A stretch of DNA of 64,000 bases from a virus. The translations under genes were made by a program, and so were the position numbers. The notes beneath the pieces are model-generated. The model was not told the origin of the DNA. It was given only the letters and a program-made list of their open reading frames with translations, and searched no databases. Location of the stretch: IMG/VR virus record IMGVR_UViG_3300042691_034458, positions 1 to 64,000 of that record, one strand, 5' to 3'. Shown here in pieces: positions 1 through 64,000 of this stretch (the first letter of the stretch is position 1; each line of letters opens with the position of its first letter).

Positions 1-1
1 T

Positions 2-240
2 GTTGGGGGAGATTTGAGTTTAGTAGGAACACCAATTCAATCCTTACCGGATAATCTTCATGTTGGGGGATATTTGGATTTATATGGAACACCAATTCAA
101 TCCTTACCGGATAATCTTCATGTTGGGGGAAGTTTGTATTTAAGAGGAACACCAATTCAATCCTTACCGGATAATCTTCATGTTGAGGGAGATTTGTTTT
201 TAGGTAAAACACCAATTCAATCCTTACCGAATAATCTTGA
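2..240 (+). repeat. 60-nt tandem repeats coding LRR units
   Basis: Four copies of a 60-base unit follow one another in frame. The core encoding TPIQSLPDNL is almost identical at the DNA level between copies, and most differences fall in the codons after the Gly-Gly. The same unit occurs at 47983-48445. Confidence 0.95.
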
Positions 241-337
241 CGTTAAGGGGACAATTTATATTAAAGGAACACCATTAAATGATAATGATGAATTGGTTAA
301 GAAATATGAAGAAAAATATAGAATTATTAGAGTTTAA
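2..337 (+). CDS. Leucine-rich-repeat protein, 3' end only
   Basis: The frame is open from the left edge, so the true start lies outside the window. The visible 111 residues are 20-residue repeats of the type G-T-P-I-Q-S-L-P-D-N-L-H-V-G-G-x-L-x-L, a bacterial leucine-rich-repeat pattern. They end in a non-repeat cap that begins TPLNDNDELVKKYEEKY. The cap and repeats closely match the complete protein at 47779-48540, and more loosely the C-terminus of the protein at 20173-21774, so this is one of three paralogues. Those two relatives carry the putative capsid-targeting tag before the repeats, so this one probably does too, off the window. The molecular role is unknown; repeats like this usually bind proteins. 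Confidence 0.85.
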   Translation, partial: VGGDLSLVGTPIQSLPDNLHVGGYLDLYGTPIQSLPDNLHVGGSLYLRGTPIQSLPDNLHVEGDLFLGKTPIQSLPNNLDVKGTIYIKGTPLNDNDELVKKYEEKYRIIRV

Positions 338-364
338 TAATAAACACATAACACACATAAAAAA

Positions 365-673
365 ATGGGAATATTTGAACTAGTTAATACATTATTTGTA
401 TTATCATCGTTAGTTGTCGTTGCTTCAGAATATGCAAGCAAATATACAAAAGTTAAAGGAACGTTATCACAAATCCAATCTTGGGTAATTTCAATCCTAA
501 TTGGTATTTTTTGTGCATGGTTAAACTTTGGAGTATTCAATGGTGTGGACACCAAAGGGGGCATTCTCTATGGAATATTAATCGGATTAATATCAAATGG
601 AATATTTGACATGTCATTCGTTAAACAAATCTTAACAATGATTGGTGCTAGAGCAAATACTTTAAAGGATTAA
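365..673 (+). CDS. Putative holin, three membrane segments
   Basis: A 102-residue protein with three hydrophobic stretches at about residues 5-22, 38-57 and 66-84, and a short charged C-terminus ending NTLKD. Size and topology fit a class I phage holin, which would form inner-membrane lesions that release the endolysin. It converges with and overlaps by four bases the L,D-peptidase-like gene on the other strand, and the multidomain peptidoglycan hydrolase lies just downstream, so this end of the window looks like the lysis region. No specific holin family was recognised, and another small membrane protein is possible. Confidence 0.55.
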   Translation: MGIFELVNTLFVLSSLVVVASEYASKYTKVKGTLSQIQSWVISILIGIFCAWLNFGVFNGVDTKGGILYGILIGLISNGIFDMSFVKQILTMIGARANTLKD

Positions 674-1278
674 ACGATATCTTTACTTTCAATTAAGGTG
701 TAGGTAAATCTATTACCGTGGATATTTCTTGCTTTATTTAAAATTGTCATAAATTCATTAAAGTCTTTGACTCTTTTAAATACAGAACATCCTTCGCTCC
801 AATCGTTTACAAATTGTGATTCAGTTTTTGGATTTGAACGATGTATATTAATACCAAAAACACCCTCATGAATTGTTGCGGGGTCCATATCAAATTTCAT
901 ATCTTTATTTTTATCACGATAAACTTTAACAGGTCTGTCTTGACATAAAGCATCATATTTTCCTTGGTGCTTTCTTATAATATATGCACTTCTATATTGA
1001 CCCGGAACAAGAATTGCAACACCCCTTGTATTACTAAATTCTCTCACAGCTTTTGTTCCCGGATCTGTGGTAATATCCCACTCATGATATTTCCACACAC
1101 CATTTTCTTTATATGTTAATGTTAATTTATCATCAAAAACATTTGTAACTCTTGAACCCGGTCCTGAGTTTCTAATGCTAACAACGTTAACATCAAATCC
1201 TTTATTTGAATCATCATTAAACCAAACATAACCTTTTGATTTAAGAGCGTTTTCTATTTTTTCTTTTGAGTATAACAT
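670..1278 (-). CDS. L,D-transpeptidase/carboxypeptidase-like murein enzyme
   Basis: A 202-residue soluble protein without a signal peptide. Around residues 142-166 it has GINIHRS followed by WSEGCSVF. The paired His146 and Cys164 in a Ser-x-Gly-Cys setting resemble the catalytic His/Cys of YkuD-type L,D-transpeptidases and related phage endolysins. I infer that it cuts or exchanges peptidoglycan stem peptides during lysis. It faces the holin-like gene tail to tail and has its own ATATTTAT promoter candidate 18 bases upstream of the start. The family match rests only on the His and Cys motifs, so the exact substrate is uncertain. Confidence 0.55.
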   Translation of the reverse strand: MLYSKEKIENALKSKGYVWFNDDSNKGFDVNVVSIRNSGPGSRVTNVFDDKLTLTYKENGVWKYHEWDITTDPGTKAVREFSNTRGVAILVPGQYRSAYIIRKHQGKYDALCQDRPVKVYRDKNKDMKFDMDPATIHEGVFGINIHRSNPKTESQFVNDWSEGCSVFKRVKDFNEFMTILNKARNIHGNRFTYTLIESKDIV

Positions 1279-1296
1279 GTGATATATAGTTTAACC

Positions 1297-1304
1297 ATAA
1301 ATAT
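1297..1304 (-). promoter_or_regulatory. Candidate late promoter ATATTTAT
   Basis: ATATTTAT on the - strand, followed by GGTTAAAC, 18 bases before the start of the L,D-peptidase-like gene. The extended form matches the site at 1624 on the other strand. Confidence 0.5.
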
Positions 1305-1353
1305 TATTGATTTATTTTTTATATAATTTATTTTTTCATAAAAACTTAAACAA

Positions 1354-1596
1354 ATGTCAATATTAAAAGAAGAAATCAAAGGAACGAAGATTTATAATGA
1401 AATTCAATCTTCAAATATTGTGAGAACAGAATATGATACACAAACTGAAATTATGATAGTTGAATTTAAAAATGGTTCTAGGTTTGAGTATGAAAAAGTA
1501 CCCCATAAAATATATTCTCAATTTAGATTAGCTGAATCGCAGGGAAAGTTCTTTTCATCCTCAATATCAAAAGCATATAAGTATAAAAAAATTTAA
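1354..1596 (+). CDS. KTSC-domain protein
   Basis: An 80-residue protein that is nearly all one KTSC domain. SSNIVRTEYD, then IVEFKNGSRFEYEKVP and a C-terminal AESQGKFFSSSISKAYKYKKI-like stretch follow the usual order of that family. KTSC domains occur as small stand-alone proteins or fused to nucleic-acid enzymes in phages and bacteria; a role in nucleic-acid binding has been suggested but not settled. The start is preceded by an A-rich leader. It lies between the lysis genes and the peptidoglycan hydrolase, with no obvious functional link. Confidence 0.75.
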   Translation: MSILKEEIKGTKIYNEIQSSNIVRTEYDTQTEIMIVEFKNGSRFEYEKVPHKIYSQFRLAESQGKFFSSSISKAYKYKKI

Positions 1597-1623
1597 TAAA
1601 TTTAAAAACTTATTGGTTACCAT

Positions 1624-1631
1624 ATATTTAT
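1624..1631 (+). promoter_or_regulatory. Candidate late promoter ATATTTAT
   Basis: ATATTTAT followed by GGTTAAAGC, 21 bases before the start of the four-domain hydrolase gene. Confidence 0.5.
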
Positions 1632-1652
1632 GGTTAAAGCTTTTTTAAATAT

Positions 1653-3644
1653 ATGAGTGAAGAATCGAAAATAATTTCATCGTTTTCATTACAAGAAACA
1701 TTAAATCCGAAAATTTGGGATAATTATAAAAATCCTGAAAAAGCTTCGCTTAAACCAGAAATAAGAAAGAAACTTCTTGAGATTGCTCATGAGTTTATGG
1801 ATTTTATTGATATTGAGTTTTTTGTTGATGATATTATTTTTACCGGTTCTCTTTCAAATTTTAATTGGTCAGATTTTTCTGACGTTGATTTACATCTTGA
1901 AGTTGATTTTACCCAGTTTGATACTGATTCAGTTGAGTTATATCGTGAACTGTTTAATTTAAAAAAACTCTTATTTAATACCAATCATGATATTACCATA
2001 AAGGGGTTTGAGGTTGAGCTTTATGTTCAAGATATTATTGAACCCCACACAAGTGGTGGGATTTATTCGGTTCTTTTTGATGAATGGACGGTTGTACCAC
2101 AAAAAAAAGATGTTAAAATAGATAGGAATCTTTTAAAGAAAAAAATTAAAACGTGGACCAATAAAATTGATGAAATTACCGAACAAGTTAAAAATGGTGA
2201 TTATGACGAATCAATTTTATTAATTAAAGAATTAAGAGATAAGATTAAAAAATATAGAAAAGCTGGTCTTGAAAAGAATGGTGAATTTTCATATGAGAAT
2301 TTGGTATTCAAATACTTAAGAAGGGGTAAATATATTGAAAGATTAATAGACTTATCCAATCAATTAAAAGATAAAAAGCTGTCTTTAGAATCGTTAAATG
2401 AAGCTAAATTAATTGGTGGTGATTTTAAATGGGGTGGTGGACCAAAAGAACACGGTAAAAGAGCATTCGGTAATTGGCAATCTGATAACGCTTATGATTT
2501 AATGGCTCCGGTAGGTACGCCCGTTTATTCATTAACTGATGGGACAATCACAAAAACATATTTCACTGAAGGAGGTGAAAGTGGAAAACAAACTAAAATC
2601 TATGGTTGGCAAGTAACTATAAAAGGTGATGATAATAATTTTTTTTATACCCATTTAGGTGAAATAAATCCAAACATAAAGGTTGGTAATAGAATTTCTA
2701 AAGGTGATTTAATTGGTACAATTGGCGCACCTACAAGTGGTAGAAAATGGTATCCACATTTACACATTGCGGTTCAAAATGGTGATTTAAAATCATACAT
2801 AAATGATACGGCAATTATAAAAAAAGAAGAAAGTATTTTTGATAAGATTTTAAAGTTTTTAGGTCTTGAAGGATTAATAACATCAGAAGAAACAAATTTT
2901 GTTAAAGAGTTAGAAAGTTTAATACAGTCAAATACTGAGTTAAAATGGGAAAAAAATAAAAAGATAGAATATAATGATAATACTAAAACACTGCAAAGCA
3001 TTCTACAATTATTAGGATATTCTTTACCCAAATGGGGTGTTGATGGAAAGTTTGGTCCTGAAACAAATACGGCTGTTATTAATTTCCAAAAAGAAAATAA
3101 TTTAACACCAAATGGTGTTGTTGATAACATCACACTTAAAGTAATTCTTAAAGAATTATCAAAAATTGATTTGAATCAAGATAAAATTAGTGGAATTCAA
3201 AAAAATAAAGAAAATCTAAAAATAAACCCAACAAGTAATAAAAATAAAATTTTAAAGTTTTTAACCGATAAGGGATTAACAATAGAACAAGCATCTGGAG
3301 TAGCTGGTAATTTACAAGCAGAATCTAATTTTAATCCGAGTGCTGTTGGCGATAATGGAACATCTTTAGGTATTGCTCAATGGCATAAAAGTAGAAAAGA
3401 TAATTTAATTAATTTTTGTAATTCAAAAAAACAAAATTCAGAATCACTTGATTGTCAATTAGATTTCTTGTGGAGTGAGTTAAATACAAAATATTCAAAT
3501 GTTTTATCCTCTATTAAGGCAAGTAACTCTGCTGGTGATGTAGCTGAAATTTTTGCATCAAAATACGAAAAACCAAGTAGTACAGATTATAGTAAAAGAA
3601 TAAATTTTGCAGAAAAAATATATAGTGATACAACAATTTCTTAA
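1653..3644 (+). CDS. Nucleotidyltransferase-like / M23 peptidase / PG-binding / tail lysozyme fusion
   Basis: A 663-residue protein with four parts. Residues 40-130 have a nucleotidyltransferase-like signature: FTGSLSNFNWSDFSDVDLH with paired Asp78/Asp80 and later VELYVQD. Residues 255-385 are an M23 metallopeptidase: NAYDLMAPVGTPVYSLTDG, FYTHL and WYPHLHIAV, with His334, His369 and His371. The usual first zinc-ligand His is Asn279 here. Residues 443-500 are a PG_binding_1 repeat (VDGKFGPETNTAVINFQ). Residues 530-660 resemble a phage tail lysozyme, with Glu557 and GTSLGIAQW. The last three parts would degrade peptidoglycan at entry or lysis. The linker before the peptidase contains LNE-A at 248-251, which fits the prohead-protease cleavage rule, so the NTase half might be released during maturation. 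Confidence 0.85.
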   Translation: MSEESKIISSFSLQETLNPKIWDNYKNPEKASLKPEIRKKLLEIAHEFMDFIDIEFFVDDIIFTGSLSNFNWSDFSDVDLHLEVDFTQFDTDSVELYRELFNLKKLLFNTNHDITIKGFEVELYVQDIIEPHTSGGIYSVLFDEWTVVPQKKDVKIDRNLLKKKIKTWTNKIDEITEQVKNGDYDESILLIKELRDKIKKYRKAGLEKNGEFSYENLVFKYLRRGKYIERLIDLSNQLKDKKLSLESLNEAKLIGGDFKWGGGPKEHGKRAFGNWQSDNAYDLMAPVGTPVYSLTDGTITKTYFTEGGESGKQTKIYGWQVTIKGDDNNFFYTHLGEINPNIKVGNRISKGDLIGTIGAPTSGRKWYPHLHIAVQNGDLKSYINDTAIIKKEESIFDKILKFLGLEGLITSEETNFVKELESLIQSNTELKWEKNKKIEYNDNTKTLQSILQLLGYSLPKWGVDGKFGPETNTAVINFQKENNLTPNGVVDNITLKVILKELSKIDLNQDKISGIQKNKENLKINPTSNKNKILKFLTDKGLTIEQASGVAGNLQAESNFNPSAVGDNGTSLGIAQWHKSRKDNLINFCNSKKQNSESLDCQLDFLWSELNTKYSNVLSSIKASNSAGDVAEIFASKYEKPSSTDYSKRINFAEKIYSDTTIS

Positions 3645-3661
3645 TTTTTTTAAAATCAACT

Positions 3662-3669
3662 ATATTTAT
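3662..3669 (+). promoter_or_regulatory. Candidate late promoter ATATTTAT
   Basis: ATATTTAT followed by ATATAAAAAATAAT, 17 bases before the small gene at 3687 that heads the structural run. Confidence 0.5.
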
Positions 3670-3686
3670 ATATAAAAAATAATAAA

Positions 3687-3860
3687 ATGCCAGAAACAGT
3701 ATCAGCGGGAACTTATAACTATGTAATACAAGATTGCGCTTGTACGGGTAATACTCAGTTTTATTCACCACATCCTGAATATGTTAACCCAAAGAATGGT
3801 GATACCGTTGTTCAAATCTCTTCCATTGAGCTTGGTGGGTTCAATGGATTAAATAATTAA
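3687..3860 (+). CDS. Small hypothetical protein
   Basis: A 57-residue frame starting MPETVSAGTYNYV and ending GGFNGLNN, with a CAC motif near residue 17. It begins 17 bases after a promoter-like octamer, has an A-rich leader and is followed 12 bases later by the next gene, so it is probably real and leads the structural operon. No family was recognised. A small virion or assembly protein is plausible from context only. Confidence 0.6.
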   Translation: MPETVSAGTYNYVIQDCACTGNTQFYSPHPEYVNPKNGDTVVQISSIELGGFNGLNN

Positions 3861-3872
3861 AAATATAAAAAA

Positions 3873-5060
3873 ATGGGAACATTAAAACCAGTAGGTAGTG
3901 AAAAATTACAGGGGGCGGATAAAATCGCTCGTATTATGGAAATTGCCAGATATAAAGAAGCTTTACCTAATCAAGAAAAAAATTTACAAACAGAATCATT
4001 TTCAGTTCAGTTAGCTGATGGTAATACCTATAGAATTTTATACGAGAAGAACGGCTATATTATTCAGAAATCTGTAAATGAATCATTTGATTATATTGAA
4101 CCGATGAAGAATAGAAAATATTATTCATCATATTCTGACGCATTTAAAAGAGTAAATTTGATTGCTAAGGAATTAAATACTTTGTATGAAAATAAAGACG
4201 GTGTTTCATTATTTGGTGAACAAAAAAAGTTCGTTTTAAAGGCTCCAACACCTCCCGCACCAGAAATGGCTCCCGAAATTAGTGCTCCAGCACCTAATTC
4301 CGGAATACCAGAAACACCTGCGGTTGATGATATTTCTTTAGATATTGAAACACCTTCTACTGATTTAGCGGAACCAATGACCGGTGAAGTTCCTTCAGAA
4401 ACAGGTGAAGTATCGTTTAAACAAATACAAAAATTAACCGGAAAACTTGCTCAAAAATTAAGAGAATTTAAAGTTTCTGGTGAAATGTCATCAAAAGATA
4501 TAAAATACGTTGTTAATTCAATATTATCTGCTTTGGATTTAACATCGCTTGAGGAGGAAGATAAAGAAGAAATTTTATCAAGATTTGATAGTGAAGATAT
4601 GGATATTGACATAGAAACTGACATGAGTGCTGAAGCTGGTCTTGAAACACCGGAAGAGGAAATTCCTATGGGTGAAGGTTGGGATGTTGAGGAATCATAT
4701 GAGGAGGTTGAGGAGGAAGAATCACCTGAAAATAAATTCACAAAAGATATTATGGATTCAATTTTTTCAGAATCAAAAGTTGAATCTACATTAACAAAGT
4801 ATTTTGAAAAAACAAAATCAGAAATTTTAAGTGAACAGAAAAAATATAATCAATTTAAGGAAAGTTTAAAAACTAAAATTAAACAAGAATTAAGTGAAAT
4901 TAAAAAATTAGCTGAGAATACTAATCAAGAAAAAAATGCTAAAACTTTCTTACGTGAGAACCCTACTTTTAACTTTGTTGGAAAAACTAATAAGAAAAGT
5001 TTAGTGTTTGAAAATAAAGGCGAACAAATAAGAATCACAAAGGAAGGTAATGTATTATGA
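3873..5060 (+). CDS. Hypothetical acidic structural-type protein
   Basis: 395 residues in three parts. An N-terminal domain of about 115 residues includes a Tyr-rich hairpin (KNRKYYSSYSDAFKRV). A Pro/Ala-rich linker spans about 124-175. A strongly acidic, helical second half carries several Glu runs around 225-285, followed by a charged coiled-coil-like segment. It overlaps the next gene by four bases, so the pair is translationally coupled. Its place upstream of the terminase suggests a head, neck or scaffold role. I do not recognise the family. Confidence 0.8.
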   Translation: MGTLKPVGSEKLQGADKIARIMEIARYKEALPNQEKNLQTESFSVQLADGNTYRILYEKNGYIIQKSVNESFDYIEPMKNRKYYSSYSDAFKRVNLIAKELNTLYENKDGVSLFGEQKKFVLKAPTPPAPEMAPEISAPAPNSGIPETPAVDDISLDIETPSTDLAEPMTGEVPSETGEVSFKQIQKLTGKLAQKLREFKVSGEMSSKDIKYVVNSILSALDLTSLEEEDKEEILSRFDSEDMDIDIETDMSAEAGLETPEEEIPMGEGWDVEESYEEVEEEESPENKFTKDIMDSIFSESKVESTLTKYFEKTKSEILSEQKKYNQFKESLKTKIKQELSEIKKLAENTNQEKNAKTFLRENPTFNFVGKTNKKSLVFENKGEQIRITKEGNVL

Positions 5061-5458
5061 GTCATCTAGTATATGTGAACGGGTTAGGACCAAATTATAA
5101 AGGTGAACATATATATGAATTTATTTTTTCAGAATCTGATGAAATTAGTGGTGATTATTGGGACGCAAAACCATCGCATGGTCAACCAAAACCTCCAGAT
5201 TTGGAGTATGTAAAAAAAGTTGGTATACTTAGAAATAGTGGTGTTATTTTTGACTTAATACAGAACTCTGACGTTTTTGGAATGGAAGACGCTGTAGATG
5301 GTATTATAGCATTAGCTTGGGAAAACGACGAAACTAAAACTAATTTTAAAAAATTGGTATTCTTATTTGGTGAAGAAGAAAAAATTATAAAAGATAAACT
5401 ATATTCAAGAGATTTAATTCTTGAATTTGAAAAAGAAATGAGTTATGAAATCGATTAA
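5057..5458 (+). CDS. Hypothetical protein
   Basis: A 133-residue acidic protein beginning MSHLVYVNGLGPNYKGEHIY. Its start overlaps the previous stop (ATGA) and its end overlaps the next start by 14 bases, so it sits in a tightly coupled operon with the terminase region. No motif of known function was seen. The mixed alpha/beta sequence without membrane segments suggests a small soluble virion or connector protein. Confidence 0.75.
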   Translation: MSHLVYVNGLGPNYKGEHIYEFIFSESDEISGDYWDAKPSHGQPKPPDLEYVKKVGILRNSGVIFDLIQNSDVFGMEDAVDGIIALAWENDETKTNFKKLVFLFGEEEKIIKDKLYSRDLILEFEKEMSYEID

Positions 5459-6143
5459 AGAAAAATACAACGAATTAATTCAAAAAGGTTTTTCCAAAAA
5501 AACCCTTTATTCTTTAAATGAGACTGAACTTTCAGATCTTCATAAGCTAATTACTGAACAAGTAAAACAAACAACTAAACAAGTTACAACCACAACAATT
5601 CCCTCGTCTGTTGCAAAATCAACCGGTGCTAATGTTGGTAATGTCGATATAAAACAGGACGCTTCCGGAAATATTGTTGCAACAAAAATGGAGGGTGAAA
5701 TGAAAGAAGGTGGAAAGAAAAAAGTAAATCCTTGGGCGGTTTGTACTTCAAATATGGGTAAAAAGTTTGGTACAACTGAAAGAAGTGAGTGGAATAAAGA
5801 ACAAATGGATGAATATGAGCGTTGTATTATGGATGTTAAAAAATCCGCAAAAAAATATAAGAAAAAAATTGATGAAGAATTGGAAAAACAACTTGTAAAG
5901 TTAGTTGAAAAGCATATCTCACCAAGAATGACTAAGGGTGATTTACTTAATTTAATTGAGCAAGGAACAAAAGAAGCGCCAACAAAACCTAAAGAAAAGG
6001 AAAAGGAGCGTACAAAACCTTGGCATCCCGGAAGAGATCCCCGTCCCGGTGTTGAACCAGCACCGAAAGCTAAAAAATCGGATGAGAAGAAAAAAGAGGA
6101 TATTATGAAAATAATTGCAAAAATATTAAACAATAATGAGTAA
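5445..6143 (+). CDS. Hypothetical protein with tag-like N-terminus
   Basis: 232 residues, Lys/Glu-rich. Residues 24-39 read LNETELSDLHKLITEQ, similar in spacing and ending (I-T-E then Q at 36-39) to the putative capsid-targeting tag. A middle segment with NPWAVCTS (Cys about 103) and YERCIMDVKK (Cys about 128) looks like a small conserved two-cysteine module. The rest is basic and probably disordered, with a Pro-rich stretch near 180-205. It lies in the coupled operon that leads to the terminase. Function unknown; an internal head protein is my inference. Confidence 0.75.
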   Translation: MKSIKEKYNELIQKGFSKKTLYSLNETELSDLHKLITEQVKQTTKQVTTTTIPSSVAKSTGANVGNVDIKQDASGNIVATKMEGEMKEGGKKKVNPWAVCTSNMGKKFGTTERSEWNKEQMDEYERCIMDVKKSAKKYKKKIDEELEKQLVKLVEKHISPRMTKGDLLNLIEQGTKEAPTKPKEKEKERTKPWHPGRDPRPGVEPAPKAKKSDEKKKEDIMKIIAKILNNNE

Positions 6144-7380
6144 AAAATTTAAATTATCTGAAGCTCCGGTTGATTATGGTGATTATCCGGAAAGAATGGA
6201 CCCAGAAACTGAAAGAAAAGTTTCAAGTCCCGAAAATCCATTTGCAAAAGCATTAAGAGGTGGTGTTTCTGATGTTGAAAAATTAATCGGTTCTCGATTT
6301 AAAAAAGTCGTTGATAAACTCAAAGCTGCGACTGGAATTGAGGATTTGAGCAATCATGAGGTTACTAGTAGCTTGGTCAAAGATTTGTTTAATAATATAA
6401 ATAGCGTTGTTCAAATTGAATCGAGATATAAAGAAGAGTTAACAGAATTAGCGATTAAATTAGCGATAGACGCTGCTGATGCTGAAGAAGATTGGTATGA
6501 GATTGAGGCTCGTCTTAATCCGATTGGGATTGATACTTCAAAGTTTAGATTGAAAAAAGAAGCGCCGCCCAAATTTCAACCCTCAACTTCATTTGAAATG
6601 GATACTTTAACAGATGAGGAAAAATTTGAATTAGAAAAGGCAAAAAGAAATATAATTAATGCTATTGTACAAGGCTCATCAAAAAAAGGACATTATATTT
6701 TTCAATTACCAGAAGTTAAAGAAAAGTTAGATGAAATTAATCCTTCGTTATATGATTTTTACTCTAAAATAATGGCGGTTAATGATATTATGTATTTTAC
6801 TATGGATAAGCTTATTGAAGCTGCGAGTAAAACTGGTCGGGGTGTTGCTGGTAAAGTACAAACAATGAGTAATGATGATGAAGACGATGAAAATGCACCA
6901 GACATAAAAATTGTTGCTGAAGGATTAATGTTTCCGATATTAGTTCATGAAATAATAAAAGGTATTGAGGAAGCAAAAGCTAAATATGGTTTACCCGAAG
7001 ACCCTGAAATGGCGATGAAAGTTATGGGTCAAACAGATGTTCTTTCTCAGGAACCCATGCAATTAAGAATTGGACCTGAATTAGTGGAGAAAATAAAGTT
7101 TGCGTTACCCGCAGAAATTTTTGAACCCGAAAATAAAGGTTTAATTAGCTTTTTCCAAACTGAACTTTATTCTTTACCAGCTAAAGAATTCTTAGATGTT
7201 ATTAGTGATATTGTTTCTGAAAATGATGCTGAGAATAGAAACGGAATAAAAAAATTCAATGATTTATTGAAAATTGCAAAAAACAAAAAAAACCAATACG
7301 ACAAATCAAAAAAATCAACTGATTCGGGTGATGATGAGGATGAGGAATTTGGTTCATTTTTAAAGGACTTAGGTTTATAA
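6136..7380 (+). CDS. Hypothetical protein upstream of terminase
   Basis: 414 residues, predicted mostly helical, with an acidic region near 250 (DDEDDENAPD) and an acidic C-terminus containing DSGDDEDEEFG. It starts inside the end of the previous gene (8-base overlap) and ends 36 bases before the terminase start. In T4-like phages this slot can hold small terminase or neck genes, but I see no small-terminase signature and the length is too great for one. Function not assigned. Confidence 0.75.
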   Translation: MSKKFKLSEAPVDYGDYPERMDPETERKVSSPENPFAKALRGGVSDVEKLIGSRFKKVVDKLKAATGIEDLSNHEVTSSLVKDLFNNINSVVQIESRYKEELTELAIKLAIDAADAEEDWYEIEARLNPIGIDTSKFRLKKEAPPKFQPSTSFEMDTLTDEEKFELEKAKRNIINAIVQGSSKKGHYIFQLPEVKEKLDEINPSLYDFYSKIMAVNDIMYFTMDKLIEAASKTGRGVAGKVQTMSNDDEDDENAPDIKIVAEGLMFPILVHEIIKGIEEAKAKYGLPEDPEMAMKVMGQTDVLSQEPMQLRIGPELVEKIKFALPAEIFEPENKGLISFFQTELYSLPAKEFLDVISDIVSENDAENRNGIKKFNDLLKIAKNKKNQYDKSKKSTDSGDDEDEEFGSFLKDLGL

Positions 7381-7387
7381 AATCACT

Positions 7388-7406
7388 CTATTAGTTATTC
7401 TAATAG
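7388..7406 (+). promoter_or_regulatory. Inverted repeat before terminase gene
   Basis: CTATTAG and CTAATAG flank a five-base loop, forming a perfect 7-bp hairpin 10 bases before the terminase start. There is no T-run after it, so it is more likely a translational or processing element than a terminator. Confidence 0.35.
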
Positions 7407-7416
7407 ATAATATATA

Positions 7417-9186
7417 ATGCAAGGATTAACAAAAGAGCAATTAGCGTTAGAGTATGTTAGGTGTTTAAAAAGCACACCATATGCACTTAAAACGTATTTA
7501 CAAACATATGATAACACGGTACAAAAATATGTCCCTCTTGAGCTATTCAAAGACCAGCAACAACTAATCAACGATTATGATACGTTTGAAGAAAACATTG
7601 CGTTAAAATATCGTCAAGCTGGCGTATCAACAGCTACAGCGGGTTGGGCTTCAAAAATACTTGCTTTTGCGAAAAAAGAAAAACCTGAAAAAATTCTAAT
7701 TATTGCAAACAAATTGGATACCGCCGTTGAGATGGCGAATAAGATTAGAAGTTTTATTGACCAGTGGCCTAAATGGGTTGGTATTGAGTTTTCAGATGAA
7801 AAGAACGCTGCTAGACATTTTAAATTAAATAATGATAGTGAGGTTAAAGCTGTTGCCACTTCTAAAGATGCTCTTAGAGGTTATACACCAACAATTCTTA
7901 TTTTTGATGAGGCAGCTTATATTGAAGCTGATGATGATTTCTGGGCTGCTTGTATGGCATCTCTTTCCACCGGTGGTAAAGTCATTGTAATATCAACACC
8001 AAACGGATTTGATCCAATTTATTATGAAATTTATGACCAATCAATTCGTAATATGAATAACTTCAAAATTACAGAAATGTATTGGTATAGAGATCCCAGA
8101 TATACAAAAGATTTATATCTAGTTAAAACAAATGATATCGTGGATTATCTTTTAAATAGAGAAGAAAGAAAAGATTTAGAAATTATTGATTTTTCACATA
8201 TAAGTCCACATGAAAGAGATTTTAATATAATCAAGGATTATATTGGTCAAGGGTTCAAACCATGCTCAACATGGTTTGAAAATATGGTTAAAAAATTAAA
8301 ATATGATAGAAGAAAAGTTGCACAAGAACTAGATTGTCAGTTTTTAGGTTCAGGTGACAACGTTGTAGATTCAACAATTCTTGAAGATATTAGAGAAAAT
8401 CAAGTTTGTGAGCCAAAATATAAAACAATGGGAGGTTCTTTATGGGTTTGGAAAGAACCCGAACTTGGTCATAAGTACGTTTGTGGCTTGGATGTCTCAA
8501 GAGGAGACAGTGATGATTTTTCAGCTTTTCAGATAATTGATTTTGAAACCAGAGAACAAGTTGCGGAATATCTTGGTAAAGTACCACCAGATGTGATGGC
8601 GGAAATAGCGTATAAGTGGGGAACAACATATAACGCTTATATTGTTATTGATATTACCGGTGGTATGGGGGTTTCTACTGCTAGAAAATTACAAGAATTA
8701 AATTATAAAAATTTATATATCGATGGGCTTGAGCTTGGTAATAAATGGAAATATGATGCAAAAGCACTTGATAAAATTCCCGGTATTAATTTCAATAATA
8801 AAAGAGTTCAGATTATTTCTTCATTTGAGGAGGCTTTAAGACATAAATTTAAAGTTTATAGTAGTAGATTATTAAATGAGTTAAATTCATTTGTTTATAT
8901 TAATGGTAGACCTGATCACCAAAAGGGTCGTCATGATGATTTAATCATGTCAATTGCTATGGCAATTTATGTTTCCGAATTTTCTTTCACACAATTAGAA
9001 AAAGTTACGGAACATACGAAAGTTATGATTGAATCATGGCAAGTTAATACATATGAACCAAAACAAACTTCACAATTCTTTAATCCAAGCGTATCTTTTA
9101 CTGATGATAAAAGTATATATAGAAATAACCCAACAAGAAAAGACTATGAACAACATTCTTGGTTATTTGGTGGGATAAGAAGGTAA
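7417..9186 (+). CDS. terL: Terminase large subunit (gp17-like)
   Basis: 589 residues. The ATPase half has a deviant Walker A, YRQAGVST (65-72), a Walker B, ILIFDEAAY (161-169), and VISTPNG (192-198). The nuclease half has CGLDVSRGDSDD (357-368), VIDITGG (411-417) and GRHDDL (505-510), giving the acidic residues Asp360, Asp413 and Asp508/509 expected of an RNase H-fold headful nuclease. This is the T4 gp17 type of motor, which pumps DNA through the portal and cuts it. The portal gene follows 12 bases downstream. The Walker A lacks the usual Lys of GKT: Val replaces it, and the basic residue is Arg66 earlier in the loop, as in some other terminases. Confidence 0.96.
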   Translation: MQGLTKEQLALEYVRCLKSTPYALKTYLQTYDNTVQKYVPLELFKDQQQLINDYDTFEENIALKYRQAGVSTATAGWASKILAFAKKEKPEKILIIANKLDTAVEMANKIRSFIDQWPKWVGIEFSDEKNAARHFKLNNDSEVKAVATSKDALRGYTPTILIFDEAAYIEADDDFWAACMASLSTGGKVIVISTPNGFDPIYYEIYDQSIRNMNNFKITEMYWYRDPRYTKDLYLVKTNDIVDYLLNREERKDLEIIDFSHISPHERDFNIIKDYIGQGFKPCSTWFENMVKKLKYDRRKVAQELDCQFLGSGDNVVDSTILEDIRENQVCEPKYKTMGGSLWVWKEPELGHKYVCGLDVSRGDSDDFSAFQIIDFETREQVAEYLGKVPPDVMAEIAYKWGTTYNAYIVIDITGGMGVSTARKLQELNYKNLYIDGLELGNKWKYDAKALDKIPGINFNNKRVQIISSFEEALRHKFKVYSSRLLNELNSFVYINGRPDHQKGRHDDLIMSIAMAIYVSEFSFTQLEKVTEHTKVMIESWQVNTYEPKQTSQFFNPSVSFTDDKSIYRNNPTRKDYEQHSWLFGGIRR

Positions 9187-9198
9187 AAAAGATATAAA

Positions 9199-12100
9199 AT
9201 GGAAGATGAAAAACTAACAATATGGCAACGACTTTCTAAAGGATTTGGTCCAAACTCATTACTTGGACAAGAAAGTCCAACATTTAAATTTGATAAGAAG
9301 GTTTTATTAAAAACACCGAATAAGCAAGAGTACGAAAGAGAAAAACTCCAAGCACAACAAACAGCTTATTTAACATACCAATGGAGTAAGATTGAAAATA
9401 ATTTATATACACAATCAGTATATTATGAACCCACTAGATTAGCATCATATTATGATTATGAGAGTATGGAATATTTTCCGGAAATTTCAGCAGCATTAGA
9501 TACATTTTCGGAAGAATCTACAACGCCAAATCAAGATGGTCAAATGTTACAGATTTATTCTGAATCAAAAAGAATTAAATCAATTTTAACAGATTTATTC
9601 TATAATCAATTAGATATTAACACAAATCTACCCATGTGGACAAGAAATACTTGTAAGTATGGTGATAATTTTGTGTTTTTAAAACTAGACCCAGAAAAAG
9701 GTATTGTTGGTTGTTTTCAACTACCAAATATTGAAATTGAACGTATTGAAAAGGGGATGGTTAAACGTCCGGGTGGGACACCAAATAGCGACCCAGAAAA
9801 TAAACAAATGAAATTCTCTTGGAAACAAAAAGATTTAGATTTTAATACTTGGGAGGTCGCACATTTTAGATTATTGGGTGATGATAGAAAATTACCATAC
9901 GGTACTTCGATGTTAGAAAAAGCGAGAAGAATTTGGAAACAATTAGTTCTTGCTGAAGATGCAATGTTAATTTATAGAACATCTAGAGCACCGGAAAGAA
10001 GAGTATTTAAAGTTTTTGTTGGTAATATGGATGATAAAGATGTTGAAGCATATGTGCAAAGATTTGCAAATAAATTTAAGCGAGACCAAGTAGCGGACCC
10101 AAAAACGGGTAATGTGGATTTACGTTTTAATCAAATGGCGGTAGACCAAGATTATTTTGTACCGGTTAGGGATATTGCTGCACCTAATCCGATTGATACA
10201 TTACCGGGAGCGTGTATTGATTTAAATACCAGAATTCCCCTTCTTGATGGTAGAACTTTAACTTTACAACAAATAATTAATGAGTGGGATAATGGTAATA
10301 GAAACTTATGGGTTTATTCTTGTGACCCAAATACAGGGTCCGTACATCCGGGTATGGTAACTTGGGCTGGTGTAACAAGAAAAGACGCTGAAGTTATTAA
10401 AATTACATTAGACAATGGTGAAGAGGTGATTACAACTCCAGACCATAAATTTGTTCATAGAACTAGAGAATTTGTTGAAGCGAAAGATTTAATTGTTGGG
10501 GATAGTTTAATGCCTTTTTATTCAAGAACCGAAAAAATAAAGACCAACACTAATGATTATCACCAAATTTTTGATAATGAAAAAAATCAATGGGTTTTTA
10601 CGCATAGAATGGTAAAAAACAGTACTGTTGGTAGTTCTTTAGTAAAAGAATGGGTTTTTAATTCTGAATTTAAAAATAAAGATAAAAAAATAATTCACCA
10701 TAAAGACCATAATCGCTTTAATAATAATCCAAATAATTTACTAATAATGAATGGTGAAGACCATTTAAAATATCACCAACATATCATAAAAGAAACGATT
10801 TGGAAAGATATTGAACTTAATAAGAAAAAAATTTCAGAAGGTATTAAAAATTATTTAAATAATCTTTCTTCAGATGAATTACAAAAAAGACATGAAAGAA
10901 TTAATAATCCAATATCAAAAGCTAAAACAACTAAAAAGTTATTGGAATGGAATAAAAATGATGAAAATTTAAAAAATAAAGGTAAAAAAATTTCAAAAGC
11001 TTATACAGAAGAAAGAAAAAATAAGATAAAGGAATTAAATTTAATAAGGTGGTTGAATGATGATTATCGAAATAAAGTTTTTTCTAAAAAACAAACAATA
11101 ACATTTGATGATTATATATATAATTCATTTGTTAGTGAATTTAAAAAGACTTTACGTGCTGATTTAGCGTTAAAGAACTTAAATAATTCTTTTGAATTTA
11201 TTTCACATTTTAAACAAATTAATGAGGAAATTAGAAGTTCGTTAACAAACTTAAATGAATTCACGCAAAACCATGTAGATAAAATGGTTAAACAACAAGG
11301 GTTTAAAAATTTTACTGAATGGAAACATTTTGAGTGTAAAAAGAGAGGATTTAAAAATATTCGTCAATGGAAATATAATGTTGAGAAAGAAATTTATTTT
11401 AACCATAAAATAACAAAAATTGAATGGTTAACAAATAAAATTGACACTGGTACGATTACGGTTGATGGTAATGAATTATATTCAAAATCTCACACTTTTG
11501 CTATTGAAAGTGGTATTTTTATTAAAAATTCTAACCTTTCTGAAATTGCAGATATAGAATACATCCAGAAAAAACTTTTAACAGCATTAAGGATACCAAA
11601 AGCGTTCCTTGGGTTTGAAGAAGTTGTTGCTGATGGTAAAAATCTTGCGTTACAAGATATTCGTTTTGCTAGAACAATTAACAGAATACAAAAAAGTATG
11701 TTAGCGGAATTAAATAAAATTGCTATTATACATTTATTTATTTTAGGTTTTGAAGATGAACTTTCTAACTTTACATTAGGATTAACAAACCCATCAACAC
11801 AAGCTGATTTATTAAAGGTTGAGGTTTGGAAAGAGAAAATCTTACTTTATAAAGACGCTGTTGCAGGAATTGAGGGTATTGCACCAACTTCACATTCTTG
11901 GGCTAAAAAACATATTCTTGGTTTCTCGGATGATGAAATTAAACTTGATATTCAACAACAAAGAATTGAAAAGGCGGTCGCAAAAGAACTTGAGAACACA
12001 CCAAATGTGATTGTAAAAACAGGTATTTTTGATAGTGTTGATGCAATCTACGGTCAAAAAGGTGGTGGTACTCAAGCTGGAACTCCCCCTCAAGAACCAA

Positions 12101-12339
12101 CATCTGATATGACAATGCCTGAAACTAGTCCAGCATCATCACCATCAATAACTCCACCAGAAGCTCCTGAGAGCGCACCAACTGAAACTCCAACAACAGT
12201 ACCTGAATCAAAACAGGAAAGAGTAAATATTTTACTTGAAGGTGGTCTTTTAAATGAAGATGAAGAAATCGATTTGAGTAAAGCTAGAATTCAATTAGGT
12301 GAAATGGAAGAACATTTAAATAAACTTCTAAAGTCGTGA
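9199..12339 (+). CDS. Portal protein (gp20-like), intein-containing
   Basis: A 1046-residue precursor. The exteins (residues 1-338 and 778-1046, 607 together) form a T4 gp20-type portal, the dodecameric vertex that joins head and tail and docks the terminase. Conserved portal stretches flank the insertion: IAAPNPIDTLPGA before it and SNLSEIADIEYIQKKLL after it. Removing residues 339-777 rejoins the typical LPGA-SNLSEI sequence. The C-terminus has a Pro/Thr-rich linker (about 955-1005) and a Glu-rich tail. The gene lies between terminase and protease, as in T4-like phages. Without splicing the portal core would be interrupted, so head assembly should depend on intein removal. Confidence 0.95.
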   Translation: MEDEKLTIWQRLSKGFGPNSLLGQESPTFKFDKKVLLKTPNKQEYEREKLQAQQTAYLTYQWSKIENNLYTQSVYYEPTRLASYYDYESMEYFPEISAALDTFSEESTTPNQDGQMLQIYSESKRIKSILTDLFYNQLDINTNLPMWTRNTCKYGDNFVFLKLDPEKGIVGCFQLPNIEIERIEKGMVKRPGGTPNSDPENKQMKFSWKQKDLDFNTWEVAHFRLLGDDRKLPYGTSMLEKARRIWKQLVLAEDAMLIYRTSRAPERRVFKVFVGNMDDKDVEAYVQRFANKFKRDQVADPKTGNVDLRFNQMAVDQDYFVPVRDIAAPNPIDTLPGACIDLNTRIPLLDGRTLTLQQIINEWDNGNRNLWVYSCDPNTGSVHPGMVTWAGVTRKDAEVIKITLDNGEEVITTPDHKFVHRTREFVEAKDLIVGDSLMPFYSRTEKIKTNTNDYHQIFDNEKNQWVFTHRMVKNSTVGSSLVKEWVFNSEFKNKDKKIIHHKDHNRFNNNPNNLLIMNGEDHLKYHQHIIKETIWKDIELNKKKISEGIKNYLNNLSSDELQKRHERINNPISKAKTTKKLLEWNKNDENLKNKGKKISKAYTEERKNKIKELNLIRWLNDDYRNKVFSKKQTITFDDYIYNSFVSEFKKTLRADLALKNLNNSFEFISHFKQINEEIRSSLTNLNEFTQNHVDKMVKQQGFKNFTEWKHFECKKRGFKNIRQWKYNVEKEIYFNHKITKIEWLTNKIDTGTITVDGNELYSKSHTFAIESGIFIKNSNLSEIADIEYIQKKLLTALRIPKAFLGFEEVVADGKNLALQDIRFARTINRIQKSMLAELNKIAIIHLFILGFEDELSNFTLGLTNPSTQADLLKVEVWKEKILLYKDAVAGIEGIAPTSHSWAKKHILGFSDDEIKLDIQQQRIEKAVAKELENTPNVIVKTGIFDSVDAIYGQKGGGTQAGTPPQEPTSDMTMPETSPASSPSITPPEAPESAPTETPTTVPESKQERVNILLEGGLLNEDEEIDLSKARIQLGEMEEHLNKLLKS
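10213..11529 (+). mobile_element. Class 1-like intein with HNH homing endonuclease in portal
   Basis: A 439-residue insertion that starts with Cys339 (CIDLNTRIPLLDG) and ends with Asn777, followed by Ser778. The block-B motif is VITTPDHKFV. The end reads HTFAIESGIFIKN, so the residue before the terminal Asn is Lys where most inteins have His. Between the splicing blocks lies an HNH-type endonuclease motif, IHHKDHNRFNNNPNNLL (about bases 10690-10740), followed by Lys-rich helices likely to bind DNA. It is probably a mobile homing element in a conserved portal site. Confidence 0.9.
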
Positions 12340-12346
12340 TATTTAT
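12339..12346 (+). promoter_or_regulatory. Candidate late promoter ATATTTAT
   Basis: ATATTTAT followed by TTAAAAATATATTTTG, overlapping the portal stop codon and 20 bases before the next start. Confidence 0.45.
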
Positions 12347-12366
12347 TTAAAAATATATTTTGAAAA

Positions 12367-13074
12367 ATGAAAACCTTTGGAACTATAAAAACAAAAATTG
12401 AGGATAAATTAACTGATTCCTACAAAAAAAATACATTTAAAAAAGAATTAAAGAAATTTAAAACACTTGTTTTAGAAGATAAAAATGTTGTGCAAATTTA
12501 TCACATTTATGACAATTTATCTAAACCTCAAGGATATTCCGAAGAAACATCAAAATTATTTTTAGATGAAGCAATTAATATGGTTAAAAAATCAATCGAA
12601 AAAACTGATTTTAAAAAATTAAATGAATGGATAAGTGATGTAAAATCTGAAAACAGATATTCACATATTGATATGATTGTTGAGGGTAAAGTCCAACAAA
12701 TTGAATCTATTATTAATAGTAAAAAATTAATAATTGAAAATTTACAGAAAAAACAAGATAAGAAAGAGGTAATTAATCTACCACTAAAAACTATGTTAGG
12801 TGTAGCAAATAAAGCATTAAATTCAATTGTGTCTAATTTGAATGAGGAAGAGAAAAAAGAGTTAACTCATATTATTTCTTTATCTGAAAATGATATAAAA
12901 ATTCAATTTAGTGATTTAAAGGAAAGTACAATAAAAAAATTAGAAAGTTTATTATTAGAACAAACTGATGTCGAGTTGGTTAATAAGATTCAAGATACTA
13001 TTACAAAAATAAAAGATGAGACTCCCGGAAGTTTAAGTCTATATAAGTTACTAACGTTAAATAAAACATTTTAA
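12367..13074 (+). CDS. Hypothetical helical protein between portal and protease
   Basis: 235 residues, Lys/Glu-rich and almost entirely helical by composition, starting MKTFGTIKTKIEDKLTDSYK. Position between portal and prohead protease matches the slot of small prohead core proteins in T4 (gp67/gp68), but no direct similarity is visible. It could be a core or scaffold component. It has its own promoter-like octamer upstream. Confidence 0.7.
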   Translation: MKTFGTIKTKIEDKLTDSYKKNTFKKELKKFKTLVLEDKNVVQIYHIYDNLSKPQGYSEETSKLFLDEAINMVKKSIEKTDFKKLNEWISDVKSENRYSHIDMIVEGKVQQIESIINSKKLIIENLQKKQDKKEVINLPLKTMLGVANKALNSIVSNLNEEEKKELTHIISLSENDIKIQFSDLKESTIKKLESLLLEQTDVELVNKIQDTITKIKDETPGSLSLYKLLTLNKTF

Positions 13075-13144
13075 AAAAAATTTGTTAATTCAGTATTTGT
13101 TTTCTATACTTTAAAAAATAAACTTTTATGTGAGATGAGTATAG

Positions 13145-13615
13145 ATGAAGACAGGAAAAACATTAAAACTAACCGGTTATAATAATATAAAAGTTAGTTA
13201 CGGTACGGTGGATTTTAAAAATTTTAAATCGTTATATTTAAATATTCAAAGTTGGTTGCAACCAAAGATTGATTTGGAAGATTGGGATCGAGTCGTGGGT
13301 AATTTACGAAAAGATGTAAAGCACGTAATTCATGATATATTAAATCCAATTTTTTTTGAAAATAATTATATTGTTGATTTGGATTTAAGAACTAGCGGAA
13401 TCCAATATGGAAAAAGGAGTTTTATGAATTTAGAAATAACACTTTACGTTAAAAACAATATAAACTTTAAATCAAGTGAACTTAGAAATGAACTTAATTA
13501 CATTTCAAGAACAATAAATGATAATGTCTTTTTAAATAATAAATATTTTACATATTCAATAACAAAAAAGATTACACAAGAAAATATATTAGAAAATACA
13601 CATATTTATAGATAA
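13145..13615 (+). CDS. Hypothetical protein, head region
   Basis: 156 residues with alternating strands and helices (for example FMNLEITLYVKNNINF) and no membrane segment. It lies between the helical core-like protein and the prohead protease. The protease promoter candidate overlaps its last codons. No family was recognised. Confidence 0.65.
   Translation: MKTGKTLKLTGYNNIKVSYGTVDFKNFKSLYLNIQSWLQPKIDLEDWDRVVGNLRKDVKHVIHDILNPIFFENNYIVDLDLRTSGIQYGKRSFMNLEITLYVKNNINFKSSELRNELNYISRTINDNVFLNNKYFTYSITKKITQENILENTHIYR
13602..13609 (+). promoter_or_regulatory. Candidate late promoter ATATTTAT
   Basis: ATATTTAT followed by AGATAAAAAATT, 16 bases before the prohead protease start and inside the last codons of the preceding gene. 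Confidence 0.45.
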
Positions 13616-13625
13616 AAAATTATCT

Positions 13626-14348
13626 ATGAAAATCTTAGGACCAAACGAAATAGGACAAAGAGGTATTCTTATTGAAATGGATGCTGGTTATATTTCACCA
13701 AGTGATGAACGTAATTTAGCAATCATTAAAGAATCTAAAAACTTATTGGATTATTCAAAACCATTTGAATTTTATGCTGTATTACAAAAATACGGAGTAC
13801 CAAACAGAAATGGTAGAATTTATCCTGAAAGTATATTAAAAAGAGAATCTGAAAATTATTTAAAATTAATCAAACAAGGGAAAGCTATGAGTGAATTAAA
13901 TCACCCAGAATCTTCCCTTATTGATTTGGATAGAGTTTCACATCTTATTACAGATATGTGGTGGGACGGTCATATTTTAATGGGTAAATTAAAGTTATTA
14001 ACATCACCCGGATTCCATGAAAGAGGTATTGTATCAACAAAAGCGGACATTGCTGCTAATTTGTTAAGACACGGTGCAACTTTGGGTATTTCCTCAAGAG
14101 GTGTTGGTTCATTGGTTAAAAAGGGTGAACAAAATGAGGTTCAATCAGATTTTGAATTAATTTGTTTTGATTTGGTATCATCACCTTCAACACCGGGTGC
14201 GTATCTCTTTAGTGATGTTAATGATAGAAACAAATTTGAAGAGAATATTGAGGAAGAGAAAAAATTGAGACAGCAGCCTATTTCAGATAAAAAAGAAATT
14301 AAGTCACTTGACTTAATGAAAAGATTATCCGATTATTTGGGAAAATAA
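13626..14348 (+). CDS. Prohead core protease (gp21-like)
   Basis: 240 residues. SELNHPESS places the catalytic His at residue 93, and GISSRGVGS supplies the Ser at 156 or 157, the pattern of T4 gp21-type prohead serine proteases. This enzyme matures the prohead by cutting after (I/L)-x-E in the capsid, scaffold and internal proteins, then digests itself. It is followed by the scaffold and major capsid genes. Its presence matters for the recurring (I/L)-x-E tags found across the window. Confidence 0.9.
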   Translation: MKILGPNEIGQRGILIEMDAGYISPSDERNLAIIKESKNLLDYSKPFEFYAVLQKYGVPNRNGRIYPESILKRESENYLKLIKQGKAMSELNHPESSLIDLDRVSHLITDMWWDGHILMGKLKLLTSPGFHERGIVSTKADIAANLLRHGATLGISSRGVGSLVKKGEQNEVQSDFELICFDLVSSPSTPGAYLFSDVNDRNKFEENIEEEKKLRQQPISDKKEIKSLDLMKRLSDYLGK

Positions 14349-14365
14349 TCTAAAACATTTTAAAA

Positions 14366-14581
14366 ATGAACGAAAATCAAAAGTATTTTGTGGCAAAAGT
14401 TTCTTTGGACATTCCAGATCTTGACAGCGGTAGAATTAAAACAAAAAAAGAAGAGAAATTAGTTATGGGATATTCCGTAACTGATGTTGAAGCTAAAATT
14501 ACAAAAAAATATGAAGGATTTCCTAGTGATTGGAGAATTACTGCGGTAGTTGAGAGTAAAATAGATGAGGTGATAAGTTAA
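14366..14581 (+). CDS. Small protein, possibly DUF4494-like
   Basis: 71 residues: KYFVAKVSLDI, a charged turn, then GYSVTDVEAKITKKY and RITAVVESKIDEV. The order of an N-terminal strand, a 'V(T/S)-x-x-E-A' helix and a C-terminal strand resembles the small DUF4494-type proteins of Bacteroidota phages, but that match is from memory and weak. It lies 17 bases after the protease and just before a strong terminator, so it closes the protease transcript. Confidence 0.6.
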   Translation: MNENQKYFVAKVSLDIPDLDSGRIKTKKEEKLVMGYSVTDVEAKITKKYEGFPSDWRITAVVESKIDEVIS

Positions 14582-14602
14582 TAACTTTATAAATAATTTA
14601 AT

Positions 14603-14632
14603 AAAAAGAGGACATTTTGTCCTCTTTTTTTG
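14603..14632 (+). terminator. Rho-independent terminator
   Basis: AAAAGAGGACA-TTT-TGTCCTCTTT hairpin followed directly by a T-run. It separates the protease transcript from the scaffold/capsid transcript, whose promoter candidate starts 29 bases later. Confidence 0.9.
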
Positions 14633-14660
14633 TTTTTTTATGATTTTTTCAAATTAGCAC

Positions 14661-14668
14661 ATATTTAT
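14661..14668 (+). promoter_or_regulatory. Candidate late promoter ATATTTAT
   Basis: ATATTTAT followed by TGTTAAAAATATAATAA, 17 bases before the scaffold gene and downstream of a terminator. It is therefore the likely promoter of the scaffold and capsid genes. Confidence 0.6.
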
Positions 14669-14685
14669 TGTTAAAAATATAATAA

Positions 14686-16233
14686 ATGTCAGAAAAAAAA
14701 TCATTAGTAGAAGATACTCTAATCCAAATGAGAAATTTGGAGGAAGCTATCCAAGAAAATGCAAAAGGAATACTTGCTTCAACCATGAAGGAAGAAATCA
14801 GTGATTTAGTAAAAGAGTCTTTAAATGAGACTGAAACAGAAGAGGAAATGGATGAAATGGAAATGGAGTCCAAGACCGATGATAAAGTTGACGAGCAAGA
14901 GTCATCCGATTTAGAAATGGACATGGATATGGAAGATGAAGTTAGTGACGAATCTGAAGAAGAGTCTGATGAAGATTCAGAAGAGATGATGGGCGCTGAA
15001 ATGAATCTTGACATGGACGTAGAAGATGAAGTCCCGATGGACTTAACAAACGCATCAACAGAAGAGCTTTTAAAAGTTTTTAAAGCTATGGGTGAAGAAG
15101 ATGGTATTATCGTTAAAAAAGAAGATGATAAAATCCATCTAAAAGATGATTCAGAAGGTGTTGAATATATGATTGATTTAGGAGAAAGCATTAATGAACA
15201 ACCTCTTGATTTGGGCGATGAGTCTGAGGAAGAAGAATTTGACTTTAATTTAGATGATGAATCTGAAGATGAGGAATTTGAATTCGATGAGTTTGAAGAA
15301 AGAATGCCAATGCGTAAATCACATAGAATTCGCAAAATGAAAAGAGATGAAGAAATGCATGAACAATCATTTGCGGATGAGACAGAGTCTGAAAAACAAG
15401 CCGATATTGATGCGATGTTAGACGATATCTTTAATGAATCAGAAGTATCTGAGGAGGAAGAGGTTGTCTATGAAATTGAGCTAGATGAAGAGGATGATAA
15501 TGAAGATATGACGGAAGAAACTGAAGAAACAGATGAGGAAATGAATGAAACCTATGATTTAGAGGAAGCATTCAAACCAAAAATGTTCAAAGGTAAAAAT
15601 CCTGAAAATAAAACAAATAAAGGTCCGAAAAAGATGTTAATGAAAAAACCTACCGGAAAAATGTTTGGTATGACACCAAAAATCGGTAAAACAACAAAAA
15701 CATCGGAATCTGATGTAAAGAAAGTTGAGACCAAAGAAGCAGCAAGAACCTTGGGTATGGGTAGTAAATTTAGAAAAGGTGGTTTACCAAAACCTAAAGC
15801 TGCCCCAAGACATCTCGGAGAAGATTTTGATTTTGAAGCGATGAACGCTGAGTTAGTTTCTTTAAGAGAAAAAAATGAAGAATATAGAAAAGCATTAAAT
15901 ATCTTCAGAGAAAAACTTAATGAGGTTGCTATATTCAATTCAAATCTTGCTTATGCGACAAGACTTTTCACCGAACATTCAACTTCTAAGCAAGAAAAAA
16001 TTAATATTCTTAGAAGATTTGATGGTGTTGAGACAATTAAGGAATCTAAAAATCTTTACACAACAATAAAAGAGGAATTAAGTTCCAAGGGTGTTACACC
16101 AATAACCGAATCGATTGAGTCAAAAATTGAAAAAACTCCATCTAGCGGTTCTGCGGCTAATTTGATTGAGTCAAAAACTTATGAGAATCCGCAGTTCTTG
16201 AGAATGAAAGACCTCATGAATAAAATAAAATAA
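14686..16233 (+). CDS. Prohead core/scaffold protein (gp22-like position)
   Basis: 515 residues, extremely acidic between about 45 and 290 with many Glu/Asp runs, then a basic Lys/Pro/Gly-rich section (about 290-385), then a helical C-terminus with AIFNSNLAYATRLFTEHS. An acidic, helical, protease-accessible protein encoded just before the major capsid gene is what T4 gp22 is: the core around which the shell forms, later degraded by the prohead protease. Several (L/I)-x-E triplets, such as LNE near residue 46, could be cut. Identification rests on position and composition more than on clear homology. Confidence 0.75.
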   Translation: MSEKKSLVEDTLIQMRNLEEAIQENAKGILASTMKEEISDLVKESLNETETEEEMDEMEMESKTDDKVDEQESSDLEMDMDMEDEVSDESEEESDEDSEEMMGAEMNLDMDVEDEVPMDLTNASTEELLKVFKAMGEEDGIIVKKEDDKIHLKDDSEGVEYMIDLGESINEQPLDLGDESEEEEFDFNLDDESEDEEFEFDEFEERMPMRKSHRIRKMKRDEEMHEQSFADETESEKQADIDAMLDDIFNESEVSEEEEVVYEIELDEEDDNEDMTEETEETDEEMNETYDLEEAFKPKMFKGKNPENKTNKGPKKMLMKKPTGKMFGMTPKIGKTTKTSESDVKKVETKEAARTLGMGSKFRKGGLPKPKAAPRHLGEDFDFEAMNAELVSLREKNEEYRKALNIFREKLNEVAIFNSNLAYATRLFTEHSTSKQEKINILRRFDGVETIKESKNLYTTIKEELSSKGVTPITESIESKIEKTPSSGSAANLIESKTYENPQFLRMKDLMNKIK

Positions 16234-16256
16234 ACCTAAAAAACAATTAAAAAACA

Positions 16257-18116
16257 ATGGGTGCATTATTAGAAAGCGGTCTTGTTGGTAACATTGGTCT
16301 TAAGCATCTTAAGGTTATCAAGGAAGACACAATTAACAAGTGGGACAAATTAGGATTCTTAGAGGGTCTTAGAGGTCACTTAAAGGAAAACATGGCTCAG
16401 TTGTATGAAAACCAAGCTTCACATCTTATTAACGAAGCTGCTTCAACAACTGATAGCGGTTCATTTGAAACCGTAGTTTTCCCGATTATCAGAAGAGTTT
16501 TCTCAAAACTCTTGGCGAACGATATCGTATCAGTTCAAGCCATGAACCTTCCTATCGGTAAGTTATTCTACTTTATTCCGAGAATTCAGGGTTATACCGG
16601 CGCTACTGCTGATGCCGCTATCCCCGGTGGTTTCTCAGATTCAGGTCAGCACTACGCTCCGGTTGGTTCTCCCGGTAACTATCCCGGAGATCCTAACACT
16701 GGATATCCCCCTGCTTCAAATGCTTATGGAAAGAATCTTTACGATCTCTTCTATGAGGGTAATGAGCCGGGATTAAATCCTGCCGGTCTTTTCGATTACT
16801 CAAAGGGTAGATTCCTCATCGTAACTGCTAACACACAAACTGTTGCTTGGAGCGGTTCTGACCTTATCGCTTCTGCTTACACCGCTGGTGAATTCAGAAA
16901 GATTTTAGTCGCTCTTTCAGGTTTCTCAACTGTAGGTGCTGGTAAGCTTATTGGTCCTGATGGTCAAGAAATGGATACAGAGTCATTCTTGTCAGATCTT
17001 ACTCTTTATACTTCAAACGCAACAGTTGCTTCACAATTAGGTACTTCGACAATAACTCCTCTTCTTTACAGAGTTGTAACTCAGAAGTATGGTAAGGGTA
17101 TTGTTGAGTACGGTACCACAACTCAGGCTCCGTTTAACAGAACTACAACTGGTGGAAATGGTGGTTACTTTGATAACATCTGCTCACCGACCGGTATCAT
17201 TTACCTCGAAGTTGACGCTCAAGTCCCTGTTTGTATTTCATGTAATAACGCTAACACAATTGATGGTTACTCTGGTGCCACTATTACATCTGCCGCTTGG
17301 TCAGGTTCATCTGGAAGTGGTCAAATTATGGCAGCTTGGAAGCGTTACGAAGAACTCGAATTTGAAGACAAGATTGGTGAAGTTTCGTTTGACCTTCAGT
17401 CAGTAACTGTTTCAGTAACTGAAAGAAAGTTAAGAGCACAATGGTCACCTGAACTCGCTCAAGACGTTGCGGCTTTCCACAACATTGATGCTGAGGCTGA
17501 ATTAACCGCTCTCTTATCTGAACAAGTTGCTGCTGAAATCGACAGAGAAATCTTAAGAGATTTAAGAAAGGGTGCTGCTTGGACATTAAGATGGGATTAC
17601 AATGGTTGGAAGAGATTAGGTACCGCTGCTGTTCCTTATACCCAAAAGGACTGGAACCAGACCCTCATCACCGCTATCAACCAAATCTCAGCACAAATCC
17701 ACAAGTCAACCTTAAGAGGTGGTGCTAACTGGATTGTTGTATCATCTGAAATCTCAGCTATCTTCGACGATCTCGAATACTTCCACGTTTCAAACGCTGC
17801 TCCTGAACAGGATCAGTACAACATGGGTATTGAGAAAATCGGTACATTAGCTGGAAGATATCAGGTTTACAGAGATCCTTACTTCCCACCCAACACTGTG
17901 TTGCTCGGTCACAAGGGAACCTCTCTCTTAGATACTGGTTACGTCTACGCTCCGTATGTACCTCTCCAGTTAACTCCGACAATGTACAATCCGTTCAACT
18001 TTACCCCGATTAAGGGTATCATGACCCGTTACGCCAAAAAAATGGTAAATAACCGGTTCTATGGTAGAATTACTGTTGACGGTGTTCGTTCATTTGACTT
18101 AAGAGAATTGAGATAA
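16257..18116 (+). CDS. Major capsid protein (gp23-like)
   Basis: 619 residues. The N-terminus has the gp23 hallmark: INKWDKLGFLEGLRGHLKEN, then AQLYENQASHLINEAAS. The likely maturation cut is after INE at residue 60, before Ala61, matching the gp21 rule. The HK97-fold body follows, with an inserted Gly/Pro/Tyr-rich segment around 125-190. The gene uses many C- and G-ending codons unlike its neighbours, as expected for the most abundant virion protein. It probably shares the scaffold promoter, since only 23 bases separate the genes, and it ends at a strong terminator. Confidence 0.96.
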   Translation: MGALLESGLVGNIGLKHLKVIKEDTINKWDKLGFLEGLRGHLKENMAQLYENQASHLINEAASTTDSGSFETVVFPIIRRVFSKLLANDIVSVQAMNLPIGKLFYFIPRIQGYTGATADAAIPGGFSDSGQHYAPVGSPGNYPGDPNTGYPPASNAYGKNLYDLFYEGNEPGLNPAGLFDYSKGRFLIVTANTQTVAWSGSDLIASAYTAGEFRKILVALSGFSTVGAGKLIGPDGQEMDTESFLSDLTLYTSNATVASQLGTSTITPLLYRVVTQKYGKGIVEYGTTTQAPFNRTTTGGNGGYFDNICSPTGIIYLEVDAQVPVCISCNNANTIDGYSGATITSAAWSGSSGSGQIMAAWKRYEELEFEDKIGEVSFDLQSVTVSVTERKLRAQWSPELAQDVAAFHNIDAEAELTALLSEQVAAEIDREILRDLRKGAAWTLRWDYNGWKRLGTAAVPYTQKDWNQTLITAINQISAQIHKSTLRGGANWIVVSSEISAIFDDLEYFHVSNAAPEQDQYNMGIEKIGTLAGRYQVYRDPYFPPNTVLLGHKGTSLLDTGYVYAPYVPLQLTPTMYNPFNFTPIKGIMTRYAKKMVNNRFYGRITVDGVRSFDLRELR

Positions 18117-18141
18117 TAGACTCAAAAACAACAAAATAAAG

Positions 18142-18169
18142 AAGGCGGGAGATTTCTCCCGCTTTTTTT
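18142..18169 (+). terminator. Rho-independent terminator after capsid gene
   Basis: A hairpin with the stem GGCGGGAG / CTCCCGC(T) and a four-base loop, followed by seven T residues. It is the most GC-rich terminator in the window, which suits the strongly expressed capsid transcript. Confidence 0.92.
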
Positions 18170-18214
18170 ATTTATATTTTTCATGGTTAATTGACGATTC
18201 TATGGATTAATGTT

Positions 18215-18222
18215 ATATTTAT
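18215..18222 (+). promoter_or_regulatory. Candidate late promoter ATATTTAT
   Basis: ATATTTAT followed by TAAAAAGG, 13 bases before the ATG at 18236. It lies downstream of an upstream alternative start and so supports 18236 as the real one. Confidence 0.5.
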
Positions 18223-18235
18223 TAAAAAGGTAAAA

Positions 18236-19663
18236 ATGAAAAAAATAGAACCAACAAAAGAACAAGTAGAAGAAATGCTACATTTATATAATGTCGAGTT
18301 ACTTGGTTCTCCGACAATAGCGGAAAAAATGGGGCTATCAAAACCAACTGTAATACGTATCCTAAAAGAAAATGGTGCTAAGTTTGGACCGTCTGGTAGA
18401 AAATTTAAAGGGGGTAAATCAGTTTCCGATAAAAAATACCGAACTAAAAAAGAAGTTGTTGATAGAATAAAAAGTTATTTTAAAAATTGGTCAAAAGAAA
18501 ACAAAGAACATTTAAATGAATATTGTAAAAATTGGACTGAAAAAAACATAGAAAGGGTAAGAGCAAAAAAAGCCCAATATGAGCGAGAGAAAAAAGCAAA
18601 AGACCCCAAATACAAAATATCCAGCGTATTTAGAACCGCACTATATACAGCGTTAAAAGAAAAGGATATTCTTAAAGATAAAAAATGTTTTGAGTTATTA
18701 GGTTACACTAAAAATGATTTAATAAAACATTTAACTAAATTACTAGAACCCGGAATGACCTTAGAAAATTATGGTGAGTGGCATATCGATCATATAATTC
18801 CAATATCTAAATTTAATTACACCTCAACGCAAGATGATGAATTTAAGGAATGTTGGTCATTAAGTAATTTAAAACCCATGTGGGGTCCAGAAAACATTAG
18901 TAAGAGTGATAAGATTATTGCGCATCAATATAAAATAAGACAACAAAAAGAAATCGAACAACAAAATGCAATTGATTTTAATATTACAAAAGTAAGTTTA
19001 AAGAATTGTGAAATTAGACAGATAACTAGAAAAGAATGTGAACCAATCATAAATGAATATGAATGGTTAGGTTATCTTCCAAGATATACAAATTATTATT
19101 TTGGTATTTTCTTTAAGATTGACGATAGAGAAATTCTTGGGGGTGTTGTCGCATATCAACCCGAATATGGTGAGAATATGGGGGTATGGGATAAATATGG
19201 TTATACGGGTAAAATAATACAATTAAGCAGAGGTGTTTGTCTTTGGTGGACACCAAAAAATACAGCATCTTTCTTTATTACAAGAACAAATGAATGGTTA
19301 AAAAAGAATACACACTATAAGGTAGTTACAGCAACCGTGGACTCTTCCGCTGGTGAAATTGGTACTATATATCAATCAATGAATTGGTATTATGTTGGTA
19401 CGTTTGGTGGTAATATAACAAAAACCGGTAAAGAGAGAATTCGTTATGGTTATATTATAAATGGTAAGACATACAATCAAAGACATATAAGAAGTATGAT
19501 TGGTACAGCAAAAAAAGAAAATGTGTTAAAGCATTTTCCAGATGTTAAAATGGTTAATTTGGGTAGGAAAAAAAGATATTTTACTTTCTTAGGTAATAAG
19601 AAAGAAAACGAAGAACTATTCAAACCAATAAAAAATTTAATTAAGGAATATCCGAAACGATAA
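18236..19663 (+). CDS. HNH endonuclease fused to a Mom/GNAT-like domain
   Basis: 475 residues from the ATG at 18236, chosen because the promoter-like octamer lies just upstream. Residues 10-50 look like a helix-turn-helix (TIAEKMGLSKPTVIRILKENG). Residues 125-228 form an HNH nuclease with WHIDHIIPIS (182-191) and LSNLKPMWGPENISKSDK. Residues 255-420 resemble the acyltransferase fold of Mu Mom-type proteins: EYEWLGYLP, LGGVVAY, LSRGVCLW and the strong GEIGTIYQSMNWYYVG (373-388). HNH genes beside capsid genes are often free-standing homing endonucleases. The added Mom-like half could modify DNA or protect the site, but this is inference; the nuclease call is firm and the Mom-like call moderate. 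Confidence 0.8.
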   Translation: MKKIEPTKEQVEEMLHLYNVELLGSPTIAEKMGLSKPTVIRILKENGAKFGPSGRKFKGGKSVSDKKYRTKKEVVDRIKSYFKNWSKENKEHLNEYCKNWTEKNIERVRAKKAQYEREKKAKDPKYKISSVFRTALYTALKEKDILKDKKCFELLGYTKNDLIKHLTKLLEPGMTLENYGEWHIDHIIPISKFNYTSTQDDEFKECWSLSNLKPMWGPENISKSDKIIAHQYKIRQQKEIEQQNAIDFNITKVSLKNCEIRQITRKECEPIINEYEWLGYLPRYTNYYFGIFFKIDDREILGGVVAYQPEYGENMGVWDKYGYTGKIIQLSRGVCLWWTPKNTASFFITRTNEWLKKNTHYKVVTATVDSSAGEIGTIYQSMNWYYVGTFGGNITKTGKERIRYGYIINGKTYNQRHIRSMIGTAKKENVLKHFPDVKMVNLGRKKRYFTFLGNKKENEELFKPIKNLIKEYPKR

Positions 19664-19665
19664 TA

Positions 19666-19908
19666 TTACCAAATTATTTTTTTCCAATCATCAATAAGTT
19701 TTTTTCTTTTTTCTTGGTCAATTCCAAGACTTTTTAAATCGTCCTCAATTTTTTGAACTAGTGTTGTTCTTTGTTCAATGATATTATCAACACCACCACC
19801 AAATGAAATTACCTTTCCAATTTTTGTTACATTAGATAAAACTTCATGGTATTCTTGGGATGTTAATCCGGTTAAATGAAAGTTTGCTTGATATAATTGT
19901 TCACTCAT
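19666..19908 (-). CDS. Small hypothetical protein
   Basis: 80 residues, MSEQLYQANFHLTGLTSQEYHEVL with a charged helical C-terminus ending KKIIW. It overlaps the preceding small gene on the same strand by eight bases and ends three bases from the HNH gene on the other strand. Good codon structure and coupling suggest that it is real. No family recognised. Confidence 0.65.
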   Translation of the reverse strand: MSEQLYQANFHLTGLTSQEYHEVLSNVTKIGKVISFGGGVDNIIEQRTTLVQKIEDDLKSLGIDQEKRKKLIDDWKKIIW

Positions 19909-20113
19909 TGGTCATTATATATCTTAAAGCTTTGGATACAACTTCACTCTCCTCAAGAGAAAAGACTCCTCTTGAGTGTGCTGCTTTTATTGCTTGATTT
20001 AAACAATAAATTGCTTGTTCATTTGTCATTCCATTTGAAAAAGCATCCAAATCATTATTTGAATAATAATTTATTGAATTAAATAACGTACCTATTGGTG
20101 TTTTTTCTTCCAT
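19901..20113 (-). CDS. Small hypothetical protein
   Basis: 70 residues, MEEKTPIGTLFNSINYYSNN, then a helical stretch NEQAIYCLNQAIKAAHSRGVFSLEE-like in two halves that resembles a short helical pair. It is coupled to the next gene by an eight-base overlap. The leader contains ATATTTAA, a one-base variant of the promoter-like octamer. Function unknown. Confidence 0.65.
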   Translation of the reverse strand: MEEKTPIGTLFNSINYYSNNDLDAFSNGMTNEQAIYCLNQAIKAAHSRGVFSLEESEVVSKALRYIMTNE

Positions 20114-20151
20114 TTTTATTTAAATATATAAAAATTTATCTCGCATTCAAG

Positions 20152-20159
20152 ATATTTAT
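20152..20159 (+). promoter_or_regulatory. Candidate late promoter ATATTTAT
   Basis: ATATTTAT followed by TGTAAAAAC, 13 bases before the ATG at 20173. It favours that start over an upstream in-frame ATG at 20095. Confidence 0.5.
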
Positions 20160-20172
20160 TGTAAAAACTTTT

Positions 20173-21774
20173 ATGAAAGTTAAAAAAGAAATAATTTTTA
20201 GATTTTTGGATTTAAGATTTAGTCGATATACGTTGGTTAAATCAAAATGTTCTGTTACTGGTGATTTGAGTTTTATCGTACCAGCTTGGGCAATGTATGC
20301 AATTGAATGCGGTAATTACGAGACATTAAGTGAAGAGGAAATTGAAAGTCTTAATGATTTTTTGGATGATTTGGTTAAAACTTATGGTAATGCTGTGTTA
20401 GCTTTTGGGGATGAATCATATTTTTCAACAATCAATGATATTGATAATTTAGGTGGTGACGTTTTTCAGGCTAGTTTAGTTCCAAGTGTAGTAAATACCT
20501 ATATTGTGGATTTAAATAACGATAAATTAATAATGAAACACGAATTTAAAAGTAATTATGTTTTTTTTAAGGATATAATATTTGAAATGAATTCTATTTT
20601 TAGTTTAAAAGAAGACGATTACAATTCACTTAGAGAAATTATTAATGAGTGGGTTGAGGACAGATTTAATATACCAAGAAGTTTATCGACATTTCATACA
20701 TTCTCAAAAATAAATTATCGTAACGATTTAATTTCATGTATAATGCGTAAGGCAGTTGAGACAAAAAAACTAGATTATCTTAATAATAAAAAAAATAATG
20801 TTTCAGAAAATTCAAGTTCTAGATTTGCTGGTGAATATAATGGACCGATTGAGTTGGGTTTAAGAAAGTGGAAAAATCCTGAACTTAAACCTTTTAGTGA
20901 AATTTCTTCGCATTTAGCAAATAACGATAGTAAAAGCAAAACACTTAAAGATAACATAAAACGTATTGTTGGAATGTGGGAAAAAGGTTCAGATGGAACA
21001 TATGATATACCAACACATGATGTTGATACAATTAATGAGGATTTAGCTGTTTGGTTTGGTAAGAAAAAGAAACCAAAAGGTAGTAAACAACCACAAGGTC
21101 CGTGGGTTAATATTTGCAAAAAAGATAAAAATGGTAAACATCCCCCATGCGGTAGAGGTGAAGCAAAAACATCTGCATATCCAAAATGTCGTGGATATGC
21201 TGCTGCTAGAAGAATGTCAGATGAAGCAAAAAGAAAAGCTTGTTCTCAAAAAAGAAGAGCGGAAAAAAAAGAACCAAAAACTGGAAAAGGAAATAAACCA
21301 ACAATGGTTTCACATAAAAAGAAAGTTAAAATTAAGGAATCCGACCTTTATAATATTATAAAGCGAGTTCTTCTTGAGCAGGAGGAAGAAAAAAGAACTG
21401 TTACATTTCCTGCGGGAGCATTTAAATCTTTCATAACATCATCAAATGAAAAATTTGTTAAGATTCTTAATAACAAATATGATAGAGTTATTGTTAGTGG
21501 AGATTTGGATTTAGATGAGACAGATATTAAGATTTTACCAAATAATCTTGAAGTTAAGGGTATTCTCTTCTTAAGAGGGTCTTTGATTAAAGAATTACCA
21601 GAAAATCTTAAAGTTAATGGACAAATAGATTTAAGAAGTACTAATATTAAATCTTTACCGAATAATCTTGTACATGAAAAAGGTTTTATTTGGATATTAG
21701 ACACACCGTTAAATTACAATGAAGAATTAATAAATCATTATGTGGATAAAAATTACGGGTTTTATAGATATTAA
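20173..21774 (+). CDS. Fusion: unknown N-domain, DUF6321-like basic module, internal tag, LRR domain
   Basis: 533 residues. Residues 1-300 are an unrecognised soluble domain. Residues 300-376 are a Cys- and Lys/Arg-rich module (GPWVNICKK, PPCGRGEAKTSAYPKCRGY, MSDEAKRKACSQKRRAEKK) similar in layout to the DUF6321 type. Residues 385-403 carry the recurring tag KIKESDLYNIIKRVLLEQ, here internal, with LLE402-Q403. The C-terminus holds degenerate LRR repeats and the same cap as the protein at 47779. The tag and following EEEK region are nearly identical in DNA to those at 47779, so a recent recombination or duplication may have fused two genes. Cleavage at LLE-Q would release the LRR half. Confidence 0.85.
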   Translation: MKVKKEIIFRFLDLRFSRYTLVKSKCSVTGDLSFIVPAWAMYAIECGNYETLSEEEIESLNDFLDDLVKTYGNAVLAFGDESYFSTINDIDNLGGDVFQASLVPSVVNTYIVDLNNDKLIMKHEFKSNYVFFKDIIFEMNSIFSLKEDDYNSLREIINEWVEDRFNIPRSLSTFHTFSKINYRNDLISCIMRKAVETKKLDYLNNKKNNVSENSSSRFAGEYNGPIELGLRKWKNPELKPFSEISSHLANNDSKSKTLKDNIKRIVGMWEKGSDGTYDIPTHDVDTINEDLAVWFGKKKKPKGSKQPQGPWVNICKKDKNGKHPPCGRGEAKTSAYPKCRGYAAARRMSDEAKRKACSQKRRAEKKEPKTGKGNKPTMVSHKKKVKIKESDLYNIIKRVLLEQEEEKRTVTFPAGAFKSFITSSNEKFVKILNNKYDRVIVSGDLDLDETDIKILPNNLEVKGILFLRGSLIKELPENLKVNGQIDLRSTNIKSLPNNLVHEKGFIWILDTPLNYNEELINHYVDKNYGFYRY

Positions 21775-22172
21775 CCCAAAGACTCCAAAATTCTACTTAA
21801 TGAGTGTTTAATATTTGAATTAATTTCCTTTTCCATTTGAAGTCTGCGTTTCTCAACTTCATTGTTAAACTCAGAAATAATTTTTTCATAATTTACGCCC
21901 TCCATAAAAATAGTATACGAATATACGTGGTTGACAATTTTTACCGTACCATCATGAATTACAATAAAAATACCGAGAGAATCGTTTTTAATATATCTTT
22001 TTTCACTAATTGGTGTTAAAAGGAGTGTAGTATCCTCTTTATGAATTAATTTCTCACAGATTTTAAAACATTTAAATTCATGTTGCTGTTTTTTTGTTAA
22101 AGCAACATTACCAAATCTTTTAAATTTAATATAATTTTTTTGAAAAAATCTTTTAATTTTATGTAATAGCAT
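21771..22172 (-). CDS. Hypothetical protein
   Basis: 133 residues starting MLLHKIKRFFQKNYIKFKRFG, with a basic N-terminus, a central beta-rich part (LGIFIVIHDGTVKIVNHVYSY split by polar turns) and a charged helical C-terminus. It ends four bases inside the 3' end of the LRR fusion gene on the other strand. No family recognised. Confidence 0.6.
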   Translation of the reverse strand: MLLHKIKRFFQKNYIKFKRFGNVALTKKQQHEFKCFKICEKLIHKEDTTLLLTPISEKRYIKNDSLGIFIVIHDGTVKIVNHVYSYTIFMEGVNYEKIISEFNNEVEKRRLQMEKEINSNIKHSLSRILESLG

Positions 22173-22223
22173 GTTGGTTAATTAATTTAATGCAAAGATA
22201 TGGAATGTTTTTCAAATTCCAAA

Positions 22224-22231
22224 ATATTTAT
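22224..22231 (+). promoter_or_regulatory. Candidate late promoter ATATTTAT, 4 bases from ATG
   Basis: ATATTTAT followed by GGAT and then ATG at 22236. If it acts as a -10 element, the transcript would start at or near the ATG and be leaderless. The same four-base spacing occurs at 31212 and 47767. Confidence 0.4.
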
Positions 22232-22235
22232 GGAT

Positions 22236-23759
22236 ATGAAAAATATTTTAATAAATGATAATCAGTTAAAAAATTTGGTGGAATCAGTTAAACACATTTT
22301 AACTGAAGCCGATAAAAGAAATGTTATTATAGACAAAATTGGTTATTCAAAAGAATGGGCGGATGAGTTCCATAACTTAAGCGATAAATATTCTGTGTGG
22401 ATTGCTGACTCTTATCTAAAAAAGAAAATGTCTGATAATAACCGAACCAAAGAAGAAGTTTTAAAAAAAATAAATGAAAAAGGACCGGATGCAACATACA
22501 CTTGGTTTAATGGAATTCAAGCAACATATCAATATATTTTAGATTGGTTAAAGGTACCAAGAAGAGAAGAAATTGATTTACAAAATTTAACATATGATGA
22601 TGCTTATTTAAAAGCGCGTGAATGGCATGAATCATTAAAGACCGGTGAAACAAAAAAATATGAAGAAACGGGCGAAATTATAATTGATTATCGGAATTCA
22701 AGAGGGGTTGGTTATTATTGGGTCAATCGAAAAACAAAGTATTGTAGCGAAGAACAAAAAAGAATGGGGCATTGTGGTAAAACAGATTTGGGTGATACAT
22801 TATTTTCATTAAGAAATGTTAATGAATTTGGTGAAGGACAAAGTTTTATTACAATAGCCTATAAAAATGATGGTACCGTTTATGACTTCAAAGCATCGGG
22901 TAATCAAAAACCATCACCAAAATATCATAAATATATTATAGACATTTTAACTCAGGATAAATATCCAATTAATAATTTATCAAGTGCTGGTCATTCACCA
23001 GAAACAAATTTTAAAATTTCTGATTTAAAACCAGAACAAATTGAATATGTGTACTCGAAGAATAAAGCATTAAAATATAATATTAATGATAAATCATCGC
23101 ATCCATATATTGTTAAAGATATTTTAGACGGTAAACTAAATTTATCAAATTACTCAAAATCAGACCAAATTGATTTGATTAGAGCATCGAATGAGAATCC
23201 AAAATTAATGGAAATATTTAAAAACGAATTATCACATTTCAATAATTTATTATTGGGTAACACAAATAATATTAAGTTTATTGTTAAAAACTTTTTGGAT
23301 GTATTTAAAGATTTATTAATTGGTTATATTAATGAAAAAAATTATCCGCAGTTTAAACAAGCGTTGATTGTTATTAGTAGACTATTAAATGATTATAGGA
23401 TAAATTTAATTGAACCATTTTGCGGAATTTTAGGAAAAGGTTTTACTAAATTTAAAAATAAGGAACTAGATATTATTAGTACCAGTGAAATTAACAGAGC
23501 AGTTTTAAGTTGCGCTAAAAAATATAAGTTAACCGATAAGTATGCTTATATATCTGATTTAAATAGACTTAATCACAGAATTGTAATTCCGGATGGTAAA
23601 GATAAAACGTTTGGTGTTATAGATGAGAAAGGAAATATAATTATAGGTTTTAATTATGTTAGCTTAAGTCTTAATAAAGATGGTAATTATATTGGTAGAA
23701 CATTAGGTAATGAAATTGAGGTATTGGACAAGACTGGAAATTTAATTATACCGCAATAA
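22236..23759 (+). CDS. Tagged protein with PcfJ-like middle and WG-repeat-like C-terminus
   Basis: 507 residues from the ATG at 22236, chosen because it places the tag at the N-terminus (MKNILINDNQLKNLVESVKH then ILTE24-A25). The middle has KRMGHCGKTDLGDTLFSLRN and later SGNQKPSPKYHKYI. That 'M-x-H-C-G ... SLR ... N-x-K-P-x-x-x-Y' layout is seen in many phage proteins and recalls PcfJ-type domains. The C-terminus, with FGVIDEKGNIIIGFNYVSL and VLDKTGNLIIP, resembles WG beta repeats. An upstream in-frame ATG at 22200 is less likely. I infer a virion-packaged protein; its activity is unknown. Confidence 0.8.
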   Translation: MKNILINDNQLKNLVESVKHILTEADKRNVIIDKIGYSKEWADEFHNLSDKYSVWIADSYLKKKMSDNNRTKEEVLKKINEKGPDATYTWFNGIQATYQYILDWLKVPRREEIDLQNLTYDDAYLKAREWHESLKTGETKKYEETGEIIIDYRNSRGVGYYWVNRKTKYCSEEQKRMGHCGKTDLGDTLFSLRNVNEFGEGQSFITIAYKNDGTVYDFKASGNQKPSPKYHKYIIDILTQDKYPINNLSSAGHSPETNFKISDLKPEQIEYVYSKNKALKYNINDKSSHPYIVKDILDGKLNLSNYSKSDQIDLIRASNENPKLMEIFKNELSHFNNLLLGNTNNIKFIVKNFLDVFKDLLIGYINEKNYPQFKQALIVISRLLNDYRINLIEPFCGILGKGFTKFKNKELDIISTSEINRAVLSCAKKYKLTDKYAYISDLNRLNHRIVIPDGKDKTFGVIDEKGNIIIGFNYVSLSLNKDGNYIGRTLGNEIEVLDKTGNLIIPQ

Positions 23760-24177
23760 TATCACCATCTTCTGTTACCATTATACCATCATCATATTTA
23801 AACGTTCCGTTATTACCCCTTATGTACCATTGATTTTTTTCTTGGTAAATACCAACATTTCTACAATTCAAAAATTTATTTAATCTATCTTTTGTTGTCG
23901 GTGTCCACCAACCTTTGGTATCTAATTTTATAATATTTGTGGGGTCTATTTTAATGATATATGTGCTATGGTATCTAATACCAATTTCGTTAATATCTGT
24001 TTTACTTAATAAAGTATTGTGACCAATTTTCTTACTTTCTCTATTACCTAACTCTTCTTTTAATTTATCATAATTTAATGATGTGCATGATAGATTAACT
24101 CTTTCTTTTATTAATCGTTTGGTTGAGTTAATCAAAGTTTCAAGTTGTGATTCTGTTATTATTATATTCTTTTTCAT
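23746..24177 (-). CDS. Tagged small protein
   Basis: 143 residues beginning MKKNIIITESQLETLINSTK, then RLIKE25-R26, a clear copy of the recurring tag. The rest is a compact, Trp-containing domain (KGWWTPTTKDRL, NQWYIRGNNGTFKYDDG) with no recognised family. It overlaps the end of the convergent tagged gene by 14 bases. By analogy with T4 internal proteins I infer a small head-cargo protein released by the prohead protease. Confidence 0.75.
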   Translation of the reverse strand: MKKNIIITESQLETLINSTKRLIKERVNLSCTSLNYDKLKEELGNRESKKIGHNTLLSKTDINEIGIRYHSTYIIKIDPTNIIKLDTKGWWTPTTKDRLNKFLNCRNVGIYQEKNQWYIRGNNGTFKYDDGIMVTEDGDIIAV

Positions 24178-24196
24178 TTTGTTAATAATTTATTAT

Positions 24197-25057
24197 TTAT
24201 TTATTTCTCCAACCACCACCTTGTTTTTTATACCATTTTGCCGCCCAACCACTAGCATAAGCCGAAGGCCAAACTTTATATTTTGATTTTGCTAAAGATT
24301 TTGCTTTTGACCATAGTTTTTTATTTGTTGGTTCACGTTTTGTTTCCTCATCCAATGGTCCAACAACAAATTCATCGTCCTCTTCATTCATCATAAAATC
24401 AAAAACTTGATCCAAATTTTCTGTTGCGGTTGTAATGTGGTCATCCGCCCAATCATGTCCATTTTGAAGTATGTCTTCAATCATTTGCGGTTCTAATGAT
24501 AATAGTTTATCAATCTGTCTTCGCATTTGCTTCAAGTTGCTAAAAAACATGTAATTACCTGTTTTTTGCTCTTGGATTTTTGCATTTATTAATTCTATTA
24601 ACTGCGATTCTGTTAATTTAATTGTTTTTTTCATTGTTATATTTCTATTTTCTTTTATTCCATCTCTTTTCTTTATTAAATCCGAAACTTTACCATGTGG
24701 GGGAAATTCAATAAACTTAAATAATTCTAATGCCCAACTTTCAACATAAGGTACAATTTCTTTTCTCTCAACACCCATAGCTGATGTGATATTATCTACT
24801 AACATACTTCGCATTGAGACCGAAGTTCTATCATGTTGTGTAGGTTCAAAACCTATTTCACTAAATTTTTGTTTTTCATTATAAAAAACTATTTCATTTT
24901 TAGCGTCACGTAATTCTTCTTCGGTATAGGATGGGTCAGCAAAAAGTTCAGGACCATAAGCTATTATCATAGCATTATAATATGTCATAACTAAACATTT
25001 AGATAATATAGCATCTAAATAAACATAAACCCCCCTCTTTATTTTTTCCGGATTCAT
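24197..25057 (-). CDS. Hypothetical N-domain, internal tag, DUF5872-like C-terminus
   Basis: 286 residues. The start overlaps the stop of the upstream structural gene by one base, so translation is coupled. Residues 1-140 are an unrecognised helical domain. At residues 142-164 is MKKTIKLTESQLIELINAK then IQE163-Q164, a full copy of the tag including a Met with an A-rich leader. The gene may therefore have a second start at base 24634, or be a fusion of two genes. The C-terminus (248-286) has WSKAKSLAKSKYKVWPSAYA and GWAAKWYKKQGGGW, the layout of DUF5872, a small basic module of viral and phage proteins. Confidence 0.8.
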   Translation of the reverse strand: MNPEKIKRGVYVYLDAILSKCLVMTYYNAMIIAYGPELFADPSYTEEELRDAKNEIVFYNEKQKFSEIGFEPTQHDRTSVSMRSMLVDNITSAMGVERKEIVPYVESWALELFKFIEFPPHGKVSDLIKKRDGIKENRNITMKKTIKLTESQLIELINAKIQEQKTGNYMFFSNLKQMRRQIDKLLSLEPQMIEDILQNGHDWADDHITTATENLDQVFDFMMNEEDDEFVVGPLDEETKREPTNKKLWSKAKSLAKSKYKVWPSAYASGWAAKWYKKQGGGWRNK

Positions 25058-26643
25058 TATTTCTTATTAACAATTTGAAATTTAATGGCTCTCTTATAAG
25101 TATCCTTTTCTCCACTAGTATTCACTTTTAAGTCAACAAAATATTCATTCGGGAGCTTATCTCTCATATCAAAAATAAAATAATATTCATTTGGTGTTCT
25201 ATTAACTAATGTCCAATCTTGAACCTGAACTTCGGTTTGACCCTCTCTCACATAAACTCTATAATAAACCTCAACATCGGTTAAAAGTTGTTGTGTTGTA
25301 TATGCTTTTTTAACAATAACACCAATTTTTCTAACATCAGTATTTAATATTTTTTCATCCTGTTTAATTCCATAAAAATCAAATCCTAAAATCGCGGGTT
25401 CTTTTGATTCAGTACCAATGTTAAAATAACTACCATAAGGTTTTATGATTAAATCATTTTCAACATTTGGTAATGGAATTCCATTGATTGCAATATTGCT
25501 CCAAACATCGGTATATTGACAAGGTGTTGTAATTCCTGTTATAGAGGGAATCGTTACCTCATATATACCTTTTGTTATTAAGCACGTTGTTAACCCCATA
25601 TAACCAGATATCGGGTCTCCATTGGTATCTAAAATTGATACAACTGGATTGTTATCAAAATTTACATAATCACCATTAACATATGCGTAAAGATAAAGTT
25701 TGTTTTGTCTGTACTGAACAAAATTATTTCTATCATCTTGTATTAAATCATCATAAACCGTCTCAAGATATGGTTCATAAAATGTTTGTGTGTGTCTGGT
25801 AAAGAATCCAACGGAATAATTTTCAGATAAGCCGGTTAAATTCTCAAGTTCAGGTTTAAATGCAATTCCCCAACCTGTAACACCCGTTAATGAACCATTT
25901 ATAATTGAATTTATTTCATTTGTCATATCAAATTCAATATCCTCATTTCCAAATTCAAAATGTTGGATATTGACAATGGTAATTGCGCTATAATTAATAT
26001 TTCCGTTATTCTCATTGTTATATATTCCCGGTTCAGACCAATAATCTAAAGTTGTTCTTTTTAACCAATTTGAGGGTCTCTGAGAGTATGACTTGTCTTC
26101 TGGTTCATAAAGTGGAACAGAAGCTCCCTGAGTCGAATTTAATGAGGTTGAGAAGTTATTATAATCATAACCAACACCTTCATCCCATAAAGCCAGTCCT
26201 TGGTCATAAATGCAAGTTGTTATTGCGGTTGGGTTTGGTATAATTGGGTCGCAAGGGTCAATTGGTGTTGGTATTGGATTTCCGCTAATTGTACATGCTG
26301 CAATTTGGGGAATTCTAAATAAAATTAAATCAAAAGATGTTGCTCTTCTTCTACCGGAAGAATCTAATATATTTAATAGTTCTTTGTCAAAAGCGGATGT
26401 ATTTGTCATACGTAACGTGTGGGTCATCGCTGTTGTACACCCAGTTGAAATTGTTGTTCCAGTTATCTTATCAATTAATGGTTCTAAGTCCAAATCAAAG
26501 ATAAATCTTGTATAACCTTTTGGAGCGATAGAATTGGGGTTTGTACCAAAATACAACTCAGTTACCGGATTTTGTCCGGTGTTTGTGCAATTATTGTAAA
26601 TAATGGTATTATTTCTGCTAAAATATGACCTGTGTATTGACAT
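25057..26643 (-). CDS. Large virion structural protein (putative)
   Basis: 528 residues, rich in Asn, Thr, Tyr and beta-forming residues, with several Cys pairs (for example NCTNTG, GCTTAMT, DPCDP). Residues 1-290 look like a beta-sandwich structural domain and residues 300-525 like Ig-like modules (VSILDTNGDPISGYMGL, VEVYYRVYVREGQTEVQVQD). Such proteins in this phage group are usually tail, baseplate or head-decoration proteins. It has its own promoter candidate 16 bases upstream and heads a transcript that runs into the tagged gene. Exact role not assigned. Confidence 0.75.
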   Translation of the reverse strand: MSIHRSYFSRNNTIIYNNCTNTGQNPVTELYFGTNPNSIAPKGYTRFIFDLDLEPLIDKITGTTISTGCTTAMTHTLRMTNTSAFDKELLNILDSSGRRRATSFDLILFRIPQIAACTISGNPIPTPIDPCDPIIPNPTAITTCIYDQGLALWDEGVGYDYNNFSTSLNSTQGASVPLYEPEDKSYSQRPSNWLKRTTLDYWSEPGIYNNENNGNINYSAITIVNIQHFEFGNEDIEFDMTNEINSIINGSLTGVTGWGIAFKPELENLTGLSENYSVGFFTRHTQTFYEPYLETVYDDLIQDDRNNFVQYRQNKLYLYAYVNGDYVNFDNNPVVSILDTNGDPISGYMGLTTCLITKGIYEVTIPSITGITTPCQYTDVWSNIAINGIPLPNVENDLIIKPYGSYFNIGTESKEPAILGFDFYGIKQDEKILNTDVRKIGVIVKKAYTTQQLLTDVEVYYRVYVREGQTEVQVQDWTLVNRTPNEYYFIFDMRDKLPNEYFVDLKVNTSGEKDTYKRAIKFQIVNKK

Positions 26644-26659
26644 TCAAATCTGTTTTCTA

Positions 26660-26667
26660 ATAAATAT
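26660..26667 (-). promoter_or_regulatory. Candidate late promoter ATATTTAT
   Basis: ATATTTAT on the - strand, followed by TAGAAAACAG, 16 bases before the structural gene at 26643. It is back to back with the site at 26700. Confidence 0.5.
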
Positions 26668-26699
26668 TGGGTTTTTAATTAAAATTGATTTGTTTCAAG

Positions 26700-26707
26700 A
26701 TATTTAT
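26700..26707 (+). promoter_or_regulatory. Candidate late promoter ATATTTAT
   Basis: ATATTTAT followed by ATAATACC, 25 bases before the secreted-protein gene at 26733. Confidence 0.5.
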
Positions 26708-26732
26708 ATAATACCAAACCAACAACAACCAA

Positions 26733-27149
26733 ATGAAAAAATGTTTAATTTTTTTATTGTTTTTATTATTTGGTAATCTAGCTATATCTCAGGATAATAA
26801 AACTATGATGTATGTCAGAATAGTTGATAGTAATTTATTAAATCCTGTGGAGTGCGAAGTTCAGATTTGGAAAGAAACTGAAGGAGGAAAATACACTAGA
26901 GGGTCGATAGTTTTTATTCAGCAAGCAAAAATTTCATTAAGTAAAGGTAAATATACTTTTTATTTTAAAATTAACGATAAAATTATACATAAAGACTATA
27001 TTGAGGTTGGTCAGTATGATAATAGTATTATATATAATTTATACGCTAACCCATTAAAATTATTGGATGCCGATTTTAATCAAATTTCAATAATTACACC
27101 GGAAGTTCATAGATTTTTAAATCATAGAACGGTTTATATTGAATTATAA
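26733..27149 (+). CDS. Secreted small protein with signal peptide
   Basis: 138 residues. MKKCLIFLLFLLFGNLAIS is a typical Sec signal peptide, with likely cleavage near residue 19 or 20 before the QDNKT region; endings of this kind are common in Bacteroidota. The mature part is a beta-rich domain of about 118 residues (MMYVRIVDSNLL, KISLSKGKYTFYFKINDK), similar in feel to a carboxypeptidase-regulatory or transthyretin-like fold. It would act in the periplasm or on the cell surface of the infected host, for example in superinfection exclusion, but no activity can be read from the sequence. It is the only gene here with a clear export signal. Confidence 0.8.
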   Translation: MKKCLIFLLFLLFGNLAISQDNKTMMYVRIVDSNLLNPVECEVQIWKETEGGKYTRGSIVFIQQAKISLSKGKYTFYFKINDKIIHKDYIEVGQYDNSIIYNLYANPLKLLDADFNQISIITPEVHRFLNHRTVYIEL

Positions 27150-27150
27150 A

Positions 27151-28716
27151 TTAGTTAATTCTCACATTTTGATTTAAAATATTATCCGCAGCGTTTCTTA
27201 TTTTATTTAGAATGTCTTGTGACTGTATTCCAGTTGTGCTAACAGGAACCGGAGGTAATCCCGGAAATGGATGTACGTGGGTTGTTAAAAACTGAACGAT
27301 TAAATTTAATAAATCCATTAATTCCTCACCCCTTACCATTGAATTTGTCTTTGGTAATATTTCTGAATTCATTAGTTCTTGGGAAATTCCATATACCGTT
27401 CCATCAATATTTATCTTTCCTTTACTTGGTATTGTGGAATTATGTGATAATAAGACCAATTTATCTCCACCCATAATACCGACAGTTTGAGTTAATGGAC
27501 TTACCGATTTTTCAACATATTCCTCATTTGTAAATTGCAATGGTTTACCAAAACTATTTTTTGTATATAATACACCTGTACCAAATATTTTATCAGATGG
27601 TTGTAATTTTACATTAGAATAAATATAACTAACATTATTAAATTGAACCGAATATTGAATTGGGTCTTCGGTTGATATCCATTTATATGTTATTTTATTT
27701 GGTCTAAATGCTAACGGAAATACATTTGGTAATGTTATAGTTACACCTTGTGTTGTTGTAATTCTACCCTCATTATTTAATTTCTTTATTGTATCATTAA
27801 TGAATTGAGTTGTTAATTCTTTTGTTAAAGAATTAAATTGAACTGAAGTAACTAGTGTTATATCGCTAGGATTTAATTGCGTATCAACAGTAAACTCAAC
27901 ATTTTTTAGATATTCTATATTATCTTTTAATTGATATAAATCAATTGTTCCGGTAAAATTATTAGGTATTGTATTGTTTTCCGGATTAATAATTGACCAT
28001 TCCAATAAGAATTTAACTTGTGGTGAACCAGTTGTTATTTTTGTAAGCTTTCTCGTACCAACACTGTTTTCAGTTGTTCTATATGCGGAAAGTTGTAAGA
28101 ATGATCTTTTATCGTAATATCTAGGAAGTTGATTGATTTTTTGTGGAATGTTTCTACCTGCTCTTAAAATAACATCATCATCTTTGACGATAATATCACA
28201 AGTTCCTCTACCAATAATTGCGTTGTCTCTTGGTTCAGGATAAACACCTTTACTGAAATTATTATAATATTCATCAGTTCCCGGTTTTTTAATGTCGGGT
28301 AATGGTTTAACTTGCGTACCCTGTGAGGTGTATTTTCTGGAACTTAAATAACTTTCAAAACTTGATGCAACAGGTGAAGAAAATCCTCCCTGAACGTAAT
28401 ATTTATTTTGATATGGAAATTCTTTATCAGCATAAAAAATATTTACAGATTCCTGAGTTTCAGGTTGTTGATTTATAAAAAATGGTAATAGTGGTAAACA
28501 TAAAAACGGATCTCTAGTAGTCCACTTATATAATTCTGGAATATCTTCTTCAGTATCTTTTGTTGTTTTCTTTAATTCTAAAGCATCGCTCCATACAGCT
28601 TGAACAATTTGTACTTTATTGTCTAATTGTGAGACAGCACGAATTCTTCCCAATAACAAAGGATCTTTATTATCAATGACAATTGCGGGAAAAATTATTT
28701 GATTTTTATTTTTCAT
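27151..28716 (-). CDS. Baseplate-type protein with N-terminal OB-like domain
   Basis: 521 residues. The N-terminus (IDNKDPLLLGRIRAVSQ, later DPFLCLPLLPFF) has the pattern of the OB-fold found at the start of gp5/VgrG-type spike and hub proteins. The rest includes a long beta-rich region (about 170-440) and a C-terminal helix with FLTTHVHPFPGLPPVPVS. I infer a baseplate or spike component. It is coupled by a one-base overlap to a small coiled-coil protein upstream and follows the large protein at 28919, so three genes probably build one tail substructure. Confidence 0.65.
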   Translation of the reverse strand: MKNKNQIIFPAIVIDNKDPLLLGRIRAVSQLDNKVQIVQAVWSDALELKKTTKDTEEDIPELYKWTTRDPFLCLPLLPFFINQQPETQESVNIFYADKEFPYQNKYYVQGGFSSPVASSFESYLSSRKYTSQGTQVKPLPDIKKPGTDEYYNNFSKGVYPEPRDNAIIGRGTCDIIVKDDDVILRAGRNIPQKINQLPRYYDKRSFLQLSAYRTTENSVGTRKLTKITTGSPQVKFLLEWSIINPENNTIPNNFTGTIDLYQLKDNIEYLKNVEFTVDTQLNPSDITLVTSVQFNSLTKELTTQFINDTIKKLNNEGRITTTQGVTITLPNVFPLAFRPNKITYKWISTEDPIQYSVQFNNVSYIYSNVKLQPSDKIFGTGVLYTKNSFGKPLQFTNEEYVEKSVSPLTQTVGIMGGDKLVLLSHNSTIPSKGKINIDGTVYGISQELMNSEILPKTNSMVRGEELMDLLNLIVQFLTTHVHPFPGLPPVPVSTTGIQSQDILNKIRNAADNILNQNVRIN

Positions 28717-28913
28717 TATTTTACTCTAGAAGTATACTCTGTATGTATTTTATTATAAGTTTCTTCAATTAAATCTAAGTGTTTTGATAATTTAATAATT
28801 AAATTTTTTGTCTCTTCAAAATCATTATTTAATGAATCCATAGCCATCGTCAAGTCTTTATTTGACGAATTTTTATATTCACTAATTATTGAATTTAATT
28901 TTTCTTTATCCAT
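28716..28913 (-). CDS. Small coiled-coil protein
   Basis: 65 residues, nearly all one charged helix (NDFEETKNLIIKLSKHLDLI). The start is five bases after the previous stop, and its stop overlaps the next start by one base, so it belongs to the structural operon. It could be a small chaperone or adaptor for its neighbours. No family recognised. Confidence 0.7.
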   Translation of the reverse strand: MDKEKLNSIISEYKNSSNKDLTMAMDSLNNDFEETKNLIIKLSKHLDLIEETYNKIHTEYTSRVK

Positions 28914-28918
28914 TTTAA

Positions 28919-30829
28919 TTATGCTTTAATTCCATACAATTTTATTGGTGCTGGTGCTGGTAATAAAACATTAACAACACCATTTTGAATGTCTTCGTTT
29001 TGCACTCCAGTGATTTCAGCAAATTTTGATGCTAACATTAAATTTGGACTACCATCTGGCATCGGTCCTGTTGGTAGTCCTAATCTTTGATATTCAGTGA
29101 TAACATTTGTAAATGCTCTAGAATTGTCAAAGCCGGGTCTTAGTGGTGCCGCAGCTAAAAGAGGTGTTGGTATATAAAAAGGAGTACTTCTTGTTGCTAA
29201 TGATAAAATTTGTAATATCTCATCAACAACACTCTTACATCTTCTATAATCAGAAACTAAATTTGCAACGACTAACGCTAATTCAATTAAAGATAAAATC
29301 ATAGCATATCTTTTAGTAATGGCATTTCTTGCTAAATCACCAATAATCGCTTGCACTAAAATTCTTAAATCTTTTACTATAATATCAAACAATTCTTTAA
29401 CAAAAATTGCAAAAATTTTAGAGGTTAAATTAACCATTAATTTAATATTCTTTTTTATAAATTCGGTTAAATTGGTGAACTCATAAACAAATGTTTTACC
29501 TAATGCTAATGACATAACAACAAAAGGAAAAAGAATTTTTGGTGTTAAAAGTGCTAAAACAACCGCTCTAGGTAATGATTTTAATATATCTGTATTAATA
29601 CTAACTTCTAGTCCTGTCGGTAAAGTAATACCGCCCCATCCTTGGCTTTGTAATAAAGTCTGAGTTAATGAATCTGTTATATTATCTTCAGCATTTGGGT
29701 CCGAAACAAAGTTCATTTGATTAATTAAATCAAATAAAGAATCGATATCCACAGGAAATTTAACATTATCACAATCAGTAAATTCAACAACACCTAACTG
29801 AATATCTGATATTCTAGCATCAATAGTTCTTAAATCAATTTCCGTTAATTCAAAAAAACTTTGGTCAATTGCGTCAACTTCTGGTGTTTTTGCAATTCCG
29901 CTAACATCAATTTCACGATTAAAATCAAAACATAACCCTAAAATTCTTTGCAAACGAAGTAAAAATTTACTTTGTTCCTCCATATCCGACATAAGTTTAA
30001 TTGATATTGCGCCAGTCAATATTTCAATAATTTGAGCTAAGATATTTTTCGACTCAATCACTTTTATTTTTCTAAAGTAGTCAGCAAAAAATTCGGATAC
30101 TTTTGGGTTTGGTCTATTACCCAATGTAACAATAAACGATTCGGTTTGATAATTAAATGGTGGTGGTAATGTTGCTGTTGGGTTAAAGGTAATATCAAAT
30201 AATGATTGATTAGAGTAACCTAAATAGGATGAACCAAAATTCTGATTAAAATAATTAGGGTTTGTGTTTTGTGTTGCATAATAAAAACTTCTATTTAAAC
30301 TGAACGGTGATGTTCCAATCGATGTACTATCCGATTTTTCATAAAAAAGTTTACCAGTTACTGAATTCGGTTCTTGTTTAAGTTGTTTAAATAAATCAAT
30401 CGACCAAAGAGGTACTGTGACCTGTATTCCCTGTTGATATTCTTCTTGCTCAGAACAACCAAGAGCATTTATCATCTCATCCTGTAAAAGTTTCATTATT
30501 TTTGGACTACTTCTATTTGCTGAAGCAATTAATGCTTTTTTAATATAGTTAAGTGTTGTTGAGTTACCCTGAGCACCTCTTCCGTTCGGATTAAATTTCG
30601 CAAAATCTAAAAGTCTATCAAATTGATTTTTTACCTCCTGTTCATATTTTTTAGTCACGTTACTTAACCCATCCGGTAAGCCTTTATTAACGAGCCTATC
30701 GGCCTGTGTTAAGTTATTACCAGCGGACTTTTTTAAACTTTTAATATCGTCAGTGACTTGCTTATATGTTGCATAAGCCTTACTCTTCTCTTCAACTTCC
30801 CTATAAGAGCTTTCTAAATCTGCCGCCAT
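28919..30829 (-). CDS. Large structural protein with hydrophobic helical region
   Basis: 636 residues. The N-terminal 120 are coiled-coil-like, 130-400 are mixed, and about 400-520 contain several long hydrophobic helices (ALLTPKILFPFVVMSLALG, MILSLIELALVVANLV). This arrangement recalls tape-measure or DNA-injection proteins that insert into the host membrane, but the length is short for a tape measure. It lies in the same operon as the OB-domain baseplate-type protein. Family not recognised. Confidence 0.7.
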   Translation of the reverse strand: MAADLESSYREVEEKSKAYATYKQVTDDIKSLKKSAGNNLTQADRLVNKGLPDGLSNVTKKYEQEVKNQFDRLLDFAKFNPNGRGAQGNSTTLNYIKKALIASANRSSPKIMKLLQDEMINALGCSEQEEYQQGIQVTVPLWSIDLFKQLKQEPNSVTGKLFYEKSDSTSIGTSPFSLNRSFYYATQNTNPNYFNQNFGSSYLGYSNQSLFDITFNPTATLPPPFNYQTESFIVTLGNRPNPKVSEFFADYFRKIKVIESKNILAQIIEILTGAISIKLMSDMEEQSKFLLRLQRILGLCFDFNREIDVSGIAKTPEVDAIDQSFFELTEIDLRTIDARISDIQLGVVEFTDCDNVKFPVDIDSLFDLINQMNFVSDPNAEDNITDSLTQTLLQSQGWGGITLPTGLEVSINTDILKSLPRAVVLALLTPKILFPFVVMSLALGKTFVYEFTNLTEFIKKNIKLMVNLTSKIFAIFVKELFDIIVKDLRILVQAIIGDLARNAITKRYAMILSLIELALVVANLVSDYRRCKSVVDEILQILSLATRSTPFYIPTPLLAAAPLRPGFDNSRAFTNVITEYQRLGLPTGPMPDGSPNLMLASKFAEITGVQNEDIQNGVVNVLLPAPAPIKLYGIKA

Positions 30830-30838
30830 AATAAATAA

Positions 30839-31207
30839 TTATTTTAACTTATATGACGTATTGTCAGAAATATTCTCAATATCTTTTTTCATTAAGTTTT
30901 CAATTAATGTTGGATCAATGTCAGCTAAATTATAATCCTCTTGTTTTCCGGAGCTTTTTTCCCAAATGGACGCTTGTAATTTAGCTAAGGATAGTTTTTT
31001 TTCAACAACATCATTAATTATTTTTTGTTGTTTTTCAATAACCGGCCCAATCGTTTGCATGTCCTCAGGATCCTTTAACATTACCAACATTTTATTTTGA
31101 ATTCTAATAGCGGTATTTCTCTGCTCAACGAGTTCGTTGTAGATTTCCTGCATCATTGCAAGAATCGATTCCTTTGTTAGATTTATTTCTTTTTTCTTCC
31201 CTGACAT
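30839..31207 (-). CDS. Coiled-coil protein with tag-like N-terminus
   Basis: 122 residues, Lys/Glu/Gln-rich and helical. Residues 7-29 (EINLTKESILAMMQEIYNEL then VEQ) resemble the recurring tag and end LVE28-Q29, but the segment also fits an ordinary coiled coil, so I treat the tag as weak here. It heads the structural transcript, with a promoter-like octamer four bases before the ATG. Confidence 0.7.
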   Translation of the reverse strand: MSGKKKEINLTKESILAMMQEIYNELVEQRNTAIRIQNKMLVMLKDPEDMQTIGPVIEKQQKIINDVVEKKLSLAKLQASIWEKSSGKQEDYNLADIDPTLIENLMKKDIENISDNTSYKLK

Positions 31208-31211
31208 AATT

Positions 31212-31219
31212 ATAAATAT
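31212..31219 (-). promoter_or_regulatory. Candidate late promoter ATATTTAT, 4 bases from ATG
   Basis: ATATTTAT followed by AATT and then ATG, overlapping by one base the 3' end of the sigma-factor gene. It may give a leaderless structural transcript. Confidence 0.45.
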
Positions 31220-31950
31220 TAGTCTAACATATTTTTTAAAGTACCATTATATAGTATTTTAAACTTCTTTATTGAAATTCGTATTTCTTTTGTTGATAAA
31301 TTTGTTAGTTCTCTTAGTGTTAATAAAATTAAATTTTTATTAAATTTATTATTTCTTGTTTCATAAAATAAAGATTGATAATTTGAAAATAACTCTATTA
31401 GACCATATGCTAATTTTTTTTCATTCTCATTTAGATTTGAATTTTCCGCAAAATTGATTAAATCAGATAAATATGTTTTAACAATATCTTCTTCATCAAT
31501 TTCATAATTCTCTATTAAATAAGACATTTCATAATTATTCTCTAGACTACTACATACATCTTCATAAGAAATTTTTTTATTTTTTTCTTTCTGATCTTTA
31601 ATGATTTGACCCATTAAATAATTTTTACAAATTGTGCCAAAATAAGAATATGCTTTCTTTTCTCTTGACGGTTTGAATTTATCAACTTTAGTCATTAAAA
31701 AAGAATGTGTGTCTGTATGAATTTCTTTAAAATCCATATCTTTTCTATATAACTTATATCTTCTTATGATAGAAGATATCATTTTGTCAAGAGGGTGTCT
31801 TAAATACTCGTTGTATATCTTATTCTTTTCTTCAATTGTTGTTGCGGATAAGAACACTCTAACCGCGTGTTCTTGTTCCTCACCAAAATAATTTTCTTTT
31901 TCTATTTGTTCACCTCCTGTTTTAGTAACCTTTTTTGGTTTTACAGGCAT
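31219..31950 (-). CDS. Late sigma factor (T4 gp55-like)
   Basis: 243 residues. Residues 45-125 resemble sigma region 2 of T4 gp55: NEYLRHPLDKMISSIIRRY, then FLMTKVDKFKPSREKKAYSY and FGTICKNYLMGQIIKDQKEK, matching the gp55 pattern 'F-(D/K)-P ... A-Y-F ... F-L-R-R-I-x-K-E-K'. The C-terminal half is helical and could carry a weak region-4-like or clamp-binding segment. It should redirect host RNA polymerase to late promoters, probably the ATATTTAT sites in this window. Its start overlaps the stop of an upstream glycosyltransferase gene by one base, so it is made from a glycosyltransferase-containing transcript. Confidence 0.7.
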   Translation of the reverse strand: MPVKPKKVTKTGGEQIEKENYFGEEQEHAVRVFLSATTIEEKNKIYNEYLRHPLDKMISSIIRRYKLYRKDMDFKEIHTDTHSFLMTKVDKFKPSREKKAYSYFGTICKNYLMGQIIKDQKEKNKKISYEDVCSSLENNYEMSYLIENYEIDEEDIVKTYLSDLINFAENSNLNENEKKLAYGLIELFSNYQSLFYETRNNKFNKNLILLTLRELTNLSTKEIRISIKKFKILYNGTLKNMLD

Positions 31951-32756
31951 TAAACTTCTTGTTGTTCATATTTTATGCTTCTATCTTTTGTGAAGAAATA
32001 TTCTTTTTTAGCAATATTCACCCAGAATTTAACCTCGTCTTCAGTAAGGACATTTTCACCATTCTTATAATTCCAAAAAATAGAACCTTCTCTTAAATTA
32101 ATGTGTTTATAACCAACTCTAGGTATAGTCATTATTTTTGCTGAGTTATATGTCATTCTTAACAAGAACTCATAAACGAAGGTTAATTTCATTGATGCTT
32201 TGAACATTCCAAATTCCATTACTTTGTCACGTTTAATAACCATTCCAGATGTTTGGAAATTTTGATAATTTTGTAATGTTTCATTTGTTAAAATACCCAT
32301 TTCCATTGCAAAGTTCGCAGCAAATGTTGCTTCATTCGTGAAACCCGCAAAAGTACCCTTCGAGTCAACATCAACAACAATTGGAAGAAATGCTTGAACA
32401 TCTGGATAGATTTCAGCATATTTCTTAACATTTTTAAACCAAATGCTAGAGTATTCATCATCAAATTCAAAAAATGAAACCCATTCAGATGATGACGATT
32501 CAATACCTAAGTTAACTTGGGATGCAAAGTTTGGAGTTTCGTTATATTCAACAAGTTTAACATTTAACTCACCAAAATCAGTTTCTTTTAGTTTACCAAC
32601 TAACTGTTCCTCAGTTGTATGTACGATAATTAATTCGTTAATACCAACTTGTTGTGTCTGTAATGATTTAATTGCTTTTTCAAAATATTCATTAAAATCT
32701 TTTACCAAAGCTGATTTAATTGGTAAAATGACGGATACGTTTAATTTGTTTTCCAT
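31950..32756 (-). CDS. Glycosyltransferase, GT-A (GT2-like)
   Basis: 268 residues. VSVILPIKSALVKDF opens a GT-A Rossmann-like domain, with SLQTQQVGINELIIVHTT, NLGIESSSSEWVSFFEFDDEY (residues split here by turns) and acidic Asp-Asp near residue 98 in the DxD position. It should transfer a sugar from a nucleotide donor. It is one base downstream of another glycosyltransferase gene and one base overlapping the late sigma factor gene. Acceptor unknown. Confidence 0.8.
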   Translation of the reverse strand: MENKLNVSVILPIKSALVKDFNEYFEKAIKSLQTQQVGINELIIVHTTEEQLVGKLKETDFGELNVKLVEYNETPNFASQVNLGIESSSSEWVSFFEFDDEYSSIWFKNVKKYAEIYPDVQAFLPIVVDVDSKGTFAGFTNEATFAANFAMEMGILTNETLQNYQNFQTSGMVIKRDKVMEFGMFKASMKLTFVYEFLLRMTYNSAKIMTIPRVGYKHINLREGSIFWNYKNGENVLTEDEVKFWVNIAKKEYFFTKDRSIKYEQQEV

Positions 32757-32757
32757 G

Positions 32758-33825
32758 TTATGCTTCGACTGTTTCGTTAAGTTTATTTAATTGTGAGACA
32801 AATGATTCCTTTCTTGAATTTAAATAAGAATCAAAAAGTTCAATTACTTTATTATCAAACTTTTCAGCATCTGAGAATTGTGCTGCGGTTTTTTCAATTT
32901 CATCAAATAGTTCTGGTTTAATATTATCTTCAATCCAGTTTTGAACAAAATCAGCGGTAATATCAGCTAACTGTGTTGGGTTTTCCAACCAAATACCATT
33001 TTCTTCTTTCATCCAAGAAGGAACCAAATTTGGGACTTGTCCAATAACCGGAACACCAACCTTCATTGACTCCAATGGGAATGTACCAAAAGCACTTGTT
33101 GGGTCAATCCAAACGGAAAGGAAGCAATCTTTCAATCCATTTGCGAATTCTTTTTCAGTTAAACCTCTTAAATCTCTAAATGTGACCCATCTAAACTGGG
33201 GATATTTTAAGTAGAATGTTTTAATGAAATTTAAACCATCTCTTTGCTCTCTAGCATGTACAGCAACAATCGGTTTTGCGGGAAGAGTTGCTTTTTCAAA
33301 AGTGTCGGGAATATATGGTTCCAAAATATCAATTGAAGCGGTTTTCATTATTTTTGAAATGAAATCCTTTTGAGTTTCAGAAGTTGTAATACACTTAACA
33401 AAACCATATTGCATCCAAGTTGCACCCGGTTGTAGTGTTTCCATCATATGGTCATATGCTTGACAAAGAACAATTTTACCGCAAGGTAAGTTTTTAACTT
33501 GGTCCATAACGAAAGCAAATATTTCCGGAATTACAAGATAATCTTCGGGTGAAATTTCTAAGCTAGTACCCTCAATAGATTTGTGTGGAAGTTCCTTCAT
33601 ATAATCATCACCCAACCAATTTGCAACACCAACATAATCGGGTTTTTCATGAAGAATTATTGCATTATAACCCGCTCTTTTTAAGGTTAACGCCATTTGA
33701 TAAATATATCTAATGGAACCTTTAGCATTTCCTTTAGTATCTTGAACAAAGAAATAAATTTTAGAATTTTTTTGTTCTATATTTGAAATAGAATTTTTTA
33801 ATTTTTCAACAACACTATTATCCAT
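32758..33825 (-). CDS. Glycosyltransferase, GT-B type
   Basis: 355 residues with a GT-B layout. The N-terminal domain has KIYFFVQDTKGNAKGSIRYI, and the C-terminal domain has SVWIDPTSAFGTFPLESMKV followed by GVPVIG, the Glu-containing donor-binding segment of GT4-like enzymes. A paired downstream GT-A gene suggests that the two act one after the other on the same glycan. A possible target is the virion or host surface polysaccharide; the sequence does not say which. Confidence 0.75.
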   Translation of the reverse strand: MDNSVVEKLKNSISNIEQKNSKIYFFVQDTKGNAKGSIRYIYQMALTLKRAGYNAIILHEKPDYVGVANWLGDDYMKELPHKSIEGTSLEISPEDYLVIPEIFAFVMDQVKNLPCGKIVLCQAYDHMMETLQPGATWMQYGFVKCITTSETQKDFISKIMKTASIDILEPYIPDTFEKATLPAKPIVAVHAREQRDGLNFIKTFYLKYPQFRWVTFRDLRGLTEKEFANGLKDCFLSVWIDPTSAFGTFPLESMKVGVPVIGQVPNLVPSWMKEENGIWLENPTQLADITADFVQNWIEDNIKPELFDEIEKTAAQFSDAEKFDNKVIELFDSYLNSRKESFVSQLNKLNETVEA

Positions 33826-33826
33826 A

Positions 33827-34087
33827 TTAAATTTTGTTAAGTATTTTATGTTTTATTAATGTATTAAAAGCTAGCTTAAAGGGAATAGAAATTGATTGTC
33901 CTTTTAAACCTAATGTTTCATCAATTTGTTCTTCATTAGAAAGAATGACTTCAATCATCGCTTTAATAACTTCAAATTTAACCGCGCTTATACTGAGTTC
34001 AGTTCCACCAGATACGCTTGGTAATGCGACATATTCATCAAATTGGTCTATGTCAATGTAATATGCGTCTCCAAAAAGTTTAATCAT
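33827..34087 (-). CDS. Small hypothetical protein
   Basis: 86 residues, MIKLFGDAYYIDIDQFDEYV with a helical second half (VIKAMIEVILSNEEQ). It overlaps the upstream gene by eight bases and is followed by the GT-B gene two bases later. No family recognised. Confidence 0.7.
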   Translation of the reverse strand: MIKLFGDAYYIDIDQFDEYVALPSVSGGTELSISAVKFEVIKAMIEVILSNEEQIDETLGLKGQSISIPFKLAFNTLIKHKILNKI

Positions 34088-34748
34088 TTTTTAATGTTTT
34101 AATAATTCCTTCCAATTCCTTAATTTTATTTATTTCGTATTTTGAAGGAATATGTTTATTATATTCTTGATTGAATTTTATAACTGTTTTGTTGGATGGG
34201 TGATTTACGAGTAAGTCAGGGTTAGCTGTGATTAGAACATCAATTTCATCCCACATTGAATTGATTGTGGAATTACTGTAAAATCTTATGGTCTCAATTA
34301 AGCAACCAAACTTGGACAAAAAGAATAATGAAGCTGGTTTTGATTTACCGATTTCATCTGAAACAATAACCAAATCATGTTCATCTCGCAAATTTCGATA
34401 AATATCATTTAAATCATTAAATGAGAAGTATTCAATAGAGGGCGCATGACCAAATATTTGCATGGGAAATTCTTCGTACATAAATGAGTATAATTCATCA
34501 TCATTTCTAAATGCGAAATGTTCTTTAAGATTTAAAGACGTTATTGGTCTTTTTATTTCATAGGTAAAGTTATCTTCAGCACTTACTTCGGTAAATGTTG
34601 CTTCATCAGTATCTAAACTGGACTCACCTTCATGTTGTTTTAATGGTTGTTCTTCAACATCTTGCTCAAGATAGGTTTTTTCATAGATTTGAACAATCTT
34701 ACCAAGAGTATCTCTTAAAACACCATTTAATTCAATACCAATTCTCAT
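34080..34748 (-). CDS. HAD-fold-like protein lacking the usual catalytic Asp
   Basis: 222 residues. MRIGIELNGVLRDTLGK sits where a HAD phosphatase has hhhDxDGT, but both acidic positions are changed (Glu and Asn). Later LVIVSDEIGKSKPASLFFL and DVLITANPDLLVNHP fit HAD motifs II to IV. An acidic insert spans about 30-65. It is probably a degenerate 5'-nucleotidase/HAD-type protein with a binding role rather than catalysis. It heads the transcript with the small protein, the two glycosyltransferases and the sigma factor. Confidence 0.6.
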   Translation of the reverse strand: MRIGIELNGVLRDTLGKIVQIYEKTYLEQDVEEQPLKQHEGESSLDTDEATFTEVSAEDNFTYEIKRPITSLNLKEHFAFRNDDELYSFMYEEFPMQIFGHAPSIEYFSFNDLNDIYRNLRDEHDLVIVSDEIGKSKPASLFFLSKFGCLIETIRFYSNSTINSMWDEIDVLITANPDLLVNHPSNKTVIKFNQEYNKHIPSKYEINKIKELEGIIKTLKND

Positions 34749-34881
34749 TAATACTTTTTATGAAAAATTAAAAAGTAATTTTAATAACTAAATAGTTATT
34801 ATTTGTAAAACGATATTTTTCTATTTATATCTAAAATATAATTTTTATTTTATATTAAAAATAAACATATAATTTATAATT

Positions 34882-35175
34882 ATGGAAAAAATTGAACAGC
34901 ATGAACTGTCTTTAAAAATTAAAGCGATGTTTAATGATGAACGTAACAAGACAAAAAAAGAAGAAAGACCTGAATTCTTATTTTGTAATCACACAAAGGA
35001 AGTTAAACAAGTTTTAATTGATTCAGCGGATGTTATTTTTAATAAGTTACTTGATAGTTTATCTTATTGCGATGAGGGAACAATTAGAAATAACTTAAAT
35101 TCATTTATAAATGATTTGGTTTTGTATGTAGAAAAAGAAGTTAATGCTATTCTTATTGAAGAAAAGAAAATTTAA
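34882..35175 (+). CDS. Hypothetical helical protein
   Basis: 97 residues, charged and helical, MEKIEQHELSLKIKAMFNDE, with no recognised family. It stands alone on the + strand between two - strand operons, with CTATTTAT (one base off the promoter-like octamer) 53 bases before the start and a strong terminator after it. Confidence 0.65.
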   Translation: MEKIEQHELSLKIKAMFNDERNKTKKEERPEFLFCNHTKEVKQVLIDSADVIFNKLLDSLSYCDEGTIRNNLNSFINDLVLYVEKEVNAILIEEKKI

Positions 35176-35192
35176 TAAAAAAGTTTAAAAAC

Positions 35193-35229
35193 AAAAAATA
35201 AATCCCATAAATTGTGGGATTTATTTTTT
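35193..35229. terminator. Bidirectional terminator
   Basis: A 15-bp perfect inverted repeat, AAAAAATAAATCCCA and its complement, with a seven-base loop. A- and T-runs on both sides let it end transcripts from both converging genes. Confidence 0.9.
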
Positions 35230-35248
35230 TAGAAAAACGAAGCAAAAA

Positions 35249-37069
35249 TTAAGATTGGTATCTTTTTAATATTTTGGATATTATAGGATTTCTGACAATA
35301 TCTTCTTCGGTAAATTCAAATAATCCGATTTCATCAATATTTTGTAATCTTTTCATTGCATCATATAAACCCGATTTTTCTAATTGTTTAAATTTATCAG
35401 ATTGCTCAACATCACCAATTATAAAGAATTTACTATTATGACCTATTCTTGTTAAAATAAGTTTCATTTCCGCAGGTGTACAGTTTTGACTTTCTTCAAG
35501 AAGTAAAATTGAATTTTCAACCGAAATTCCGCGAATAAATGAAATTGACATAACTTCAATTATGTTAAAAAACTCTAATTTACCAGCAACACCTTCACCT
35601 AATATTTTATTTAATAAATAAAATGATGCGTACATATATGGGTTCATTTTTTCTCGTTCATTTCCCGGAAGCGAACCTAACCTGCTTTCACCACCCTCTA
35701 CGGCTGGTCGTATAATTATAATTTTTTCATATGGTGTTGTGGGATCTAATATTAATTCTATTGCAGTTCTTAATGTGAGGTGTGAATTATGTGTAACTAT
35801 AAAATTATCCGTTAAATAAAGACCTTTTTCTGAATTAACAGTAATACATTTAGCTTCTTTATTACCAATAAATTCAACATTTGTTATATATCGTTTTGGT
35901 AAATATCTACTTTTTGGTTTGACCAATTTTAATTTTCTTTTTAATCTAAAAGGAGTAATTTCGTTTGGTAAACAAATACATAATTCGTATGCTAATAATC
36001 CCATAATTTTTTCGCCTTCTTTATTTCTATAAAATGGTTGTTTTAACCATCTTTTAACAACACCACCTAAACTATTAACTAAAAAAACCATATCATCTGC
36101 TAATTTTTTAGATGTGGTTGTAAAAAATACTGAACCAGATTTTGAATCTACTGTACCGTCAGTATCCATTAGACCTTGTAATAGAGAAATTCTATTTTCA
36201 ATCGAATTGAACATATATTCATAAGGTATAAATTTATTTTCACTTTTTTTATAAAGTAAATTTAATTGGTTTAGCTCATTCAAAAATTCGTTTTTCCCGT
36301 TCTCACCAATAATTGAATATTTATATTTACCTTTTGGTTTGTTTAGGTGAATATTTTCTGGAATTAAAGCTTTTATGTTCTCAACAATTTCATTATCTGC
36401 ACATGTAAACGTAATGTATTGTGTTAATCCCCCATCACCAATAAGTACCCCCAATATATATGGGTCAATTAATAATTTTTGTTCATTAAATTGAACAGGT
36501 TTTGTAACTGGAATTGAATGATTTTTATCACCTCTTTTTGTTGTTAATGTTTCTTTAATTTTTTTTAGTGTTTTAACACTATAATCTTTTGGTGAAGAAA
36601 TTCTTTTATTTAATCTATTTTCACCGACTCGTTTTCTGGCATTTCTCTCATAATAAGTTTTTGTATACCATAAATGATCTTCACATGATTCGGTAAAAGT
36701 ACCGTCATTAAATAATACTCTATAAATCGGCTTTTCCCCTTGTGGATGAACCGCAATAACCTCAACCGGGTTTCCATTTTCATCAATAACAAAATCTCCT
36801 ACGACTATATCACCCATATTAACCATTCCGGTGGGTGTAATTATTTTGGCATCAATTGGTTGTGCTTTTCCTGTACCAGCACTTCCTGAACAAATTGTAA
36901 TTTCTTTTTCTTTTAAGAGTTGATAAAATTTTTTTTGGTTTTCGTTTAAAAATTTTTCTTTTGGTCTTTTTGTTATGATATTAGCAATTAAATCTTTCTT
37001 ATTTATTTCCTTTGGTTCTTCAGGAACTTGATTTACCGTTTTTGGTTTTGCTTTTTGTTTTGCTGGCAT
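35249..37069 (-). CDS. phoH: PhoH-like ATPase, intein-containing
   Basis: A 606-residue precursor. The exteins (1-68 and 429-606, 246 together) form a PhoH-type P-loop ATPase. The Walker A, GSAGTGK-S (62-68 plus Ser429), is split exactly by the intein. After it come SHLTLRTAIELIL, IIIRPAVEGG and ENSILLLEESQNC, the latter the Walker B region. PhoH-like genes are frequent in phages; proposed roles are RNA-related or stress-linked, without a settled function. The protein cannot bind ATP until the intein leaves. The gene is alone on its transcript, with a promoter-like octamer 34 bases upstream. Confidence 0.93.
   Translation of the reverse strand: MPAKQKAKPKTVNQVPEEPKEINKKDLIANIITKRPKEKFLNENQKKFYQLLKEKEITICSGSAGTGKAQPIDAKIITPTGMVNMGDIVVGDFVIDENGNPVEVIAVHPQGEKPIYRVLFNDGTFTESCEDHLWYTKTYYERNARKRVGENRLNKRISSPKDYSVKTLKKIKETLTTKRGDKNHSIPVTKPVQFNEQKLLIDPYILGVLIGDGGLTQYITFTCADNEIVENIKALIPENIHLNKPKGKYKYSIIGENGKNEFLNELNQLNLLYKKSENKFIPYEYMFNSIENRISLLQGLMDTDGTVDSKSGSVFFTTTSKKLADDMVFLVNSLGGVVKRWLKQPFYRNKEGEKIMGLLAYELCICLPNEITPFRLKRKLKLVKPKSRYLPKRYITNVEFIGNKEAKCITVNSEKGLYLTDNFIVTHNSHLTLRTAIELILDPTTPYEKIIIIRPAVEGGESRLGSLPGNEREKMNPYMYASFYLLNKILGEGVAGKLEFFNIIEVMSISFIRGISVENSILLLEESQNCTPAEMKLILTRIGHNSKFFIIGDVEQSDKFKQLEKSGLYDAMKRLQNIDEIGLFEFTEEDIVRNPIISKILKRYQS
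35786..36865 (-). mobile_element. Class 3-like intein with LAGLIDADG endonuclease in PhoH
   Basis: A 360-residue insertion from Ala69 (AQPIDAKIITPTGMVNMGD) to Asn428, followed by Ser429. There is no nucleophile at position 1. Instead it has the three residues reported for class 3 inteins: Trp in block B (CEDHLW), Cys in block F (KCITVNS) and Thr in block G (FIVTHN). Two LAGLIDADG motifs, PYILGVLIGDGGL and SLLQGLMDTDGTV, mark a homing endonuclease. The insertion point is the Walker A lysine-serine junction of the host protein. Confidence 0.88.
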
Positions 37070-37103
37070 TAAATTTTTTGATTTTTTTAATTATTATTTA
37101 TAT

Positions 37104-37111
37104 ATAAATAT
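37104..37111 (-). promoter_or_regulatory. Candidate late promoter ATATTTAT
   Basis: ATATTTAT on the - strand followed by ATATAAATAATAAT, 34 bases before the PhoH start. Confidence 0.35.
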
Positions 37112-37156
37112 AAATCAAAACTAAAGTAATAAAAATTATTACTAATGTTTTTTTAT

Positions 37157-37759
37157 TTAATTTTTAAACTTATATAAACATAAACCAACGGAATCAAATT
37201 TTAAATTATCAAAATTTGAATTTTTTTTGTTTGCATGAAGTTGTTCTTGTAAAATCCATTTTTTAGATTTTTCCATGTAATCTTTTATGATTATGGATTT
37301 GGTTGAATAACCTTTATCATACGGTCTATAATAATCCCAATCATGCATACAAAAATATGTTCCATCTTCTATATTTTGCTCTAATAATATGATATCATCA
37401 TATGCTATATTTGGGTCTTCAGGTCCGTCAAACATTATAAAGTTGGGCTTAATATTTGATTCTAATAAATTGACGAGCATTTTTTGTGACTGCTCTTTAA
37501 AATACTTTACAAATGGAAATTCATTAAAAAACTCTTCTGTTGGTTTTCTTATTGGATCACAAGTAAAAATTTTCGAATTTAAATTATTATTTTTTATTGA
37601 TTGAGATATAAAATAAGTAGAACCTCCACCGTCACCAGTACCAACCTCAAAAATAATATTAGGTTTTATTTCCGAAATCCAATTATATAATTTATATCTT
37701 TCATATGGTAACATTTCACCATTATATGTTATTTCTCTAAAATTTATTTTTTCATCCAT
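37157..37759 (-). CDS. SAM-dependent methyltransferase (class I)
   Basis: 200 residues. IIFEVGTGDGGGST (36-48) is the glycine-rich SAM-binding loop, and FTCDPIRKPTEEF and FIMFDGPED follow as the acidic motifs. The layout is like cephalosporin-hydroxylase/Methyltransf_24-type enzymes often found in glycan clusters. It is the last gene of the sugar cluster and probably methylates a sugar or sugar-like acceptor. Confidence 0.8.
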   Translation of the reverse strand: MDEKINFREITYNGEMLPYERYKLYNWISEIKPNIIFEVGTGDGGGSTYFISQSIKNNNLNSKIFTCDPIRKPTEEFFNEFPFVKYFKEQSQKMLVNLLESNIKPNFIMFDGPEDPNIAYDDIILLEQNIEDGTYFCMHDWDYYRPYDKGYSTKSIIIKDYMEKSKKWILQEQLHANKKNSNFDNLKFDSVGLCLYKFKN

Positions 37760-37762
37760 ACT

Positions 37763-38392
37763 TTAATTTATTTGTAAATTATCAATAAAAAGGTAATCAT
37801 GTACCACAAATTTATCTATTTTAGAATAGTTGTTTTTTTTCATAAAATCAAAAATTTCATCTTTATGTGTCGCCTCTATTAAAATATACTTAGGTCTGTA
37901 TTTTTTAATATTCATTCCCATTAATACTTCTAACTCATGACCCTCAACATCCAATGAAAAAAAATCAATTTTTTCTACTTTTTTTTCGTCTAAAATTGTT
38001 TCTAGTTTTTTTGTTGTTAAACTTAAAACATTTTTTTTTAAACTTTGACAGCGTTCGCCTTCTATTATCCAATCATTATCAGCGTCTTCTGATTTTCTAG
38101 AATTTTTTATAAAAGACATTAGATTAACATCATAAAAAATAATTTCTTCATTTTCTGTATTTGATAGACAACAATTATAACAATTTGAGTTTGGTCTATT
38201 TTTTTTCATTAATTCAAATTTATGTGGTAATGCTTCTATTAAGATACCGCTCCAATTTTTATAGAATTCTAAATGCGCTGTATTTGATTGAAACATTCCA
38301 TCATTTCCTCCAACTTCTATATAAAACCCAAATTCAAAATTTAGGTACCTATCAATAATTTGTTTATCTATTTTTTCAACACCATAATACAT
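37763..38392 (-). CDS. FkbM-family methyltransferase
   Basis: 209 residues. YIEVGGNDGMFQSNT (24-38) is the SAM-binding loop, ILIEALPHKFELM the next motif, and IDFFSLDVEGHELEVLMG (about 142-159) the FkbM signature. FkbM enzymes O-methylate sugars and related natural products. It follows the methyltransferase at 37157 in reverse gene order within the cluster, so the glycan may be methylated at more than one position. Confidence 0.88.
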   Translation of the reverse strand: MYYGVEKIDKQIIDRYLNFEFGFYIEVGGNDGMFQSNTAHLEFYKNWSGILIEALPHKFELMKKNRPNSNCYNCCLSNTENEEIIFYDVNLMSFIKNSRKSEDADNDWIIEGERCQSLKKNVLSLTTKKLETILDEKKVEKIDFFSLDVEGHELEVLMGMNIKKYRPKYILIEATHKDEIFDFMKKNNYSKIDKFVVHDYLFIDNLQIN

Positions 38393-38394
38393 AC

Positions 38395-39201
38395 TTATAA
38401 TTCTTTAGATTTATTTTTTATTAAATTTAACCAATAACTATATTTTAAACTTTCTCTGCTATTATTTTTTACTTTTTTTATTTCATTTTTTATAAAAACA
38501 AAATCTTTTAATTTTTCTTCATCGTTAATATAAACAACTGGTAAATTTTTATATATTTTTTCATATATTATTTTGTAATCATTAAATGGTCCTACAACTA
38601 TTGGTATGCCTCCGAGATAAAGAGTTTCATATGTACGAATACATTCAATTCCATTTCCTCTTGGGGAGATTACACCAAGATATGATTTTACATAATTACT
38701 AAATTCTTTAAAAGAAATTTCATCATAAGAATCTACATAATCAAGTTCATTACAAATATTTTTTATTTTTTGTCTTAAATCATAATTTGTATTTACCCTA
38801 AAATTAGAAATCAATTTTTCTTTTATTATTGGCTGCGGAATCAAATGTGGGTTTAGTAAATATTCTTTTTTTTCAAAAATACCTTCATTTATTATACCAT
38901 GACCTAATCTAATAGGTAATATATCTATTTCAATACCCAACGGTATTGGAGTGACTTTATCACTATTACAATTTGTGTTAGTTGCAAAAATGTGATAAAC
39001 ATTTTCAGGACATAAAGATAATCGTCTATCGTCAAAAGTTATGTCACCATTTGCTATTATTAGAACACACTTATTATTTTTATTTTTTAATCTTATAAAT
39101 TCTTTTTCTATAAAATCTATTTTACAAAAAACTATTTTTTCGTCATCATGTAAATCATTACAGAACCTAGTCATTTGAATTAACTCATGATTAATCATCA
39201 T
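38395..39201 (-). CDS. Exostosin-like glycosyltransferase
   Basis: 268 residues from the Met at 39201; an upstream in-frame Met at 39237 would overlap the previous gene by 47 bases. The C-terminal half has SPRGNGIECIRTYETLYLGG then IPIVV, the pattern of the exostosin (GT47) donor-binding domain. The N-terminal half has VIPLGIEID-like and RLGHG segments. It should add a sugar within the cluster's glycan. Neighbours are a hexapeptide acyltransferase and an FkbM methyltransferase. Confidence 0.7.
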   Translation of the reverse strand: MMINHELIQMTRFCNDLHDDEKIVFCKIDFIEKEFIRLKNKNNKCVLIIANGDITFDDRRLSLCPENVYHIFATNTNCNSDKVTPIPLGIEIDILPIRLGHGIINEGIFEKKEYLLNPHLIPQPIIKEKLISNFRVNTNYDLRQKIKNICNELDYVDSYDEISFKEFSNYVKSYLGVISPRGNGIECIRTYETLYLGGIPIVVGPFNDYKIIYEKIYKNLPVVYINDEEKLKDFVFIKNEIKKVKNNSRESLKYSYWLNLIKNKSKEL

Positions 39202-39676
39202 TATTAATTTTTTTTTTAATTTTAGCAGGGTTTCCAAAAACTAAACTATTATCTGGAACATCTTTTGTAACGACAGAACCAGCACCTATTAAACTATTTT
39301 CACCAATAACTATACCGCAAATTATAACACTATTAGCACCAATTGAACATCTTTTCTTAAATAAAGTTTTTCTAAACCTATCATTATTTTTCCAATCACC
39401 ATCAACTTTTGGTCTATAATCATTTGTTGTTACCGTATTTGGACCTAAAAATACGTTGTCCTCTAATGTAACACCCTCATAAATTAATGAATTATTTTGT
39501 ATTTTACAATTATTACCAATAATAACGTTTGGACCGATATAAACCCCTTCACCAATAGTACAATTTTTACCTATTTTTGCGTTTTTACAAACATGTGAAA
39601 ATGCCCATATTTTAGTATTTTCACCAATATCTTCTGTCTCAACTATTGATGTTTCATGTAAAAAATAATTTTTCAT
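39191..39676 (-). CDS. Left-handed beta-helix sugar acyltransferase (WbpD/WlbB-like)
   Basis: 161 residues of hexapeptide repeats, for example IGKNCTIGEGVYIGPNVIIG and IGENSLIGAGSVVT, ending FGNPAKIKKK. The ordered repeat coil and the loop TTNDYRPKVDGDW match UDP-sugar N-acetyltransferases such as WbpD/WlbB, which acetylate 3-amino sugars. It works as a trimer and uses acetyl-CoA. No aminotransferase partner is visible, so the host may supply the amino sugar. Its stop overlaps the next start. Confidence 0.88.
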   Translation of the reverse strand: MKNYFLHETSIVETEDIGENTKIWAFSHVCKNAKIGKNCTIGEGVYIGPNVIIGNNCKIQNNSLIYEGVTLEDNVFLGPNTVTTNDYRPKVDGDWKNNDRFRKTLFKKRCSIGANSVIICGIVIGENSLIGAGSVVTKDVPDNSLVFGNPAKIKKKINNDD

Positions 39677-39678
39677 AA

Positions 39679-40467
39679 TTAGATAAATTTTGGAATATTA
39701 AAAAATAAATTATCTAAATAAGTTTTATGATGATTATAAGGTCTACATGCATGACATTCTATAAAGAAATTAGAATTTAATTTTGATATATCATAAGATA
39801 CTTCATTATGTCTATGACAATCAATTCGTCTATTTAAAAAAGTTGACGCTAAACTCAAGCTTGAAATTCTTGATTTATCTTCAAACGAGGAAAGTATTTT
39901 ACAACTATAAGCTTCATCCGTACCCCATTTATCTCCCCACATTGTTTTAAGATTTAAAGAATTTATTTTTTTTATTTCCAATTCAAATGATTCTTCAAAT
40001 TTATAAATATCACAAAAAGTCTGTCCTTTTGCAATATGATATGCTGAAGGACTAAATCCTCCTTCATCCCATTTTTTGGGATATTTGTTTTCAAATTTAT
40101 ATTGGTCGTCAATTAACATAATATAATTATTTTCGTCAATTAAGTTAATAGTTTCTTTAAAAAAATAAGTCCCTAATGGTATTTGATCAATACCCATTAT
40201 AATACAAGTTTCACTTGGATAAAATTTAGTAAAATAAAATAAAGCCCAAGTGTATTGCCATTCTGAGATATTAGATATTTTTTTCTCAATTAAAATTTCA
40301 CCGTATTCAGTAGATAAATTTGCATTTTTTAATTCATCTTCTTCACCAAAAAAGATTAAAGTTGGGGTTATGCCGAATTTTTCTTTATAAGTATATGATA
40401 AATTATTCCAAAAATCATAATATAAAGGGTTATTATTAGTTACTAATATTACTCTATCTATTTTCAT
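39679..40467 (-). CDS. Probable glycosyltransferase, GT-A like
   Basis: 262 residues. RVILVTNNNPLYYDFWNNL begins a Rossmann-like fold, CIIMGIDQIPLG supplies a D-x-x-P acidic site in the DxD position, and MWGDKWGTDEAYSCKIL is an acceptor-side motif. RRIDCHRHN and ECHACRPYNHHKTYL give a Cys/His-rich C-terminus that might bind metal. Its place inside the sugar cluster supports a glycosyltransferase role. The precise family was not recognised. Confidence 0.6.
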   Translation of the reverse strand: MKIDRVILVTNNNPLYYDFWNNLSYTYKEKFGITPTLIFFGEEDELKNANLSTEYGEILIEKKISNISEWQYTWALFYFTKFYPSETCIIMGIDQIPLGTYFFKETINLIDENNYIMLIDDQYKFENKYPKKWDEGGFSPSAYHIAKGQTFCDIYKFEESFELEIKKINSLNLKTMWGDKWGTDEAYSCKILSSFEDKSRISSLSLASTFLNRRIDCHRHNEVSYDISKLNSNFFIECHACRPYNHHKTYLDNLFFNIPKFI

Positions 40468-40473
40468 TTGTTA

Positions 40474-41283
40474 TTAATTAATTTGTACATTATGACTTGC
40501 GTGATAATAAGAAATTGTTTTACATTCACTGTAATGTTTTTCGTTAATTAGCGTTGATAAAATCATACCCCAAATAGGTAAATCGCCCCATCTATTACTA
40601 TATATTCCGTGAGATAAATCAATTTTTTTTAAAATTTTATTCAAAATTTTATTATTTCTTAAAAAGTCAACATTAACAATCATAAAATTAGTATAAGGAC
40701 ATTTGATATTATTAAATGTTTTATGTGGCTGAATATTTGTTTCAATTAAAAATTCGTTTAATAATCTTTCAAGACCCACAATAACTCTACTATCATCTTG
40801 ATCTTGAAATTTTGGGCTTACAAAATAAATTTCTTTTTCATTCATCTCATTTAAAATATTATTATCAAATTTGGTAATAAAACAATCTTCATCAATTCTT
40901 ATAATAAATTTATAATCCTTAAGGTATTCTAAAAAATCTATTGACCAAAAATGACACATATGTTTATAACCTAACGGAAAATGTGAGGATAAAAAATTAG
41001 GAGGACATAAATCATTATTAATTATATTTTTATTATTATCGAACGCTTTTTTATTTCCACATTCTTTAACATTTTTAAAAATTAAACTTTGTTTTGAATT
41101 ATTGGAAATATATAATTGATGATCTTCCGGAATATTTCCTTCATGAAATATTACCATATCAAAATCAAAATTAGATTTACTAATTATATTTTCATAAATT
41201 AATGTATTACGTTTAATTAACGAATTATATTGTGATACATTTTCATAGCCTCTAGTTAAGACTGTTATCGCTATTTTGTTCAT
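40474..41283 (-). CDS. GT15-like (Kre2/Mnt1-type) glycosyltransferase
   Basis: 269 residues. GYKHMCHFWSIDFLEYLKDY (105-124), FIIRIDEDCFI (127-137, Asp131 and Asp133) and SNRWGDLPIWGMIL (about 238-251) follow the order of alpha-1,2-mannosyltransferases of the Kre2/Mnt1 (GT15) type, which are mainly known from fungi. Finding this layout in a phage is unusual. Donor specificity cannot be read from sequence; mannose is only the family default. Confidence 0.7.
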   Translation of the reverse strand: MNKIAITVLTRGYENVSQYNSLIKRNTLIYENIISKSNFDFDMVIFHEGNIPEDHQLYISNNSKQSLIFKNVKECGNKKAFDNNKNIINNDLCPPNFLSSHFPLGYKHMCHFWSIDFLEYLKDYKFIIRIDEDCFITKFDNNILNEMNEKEIYFVSPKFQDQDDSRVIVGLERLLNEFLIETNIQPHKTFNNIKCPYTNFMIVNVDFLRNNKILNKILKKIDLSHGIYSNRWGDLPIWGMILSTLINEKHYSECKTISYYHASHNVQIN

Positions 41284-41291
41284 ATCTTTAT

Positions 41292-42017
41292 TTAATTTTT
41301 ATACATAAAGTTTAATATATGTAAATCCTCGACATCACAAAAATCATATTGAGTCCTAATCCAATCACTTTCTTTTTTAGGGATACCGGTATCAGCTTGA
41401 CTTCTAACACACCTATCTTTCCAATCATCAAATGTTTTATGGTGATAATGATTTAATTGTGCAATATCGTCAGTCCCATTTTCATTAAATGGTCCAGTAA
41501 AATAATTTTTAGCTGTATTCATAATTTTTACATTCGGATAATGAGGACTAACCATAATACTATCTGATTGTAAATTTAGTATTGTTTTAATATGTTTATC
41601 AACATCTTTTTGTCTTATAGTAAATTGTTTAATTAATGAATTACTATTTTCACTTCTTGTCAACCTACCACAAGCGCCGAAAAAAACCCAATTAATTCCA
41701 ATACCATAAGGATTATTAAACTCGTTTATAAAATCTTTAATATTTTGATGTTTTTTTAAAACTAAAAATTCATCAACATCAAAGAAAGCTACCCAATCAT
41801 ATTTAGTTTTATATTTTTTAATAAAATCATTATACGCGGATATCTGTCTAGCAATACCATCATATTTTATTTTTTTAATAAAATCGTGTTCTAAATTACA
41901 AATCCAATCATTTTCATAAATGATTATATCATCAAAACCTAATTTTTTATGATACAATACCCATTCTTTTATATAGAAATCTTCCATTTTAGCTATACAA
42001 ACTAATGCAACTCTCAT
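41292..42017 (-). CDS. GT92/Glyco_tranf_2_4-like glycosyltransferase
   Basis: 241 residues. It opens with VALVCIAKMEDFYIKEWVLY, has the strong DxD motif AFFDVDEFL (Asp80, Asp82) and ends with a NHYHHKTFDDW-type His-rich motif. This is the layout of the GT92/Glyco_tranf_2_4 type. It lies between two other glycosyltransferases in one run of - strand genes with gaps of only a few bases, so they are probably co-expressed. Confidence 0.82.
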   Translation of the reverse strand: MRVALVCIAKMEDFYIKEWVLYHKKLGFDDIIIYENDWICNLEHDFIKKIKYDGIARQISAYNDFIKKYKTKYDWVAFFDVDEFLVLKKHQNIKDFINEFNNPYGIGINWVFFGACGRLTRSENSNSLIKQFTIRQKDVDKHIKTILNLQSDSIMVSPHYPNVKIMNTAKNYFTGPFNENGTDDIAQLNHYHHKTFDDWKDRCVRSQADTGIPKKESDWIRTQYDFCDVEDLHILNFMYKN

Positions 42018-42018
42018 A

Positions 42019-42759
42019 TTATAACAATTTATTATAATTATTTATAAACTTTTGTTCACCAATTCCTTGTGTTTGATGACTATCAAATTGAAAATGTGTA
42101 ATTGTATTATTTAGTATTTTATATGGTATTTGATTTAACAAATAAAAAACACTAATACTTCTTTCAATCTCATGTCCGGAAAAAATTGATTTTTTAATAT
42201 CGTTAACTAAAATATCAACCCATTCCATGTATTCATTAAACCTATCAAGTTTAAACGTATGATTAGATGTCATACTGCAAATAGTATTTTTAGGTAAAGA
42301 CTCAATAAAATCAATTATATTAATATTATAGTTTTTAATCAAAGAAGTAATTAAATTTTGACTCCAAGGTGTATGACGTAAATATTCATATGAATGAACG
42401 TTATGTGGTATATAGCCAAAAATATCAAATTTTTTAGTTTCTATAACTTCATTTAAAATCTCCTCTAAATTAGATATTGTATTTATATCATATTCAAATA
42501 AGTTTATATACTTACCTTTAAGTAAATTATTTTTCCATAAAGCATACCAACCGGTATATGATGTTAATTTAGGATATTCTTCAATATTATTTTCTAAATT
42601 TCTTGCTATAATCACATTATCTAAATTTTCTAATTTAGATATATCGTTTTTACCTAAAAAAACATACGTTAAATTACTAAAATTATTAAATTTTTTATGT
42701 CTAATAAAATCTAAAATAATATCTTGATTATGAACAAATATAAATGTTTGAAACGTCAT
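42019..42759 (-). CDS. Probable glycosyltransferase
   Basis: 246 residues. TFIFVHNQDIILDFIRHKKF begins the fold, YINLFEYDINTIS carries an E-Y-D acidic triplet in the DxD position, and HTPWSQNLI and SGHEIERSISVFYLL follow. The pattern suggests a GT-A fold related to small sugar-transferases of viral and bacterial glycan clusters, without a specific family. It is two bases from the gene upstream of it in the cluster. Confidence 0.6.
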   Translation of the reverse strand: MTFQTFIFVHNQDIILDFIRHKKFNNFSNLTYVFLGKNDISKLENLDNVIIARNLENNIEEYPKLTSYTGWYALWKNNLLKGKYINLFEYDINTISNLEEILNEVIETKKFDIFGYIPHNVHSYEYLRHTPWSQNLITSLIKNYNINIIDFIESLPKNTICSMTSNHTFKLDRFNEYMEWVDILVNDIKKSIFSGHEIERSISVFYLLNQIPYKILNNTITHFQFDSHQTQGIGEQKFINNYNKLL

Positions 42760-42767
42760 GAATAAAC

Positions 42768-44267
42768 TTAATTAGTTATGAAAAACTTATTTAATTTTCT
42801 CATATTATCAATAACAAATGGTGCTAAATTTTTGTTATAGTCGTTATTCATTAAATAAGAATCCTCATCATTTTCTTTTCTAGTCTGAGACTCATAATGA
42901 TAAGAAACTAAATTACCATCCAAATAATTTTCAAAACCTAAAGTAAGGTAATTAAGATTTAATTCGACATCTTCAAAACATGATTGATATGTTTCATTAA
43001 ACATACCACATTTTTCAAATAAAGTCTTTTTAGTCATCATTAATCCGCCCGTATTACCAATTACTTTTTTAAGTGACGTTGAATGATTATAGTATGATTT
43101 AAATCCAACGTGTCCAAGAACAAATTTTTTATTCTTATCGAATCCTGCAAAGATTCCATCATGCTGAACCGTATTATCTCCGAAATGTAATCTACATCCA
43201 ACAGTTCCAGCTTTATTATTTTCTTTAAAAACTTTTAACATACCATAAATAACATTATTTAATAACTTAATATCGTTATTGCAAAATAATAAAAATTCAT
43301 AATCATTTGTAACATGATTTTTTACAACATCGTTATTAATTTTAGCAAAATTATAATAATCATATTCAATTAATTTAATATCACCGAGTGGTAAGATATT
43401 ATCTTTAATCCATTCTTTTTCATCCGCCGATGAACCAGTATCTGCAATAAAAATATCAAATAAGTTTGGATTGCAATGGTCATAAAAAGATTTAACACAA
43501 TCAAATAACATTTGAACCTTACCTTTAGTTGGGATTATTACCGCAACTTTACTGAAACCTTTTATTGACTTTTCTTTTATCTCAGGAACGAATATTTTTT
43601 CTGGTTTTAAATCTAATGGTAATTTACTTCCCCATTTTTCCAAGAATTTATTTTTGCTCTCCCAAAACTCTTGGTTTGGTTGTCCAATTGATTGATGTGT
43701 GATTTCAAAAGAAGATGTAACACCAATTTTAACTCCATCTAAATAATTAGGTACGCAAAATAAATGATCATAAAAATGGAATTTACCTATTGTTTCATCG
43801 AATCTATGTTTGATTTTATTTTTATCAAATGCAATAAACAATCCATCAATTGTTACAACGGGAATTAAAAATGGAAATTTTGGTGAATATTTACTTAACC
43901 ATTTCTTTTGACCCTCAGGGTGATGATAAACTTGACCAACCATTGTTTGTTGCATTCTTTCCCAATAAACACCTGATTCCGGAAAATAACAAGAACCAGC
44001 TTTACCAATTATACCAAAATCAGGATTTTCATTAAAATCTTTTGATAACTTTACTCCCCAGTTGGTTTCTAATTTTATATCATCATGAATCAAAACAACA
44101 ATATCATTGTTTGATTCTGAAATAATTTCATTATAAACAGTTGATAATGATTTAATTCCGGGATTAACTTTCTCAATAACTTGAACGTTTTTTAAACCAC
44201 AAGTATCGATGATGTATTTAGTAAAGTTTGGTTTACTAGATTTTGTACTATATCCGATTGTAATCAT
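42768..44267 (-). CDS. Tandem GT-A glycosyltransferase (two domains)
   Basis: 499 residues with two GT-A domains. Domain 1 (1-230) has ESNNDIVVLIHDDIKLETNW with Asp-Asp in the DxD position. Domain 2 (235-499) has VAVIIPTKGKVQMLFDCVKS, FADTGSS-like turns, EFLLFCNNDIKLL and GNTGGLMMTKKTLFEKCGMF, the last typical of GT2 rhamnosyltransferases. Two active sites in one chain could build an alternating or disaccharide unit. It is the first gene of the cluster transcript; no clear promoter octamer lies in front of it. Confidence 0.85.
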   Translation of the reverse strand: MITIGYSTKSSKPNFTKYIIDTCGLKNVQVIEKVNPGIKSLSTVYNEIISESNNDIVVLIHDDIKLETNWGVKLSKDFNENPDFGIIGKAGSCYFPESGVYWERMQQTMVGQVYHHPEGQKKWLSKYSPKFPFLIPVVTIDGLFIAFDKNKIKHRFDETIGKFHFYDHLFCVPNYLDGVKIGVTSSFEITHQSIGQPNQEFWESKNKFLEKWGSKLPLDLKPEKIFVPEIKEKSIKGFSKVAVIIPTKGKVQMLFDCVKSFYDHCNPNLFDIFIADTGSSADEKEWIKDNILPLGDIKLIEYDYYNFAKINNDVVKNHVTNDYEFLLFCNNDIKLLNNVIYGMLKVFKENNKAGTVGCRLHFGDNTVQHDGIFAGFDKNKKFVLGHVGFKSYYNHSTSLKKVIGNTGGLMMTKKTLFEKCGMFNETYQSCFEDVELNLNYLTLGFENYLDGNLVSYHYESQTRKENDEDSYLMNNDYNKNLAPFVIDNMRKLNKFFITN

Positions 44268-44291
44268 TAAAATTTATTAAAAATATAAAAA

Positions 44292-44307
44292 ATTTTCTTA
44301 AGAAAAT
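44292..44307. promoter_or_regulatory. Perfect 16-bp palindrome between divergent genes
   Basis: ATTTTCTTAAGAAAAT lies between the start of the sugar cluster on the - strand and the tagged gene on the + strand. It could be an operator. A T-run follows on the + side, but no + gene precedes it, so a terminator role is less likely. Confidence 0.3.
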
Positions 44308-44326
44308 CAATCTTTTTTTTTTGGAT

Positions 44327-44334
44327 ATATTTAT
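44327..44334 (+). promoter_or_regulatory. Candidate late promoter ATATTTAT
   Basis: ATATTTAT followed by AATGTATAAAACAT, 21 bases before the tagged gene at 44356. Confidence 0.5.
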
Positions 44335-44355
44335 AATGTATAAAACATTATAAAA

Positions 44356-44640
44356 ATGAGAACAAAAAATAAAAAACCAACAAGAATAACTGAAAAACAG
44401 TTAGTAGCAATACTTAAAAAAGTAATTAATGAGCAAGATTCTTCAGAATATGATGATAATGAAGATGAAAAAGAAGAACATATTAAATTTATTGAAGATG
44501 CGGTATATGATTCGGCAATGAGTATTATAGGAAATTTAATAGCGGTTATTGATGACAACTATGAAGAAGGTATTGTTTTTGCTTTAGAGGAATTGGATTC
44601 TATTAAAAAAATTATAATGGATGTAAAAACAAGTTATTAA
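44356..44640 (+). CDS. Tagged small acidic protein
   Basis: 94 residues beginning MRTKNKKPTRITEKQLVAIL then KKVINE26-Q27, a clear copy of the recurring tag. The rest is an acidic stretch (DDNEDEKEE) and a helical domain. If cut after INE, a 68-residue acidic internal protein would be released. It is followed one base later by another tagged gene. Confidence 0.75.
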   Translation: MRTKNKKPTRITEKQLVAILKKVINEQDSSEYDDNEDEKEEHIKFIEDAVYDSAMSIIGNLIAVIDDNYEEGIVFALEELDSIKKIIMDVKTSY

Positions 44641-44641
44641 T

Positions 44642-45055
44642 ATGAAAAATTTATTAAAAATTACAGAAGACGAAAAAAAGCATATTTTAACTATGCACAA
44701 AACCAAAATTAATGAAAGTGATTTTGGTAGAATTGCTGGCGCTATTGCGGCAACAGGAGCAATAATGACACTAATATTGGCGCAAAGAGCGGTCGATATT
44801 TATGATTCAGAAGGAAATTCTGTTGAGGCTAATGTTGGTGATACATATACTGGTATTGTAACTGAAATGGTAGCAAAACCAAAAATGGGATTTGTTGTTA
44901 AAATGGAAACAGATGATGGTCATACTTTAGATTTCATGACATATTACAATAATTTTGTAACAGGTGATAAAATTAAGGTTGTTATTGGACGAGAATTTAA
45001 TTCAGGTGGAATGATGGTGTTTCCTGATGTAACACACACAGAAAAAGTTAAATAA
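44642..45055 (+). CDS. Tagged protein with one hydrophobic segment and OB-like C-terminus
   Basis: 137 residues. MKNLLKITEDEKKHILTMHK then TKINE25-S26 is a tag variant. A hydrophobic segment follows at 30-47 (IAGAIAATGAIMTLILA), then a beta-rich domain (ANVGDTYTGIVTEMVA, GDKIKVVIGREF) that looks like a small OB fold. Cleavage after INE would leave a small membrane-active or membrane-anchored protein, which could act during DNA entry. That role is inference; only the tag and the hydrophobic segment are visible. Confidence 0.75.
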   Translation: MKNLLKITEDEKKHILTMHKTKINESDFGRIAGAIAATGAIMTLILAQRAVDIYDSEGNSVEANVGDTYTGIVTEMVAKPKMGFVVKMETDDGHTLDFMTYYNNFVTGDKIKVVIGREFNSGGMMVFPDVTHTEKVK

Positions 45056-45076
45056 TAAGTTTTATATTTTTAATAA

Positions 45077-45114
45077 AAATTCCCCCACTAGTTTTTAGCT
45101 AATTGGGGGAATTT
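45077..45114. terminator. Bidirectional terminator
   Basis: AAATTCCCCCA and TGGGGGAATTT flank a 16-base loop between the converging tagged gene and the dUTPase gene. The + side lacks a long T-run. Confidence 0.7.
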
Positions 45115-45127
45115 ACTATTAAAAAAT

Positions 45128-45709
45128 TTAAATTCCAGTCGATCCAAACCCGTTTGAACCTCTTGTTTTTTCGTTTATTACGTCAACCTCAGAAACTGAA
45201 ACATAACCACCACAGATTGCAGGTGATAAAACACCTTGTCCAACCTTCATTCCCTTTTTAATAACAATATCATGACCATTGGTGTTAAACAATATAACTT
45301 TTACCTCTGAAGTGTATCCATTATCTATTGTCGCAGGAGAATTTAATACCATTAATCCCTGATTAATCGCTAGACCGCTTTTACTTCTAATTTGTAACTC
45401 ATGTCCAGCGGGTAAATCAAAAGCTAATCCAGTCGGAATTAAAGCCCTTCCAAACGGTCCAATTGTTACCTCTTCAGTCGAATGAAAATCAAATCCCGAA
45501 TCACCATCATAATTATATTTTGGTAAAACAGCATCGGGATGAAGTTTCTTAACGTTTAATTCAATTTTTGGTTGCGCCATGCTAAATAATGTTGTAAATT
45601 CATCAAGTTCAGAATCAATTTCATCACCAATAGTTTCTTGCCAATTAGGTGATTGCATTTTCTGTTTAAGTTGTTCTAATTTTTCTCTAAGTTCATCAAG
45701 ACTATCCAT
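45128..45709 (-). CDS. dut: dUTPase with N-terminal helical extension
   Basis: 193 residues. The five dUTPase motifs are present in order: GDSGFDF, RSKSGLA, TIDNGYTSEVKV, GQGVLSP and RGSNGFGSTG. The enzyme hydrolyses dUTP to dUMP and limits uracil in phage DNA, acting as a trimer. Residues 1-50 (MDSLDELREKLEQLKQKMQ and an acidic part) are an extra helix not needed for the fold. The start is one base after the exonuclease stop, so the two nucleotide-metabolism genes are co-transcribed. Confidence 0.95.
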   Translation of the reverse strand: MDSLDELREKLEQLKQKMQSPNWQETIGDEIDSELDEFTTLFSMAQPKIELNVKKLHPDAVLPKYNYDGDSGFDFHSTEEVTIGPFGRALIPTGLAFDLPAGHELQIRSKSGLAINQGLMVLNSPATIDNGYTSEVKVILFNTNGHDIVIKKGMKVGQGVLSPAICGGYVSVSEVDVINEKTRGSNGFGSTGI

Positions 45710-45710
45710 G

Positions 45711-46409
45711 TTAATTTAATTTTTCAAGTTTAGATACGACCATCATTAATACCTCGACATCTTTCTCACAATATTCAGCAATTTCTTTAGTCCCCTTGCT
45801 CCAATAATGTTCATGTACTTTACTTCCATTTACTTCACCAGTTTTAGATGAGTCAACACCAAGAGAAGCACACATTAATTCGAGAGTTGCGATTGAGAAA
45901 TTATTACCATATTGCCAAAAATCTTTTGTATCAATTGCTTTAACCTCCCAAGGTTTTGTATCAAATGCGGGAAGAATAGCTGGTGGTTTTATTCCATTAA
46001 TAATCATTCGTTTACATAGCATTGGGATATCGAATAATTTAATATTATGACCACACAAACTAAAATCCATTTTTGCAACTTTATTAAGCAAAGCCTTAAC
46101 TTCACTTAATAATGTTTTTTCATCCTCATTTGAAAACGTTTGAATTTTAATTTCTCCATCAGGAGTTATAAAACCAAAGCTAGCAACAATTATTTTACCA
46201 AATTCAGGTAATAAAGCCGATTTACTTAAATAAAGTTCGTCAATTGTTAAATCTTTATCTTCAGGATATCGTTTTCTAAACCAGTCTTGGTATTTCTCAA
46301 ACTGAATCGCTAAACTTGGATGATTTTCCTTTAAGGTTGTGAAGTCTTTTTCAAGCCCAACCGTTTCCAAATCAAAAAAAAGGATTTTACTAATAGGTTT
46401 ATTAAACAT
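45711..46409 (-). CDS. DnaQ-like 3'-5' exonuclease
   Basis: 232 residues. FFDLETVG (11-18) is motif I, GHNIKLFDIP (about 119-128) motif II and AEYCEKDVEVL (about 209-219) motif III, giving the acidic cluster of DEDD exonucleases. It is close to the PolB-like predicted 3'-5' exonuclease family (PF10108-type). It probably trims DNA in replication or repair. It lies between a glycosyltransferase and dUTPase in one transcript. Confidence 0.88.
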   Translation of the reverse strand: MFNKPISKILFFDLETVGLEKDFTTLKENHPSLAIQFEKYQDWFRKRYPEDKDLTIDELYLSKSALLPEFGKIIVASFGFITPDGEIKIQTFSNEDEKTLLSEVKALLNKVAKMDFSLCGHNIKLFDIPMLCKRMIINGIKPPAILPAFDTKPWEVKAIDTKDFWQYGNNFSIATLELMCASLGVDSSKTGEVNGSKVHEHYWSKGTKEIAEYCEKDVEVLMMVVSKLEKLN

Positions 46410-46413
46410 TTTT

Positions 46414-47663
46414 TTAAATTATTGATTTATAAAATTCCGCTCTGTTTTTAGTAACAATTGATAATTCATATTTATCTTTGACTGTTTCATAAAGTCTTTC
46501 ACCAAGGTCTTTAGCCCAATTTGGATTTTGAATAAGTTTCTTCATGTACTTTGCCCAATCACCATGATTTCTATTTTCATTTACCAAAAGTGCATTACCA
46601 TCAACAAATTTACCATTTTCCAATGCATGGGTCAAGTCAATGGTATATGGACCAACATCTGAAGCTATAATTGCTTTCTTATAGAAACCCGCTTCAATAA
46701 CTTTAAGCTGCGATTTCATTCGATTAAACATATGATTCATAATTGGTGCTAAGGATACATCAAATTTTGTATAATTCTTTGCATATGATGTTATTGGTCG
46801 GGTCCAAACTCTTTCATATGGTTCATTCTTAAATTTAGTTGTATCAAATTCAACAAATTTATCCAATTCTTTTTTATATTCCGGTGAAACCAAATTGTAT
46901 TTATTTGTAAAAATTTCTTCATATTTAACCCACACCGTTTCATGTGGTTTAATTGGTCTTTTCTTTTGTTCACCAGTTTGCTGATTAATTTCAGTTATTT
47001 CACCTCTAGTATCAAAACCACAAAGGAAAACTTTCATTTTATCTTTTTCTGATGAAAGTGCGTTAAATGTACCATCCAACAATTTTAAATCATGTAAGTG
47101 AGATGAACCACCTAACCAACCAAAACGAAGTCTCTCATCTTCTTCTGTAACACCTTTAAATTGTTCTGTTTTTGTATCAATTGCATTTGGAAATACAACA
47201 ACATCATTATGGAATTTTCTTATTTGGTCAGCAAAAATTTCTGTTGTTGTTGTAATATATTTTGCATATCTAAGACTTTCAATAATCTTCTCATTAATTT
47301 TATGTTGTACAATTACCGAATGCAAAGGATGTTCTTTTGTGGGTAACCAATAATCATCGATATCTGCAATCGTGATAATACCCATATTGTTAAGCATTTT
47401 AACAATTTCTGGAGACCTATCATAATCTCTACCAATACTTCGATGGTAGTGAACAATTTGATATTGCTTCCAATAATTTAAATTATCAACTTGTGGGTCG
47501 TAATCGATATCCACATGAAAATCATCCGGATACATGTTTTGTAACATTATGTGGGGGTCTACTGATCTGTAGGAACCTAACCAACCCCCGAACGGTCAGA
47601 TGGGAGTACTAAGACTCGAATCTTTTCACGACCGTTAAGGGGCGAAATTTGTGTGTTTGTCAT
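46414..47663 (-). CDS. GT4-like glycosyltransferase with interrupted or recoded N-terminus
   Basis: The conserved protein is in two frames. Frame A starts at 47663: MTNTQISPLNGREKIRVLVL then PSDRSGVG, ending at a TAG stop (47577-47579). Frame B resumes with SYRSVDPHIMLQNMYPDDFH and runs to 46414. SDRSGVG-S-YRSVDPH is the expected continuous N-terminus of this phage glycosyltransferase type, with one residue between GVG and (Y/F)RS. Joining the frames needs a skip of exactly five bases between two GGT codons. The rest has the GT-B body: DIDDYWLP, FGWLGGSSH and a C-terminal Glu/Pro-rich segment. It may be a recoded gene, a pseudogene with a 5-base insertion, or an assembly error. Without recoding, a protein from the ATG at 47547 would lack the donor loop. 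Confidence 0.8.
47553..47642 (-). promoter_or_regulatory. Possible recoding signal: nested RNA hairpins around GGT-TAG-GGT
   Basis: In the mRNA (- strand), GGGGGT (47584-47589) and CTAC (47569-47572) pair with the continuous GTAGACCCCC (47553-47562). This leaves an 11-base bulge at 47573-47583 that holds take-off GGT, stop TAG and landing GGT. Upstream, AACGGTC (47630-47636) pairs with GACCGTT (47591-47597), with CCCC/GGGG next to it, and competes for the same G-run. The pairing is seen directly; a recoding function is inferred. Confidence 0.45.
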
Positions 47664-47766
47664 CTTTATCTATAAGATATAGTAATAATTTATTGTTTTT
47701 ATAAATTATAATCAAAATTTTTGATTAGTTCAAGTTTTTTATAATTTATTTTTTTAAACCAATAGA

Positions 47767-47774
47767 ATATTTAT
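47767..47774 (+). promoter_or_regulatory. Candidate late promoter ATATTTAT, 4 bases from ATG
   Basis: ATATTTAT followed by AATT and then the ATG of the LRR protein gene, the same spacing as at 22224 and 31212. Confidence 0.45.
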
Positions 47775-47778
47775 AATT

Positions 47779-48540
47779 ATGAAAAAGATAAAATTAACAG
47801 AATCAGATTTATATAGAATTGTTAGAAAGGTTCTTCTTGAGCAAGAGGAAGAAAAGAGAAGTTTTACATTTTCTCCGGGAACATTTGCGTCTTTTATAAC
47901 ATCATCATCAGGTGAAAGATTTGTTAAACATCTTAATAACAAATATGATGAGGTTATTATTAATGGTGATTTGGATTTAGATGGAACACCAATTCAATCC
48001 TTACCTGATAATCTTCATGTTGGTGGGGATTTGAATTTATATGGAACACCAATTCAATCCTTACCGGATAATCTTTATGTTGGGAGAAATTTGGATTTAA
48101 GAGGAACACCAATTCAATCCTTACCGGATAATCTTTATGTTGGGAGAAATTTGGATTTACAAGGAACACCAATTCAATACTTACCGGATAATCTTCATGT
48201 TGGGGGAAGTTTGTGGTTAAATGGAACACCAATTCAATACTTACCGGATAATCTTCATGTTGGGGGAAGTTTGGATTTAAGTGGAACACCAATTCAATCC
48301 TTACCGGATAATCTTTATGTTGGGGGATATTTGAATTTACATGAAACACAAATTCAATCCTTACCGGATAATCTTTATGTTGGGGGATATTTGAATTTAC
48401 ATGAAACACAAATTCAATCCTTACCGGATAATCTTTATGTTGGGGGGACAATTTATATTAATGGAATACCTTTAAATGATAATGATAAGTTGGTTGCAAA
48501 ATATAAAGAAAAATATAGAATTGATAGAGCACTTATTTAA
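47779..48540 (+). CDS. Tagged leucine-rich-repeat protein, complete
   Basis: 253 residues. MKKIKLTESDLYRIVRKVLL then E21-Q22 is the clearest copy of the recurring tag. Residues 22-65 are a short linker domain (FTFSPGTFASFITSSSGERF). Residues 66-230 are eight LRR units of 20 residues. The C-terminal cap begins GIPLNDNDKLVAKY. It is a paralogue of the partial gene at the left edge and of the C-terminal half of the protein at 20173. If the tag is cut after LLE, a 232-residue LRR domain would remain in the head. Confidence 0.88.
   Translation: MKKIKLTESDLYRIVRKVLLEQEEEKRSFTFSPGTFASFITSSSGERFVKHLNNKYDEVIINGDLDLDGTPIQSLPDNLHVGGDLNLYGTPIQSLPDNLYVGRNLDLRGTPIQSLPDNLYVGRNLDLQGTPIQYLPDNLHVGGSLWLNGTPIQYLPDNLHVGGSLDLSGTPIQSLPDNLYVGGYLNLHETQIQSLPDNLYVGGYLNLHETQIQSLPDNLYVGGTIYINGIPLNDNDKLVAKYKEKYRIDRALI
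47983..48445 (+). repeat. 60-nt tandem repeats coding LRR units
   Basis: About eight copies of a 60-base unit, the core encoding TPIQSLPDNL being nearly identical between copies, and two adjacent units (about 48301-48420) identical over their full length. Shared with 2-240 at high identity, so copy-number change by recombination is likely. Confidence 0.95.
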
Positions 48541-49120
48541 CCTTCTTAGCCTTTGTAATTTTACCCTCAAAAATTGTTTTACCAACTTTGAACTGGATAG
48601 TTTCATTTACTTTTGATGTATTTTCAATCAATAACCCATTTTCCTCTAAAAGTTCTTCAAATACTTCGCGCATCATTGACTTTAATTCATTTTTATTCGG
48701 TAATGATGTAATTTGTTTTGATTGAACATTAGACGGAGTTTCTTGTCGTTTTGTACCCATCAATCTGCTAGCTTTCTCAACTAATTCATCAGATAGTGCT
48801 GTTGTTGGTGGTTGCGGTTGCTGAATGGGGTGTTCAATCATTAATTTCTTAATTTCATCTGGAAGTCTTGAATTTAAAATTCTATCCTTAACAGGAACCG
48901 CTGAATTAATTGGTTTTGGTTTTACTTGCTGTTCTGAAAGATATTCCTGTGGGATATTATATTTAACATCGGGAACTTCAAAATCGTCAACCTGAGGTCT
49001 TTCTACATTTATTCTAGTATTTTCACTTATTCCTATATCACTAGTCTGACCTCTAGGAATTTTATTGTGTTTATCCATTATTTTTTTGGATATCATTAGT
49101 TTTTCAATAAGTGCGTCCAT
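48533..49120 (-). CDS. Hypothetical virion-associated protein
   Basis: 195 residues, MDALIEKLMISKKIMDKHNK with a long Pro/Gln-rich middle (about 60-115) and a C-terminal helix MMREVFEELLEENGLLIEN followed by a small beta segment (FKVGKTIFEGKITKAKK). It converges with the LRR gene, overlapping by eight bases, and closes the - strand operon that starts at 51518. No family recognised. Confidence 0.75.
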   Translation of the reverse strand: MDALIEKLMISKKIMDKHNKIPRGQTSDIGISENTRINVERPQVDDFEVPDVKYNIPQEYLSEQQVKPKPINSAVPVKDRILNSRLPDEIKKLMIEHPIQQPQPPTTALSDELVEKASRLMGTKRQETPSNVQSKQITSLPNKNELKSMMREVFEELLEENGLLIENTSKVNETIQFKVGKTIFEGKITKAKKVK

Positions 49121-49125
49121 AGTTT

Positions 49126-49929
49126 TTAGAATTTAGCATTAATAATAAGACGATTCATGGATTTGTCACCAGTTCTGTTATAATTTGGTCTAACTTCATT
49201 AAATTTTTCATCGGTAGGGATGTAAGTCATGATTTTATCAACCCTAAATAAACGCCAACCCGGAAGTGGTTGTGTACCCAAAAAATCTGTGTGTGATGCA
49301 CCCAAAAAGTCCCAAGCTCTTAATACTTGATTACCAGCTTTTGAGTAACCAAAAGCAACAGGTTCAATTTCTCTATTACCTTTACCTCCGGGTTCATCAC
49401 CATCATAATACATGACCGTAATTCGTTTATTTTTTATCGAATCCATAATCGAATCAATTTTATTTCCAGTTTTTGGAACATCAGTTGGTATTTCTGGTTC
49501 ATATTCGTCTGGTCTAAAATTCTTGATTATAAGTTTAATCGCATCATCGGTATAACCAGCAGATTTTAAATCACCAACTAAATCTTCAGATGGTTCATAT
49601 TTTCTTTTGAATGTTGTTGTATTAATTAATTCTTTTGCAACAGCATCCATAAGATTTTTATCCATACCCGTATTTTTAAGTATGGATGCGGTAATTTTAC
49701 CAAACTCTTGAACAGTAATTCGCCCTTCTTTTATTGCGTCAATAAGTTCTTGACCTGTTTTAGCGACAACTGGATTACCTTCAGAATCTACGTAGGTAAT
49801 ACGTTTAAATCTTGAAACAGAATCTAATGCATTTTTGACAATATCATCGCTAACCCCCGCAAAAACATCTTCTCTTGCAGGAATTAATTGTTCAATAATT
49901 AAACCGGTTAGCGATTCAAGTAATCTCAT
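49126..49929 (-). CDS. WYL-domain protein with tag-like N-terminus
   Basis: 267 residues. MRLLESLTGLIIE13-QLIPARE is a shorter tag-like start with an I-I-E site. Residues 20-140 are helical. Residues 155-245 match a WYL domain: IDSIMDSIKNKRITVMYYDG, REIEPVAFGYSKAGNQVLRA, and PGWRLFRVDKIMTYIP. WYL domains sense ligands or bind nucleic acid ends in bacterial regulators. Here one sits in a structural operon without a DNA-binding helix-turn-helix, so it may act inside the virion or on DNA. The tag call is weaker than for the others. Confidence 0.8.
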   Translation of the reverse strand: MRLLESLTGLIIEQLIPAREDVFAGVSDDIVKNALDSVSRFKRITYVDSEGNPVVAKTGQELIDAIKEGRITVQEFGKITASILKNTGMDKNLMDAVAKELINTTTFKRKYEPSEDLVGDLKSAGYTDDAIKLIIKNFRPDEYEPEIPTDVPKTGNKIDSIMDSIKNKRITVMYYDGDEPGGKGNREIEPVAFGYSKAGNQVLRAWDFLGASHTDFLGTQPLPGWRLFRVDKIMTYIPTDEKFNEVRPNYNRTGDKSMNRLIINAKF

Positions 49930-50222
49930 TGTCCAAAATCAGGATATGGCTTATTGTTGCTGTATTTATTAAATTTTAAATCACCAATTCTTTCGACATT
50001 ATCTGTTAAATTACCTGCGGCTGTGTTATAAACATCTAAATCACCACCGGTACCTTTACCTTTTTCATCTCCGTCAGCAAGAGCATTTGGATTAACATCC
50101 GAATATTCGTTCGTTTTCTTATAGTCGTTCTTTGGGAACAATTTTGCCCTTTCAGCTTCAGCTATCTTTGAAAGGTTATTATTTTCTATTTGATTTGTAT
50201 CAATTGGTTCTAAGTTTGCCAT
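49926..50222 (-). CDS. Small hypothetical protein
   Basis: 98 residues, polar and Gly/Asn-rich (LADGDEKGKGTGGDLDVYNT), probably disordered. It overlaps the next gene by four bases (ATGA) and the previous one by one base, so it is part of a tightly coupled operon. No family recognised. Confidence 0.75.
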   Translation of the reverse strand: MANLEPIDTNQIENNNLSKIAEAERAKLFPKNDYKKTNEYSDVNPNALADGDEKGKGTGGDLDVYNTAAGNLTDNVERIGDLKFNKYSNNKPYPDFGQ

Positions 50223-50683
50223 TATAGTAATTTTTTCATTAAATCATTTATTCTTTTTAGACTTTCAGTAACCTGATTATCAAATTTTTGAATCATTTTA
50301 CTGTTATTTGCATCGACTTTTGCAATGTTAGGAACAATGTCGATAAATTCACTATTATCAACAGTATATTCTTTTTTTCTATCTTGTGTTGTTTTTAGAG
50401 ATTCTCTTGACGAACCTAATGTTTGTTCAATCCAATTTTTAACTTTGTCTCCACCATTTAATACATAGGGAACATCTTCTTTTCTTCCTTGGTATTTATC
50501 GAACCAATTTTTCATTCTTTTCAATTGCTGATACGTAATTGAATTAGTATTTTGTAGTTCTTGGTTTCTTCTATAACCTTCAATATTAGAATCTGCATCA
50601 GGACAAAGACGGAAGCACACTTTTAAATGTTGTCGAAGATAGTCAGGAAATGGATATTTTTTACCATATAAATTACTGTTCAT
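50222..50683 (-). CDS. Hypothetical structural-operon protein
   Basis: 153 residues. MNSNLYGKKYPFPDYLRQHL, YQQLKRMKNWFDKYQGRK and YVLNGGDKVKNWIEQTLGSS are distinctive, and two Cys lie near residues 23 and 27. It is helical and soluble. It overlaps its neighbours by one and eleven bases. Function unknown; head or connector role likely from context. Confidence 0.75.
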   Translation of the reverse strand: MNSNLYGKKYPFPDYLRQHLKVCFRLCPDADSNIEGYRRNQELQNTNSITYQQLKRMKNWFDKYQGRKEDVPYVLNGGDKVKNWIEQTLGSSRESLKTTQDRKKEYTVDNSEFIDIVPNIAKVDANNSKMIQKFDNQVTESLKRINDLMKKLL

Positions 50684-51518
50684 TTTTAAGTAAATTAAGT
50701 AACTCTTTTATTGATAAACCCTCTCTATTAGCCATTTTCTTTAAAGACTTCATATTCTTCATAAGAATTTTGCTAGCAGTTTTTTGTTCTTTAGGTCTTA
50801 CATCATAATCATCAACATATTTTTTAGTTAAGATGTCTTCAACCATTTTAACCATTTTTTCTTTTTGTTTTTCAGAAAGTGTCATTCTATCCACAAAACC
50901 TTCTTTATTTTTTATGCTATTAGGAGCTTTTTTTGTTTTATTACCCGAAGGGTCTTTACCAAATTGTTTTGTTCTTTTTTTAGCTTCATCTGATTCTAAA
51001 CCCATTTTTTCTAAATGTTTTTTAGTTTGTTTACCACTCATATTTTTTGTTTCATCATATCCGAAAGCATCTGAAAAATCGGTTTCCGTTATTTCGCCCT
51101 CATTATAATATGTTCTAAATCCTCGAAGAAGTGGATCATTTGTTTGTCTTGTTGCTGGAATTGTCTGATCAGTTGTTTTTCTTGGATGTTGTGTTAAATC
51201 CAAAATAGGAATTTTTGAAGAAGATAATGTCCCATCCGCATTTATAAATTCTTCAAGCTCATGTTTATCTTTTATTTTAATTAATTCAAATTTTTTCTTA
51301 ATGTCGTCTTTTGAATATTTTTTCTTTGATTTAGCGATTTCATATATTAATGATTTAATTTTTGGTAAATCTGAGGTTGGAAAATCGATTTTTACATCAT
51401 TTTTTCTAGCCTCACTTATTGTCGTCTCAACAGAAAAATATAAAGAAATTCTTTCTTTATTCTCTTTTAAGAAGAAATAATAAGGTTTTATAAAATATTC
51501 TTTGTTTGTATGAATCAT
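50673..51518 (-). CDS. Hypothetical protein, first gene of structural operon
   Basis: 281 residues, very Lys-rich, with a helical C-terminus (MTLSEKQKEKMVKMVEDIL, LKKMANREGLSIKELLNLL). The middle section is polar with Thr/Gln runs. It has a promoter candidate 15 bases upstream and heads the operon down to 48533. No family recognised; a DNA- or scaffold-binding structural protein is possible. Confidence 0.75.
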   Translation of the reverse strand: MIHTNKEYFIKPYYFFLKENKERISLYFSVETTISEARKNDVKIDFPTSDLPKIKSLIYEIAKSKKKYSKDDIKKKFELIKIKDKHELEEFINADGTLSSSKIPILDLTQHPRKTTDQTIPATRQTNDPLLRGFRTYYNEGEITETDFSDAFGYDETKNMSGKQTKKHLEKMGLESDEAKKRTKQFGKDPSGNKTKKAPNSIKNKEGFVDRMTLSEKQKEKMVKMVEDILTKKYVDDYDVRPKEQKTASKILMKNMKSLKKMANREGLSIKELLNLLKNEQ

Positions 51519-51533
51519 TTTTCTTTTTAATTA

Positions 51534-51541
51534 ATAAATAT
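51534..51541 (-). promoter_or_regulatory. Candidate late promoter ATATTTAT
   Basis: ATATTTAT on the - strand followed by TAATTAAAAAG, 15 bases before the gene at 51518. It is only ten bases from the opposing site at 51552, a compact divergent promoter pair. Confidence 0.55.
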
Positions 51542-51551
51542 CATTCACTTT

Positions 51552-51559
51552 ATATTTAT
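51552..51559 (+). promoter_or_regulatory. Candidate late promoter ATATTTAT
   Basis: ATATTTAT followed by CTATAAATACAAG, 27 bases before the structural gene at 51587. Confidence 0.5.
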
Positions 51560-51586
51560 CTATAAATACAAGAAAAAACACTAAAT

Positions 51587-53452
51587 ATGGCACAACAAAA
51601 TATAAATCAACACGTTTTTGATAAATTTTATTTATCGCCAATTAATGGAAATATGGATTTAAGTTTAGCGACAAATAATAATTATAATGAAGAGATTATA
51701 TTTTCAAATGAAGTAATTGCATATCTTGATGGTAATAGACTTCCATTACAATTCGATATTAATGATTTGGATTCTAACCCAGAATATACATTAATTTATA
51801 AACAATATAATCCAAATAATGTGTTATTATCAACAAATTATTGGAATCCAAATAATTTGGTTTTAACTTGTTCTACCATGTTTAACTTATGTGATATTGG
51901 TTTAACTGGAACAGATAATGGTTTGGTTGACCAAATGACCGGAGAAACAATAACCGTAACAAATGGTTTATTGCCGGATGTTGATAAATTTAATAGGTTA
52001 ATGTTTGACAGAAGAATGAAATTGTTTCAGGTAACAGGATATACTAGTTCACGAAATGAAAGATTTTCTGGCTATTCTGCGACAACATTATATGAGGTGG
52101 TTTCAAAGACAGGTACAACTGAAGGAGTTTATCATGAGCTTTATGGTGGTTTCTATCAAGGATTTTATAAACTATTTGGTTATGATTATCAAACAATGCC
52201 AACTAGAATGCCTAAAGGATGGACGGTTGAGTTGATGTTAAAACCTCGACTATACCCCGAATATTTTCCATCTAGTGGGGAAACAACTCTCAATGGGTAT
52301 TATCCTGAAAATAGTAATATGTTTTTTTATATGGGGACTAGAGCAGAAAATAAATATTATCATTATGCGGATGGTTCTCCTGTGTCAGATTCCGGGTATA
52401 CTAGAGCAACATCTGGTTTAACTTGTTTAAAAACCTGTGCTTGCTCAAATACTGCGGTAACAAATTCTGATTGTATTGAAGTTTATCCACCATCAGCGGT
52501 AACTGTTGACCATTCTTATGGTGGTTGTGGTTACTATAATGAAGTTGTTTTAGAACCGGAATTAGACCCCGCATGGGATAGTATATCAAATGCAATTTCG
52601 CTGAAGTTTTGTGGCAATTTATCAAATCCTAAACTCGGTGTTAAGGTATTAAGGTTCGTTGGGGATTGTGTTGTTACCGGAAGTTGTGAAACTACTGGTA
52701 CTACATATACAACAGGATACACCGTTACAGAATATTGTTCCCCAAATGGAATTTATGATATTTGTCCATCGGGTAGTTCTTTTGTACAGGTAGAACATTG
52801 GGTACAAATTGATGTTGTCTTTGAAAGGAATGCTTGGATGGATGAATGTGATTTAATTTATAAAGGAGGATTGGGTTCAATAACAAAATTTGAATATTTA
52901 GATTCACTTTTAGATAATTCTGTAGCGTTGGTTTCACCACCTATAACTCATCAACAAACAACCCCAGAACAAATAGAAATTGTAAAGTTAAATGAAGAAT
53001 GGTTGCTTGAGAAGAAGTATAGAATGGGAACCTTAAAGTTTTATGTAAATGGTAAATTATTCTACACAATAGAAGATTTTGAAGAAATAATCCCAAGAGG
53101 TGAAAATACTAGGAAAGAAAGACAAATCGGTGTACCGTTTAATATATCGGTTGGGGGCGGCACTCAAGGATTACACGAAGCATTAATTTTTACTGGGTGT
53201 GTAACTGGTTTAACAACAACATATAAACAAGACCCAGAATTAGTACCTAACCAAATTTTAAGTGCGACAACATTATCTGGGTTATCAACAAATATTTTAA
53301 TTGAACCCAATTTTGCGGGTAATTTTGAAGGAGCAATTGCTCAATTTAGAATGTATATAGAACCATTAAGTGCTGCACAAATCCAACATAATTTTAGAAT
53401 TTTAAAAGATAAGTTTTTACTATTCGATTATTTTTGCGATACTTGTAATTGA
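51587..53452 (+). CDS. Large Cys-rich virion protein, concanavalin-like C-terminus
   Basis: 621 residues. The N-terminus MAQQNINQHVFDKFYLSPIN is typical of tail-associated phage proteins. The middle is Tyr/Gly-rich with a dense Cys region (LKTCACSNT, GGCGYYNEV, ETTGTTY). The C-terminal third (about 430-615) has LKFYVNGKLFYTIEDFEEII and FEGAIAQFRMYIEPLSAAQ, the layout of a LamG/concanavalin-like lectin. It could be a tail or fibre protein that binds glycans. It lies directly before the large glycosyltransferases. Confidence 0.75.
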   Translation: MAQQNINQHVFDKFYLSPINGNMDLSLATNNNYNEEIIFSNEVIAYLDGNRLPLQFDINDLDSNPEYTLIYKQYNPNNVLLSTNYWNPNNLVLTCSTMFNLCDIGLTGTDNGLVDQMTGETITVTNGLLPDVDKFNRLMFDRRMKLFQVTGYTSSRNERFSGYSATTLYEVVSKTGTTEGVYHELYGGFYQGFYKLFGYDYQTMPTRMPKGWTVELMLKPRLYPEYFPSSGETTLNGYYPENSNMFFYMGTRAENKYYHYADGSPVSDSGYTRATSGLTCLKTCACSNTAVTNSDCIEVYPPSAVTVDHSYGGCGYYNEVVLEPELDPAWDSISNAISLKFCGNLSNPKLGVKVLRFVGDCVVTGSCETTGTTYTTGYTVTEYCSPNGIYDICPSGSSFVQVEHWVQIDVVFERNAWMDECDLIYKGGLGSITKFEYLDSLLDNSVALVSPPITHQQTTPEQIEIVKLNEEWLLEKKYRMGTLKFYVNGKLFYTIEDFEEIIPRGENTRKERQIGVPFNISVGGGTQGLHEALIFTGCVTGLTTTYKQDPELVPNQILSATTLSGLSTNILIEPNFAGNFEGAIAQFRMYIEPLSAAQIQHNFRILKDKFLLFDYFCDTCN

Positions 53453-53465
53453 TATCATTATTAAA

Positions 53466-53648
53466 ATGAGTTTTAACAAAAAAATTATTACTAAAGAAAA
53501 ATTAATTGAAGCTCTTAATAGTGAGATTTCATTAGAGAAATTTTTTTCTGCGGATTCAATAGTTTTTAAAGATGATTTATCTCATTATGCTTTTGGGTTA
53601 TTTAAAGAAGGATTCTCAAAAGAAGAAATTTTTAAAAAAATCTTGTAA
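53466..53648 (+). CDS. Small hypothetical protein
   Basis: 60 residues, MSFNKKIITKEKLIEALNSE with two amphipathic helices. The IITKEKLIEAL start recalls the recurring tag but no (I/L)-x-E-Q ending follows. It fits between two large genes with a short A-rich leader, so it is probably real. Function unknown. Confidence 0.5.
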   Translation: MSFNKKIITKEKLIEALNSEISLEKFFSADSIVFKDDLSHYAFGLFKEGFSKEEIFKKIL

Positions 53649-53699
53649 ATAGTTGATTACTACGTATTATGAGTTAGTTTTAAATAACTCATAATTCAC

Positions 53700-56432
53700 A
53701 TGGAAAAAAAACTAAATATTTTAGCACACGCCTCTTTTATTGGTAAAACCGGTTATGCTAATCATGCTAAATCATTTTTTTGCGCGTTAAATAAGTATGC
53801 TAATGTTAAAGTTAGAAATCTGACAGTAGGTGATAGTTGGTGTGGATTATCGGAAAAACCTCATGATAAAGAAGAGTATTTTACCGATGAAATGCGTAAT
53901 ATGCTTATACTGCAAACATTATACGAACAAGATAATACAAGAAAAGATTATCCAATATACGGTTACGATGGGTCTTTCATTCCTGATATTCATATCGTTT
54001 TAAATGATGTTAATAACCCATATTTTTATGATAACTATGATGGATATCGCATAGCTTATAATGTTTGGGAATCAACGGAATACCCAAAAGATTTTTTTGA
54101 AAGATTATTTTATTTTCATGAGGTTTGGGTACCATCTAAATGGCAAAAAGATAATTTAATTAAACAAGGTTACCCAAAGGAAAGAATTTCGGTTGTTCCA
54201 GAAGGTGTTGACCCTGAAGTTTTTAAACCAACAAATGAAATTGATTTATCAGAAAAGTTTACATTTTTACTTTTTGGTAGGTGGGAATATAGAAAATCAA
54301 CAAGTGAAATAATTAGAGCGTTTAATGAAGAATTTAAAAATGAGGATGTTAACTTAGTTGTTTGTGCAAATAATCCATTTGCTAATGATGGGTTTAAAAC
54401 AACTGAAGAAAGAATAATTGCAAATGGTTTGGAAAATAAAAATCTTAAAATAGTTAATTTTCCAACTAGAGAAGAATATATTAATTATTTAAAAAATGGT
54501 CATGTTTTTATTTCATGTGCTAGAAGTGAGGGGTGGAATCTACCTTTAATAGAAGCAATGGCTTGTGGTACGCCATCAATTTATTCAAACTGGGGAGCAC
54601 AACTTGAATTTGCTGATGGATTAGGAATTCCTGTTAAAGTTACTGATTTTGTTTCAGCTAAAAACCAAGATAATTCATTTGTTGGCGATTATATAGAACC
54701 AGATTTTAACGATTTGAAATTAAAAATGAGAATGGTCTATAATGATTATAAATCATTTAAAGAAAATGCTTTATTAGAATCTGAAACAATTCACAGAAAT
54801 TTTAATTGGGATTTGGTGGCTAAAAATGCTAATAATATTTTACAAAAAAAGGTAAATGACTTTGTTTTTGTTACTACCGGTAACGAAAATTATATGCCTC
54901 TTATTGAATGTTTAGTTAAGTCTTTAAATGAGTTTTCAAAATTTAAAATTATTGTTTATGGGATAAATTGTGATGTACCATTTGATTATCCAAATTTAAT
55001 AAAAAGAAGATTAAATATTGAAGAATACTCAGAACATGATAGGTGGTTTTGGAAGCAATACGCATGTATTGAGTCAATTAACGAATCATTTGAAAATTTT
55101 GTTTGGGTTGATGGGGACGTTGTTGCAAATTTTAATATTGATAATATAATCAATTATTTCCCTTATGTTGGGAATTATCCGCTATCTGACATACACAGAC
55201 AAAAAGAATTCTATGGATTTTTTTATGAAAATGGTGTTAAATATGAGCAACTATTTAATGAAAATCTTAGTAAATACTTAAATGTTACACCACATTTACC
55301 ATTTATGCACGTTTGTCTTTTCATTTACAATAAAACCTGCAAATGGTTTTTTGATGAGATTATAAACCTCTATAAATCAACAGATTTAAATAAATATAGG
55401 CATTTATTCTTATGGAATGATGAAGGTGCTGATAATGCAATTAGATCGAAGTTTAATTTAAAAAACCATTTACCGTTATCTAATTTTGATGTTTCATCAT
55501 ATGATGGCGAATCATATGAGTTTATTAATAACCAACTATCTGATTTTTATACATTTTGGGAGAAAGATGGTCCATATAATTTTAATAAAATTTATGGACT
55601 TCAATATATTCCTGAAAATAAAAAAGATATTATCTACTTCCACGGTAACAAAAATGTTGACGCAGCAAATAAAATGATTGATTTTATTAAAATAAAAAGA
55701 GACAATTCTTTTTACGAATCAAATAATTTTTATACTTCAAAAAATGTAATAACAGATTTTAGTGATATAAAAAATATTGAGGGCGGAACTATTTGGGTTG
55801 CTGAAAATTACGGTTGGTCACACGCAATATATCATGAAATTTATAACTTACAGGATTACTATTTAAGTAGAAAAAAACAAATAAATGATGGGGATATTGT
55901 TGTTGATTTAGGAGGTAATATTGGTATCTTCAATAGATGGGCTTATTCACAAGGAGCGTCTAAAGTTATCTCATTTGAACCAGATAGAAGATATTTTGAA
56001 TTATTGAAGAAAAACACAAGTCCTAATTCAATTCTTTTTAATGCGGCGATGTCTGATAGGATTGGGGAGTTGAGTCTATTTGAGAGCGACCATTTGGGTG
56101 GTTCAAATATATTTGGTGTGCCTAGTAACACAAAAAATTACAAGGTCCGGACTTATACATTAGATTTTTTATTTGATACAGATTTAATTACTCACATTGA
56201 CTTTTTAAAGGTTGACGTTGAGGGTGCAGAACATCTAATTTTTAAAGGAATTAGCGATAACAATTTATCTAAAGTTAAAACTATTTCAATGGAATATCAT
56301 CACTCACATTTTAATTTTGATGAAAAATTACGTGATGATTTTATTAATAGATTTGTTAGTCTTGGCTTCAATTCTTATCTTTTATTTATGGGGACAAATA
56401 ATGCATTACAAATGATATATTTTTATAGATAA
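53700..56432 (+). CDS. Three-domain sugar enzyme: GT4 / GT-A / FkbM methyltransferase
   Basis: 910 residues. Domain 1 (1-400) is a GT4 glycosyltransferase: GYANHAKSFF, EVWVPSKWQKDNL, SVVPEGVDPEVF, and ISCARSEGWNLPLIEAMACG (about 272-291). Domain 2 (about 400-690) is GT-A-like, with FVWVDGDVVANF near 466-477 as its DxD. Domain 3 (about 700-910) is an FkbM methyltransferase: DIVVDLGGNIGIF and IDFLKVDVEGAEHL. One chain could build and O-methylate a glycan. Its stop shares one base with the next start, so it is coupled to an equally large sugar enzyme. Confidence 0.9.
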   Translation: MEKKLNILAHASFIGKTGYANHAKSFFCALNKYANVKVRNLTVGDSWCGLSEKPHDKEEYFTDEMRNMLILQTLYEQDNTRKDYPIYGYDGSFIPDIHIVLNDVNNPYFYDNYDGYRIAYNVWESTEYPKDFFERLFYFHEVWVPSKWQKDNLIKQGYPKERISVVPEGVDPEVFKPTNEIDLSEKFTFLLFGRWEYRKSTSEIIRAFNEEFKNEDVNLVVCANNPFANDGFKTTEERIIANGLENKNLKIVNFPTREEYINYLKNGHVFISCARSEGWNLPLIEAMACGTPSIYSNWGAQLEFADGLGIPVKVTDFVSAKNQDNSFVGDYIEPDFNDLKLKMRMVYNDYKSFKENALLESETIHRNFNWDLVAKNANNILQKKVNDFVFVTTGNENYMPLIECLVKSLNEFSKFKIIVYGINCDVPFDYPNLIKRRLNIEEYSEHDRWFWKQYACIESINESFENFVWVDGDVVANFNIDNIINYFPYVGNYPLSDIHRQKEFYGFFYENGVKYEQLFNENLSKYLNVTPHLPFMHVCLFIYNKTCKWFFDEIINLYKSTDLNKYRHLFLWNDEGADNAIRSKFNLKNHLPLSNFDVSSYDGESYEFINNQLSDFYTFWEKDGPYNFNKIYGLQYIPENKKDIIYFHGNKNVDAANKMIDFIKIKRDNSFYESNNFYTSKNVITDFSDIKNIEGGTIWVAENYGWSHAIYHEIYNLQDYYLSRKKQINDGDIVVDLGGNIGIFNRWAYSQGASKVISFEPDRRYFELLKKNTSPNSILFNAAMSDRIGELSLFESDHLGGSNIFGVPSNTKNYKVRTYTLDFLFDTDLITHIDFLKVDVEGAEHLIFKGISDNNLSKVKTISMEYHHSHFNFDEKLRDDFINRFVSLGFNSYLLFMGTNNALQMIYFYR

Positions 56433-59167
56433 TGGCGCACGTAGAACAAAGAAATTTTTGCATTAAAGTAAAAGAAAAGTTTCCTGATTTTTTTAAAAAT
56501 AAAAAAGTCTTGGATATTGGTTCATTAGACATAAATGGTAGTAATCGAGATTTATTTGAGGATTGTGATTATATAGGATTAGACGTTGGTGAAGGTAGGA
56601 ATGTCGATGTGGTATCTGTTGGTCATTTATATGATGCTCCAGATAGTTTTTTCGATACGATTATTTCTACTGAAGTCTTTGAACACGATATGTTCTATGA
56701 GGAAACCGTTAAAAACATAATGAGAATGTTAAAACCCGGTGGCTTATTTGTATTTACCTGTGCCGCACCGGGAAGACCGGAGCATGGAACTAGACGATGT
56801 GGTGAAGAGTGCGCTCCATTATTGATACAAATTTCAGAAGAATGGGCTGACTATTATAAAAATTTAGATAGCCATGATTTTAAAATTATACCAAGTTTTA
56901 ATGAAACATTTCCCGATGGTTATTTTGAATTAAATAATTTATATCTAGAAATACCATCTGATTTGTATTTTTATGGTATAAAAGGTGGTGAGAAATATTA
57001 CATAAATAATATTGTTACAGAATACAATAAACCAGAATTTAATGAACATATTTTTGTTATTGATTCTTGGCCTGACGATGAAAAAAAAGAAAATGATTTA
57101 GTTAATTTAATTAAAAAATTAAAATCATTTAATATTCAAATTTTACTAGCCGGACATTATCCGATTAAAGAAGAAATACAAAAAATGGTGGATTATTATA
57201 TTTTTGATAAAAATAATCCATTATTACTTTCTAGTGAATTTAATTCGTTTGATGTTGGTAGTGGAAGATGGGCAGAAACTTCAGAATATAGAATAGATAT
57301 GTCAATGGTCTTTCATCATGATTATGCAATATGGGAAACAATGAGAACGGCATTTAATTTTTGTAAATTTTTAAATAAAAAATACATTCATTTCTTAGAA
57401 TATGATAATAATCCAAATGTTTTCCAATATAAACAATGTTTTATTGAACAAATAATTAATCATGATGCAATCATATACGAATATAGTTTAGATTCAGCAA
57501 AAAATTTAAATCCATATTGTGCCACTTTTATTTTTTCAATAAAAACAGATATCGCATTAAAATTAATTTCACAAATAAATTCAAAAACGGAATATTTTAC
57601 TAACAAACCTAAAGGTTGGCAGTTAGAGCGAGTTTTTTTAGAAAAATTAACTAATGTTACAAATAACATAAAACTTTCAGAATATATTGCAAATGAAAAT
57701 GAATTAAATACTCAAGCAGTTTGGAATAGAGATGGTATAGTTAAAAATGGTGCAATATTTCAATCCTACTTAGCTGTTGATTATAAAAATCATTTATATT
57801 TAGAACTAATATCTGGTTTTGATAGTAAAAAAGCTGATAAAGATTATATTATAGAGATTGAGTATCTTTCAACAAGAAAGTTTATAACATTAAAAAAAGA
57901 TAACATGATGATTGTTCCGTTAGGGGAATATCACGTTGGAGGTTATGTTAAATTATATTATGAGGGGGTTTTAATTTTTAATGAATTTCTATATAAATCA
58001 GCAAAAAAATTTAGAGAAGTGAGTTCAATTATTTTAAAAAATGAGTCACTACCTGAACCCAAAATTAATATTAATTTTATTGATGGGGCGTTTGTTGAAA
58101 TATTAGATGATATTGATTCTAAATATGATGTTGAATTTATAGATAAGCAAACAAATCGTGTAATTTTTGGAACAACAATAAAAAATAATTGTTGGGCTAA
58201 ATGTAATAAAAAATATTTTATTGATTGGAAAATCAAAATTAAATCACAATACGGTAAAGAATATACATATGACTTAGATTTAAAAAATCAAAATGTTTTG
58301 ATTTCATTTGAGTCTAAATCCTTAGGGGATACTTTAGCGTGGATGTCATATGTTGAGGCTTTCGGTATCAAACACGGATGTAATGTTATCTGCTCAACAT
58401 TCCACAATGATTTATTTGTAAACCAATATAAAAATATTAAATTCGTTAAACCGGGAAATACAGCTAGTAATATAATTGCTCTTTATAGATTAGGTGTTTT
58501 TTATAATGGAAATAATTTTAATGAGGAATATCATTTAATGGACCCAAAAAAGGAACCACTATTAAAAATAGCTTCCGACATATTGGGATTAGAATATAAA
58601 GAATTAAAACCAAGTCTTCCCGTTTTATCAATAAAAAAAGAAAAACGAGTTTGTATAGCAACACATTCAACCGCACAATGCAAGTATTGGAATAACCCAA
58701 CTGGTTGGCAAGAAGTTGTTGATTTCTTGATAGAAAATGGATATGAAGTTAGATTGTTGTCAATTGAAGAAGATGGATATATGGGTAATAAAAATCCTAT
58801 CGGTGTTACACAACAACCAAAAGGTGAAATAACAGATGTCCTTAAAACATTACAGGAATCGGAATTTTTTATTGGTATTAGTAGCGGACTAAGCTGGTTA
58901 GCTTGGGCATCTGGAATTAAAACAATACTAATATCCGGTTTTACTGATAAATATTTAGAACCATTAAATGATATTTATCGGGTAATAAATAAAGAAGTAT
59001 GTCATGGGTGTTGGCACACACATAAATTTGACGCTGGCGACTGGAATTGGTGTCCAATACACAAAGGAACATCTAGAGAATTTGAATGCTCTAAATCAAT
59101 AACCGCAGACCAAGTTATTAATTTAATTAAAAATGAAAATTTATGTTCAAATTGCGTCATATCGTGA
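56432..59167 (+). CDS. Methyltransferase / GT-A / BAHT-like heptosyltransferase fusion
   Basis: 911 residues. N-terminal SAM methyltransferase (1-190): VLDIGSLDINGSN, FDTIISTEVFEHDMFYEE. Middle GT-A-like domain (about 200-450) with YIHFLEYDNNPNVF. C-terminal GT9-type domain (about 625-911) like autotransporter O-heptosyltransferases of the BAHT family: SKSLGDTLAWMSYVEAFG, ICSTFHNDLF, GISSGLSWLAWASG, and four cysteines (857, 860, 874, 886) in CHGCW, NWCPIHK and FEC, the position of the iron site in TibC. BAHT enzymes glycosylate Ser in adhesins. The Ser-rich fibre lies 2 kb downstream, so it is a plausible acceptor. Confidence 0.88.
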   Translation: MAHVEQRNFCIKVKEKFPDFFKNKKVLDIGSLDINGSNRDLFEDCDYIGLDVGEGRNVDVVSVGHLYDAPDSFFDTIISTEVFEHDMFYEETVKNIMRMLKPGGLFVFTCAAPGRPEHGTRRCGEECAPLLIQISEEWADYYKNLDSHDFKIIPSFNETFPDGYFELNNLYLEIPSDLYFYGIKGGEKYYINNIVTEYNKPEFNEHIFVIDSWPDDEKKENDLVNLIKKLKSFNIQILLAGHYPIKEEIQKMVDYYIFDKNNPLLLSSEFNSFDVGSGRWAETSEYRIDMSMVFHHDYAIWETMRTAFNFCKFLNKKYIHFLEYDNNPNVFQYKQCFIEQIINHDAIIYEYSLDSAKNLNPYCATFIFSIKTDIALKLISQINSKTEYFTNKPKGWQLERVFLEKLTNVTNNIKLSEYIANENELNTQAVWNRDGIVKNGAIFQSYLAVDYKNHLYLELISGFDSKKADKDYIIEIEYLSTRKFITLKKDNMMIVPLGEYHVGGYVKLYYEGVLIFNEFLYKSAKKFREVSSIILKNESLPEPKININFIDGAFVEILDDIDSKYDVEFIDKQTNRVIFGTTIKNNCWAKCNKKYFIDWKIKIKSQYGKEYTYDLDLKNQNVLISFESKSLGDTLAWMSYVEAFGIKHGCNVICSTFHNDLFVNQYKNIKFVKPGNTASNIIALYRLGVFYNGNNFNEEYHLMDPKKEPLLKIASDILGLEYKELKPSLPVLSIKKEKRVCIATHSTAQCKYWNNPTGWQEVVDFLIENGYEVRLLSIEEDGYMGNKNPIGVTQQPKGEITDVLKTLQESEFFIGISSGLSWLAWASGIKTILISGFTDKYLEPLNDIYRVINKEVCHGCWHTHKFDAGDWNWCPIHKGTSREFECSKSITADQVINLIKNENLCSNCVIS

Positions 59168-60380
59168 CCCGCAATTAATTCCGACAATTAAAAATTTATT
59201 AGAAAATTCAAAAAATCCAGAAAATTTAAGGATTGGTATTGCTAGACAATATCATCCAGAAGATAAATTTGATGATTTGTCTGAGTATGATAACGATGAA
59301 CGATTTAGAATTTTAAATATTCCATATGAAGAATCTTTAGGTGTTTGTTGGGCTAGACATTTGATTCAACAACTTTATGATAATGAGGAATATACCCTTC
59401 AGATAGATTCTCACATGAGATTTGAAAAAGATTGGGATGAAACATTAATTAATATGCTTGAAGGATTAAAAAAAGATGGTTATAGAAAGCCACTATTAAC
59501 AGCATATGTACCATCATTTAATCCTGAAAATGACCCTAATGATAGAGTCAAGGTTCCTTGGCGGATGGTTTTTGATAAGTTTACACCAGAAGGTGTTGTA
59601 TTTTTTCTTCCTGAGGTTATCCAAAATTGGAAACAATTAGATAAACCAATTCCTGCTAGATTTTACTCTGCACATTTTTGTTTTACAATTGGACAATTTG
59701 CGTTAGAGGCGCAACATGACCCCGAATATTATTTTCATGGTGAAGAGATTTCTATCGCAGCAAGAGCATATACACATGGATATGATTTATTTCATCCGCA
59801 TAAGGTCATTCTTTGGCATGAATATACTAGAAAGGGTAGAACAAAGCATTGGGACGATATACAAAATTGGTCAGCTTTAAACAAAGAATCACACAGAAGA
59901 AATAGAGTATTATTTGGTATGGATAATGAAATTCAAAACATTGATTTTGGTAGATTTGGTTTTGGTAAATTAAGAACTTTAAGAGATTATGAAAAATATG
60001 TTGGTTTATTATTTGAAAAACGTGCTATACAGCAATACACGTTAGATAAAAAATATGCACCAAATCCATATACATTTAATGATGAAAATGAGTGGAAAAA
60101 TAGTTTTGCATCAAAGTTTAAATATGATATAAAAGTTCCAAAAATTAATTTACAAGAAAAAGATTATGAGTTTTTTGCTATTGCTTTTCACGACAAAAAA
60201 GATGAAACGTTATACAGAAAAGATGCAGACAAGATTGAAATTTTTAATTCTTTTAAGACAGTTGATGACTTTATAACAATTAGGAGAGAATTTAATAATG
60301 AACAAATTCCGGCGTATTGGGTTGTTTGGCCTTATAGTAAAACAAAAGGATGGTGCGATAGATTGGTAGGTGAAATTTAA
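59133..60380 (+). CDS. GlcNAc-transferase-like (GT60 type) glycosyltransferase
   Basis: 415 residues. IYVQIASYRDPQLIPTIKNL, GVCWARHLIQQLYDNEEYTL, LQIDSHMRFEKDWDETLIN and later HFCFTIGQFALEAQ and GEEISIAARAYTHGYDLF are the signature of the PF11397/GT60 type, which adds GlcNAc to Ser/Thr hydroxyls, including in slime-mould proteins. Asp-Ser-His serves as the DxD-like site near residue 92. It overlaps the previous gene by 35 bases. It is the last sugar gene before the fibre genes, supporting O-glycosylation of a virion protein. Confidence 0.9.
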   Translation: MKIYVQIASYRDPQLIPTIKNLLENSKNPENLRIGIARQYHPEDKFDDLSEYDNDERFRILNIPYEESLGVCWARHLIQQLYDNEEYTLQIDSHMRFEKDWDETLINMLEGLKKDGYRKPLLTAYVPSFNPENDPNDRVKVPWRMVFDKFTPEGVVFFLPEVIQNWKQLDKPIPARFYSAHFCFTIGQFALEAQHDPEYYFHGEEISIAARAYTHGYDLFHPHKVILWHEYTRKGRTKHWDDIQNWSALNKESHRRNRVLFGMDNEIQNIDFGRFGFGKLRTLRDYEKYVGLLFEKRAIQQYTLDKKYAPNPYTFNDENEWKNSFASKFKYDIKVPKINLQEKDYEFFAIAFHDKKDETLYRKDADKIEIFNSFKTVDDFITIRREFNNEQIPAYWVVWPYSKTKGWCDRLVGEI

Positions 60381-60389
60381 TTATTTGAT

Positions 60390-60397
60390 ATATTTAT
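60390..60397 (+). promoter_or_regulatory. Candidate late promoter ATATTTAT
   Basis: ATATTTAT followed by TATTAAAAATAAT, 15 bases before the first fibre-region gene. Confidence 0.55.
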
Positions 60398-60412
60398 TAT
60401 TAAAAATAATAA

Positions 60413-60778
60413 ATGGAATTCTTTATTAAAAAAAACGCAACACTTCCTGTTTTAAAAATGCAAGTTTTAAATAATGGTAGGCATGAATATAAAACATTTA
60501 TGAATTTACTTGAAACTGCGACAATTTCATTTACAATGATTAATGAAGCTACTGGAATACCAAAAATAGCAAATGCTCCAGCATATATAACAGATAAAAT
60601 TTTTGAAAATCCTAATGCTGATAGGGAATATTATGTTTATTATCTTTTTTCACAGAAAGACACTAATAAGGTAGGACGTTATCAGGGTCAATTTGTACTA
60701 GCCTTGAATAACGGGACATTAATTTGTCCAATCAGAGAGGATTTATACATAAATATAACGGATAGTACAATTTCATAA
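60413..60778 (+). CDS. Tail/fibre adaptor-type protein, BppU-like
   Basis: 121 residues, MEFFIKKNATLPVLKMQVLN, beta-rich, ending DLYINITDSTIS. The order of strands (ATISFTMINEATG, YYVYYLFSQKD, GRYQGQFVLALNNGTLICPI) resembles the N-terminal domain of BppU-type baseplate proteins that hold receptor-binding modules. The next gene is a paralogue. I infer an adaptor between tail and fibre. Confidence 0.65.
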   Translation: MEFFIKKNATLPVLKMQVLNNGRHEYKTFMNLLETATISFTMINEATGIPKIANAPAYITDKIFENPNADREYYVYYLFSQKDTNKVGRYQGQFVLALNNGTLICPIREDLYINITDSTIS

Positions 60779-60780
60779 AA

Positions 60781-61281
60781 ATGAATTTTTTTATAAAAAA
60801 AAATGCAACACTACCATTTTTGGTATTAAAAATAATTAAAGGTGAGGTAGATGATTTCTATGAATATTTTGATTCATTATCTTCAACCACAATTAATTTC
60901 TCAATGAGAGATACTGAAACAAAAAAATTAAAAATAGTTAATGATTCATGTAACATAGAAAAAAATGAAAATGAAGAAAGAGATGAATATTTAATTTATT
61001 ATCAATTTAAAAATCACCATACCAAATTAATAGGTCGCTACGAAGCGGAATTTAATATTCAAGAAAATCAAAAAAAAATAGGTTTACCATTAAAAAATAA
61101 ACTCTATATTAATGTTGTTGATAGTTTTGCGGCAAATAATCTTTCATATAGTTCTACTACAGCAACAATAGTAAGTAATAATTGTTGTGTAACATCTATA
61201 ACACAAGAAACTTTCTTCTTATTAACAGAAGATAATATAATACTTGCAACTGAAGATGGTGAAAATATTCTATGGATATAA
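60781..61281 (+). CDS. Paralogue of the BppU-like adaptor
   Basis: 166 residues. MNFFIKKNATLPFLVLKIIK repeats the start of the previous protein, and GRYEAEFNIQENQKKIGLPL and LYINVVDSFA repeat its later strands. A C-terminal extension (about 125-166) includes VSNNCCVTSITQ. The two genes arose by duplication and may form a hetero-oligomer. The stop overlaps the next promoter candidate. Confidence 0.65.
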   Translation: MNFFIKKNATLPFLVLKIIKGEVDDFYEYFDSLSSTTINFSMRDTETKKLKIVNDSCNIEKNENEERDEYLIYYQFKNHHTKLIGRYEAEFNIQENQKKIGLPLKNKLYINVVDSFAANNLSYSSTTATIVSNNCCVTSITQETFFLLTEDNIILATEDGENILWI

Positions 61282-61288
61282 TATTTAT
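61281..61288 (+). promoter_or_regulatory. Candidate late promoter ATATTTAT
   Basis: ATATTTAT followed by ATTTAAAAAAG, 14 bases before the fibre gene; its first base is the last base of the previous stop codon. Confidence 0.55.
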
Positions 61289-61302
61289 ATTTAAAAAAGA
61301 TT

Positions 61303-62571
61303 ATGGCTAATAAAAAAATTAGTAACTTACCTGAGTATAACACACCACAACCAAATGATGTGTTACCAATTGTTAATGTTGCTAATAGCGTAACACAAAA
61401 AGTACTATTTTCAGCAATTAGTCAAACAATAACATCAGGATTAGTTGATGTTTTTGTGACTGGTGGTACTTATTCAGCTGGAACAGCAACATTTATAAAT
61501 AATACTGGCGGAACGTTTAGTGTTAGTGGCTTTACCGATAGTCAAGCAGGTTCCTCAGGAACATCAGGGACAAGTGGCTCATCTGGCTCTAGCGGAACAT
61601 CAGGGATAAGCGGCTCTTCAGGAAGTTCTGGAACATCTGGTACAAGTGGTTCATCAGGAAGTTCTGGTACAAGTGGTTCATCTGGTAGTTCAGGAACATC
61701 TGGAACAAGTGGTTCATCAGGAAGTTCTGGTACAAGTGGTTCGTCAGGTTCTTCAGGAACAAGTGGTTCATCTGGTAGTTCAGGAACATCTGGAACAAGT
61801 GGTTCATCAGGAAGTTCTGGTACAAGTGGTTCGTCAGGAAGTTCTGGTACAAGTGGTTCGTCAGGTTCTTCAGGAACAAGTGGTTCATCAGGAAGTTCTG
61901 GTTCTTCAGGTACAAGTGGAATAAATGGTTCTTCTGGAACATCAGGAACAAGTGGTTCATCTGGTAGTTCAGGAACATCTGGAACAAGTGGTTCATCAGG
62001 AAGTTCTGGTACAAGTGGTTCATCAGGAAATTCTGGTTCTTCAGGAACAAGTGGTTCATCTGGTAGTTCAGGAACATCAGGAACAAGTGGTTCATCAGGA
62101 AGTTCTGGCACAAGTGGTTCGTCAGGTTCTTCAGGAACAAGTGGTTCATCTGGTAGTTCAGGAACATCTGGAACAAGTGGTTCATCAGGAAGTTCTGGTA
62201 CAAGTGGTTCGTCAGGTTCTTCTGGTACAAGTGGTTCATCAGGAAGTTCTGGTTCTTCAGGTACAAGTGGAATAAATGGTTCTTCTGGAACATCTGGTAC
62301 AAGTGGTTCTTCAGGAAGTTCTGGTACAAGTGGTTCATCAGGTTCTAGCGGAACATCTGGCACAAGTGGTTCTTCAGGAAGTTCAAGTGTTACTAATTTT
62401 CCGGTAACTTTTAATAATTCTGGAAGTGGAAATGCATCTGGGGTTAATTTTGATGGTTCTGTTGCACGAACTGTTAGTTTTAATACAATAGGTGCAAATA
62501 AAGTAATAACCTCTGGTACCGCTGCTCCGACCGGAGGTAATGATGGAGACATCTATTTACAATTTACATAA
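61303..62571 (+). CDS. Fibre protein with Gly-Ser/Thr-Ser triplet shaft
   Basis: 422 residues. An N-terminal attachment domain (1-82: MANKKISNLPEYNTPQPNDV, GGTYSAGTATFINN) is followed by 280 residues of strict Gly-x-x triplets, nearly all GSS and GTS, broken only by single GIS, GIN and GNS triplets. The C-terminal domain is about 60 residues (FPVTFNNSGSGNASGVNFDG, TGGNDGDIYLQF). The triplet rule is collagen-like, but there is no proline, so it may fold as another type of thread. The abundant Ser/Thr would be acceptors for O-glycosylation by the enzymes just upstream. Confidence 0.9.
   Translation: MANKKISNLPEYNTPQPNDVLPIVNVANSVTQKVLFSAISQTITSGLVDVFVTGGTYSAGTATFINNTGGTFSVSGFTDSQAGSSGTSGTSGSSGSSGTSGISGSSGSSGTSGTSGSSGSSGTSGSSGSSGTSGTSGSSGSSGTSGSSGSSGTSGSSGSSGTSGTSGSSGSSGTSGSSGSSGTSGSSGSSGTSGSSGSSGSSGTSGINGSSGTSGTSGSSGSSGTSGTSGSSGSSGTSGSSGNSGSSGTSGSSGSSGTSGTSGSSGSSGTSGSSGSSGTSGSSGSSGTSGTSGSSGSSGTSGSSGSSGTSGSSGSSGSSGTSGINGSSGTSGTSGSSGSSGTSGSSGSSGTSGTSGSSGSSSVTNFPVTFNNSGSGNASGVNFDGSVARTVSFNTIGANKVITSGTAAPTGGNDGDIYLQFT
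61549..62388 (+). repeat. Gly-x-x triplet coding repeat
   Basis: 840 bases of near-repeats of 9 and 18 bases such as GGTTCATCAGGAAGTTCT and GGTACAAGT, with synonymous changes (TCA, TCT, AGT, AGC for Ser). Larger blocks recur within it: about 61810-61960 resembles 62180-62310, including the rare ATA-AAT (Ile-Asn) marker. Length changes by slippage or recombination are likely. Confidence 0.95.
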
Positions 62572-62580
62572 TCGCTCAAT

Positions 62581-62760
62581 ATGATTAAAATAGAAAAAAA
62601 TACAGAAGTAGAATCAAACATAAACTACATAACTTGTGAAAGTGGGGAATTTAACGATACCGATTTAGTTAAGTGTAGACTTAAAACCAAACTTTCAGAA
62701 AACACCGTTATGTTTCTAGTATCACAAATAAAAAACACAACCAATGAAAGTAGCATTTGA
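62581..62760 (+). CDS. Small protein between fibre genes
   Basis: 59 residues, MIKIEKNTEVESNINYITCE, ending NTTNESSI. It starts nine bases after the fibre stop and overlaps the next gene by 18 bases. It is too short for automatic calling but has sensible coding structure. A small adaptor or chaperone for the fibre is possible; no family recognised. Confidence 0.6.
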   Translation: MIKIEKNTEVESNINYITCESGEFNDTDLVKCRLKTKLSENTVMFLVSQIKNTTNESSI

Positions 62761-64000
62761 ACAGATATTTAATGGGTCGCTAGACCAAGTTGCAATAGGT
62801 GGTGCTTATGACGCAACAAAAATAAACAGAGGTAAGCATACAGGACAATTCAATCTTGGAGCAAACGCGATTGATAAATTCGTAGGTCCAGCACCTGTTG
62901 GTGTTGCTAACTTCGGTCAATCATCATTAGCTATACCCTCTCAGTTTGTTCATCCAGTCAAAATAACAGACGATTTATTTTGGATTTTTGGTGCGGATGT
63001 TGCTAGTGCAGGAGCTACACGTAGAGTCCAATTATGGACTTTTGTCCCTTCTACCAATACGTACACTTTTATAGGCGCAATTACTTGTACATTTCCTACC
63101 GCTACTGCTCATACAGTAAGAGGCATTCGTGTTATTCTTGAAAACTACACAACAGGTACAGTAGGTGTAAGCGGTACGGCAGTAACAGGTTCGGGAACCA
63201 CTTGGAATACAGACAGACTTTCTGTAGGTTCACGCATAGGGTTTGGTTCTACCAATCCTAATAATATTACACAGTGGTTTCAAATATCTGCTATTGGTTC
63301 TGATACAACAATCACGTTGACAACTTCAGCAGGAACAGTAGCATCAGGGACACCTTATGTCATTCAGGATTTAATGATTGTGCAAGCTACAACCAACGCA
63401 ACTGTTACTAATGGTGGATTGTTTGTGACAAAAGGGTTACAATATGGCGATTTCCAAAATCCAGCAATAGTCATTCCTGCTGCTACTACCGTTGATAGGA
63501 TAAAGGCGGTGTATTGGTTGAAAGATGCGGCCACTATAACGAATGACGTTATTGGTGGATGTGCCTTAGGAGATAGAGATAGTTGGACTCAACAATACAT
63601 CTATTCTACTGAAGGTGCATCAACTACATTAGCGATTTACCGATATAACATTAGAGCGGCTCTTACTCCAAGTGCGGGTGCATTTACACTTACTGGGACA
63701 GATATTGTTATTACGGGAAACCAAGCAGTAACGGGTAACATTTCTCAGTTTAACAATGGTAGAGTGGCTACATTGCAACACGGAGCGGGCAGTGGTGTTC
63801 CTTCTTTATACCTATTCACTACTACTCGTATTATTCGTGTTCCTATTTCAAACATAACAGCAGGTAACACTTCCTTTGTTGCAGATACTATGAGCGAAGT
63901 CGTTCCGGGCGGTACTGAAACAAATGTTGCTATTGGCACATTTGCTACATTTGATGTTGCTCAATCAATGGATAAACTTGTTATCGCTGGGGGGGCAGGC
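62743..64000 (+). CDS. Large fibre or tail-surface protein, 5' part (runs off the window)
   Basis: The frame is open from ATG 62743 to the right edge, so at least 419 residues are encoded. It is beta-rich, Thr/Gly/Ala-rich, with repeated motifs such as TGTVGVSGTAVTGSGTTW and NITQWFQISAIGSDTTITLT, typical of tail-surface or fibre proteins. Base composition is clearly more GC-rich than its neighbours, which suggests a separate origin. The lack of a downstream stop in the window explains why it is easily missed. Confidence 0.8.

Follow-up and report, generated by a model that had tools for sequence, protein, structure and literature searches.

A Short Leader Ending in (I/L)-x-E on Unrelated Proteins of Uncultured Giant Relatives of T4 Is Probably a Capsid-Targeting Signal

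Introduction

The prohead protease gp21 of bacteriophage T4 cuts after L/I-X-E, and the T4 internal proteins (IP) carry leaders of 10–19 residues that direct them to the core and are removed afterwards (PMC9026906). IPI acts against a restriction enzyme, and IPIII is required on some hosts (PMC9391042). Two of the SPN3US propeptides are 20 and 24 residues long (PMC10052503), and in P1 the N-terminal 30 residues of DarB carry a reporter into the head (PMC9024508). Injected cargo is normally known from virion proteomics of cultured phages alone. With a sequence-readable address tag, the proteins that uncultured giant phages inject could be listed by computer.

The stretch of DNA analysed here (the window) covers 64 kb of a virus record of 73,467 bases. 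This record has a longer twin, G028 (256,029 bases), in which its tagged genes and head genes recur with an offset of 43,360. The initial annotation of the window listed a recurring motif in otherwise dissimilar proteins and read it as a modular signal for capsid targeting and gp21 cleavage. The unrelated cargo, the swapped leaders and the protease and gp23 sites described below support this reading. The phages that bear the tag are uncultured giant relatives of T4, and the tag very probably loads proteins into the head.

The tag motif

At the N-terminus, the tag has the core (I/L)TExDLxxIVxxV(I/L)xE, after which Q is the commonest residue, and the usual start is MKK(I/V)I(R/K)LTESDL. It is basic, about 21–26 residues long, and predicted to form an amphipathic helix. 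A degenerate DNA pattern, TExxLxxI(hyd)xx(V/I)(hyd)xEQ, matches at least 120 stretches in viral contigs, while the reversed pattern gives 14 in the whole collection. In eight contig proteomes, of which one, from the contig that holds the window, duplicates part of G028, a profile HMM of the tag yields 73 matches of at least 10 bits; six decoy proteomes, which were shuffled or reversed, yield 0. Among random viral contigs of at least 30 kb, 1 of 30 has the tag. The tag is real and above chance. A Met lies at most 15 residues upstream in 121 of 126 copies, and a single contig can have as many as about 18 tagged genes. As is expected of a T4-type capsid targeting sequence (CTS), the N-terminal leader is common to unrelated proteins.

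The location at gene starts could also suit a DNA or RNA element, i.e. a translation or promoter signal and not a peptide signal, and an upstream [AG]TATTTAT[AG] motif is commoner in tagged genes. Synonymous codons are free within the tag, however, with Thr encoded by four codons and Leu by five; it is thus at the protein level that the tag is conserved. Tags are also found in frame within open reading frames. A nucleic-acid signal is disfavoured and appears extremely improbable.

Tag-bearing proteins of the window

Five of the proteins listed in the initial annotation carry the tag at the N-terminus, with the final Glu at residue 21–26 as was claimed. The highest profile score (42.5 bits) among them is that of the LRR-like protein at 47779–48540, with the tag MKKIKLTESDLYRIVRKVLLE at 47779–47841 (plus strand). 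The open reading frame 44356–44640 has the tag MRTKNKKPTRITEKQLVAILKKVINE at 44356–44433 (plus strand, 19.0 bits); both match the DNA pattern as well. In 22236–23759 the tag MKNILINDNQLKNLVESVKHILTE at 22236–22307 (plus strand, 21.9 bits) precedes a predicted mature start ADKRNV. The window sequence here is ILTE↓A (the arrow marks the predicted cut), whereas a relative in G014 has a different leader, MKTINLIEQLILE↓ANRKDI, ending LILE↓A. A weak tag, MKKNIIITESQLETLINSTKRLIKE (24103–24177, minus strand, 8.6 bits), begins the open reading frame 23746–24177, the mature part of which resembles Kyanoviridae Gp96 (PF23790, 1.5e-7). The fifth protein, 44642–45055, has a tag of a second class (ITExEKxxILxMH...), MKNLLKITEDEKKHILTMHKTKINE, at 44642–44716 (plus strand), and its profile score is low (4.2 bits) because of this class difference.

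Two further listed proteins do have the tag, but in an internal position. In the open reading frame at 20173–21774 (or from 20095), KKKVKIKESDLYNIIKRVLLE↓Q is found at 21316–21381 (plus strand, 33.4 bits), residues 408–429, with a DUF5872-like region before it and an LRR-like domain after it. The region ahead of this tagged LRR-like cassette occurs without the LRR-like part in relatives. In 24197–25057 the tag MKKTIKLTESQLIELINAKIQE (24569–24634, minus strand, 28.8 bits) occupies residues 143–164 and is followed by MFFSN and DUF5872-like domains. A relative, L738 (85%), has a stop codon immediately ahead of the tag Met, so the tag is the native start and the preceding 141 residues are an extra domain of the window phage. 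The tag could still act as an internal start. In such fusions the protease would split the fused proteins apart.

Three weaker cases had also been proposed. The one at 49126–49929 is a real leader: its short MRLLESLTGLIIE (49891–49929, minus strand) ends LIIE↓Q, versus LIVE↓A and IITE↓I in orthologs, whose leaders are MKLFNTYKKLIVE↓A and MKLLRSLKTIITE↓I. The open reading frame 5445–6143 has a possible leader ending LITE↓Q (5445–5558, plus strand); (I/L)xE is kept at the leader place in one of three relatives (G037, ending TLSE↓Q) and is missing in two. The proposed leader at 30839 was rejected, as four phages share this N-terminus with no break in its conservation.

At the window edge, the open reading frame 2–337 (plus strand) is the C-terminal part of a tagged LRR-like protein whose tag precedes the window start. 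It is intact in the longer twin as G028_42873_43697, with the tag MVMKKIKLTESDLYRIVRKVLLE↓Q. A tagged gene at 73061 lies outside the window. Neither this gene, nor 2–337, nor the leader at 6136 described below is in the initial list.

The end of the tag

Sequence entropy is low through the E-Q of the tag and then jumps immediately. To leave the end unfixed, a search was made with the first half of the tag only, which gave 111 non-redundant copies. A Glu with a hydrophobic residue (mostly I or L) two positions before it is found in 109 of these. The tag end obeys the same (I/L)-x-E rule as the gp23 site of this phage (LINE↓A) and T4 gp21 sites, as originally noted; such an ending is a mark of the T4-type CTS, though in one family P3 can be V as well. 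P2 is free. The residue after the Glu is Q in 46 of the 111 copies and otherwise varied.

The second tag class consists of (I/L/V)TExEKxxILxMH and a variable linker. All 40 non-redundant copies are N-terminal; 37 of them go on to an (I/L)xE, which has identical spacing in 28.

The predicted amphipathic helix and the internal position of two window tags might be taken to mean that the tag docks on some other phage structure or enzyme and stays uncut, its terminal Glu being simply part of the helix. Several properties of the tag end speak against this. In 17 copies the helix is longer by four residues and the same (I/L)-x-E end is retained, and the Glu and I/L persist even where the helix is absent. 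P3 prefers I/L, whereas the neighbouring hydrophobic columns prefer V. Homology starts directly after the Glu. We consider an uncut docking peptide improbable. In an all-against-all comparison, (I/L)xE stands at 33 of 166 sides of homology boundaries versus at most 26 in controls, a weakly positive result whose two-sided cases are unconvincing.

Swapped leaders in front of the same mature protein

The sharpest test of the leader idea, and the best evidence that comparison provides for what appears to be a removable leader, is the family of the window protein 6136–7380. This gene lies in the head cluster just ahead of the terminase. Its leader MSKKFKLSE (6136–6162, plus strand) precedes a predicted mature start APVDYGDYPERM, the cut position being KLSE↓APVDYGD. 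In relatives the mature part begins APxDYGDYPERM or QIDYGDYPERM, and the leader in front of it takes 36 different forms with lengths of 7–21 residues. They range from MKKIVRE to MKKIKLTEADLTRVIKRIVKE, and some are the full tag. All 36 have Glu at P1 and I, L or V at P3, and homology starts at P1′. In 8 of the 36, P3 is V, which is outside the strict T4 rule. The minimal leaders, of 7–9 residues, carry the cut site only. At the same place, the relatives from two huge phages read MKNFKDFMNE↓E and MKNFSKFLEE↓I.

A second example is the MFFSN family, to which the window protein 24197 belongs. Here 30 of 31 leaders contain an (I/L)-x-E-type site and one does not. A second Glu, before the DUF5872-like domain, is invariant (31 of 31), with M, L, I or V two positions before it. 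The AlphaFold model of one member has a leader helix at residues 8–21 that stops at the predicted cut; the second Glu falls between two domains, in a linker modelled with low confidence.

Comparison shows a leader module, with a putative cut at its (I/L/V)-x-E end, which is interchangeable in front of the same protein, common to unrelated proteins, and present in phages that have gp21.

The head block and its protease

The window has a T4-type head block, including a portal protein gp20 with an intein (9199–12339). A gp21-type prohead protease (Peptidase S77) is encoded at 13626–14348 (plus strand; PF03420 5e-22, phrog_207 6e-42). It has a putative pro-site, IIKE↓S, at residues 33–37, and (I/L)xE↓S is found ahead of the conserved protease domain in four phages. 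The major capsid protein gp23 (16257–18116, plus strand; PF07068 5e-71) has the maturation site LINE↓A (Glu60), and 24 relatives have LINE↓(A/S/T), once LLTE↓A. Between gp21 and gp23 is an acidic protein (14686–16233, plus strand), a candidate scaffold or core protein by its position and composition, for which family searches gave no match; it is the putative docking partner of the tag.

The initial annotation had proposed a profile search for co-occurrence of the tag with gp21-type proteases, and such an association was found. S77 is present in 24 of 49 tagged contigs of at least 30 kb versus 2 of 30 random contigs (p about 6e-5); among contigs of at least 100 kb the counts are 17 of 21 tagged versus 2 of 6 random. 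The two random contigs with S77 are without the tag. Four tagged contigs of at least 100 kb lack S77 (G014, G033, G034 and G021). For the terminase, gp20, gp21, scaffold and gp23 of the window, searches found no relative in G014, G033 or G034, and G021 parallels G046 and would stop ahead of the head block of the latter. These four contigs look incomplete rather than protease-free. The combination of gp21 (S77) and a gp23-type head in the same phage, another mark of the T4-type CTS, is missing only from contigs in which no head genes are seen. The association of S77 with the tag could stem from shared ancestry alone.

Cleavage at (I/L)-x-E is strongly supported by comparison, and gp21 would be the protease that cuts, since the T4 gp21 rule, the gp23 sites, the gp21 pro-site and the S77 association all fit.

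Cargo behind the tag

The 255 tagged proteins fall into 160 families, of which 122 have a single member; the median length of the mature part is 124 residues. They are mostly small proteins without a known relative, their genes are scattered over the genome, and they are not unusually basic, unlike the T4 internal proteins. Pfam matches among 150 representatives are few and include peptidoglycan-binding, LysM and OmpA domains; PHROGs adds endolysin-like matches. Such peptidoglycan-binding or endolysin-like cargo could act outside the head. PADLOC gave isolated weak matches at most on 150 tagged proteins. The domain names first assigned to the cargo fared unevenly: the DUF5872 match is just below the cut-off (26.0 versus 27.5 bits), at E 0.001 the tagged set has no LRR family among its Pfam matches, and 22236 has no Pfam match, with no PcfJ family matched at the thresholds used.

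The promoter-like motif [AG]TATTTAT[AG] is found upstream of 12 of 42 tagged genes versus 111 of 1033 others (p = 0.002), an enrichment that arises partly through paralogs; the motif also stands before gp21 and the scaffold gene. Counts of the T4 late promoter TATAAATA were not clearly informative, and the genomes are AT-rich.

A gp21-removed propeptide might instead serve to delay the activity or assembly of virion proteins of the head, neck or tail, with no general loading of cargo. The minimal leaders that are cut sites only, the place of the 6136 gene in the head cluster and the peptidoglycan-related domains of some tagged proteins are in accordance with this. Against it, the long helical tag occurs on 160 unrelated, mostly uncharacterised and genome-scattered families, as cargo would, and T4 IP leaders do target (PMC9026906). 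A delaying propeptide seems rather unlikely, though it has more in its favour than the two alternatives discussed above. The reading that we regard as probable is that the motif is a capsid-targeting propeptide, cleaved by gp21, on cargo that is loaded into the head and later ejected into the host.

In this scheme the basic amphipathic helix of the tag would dock the cargo on the scaffold core of the prohead, the gp21-type protease would remove the tag at (I/L)-x-E inside the prohead, and the freed cargo would stay with the DNA and enter the host at ejection. Docking, head loading and presence in the head are inferred, as is ejection, by analogy with T4. By the same analogy, the cargo may have roles in host takeover or anti-defence; the T4 precedents suggest that this cargo, mostly without known relatives, may be rich in anti-defence functions.

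Related signals in other phages

A tblastn search of short tag peptides against cultured phages gave no match, queries this short being barely detectable by this method. Five cultured T4-like phages gave no match to the tag profile, and T4 and RM378 gave only weak single matches. Bacterial and archaeal genomes contain 117 stretches with the tag pattern, nearly all by chance; about four look real, two of which share one Prochlorococcus single-cell contig.

In T4, IPII and IPIII start with MKTYQEFIAE↓A and gp61.1 with MKTFKEFIKE↓D. Among huge-phage records, a loose T4-type leader pattern is found at 9 places in LR745206 (control 0) and 8 in LR756502 (control 1); the exact relaxed pattern is noisier (11 versus 1 and 14 versus 7 in controls, respectively). 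The cases inspected are near the start of open reading frames, have the form M-x-KKYxxFIxE and occur on various proteins. Both records have an S77 match below the cut-off.

This suggests that address sequences may differ from clade to clade while the cut rule is common to all. We give an even chance to a broader proposal: that the T4 superfamily and huge phages use clade-specific address dialects, each with its own scaffold docking and all with a common Glu cut, by which uncultured giants would preload at least a dozen fast-changing host-takeover or anti-defence proteins per particle, some of them as fusions cut in the head.

Comparison with known systems

The literature searched contains no paper with the tag sequences, some journals and preprints being outside its coverage. 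Most likely, what is new here is a different, longer signal and more cargo, and what is known is the T4 internal-protein scheme. The tag also yields defined peptides for tests of protease specificity and for loading of foreign proteins into capsids.

The SPN3US/phiKZ system is similar in that its prohead protease, a distant relative of gp21, cuts off N-terminal propeptides behind a short x-Glu motif. It differs in that SPN3US has other P3 residues (e.g. ASE, AVE, ALE) and most of its propeptides exceed 100 residues, and a common short tag has not been reported for SPN3US/phiKZ. The Dar N-termini of P1 are without a consensus, and the P1 head is of a different type. Huge phages have T4-type signals in the same position as the tag.

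The T4 system of IPI–III and Alt, with its CTS and gp21, shares with the window phage an N-terminal leader on unrelated small proteins, the L/I-x-E cut rule, and a genome that encodes both gp21 and gp23. Here too, the leader may plausibly have one part for targeting and another for processing. For T4 IPIII, a Glu-to-Asp change is reported to prevent removal of the leader without preventing entry. The window tag is not of the MKTYQEFIAE type: it has about 21–26 residues with the core KIxLTESDLxxIVxxV(I/L)xE, versus the 10 residues of the T4 leader. In further contrast to T4, a contig can have as many as about 18 tagged genes, internal tags are present in fusions, and the tagged cargo is not basic.

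Tagged LRR-like paralogs

About ten LRR-like paralogs that carry the tag form one family and are dispersed over several loci of a single phage genome (G028, the longer twin of the window contig). These paralogs of G028 contain TPIQSLPDNL repeats, and the repeat number differs from one to another. Family members in the window are located at positions 2–337, 20173–21774 and 47779–48540. In another contig compared with the window phage (G033, positions 56826–60064), LRR-like genes arranged in tandem carry a different leader, MKIVISESQ(Y/F)xxLIE, at the place where the window phage has the long tag.

Other features of the window

The motif (A/G)TATTTAT(A/G) displays a sense-strand enrichment upstream of genes and may be the late promoter of the clade of the window phage. 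It is found upstream of gp21 (13626), the candidate scaffold gene (14686) and some of the tagged genes.

An intein that contains an HNH domain (matches to PF14890 and PF13392) splits the gp20 portal gene (9199–12339). The open reading frame at 35249–37069 resembles, by eye, an ATPase carrying an intein-like insertion (SGSAGTGKAQPIDAKIITPTG).

Runs of open reading frames at 37157–44267 and 53700–60380, whose N-termini were judged by eye to be glycosyltransferase-like or sugar- or methyl-transferase-like, suggest that the phage carries a large glycan island.

T4-type leaders

A T4-type leader, MxKKYxxFIxE, is present close to the start of many unrelated open reading frames in huge uncultured phages of 635–642 kb (LR745206 and LR756502, handles L833–L849). 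In T4 itself (NC_000866), the small hypothetical protein gp61.1 (18966–19130, minus strand) begins with MKTFKEFIKE, followed after the predicted cut by D. This start is similar to the capsid targeting sequence of the T4 internal proteins IPII and IPIII; thus gp61.1 may be an additional internal protein of T4.
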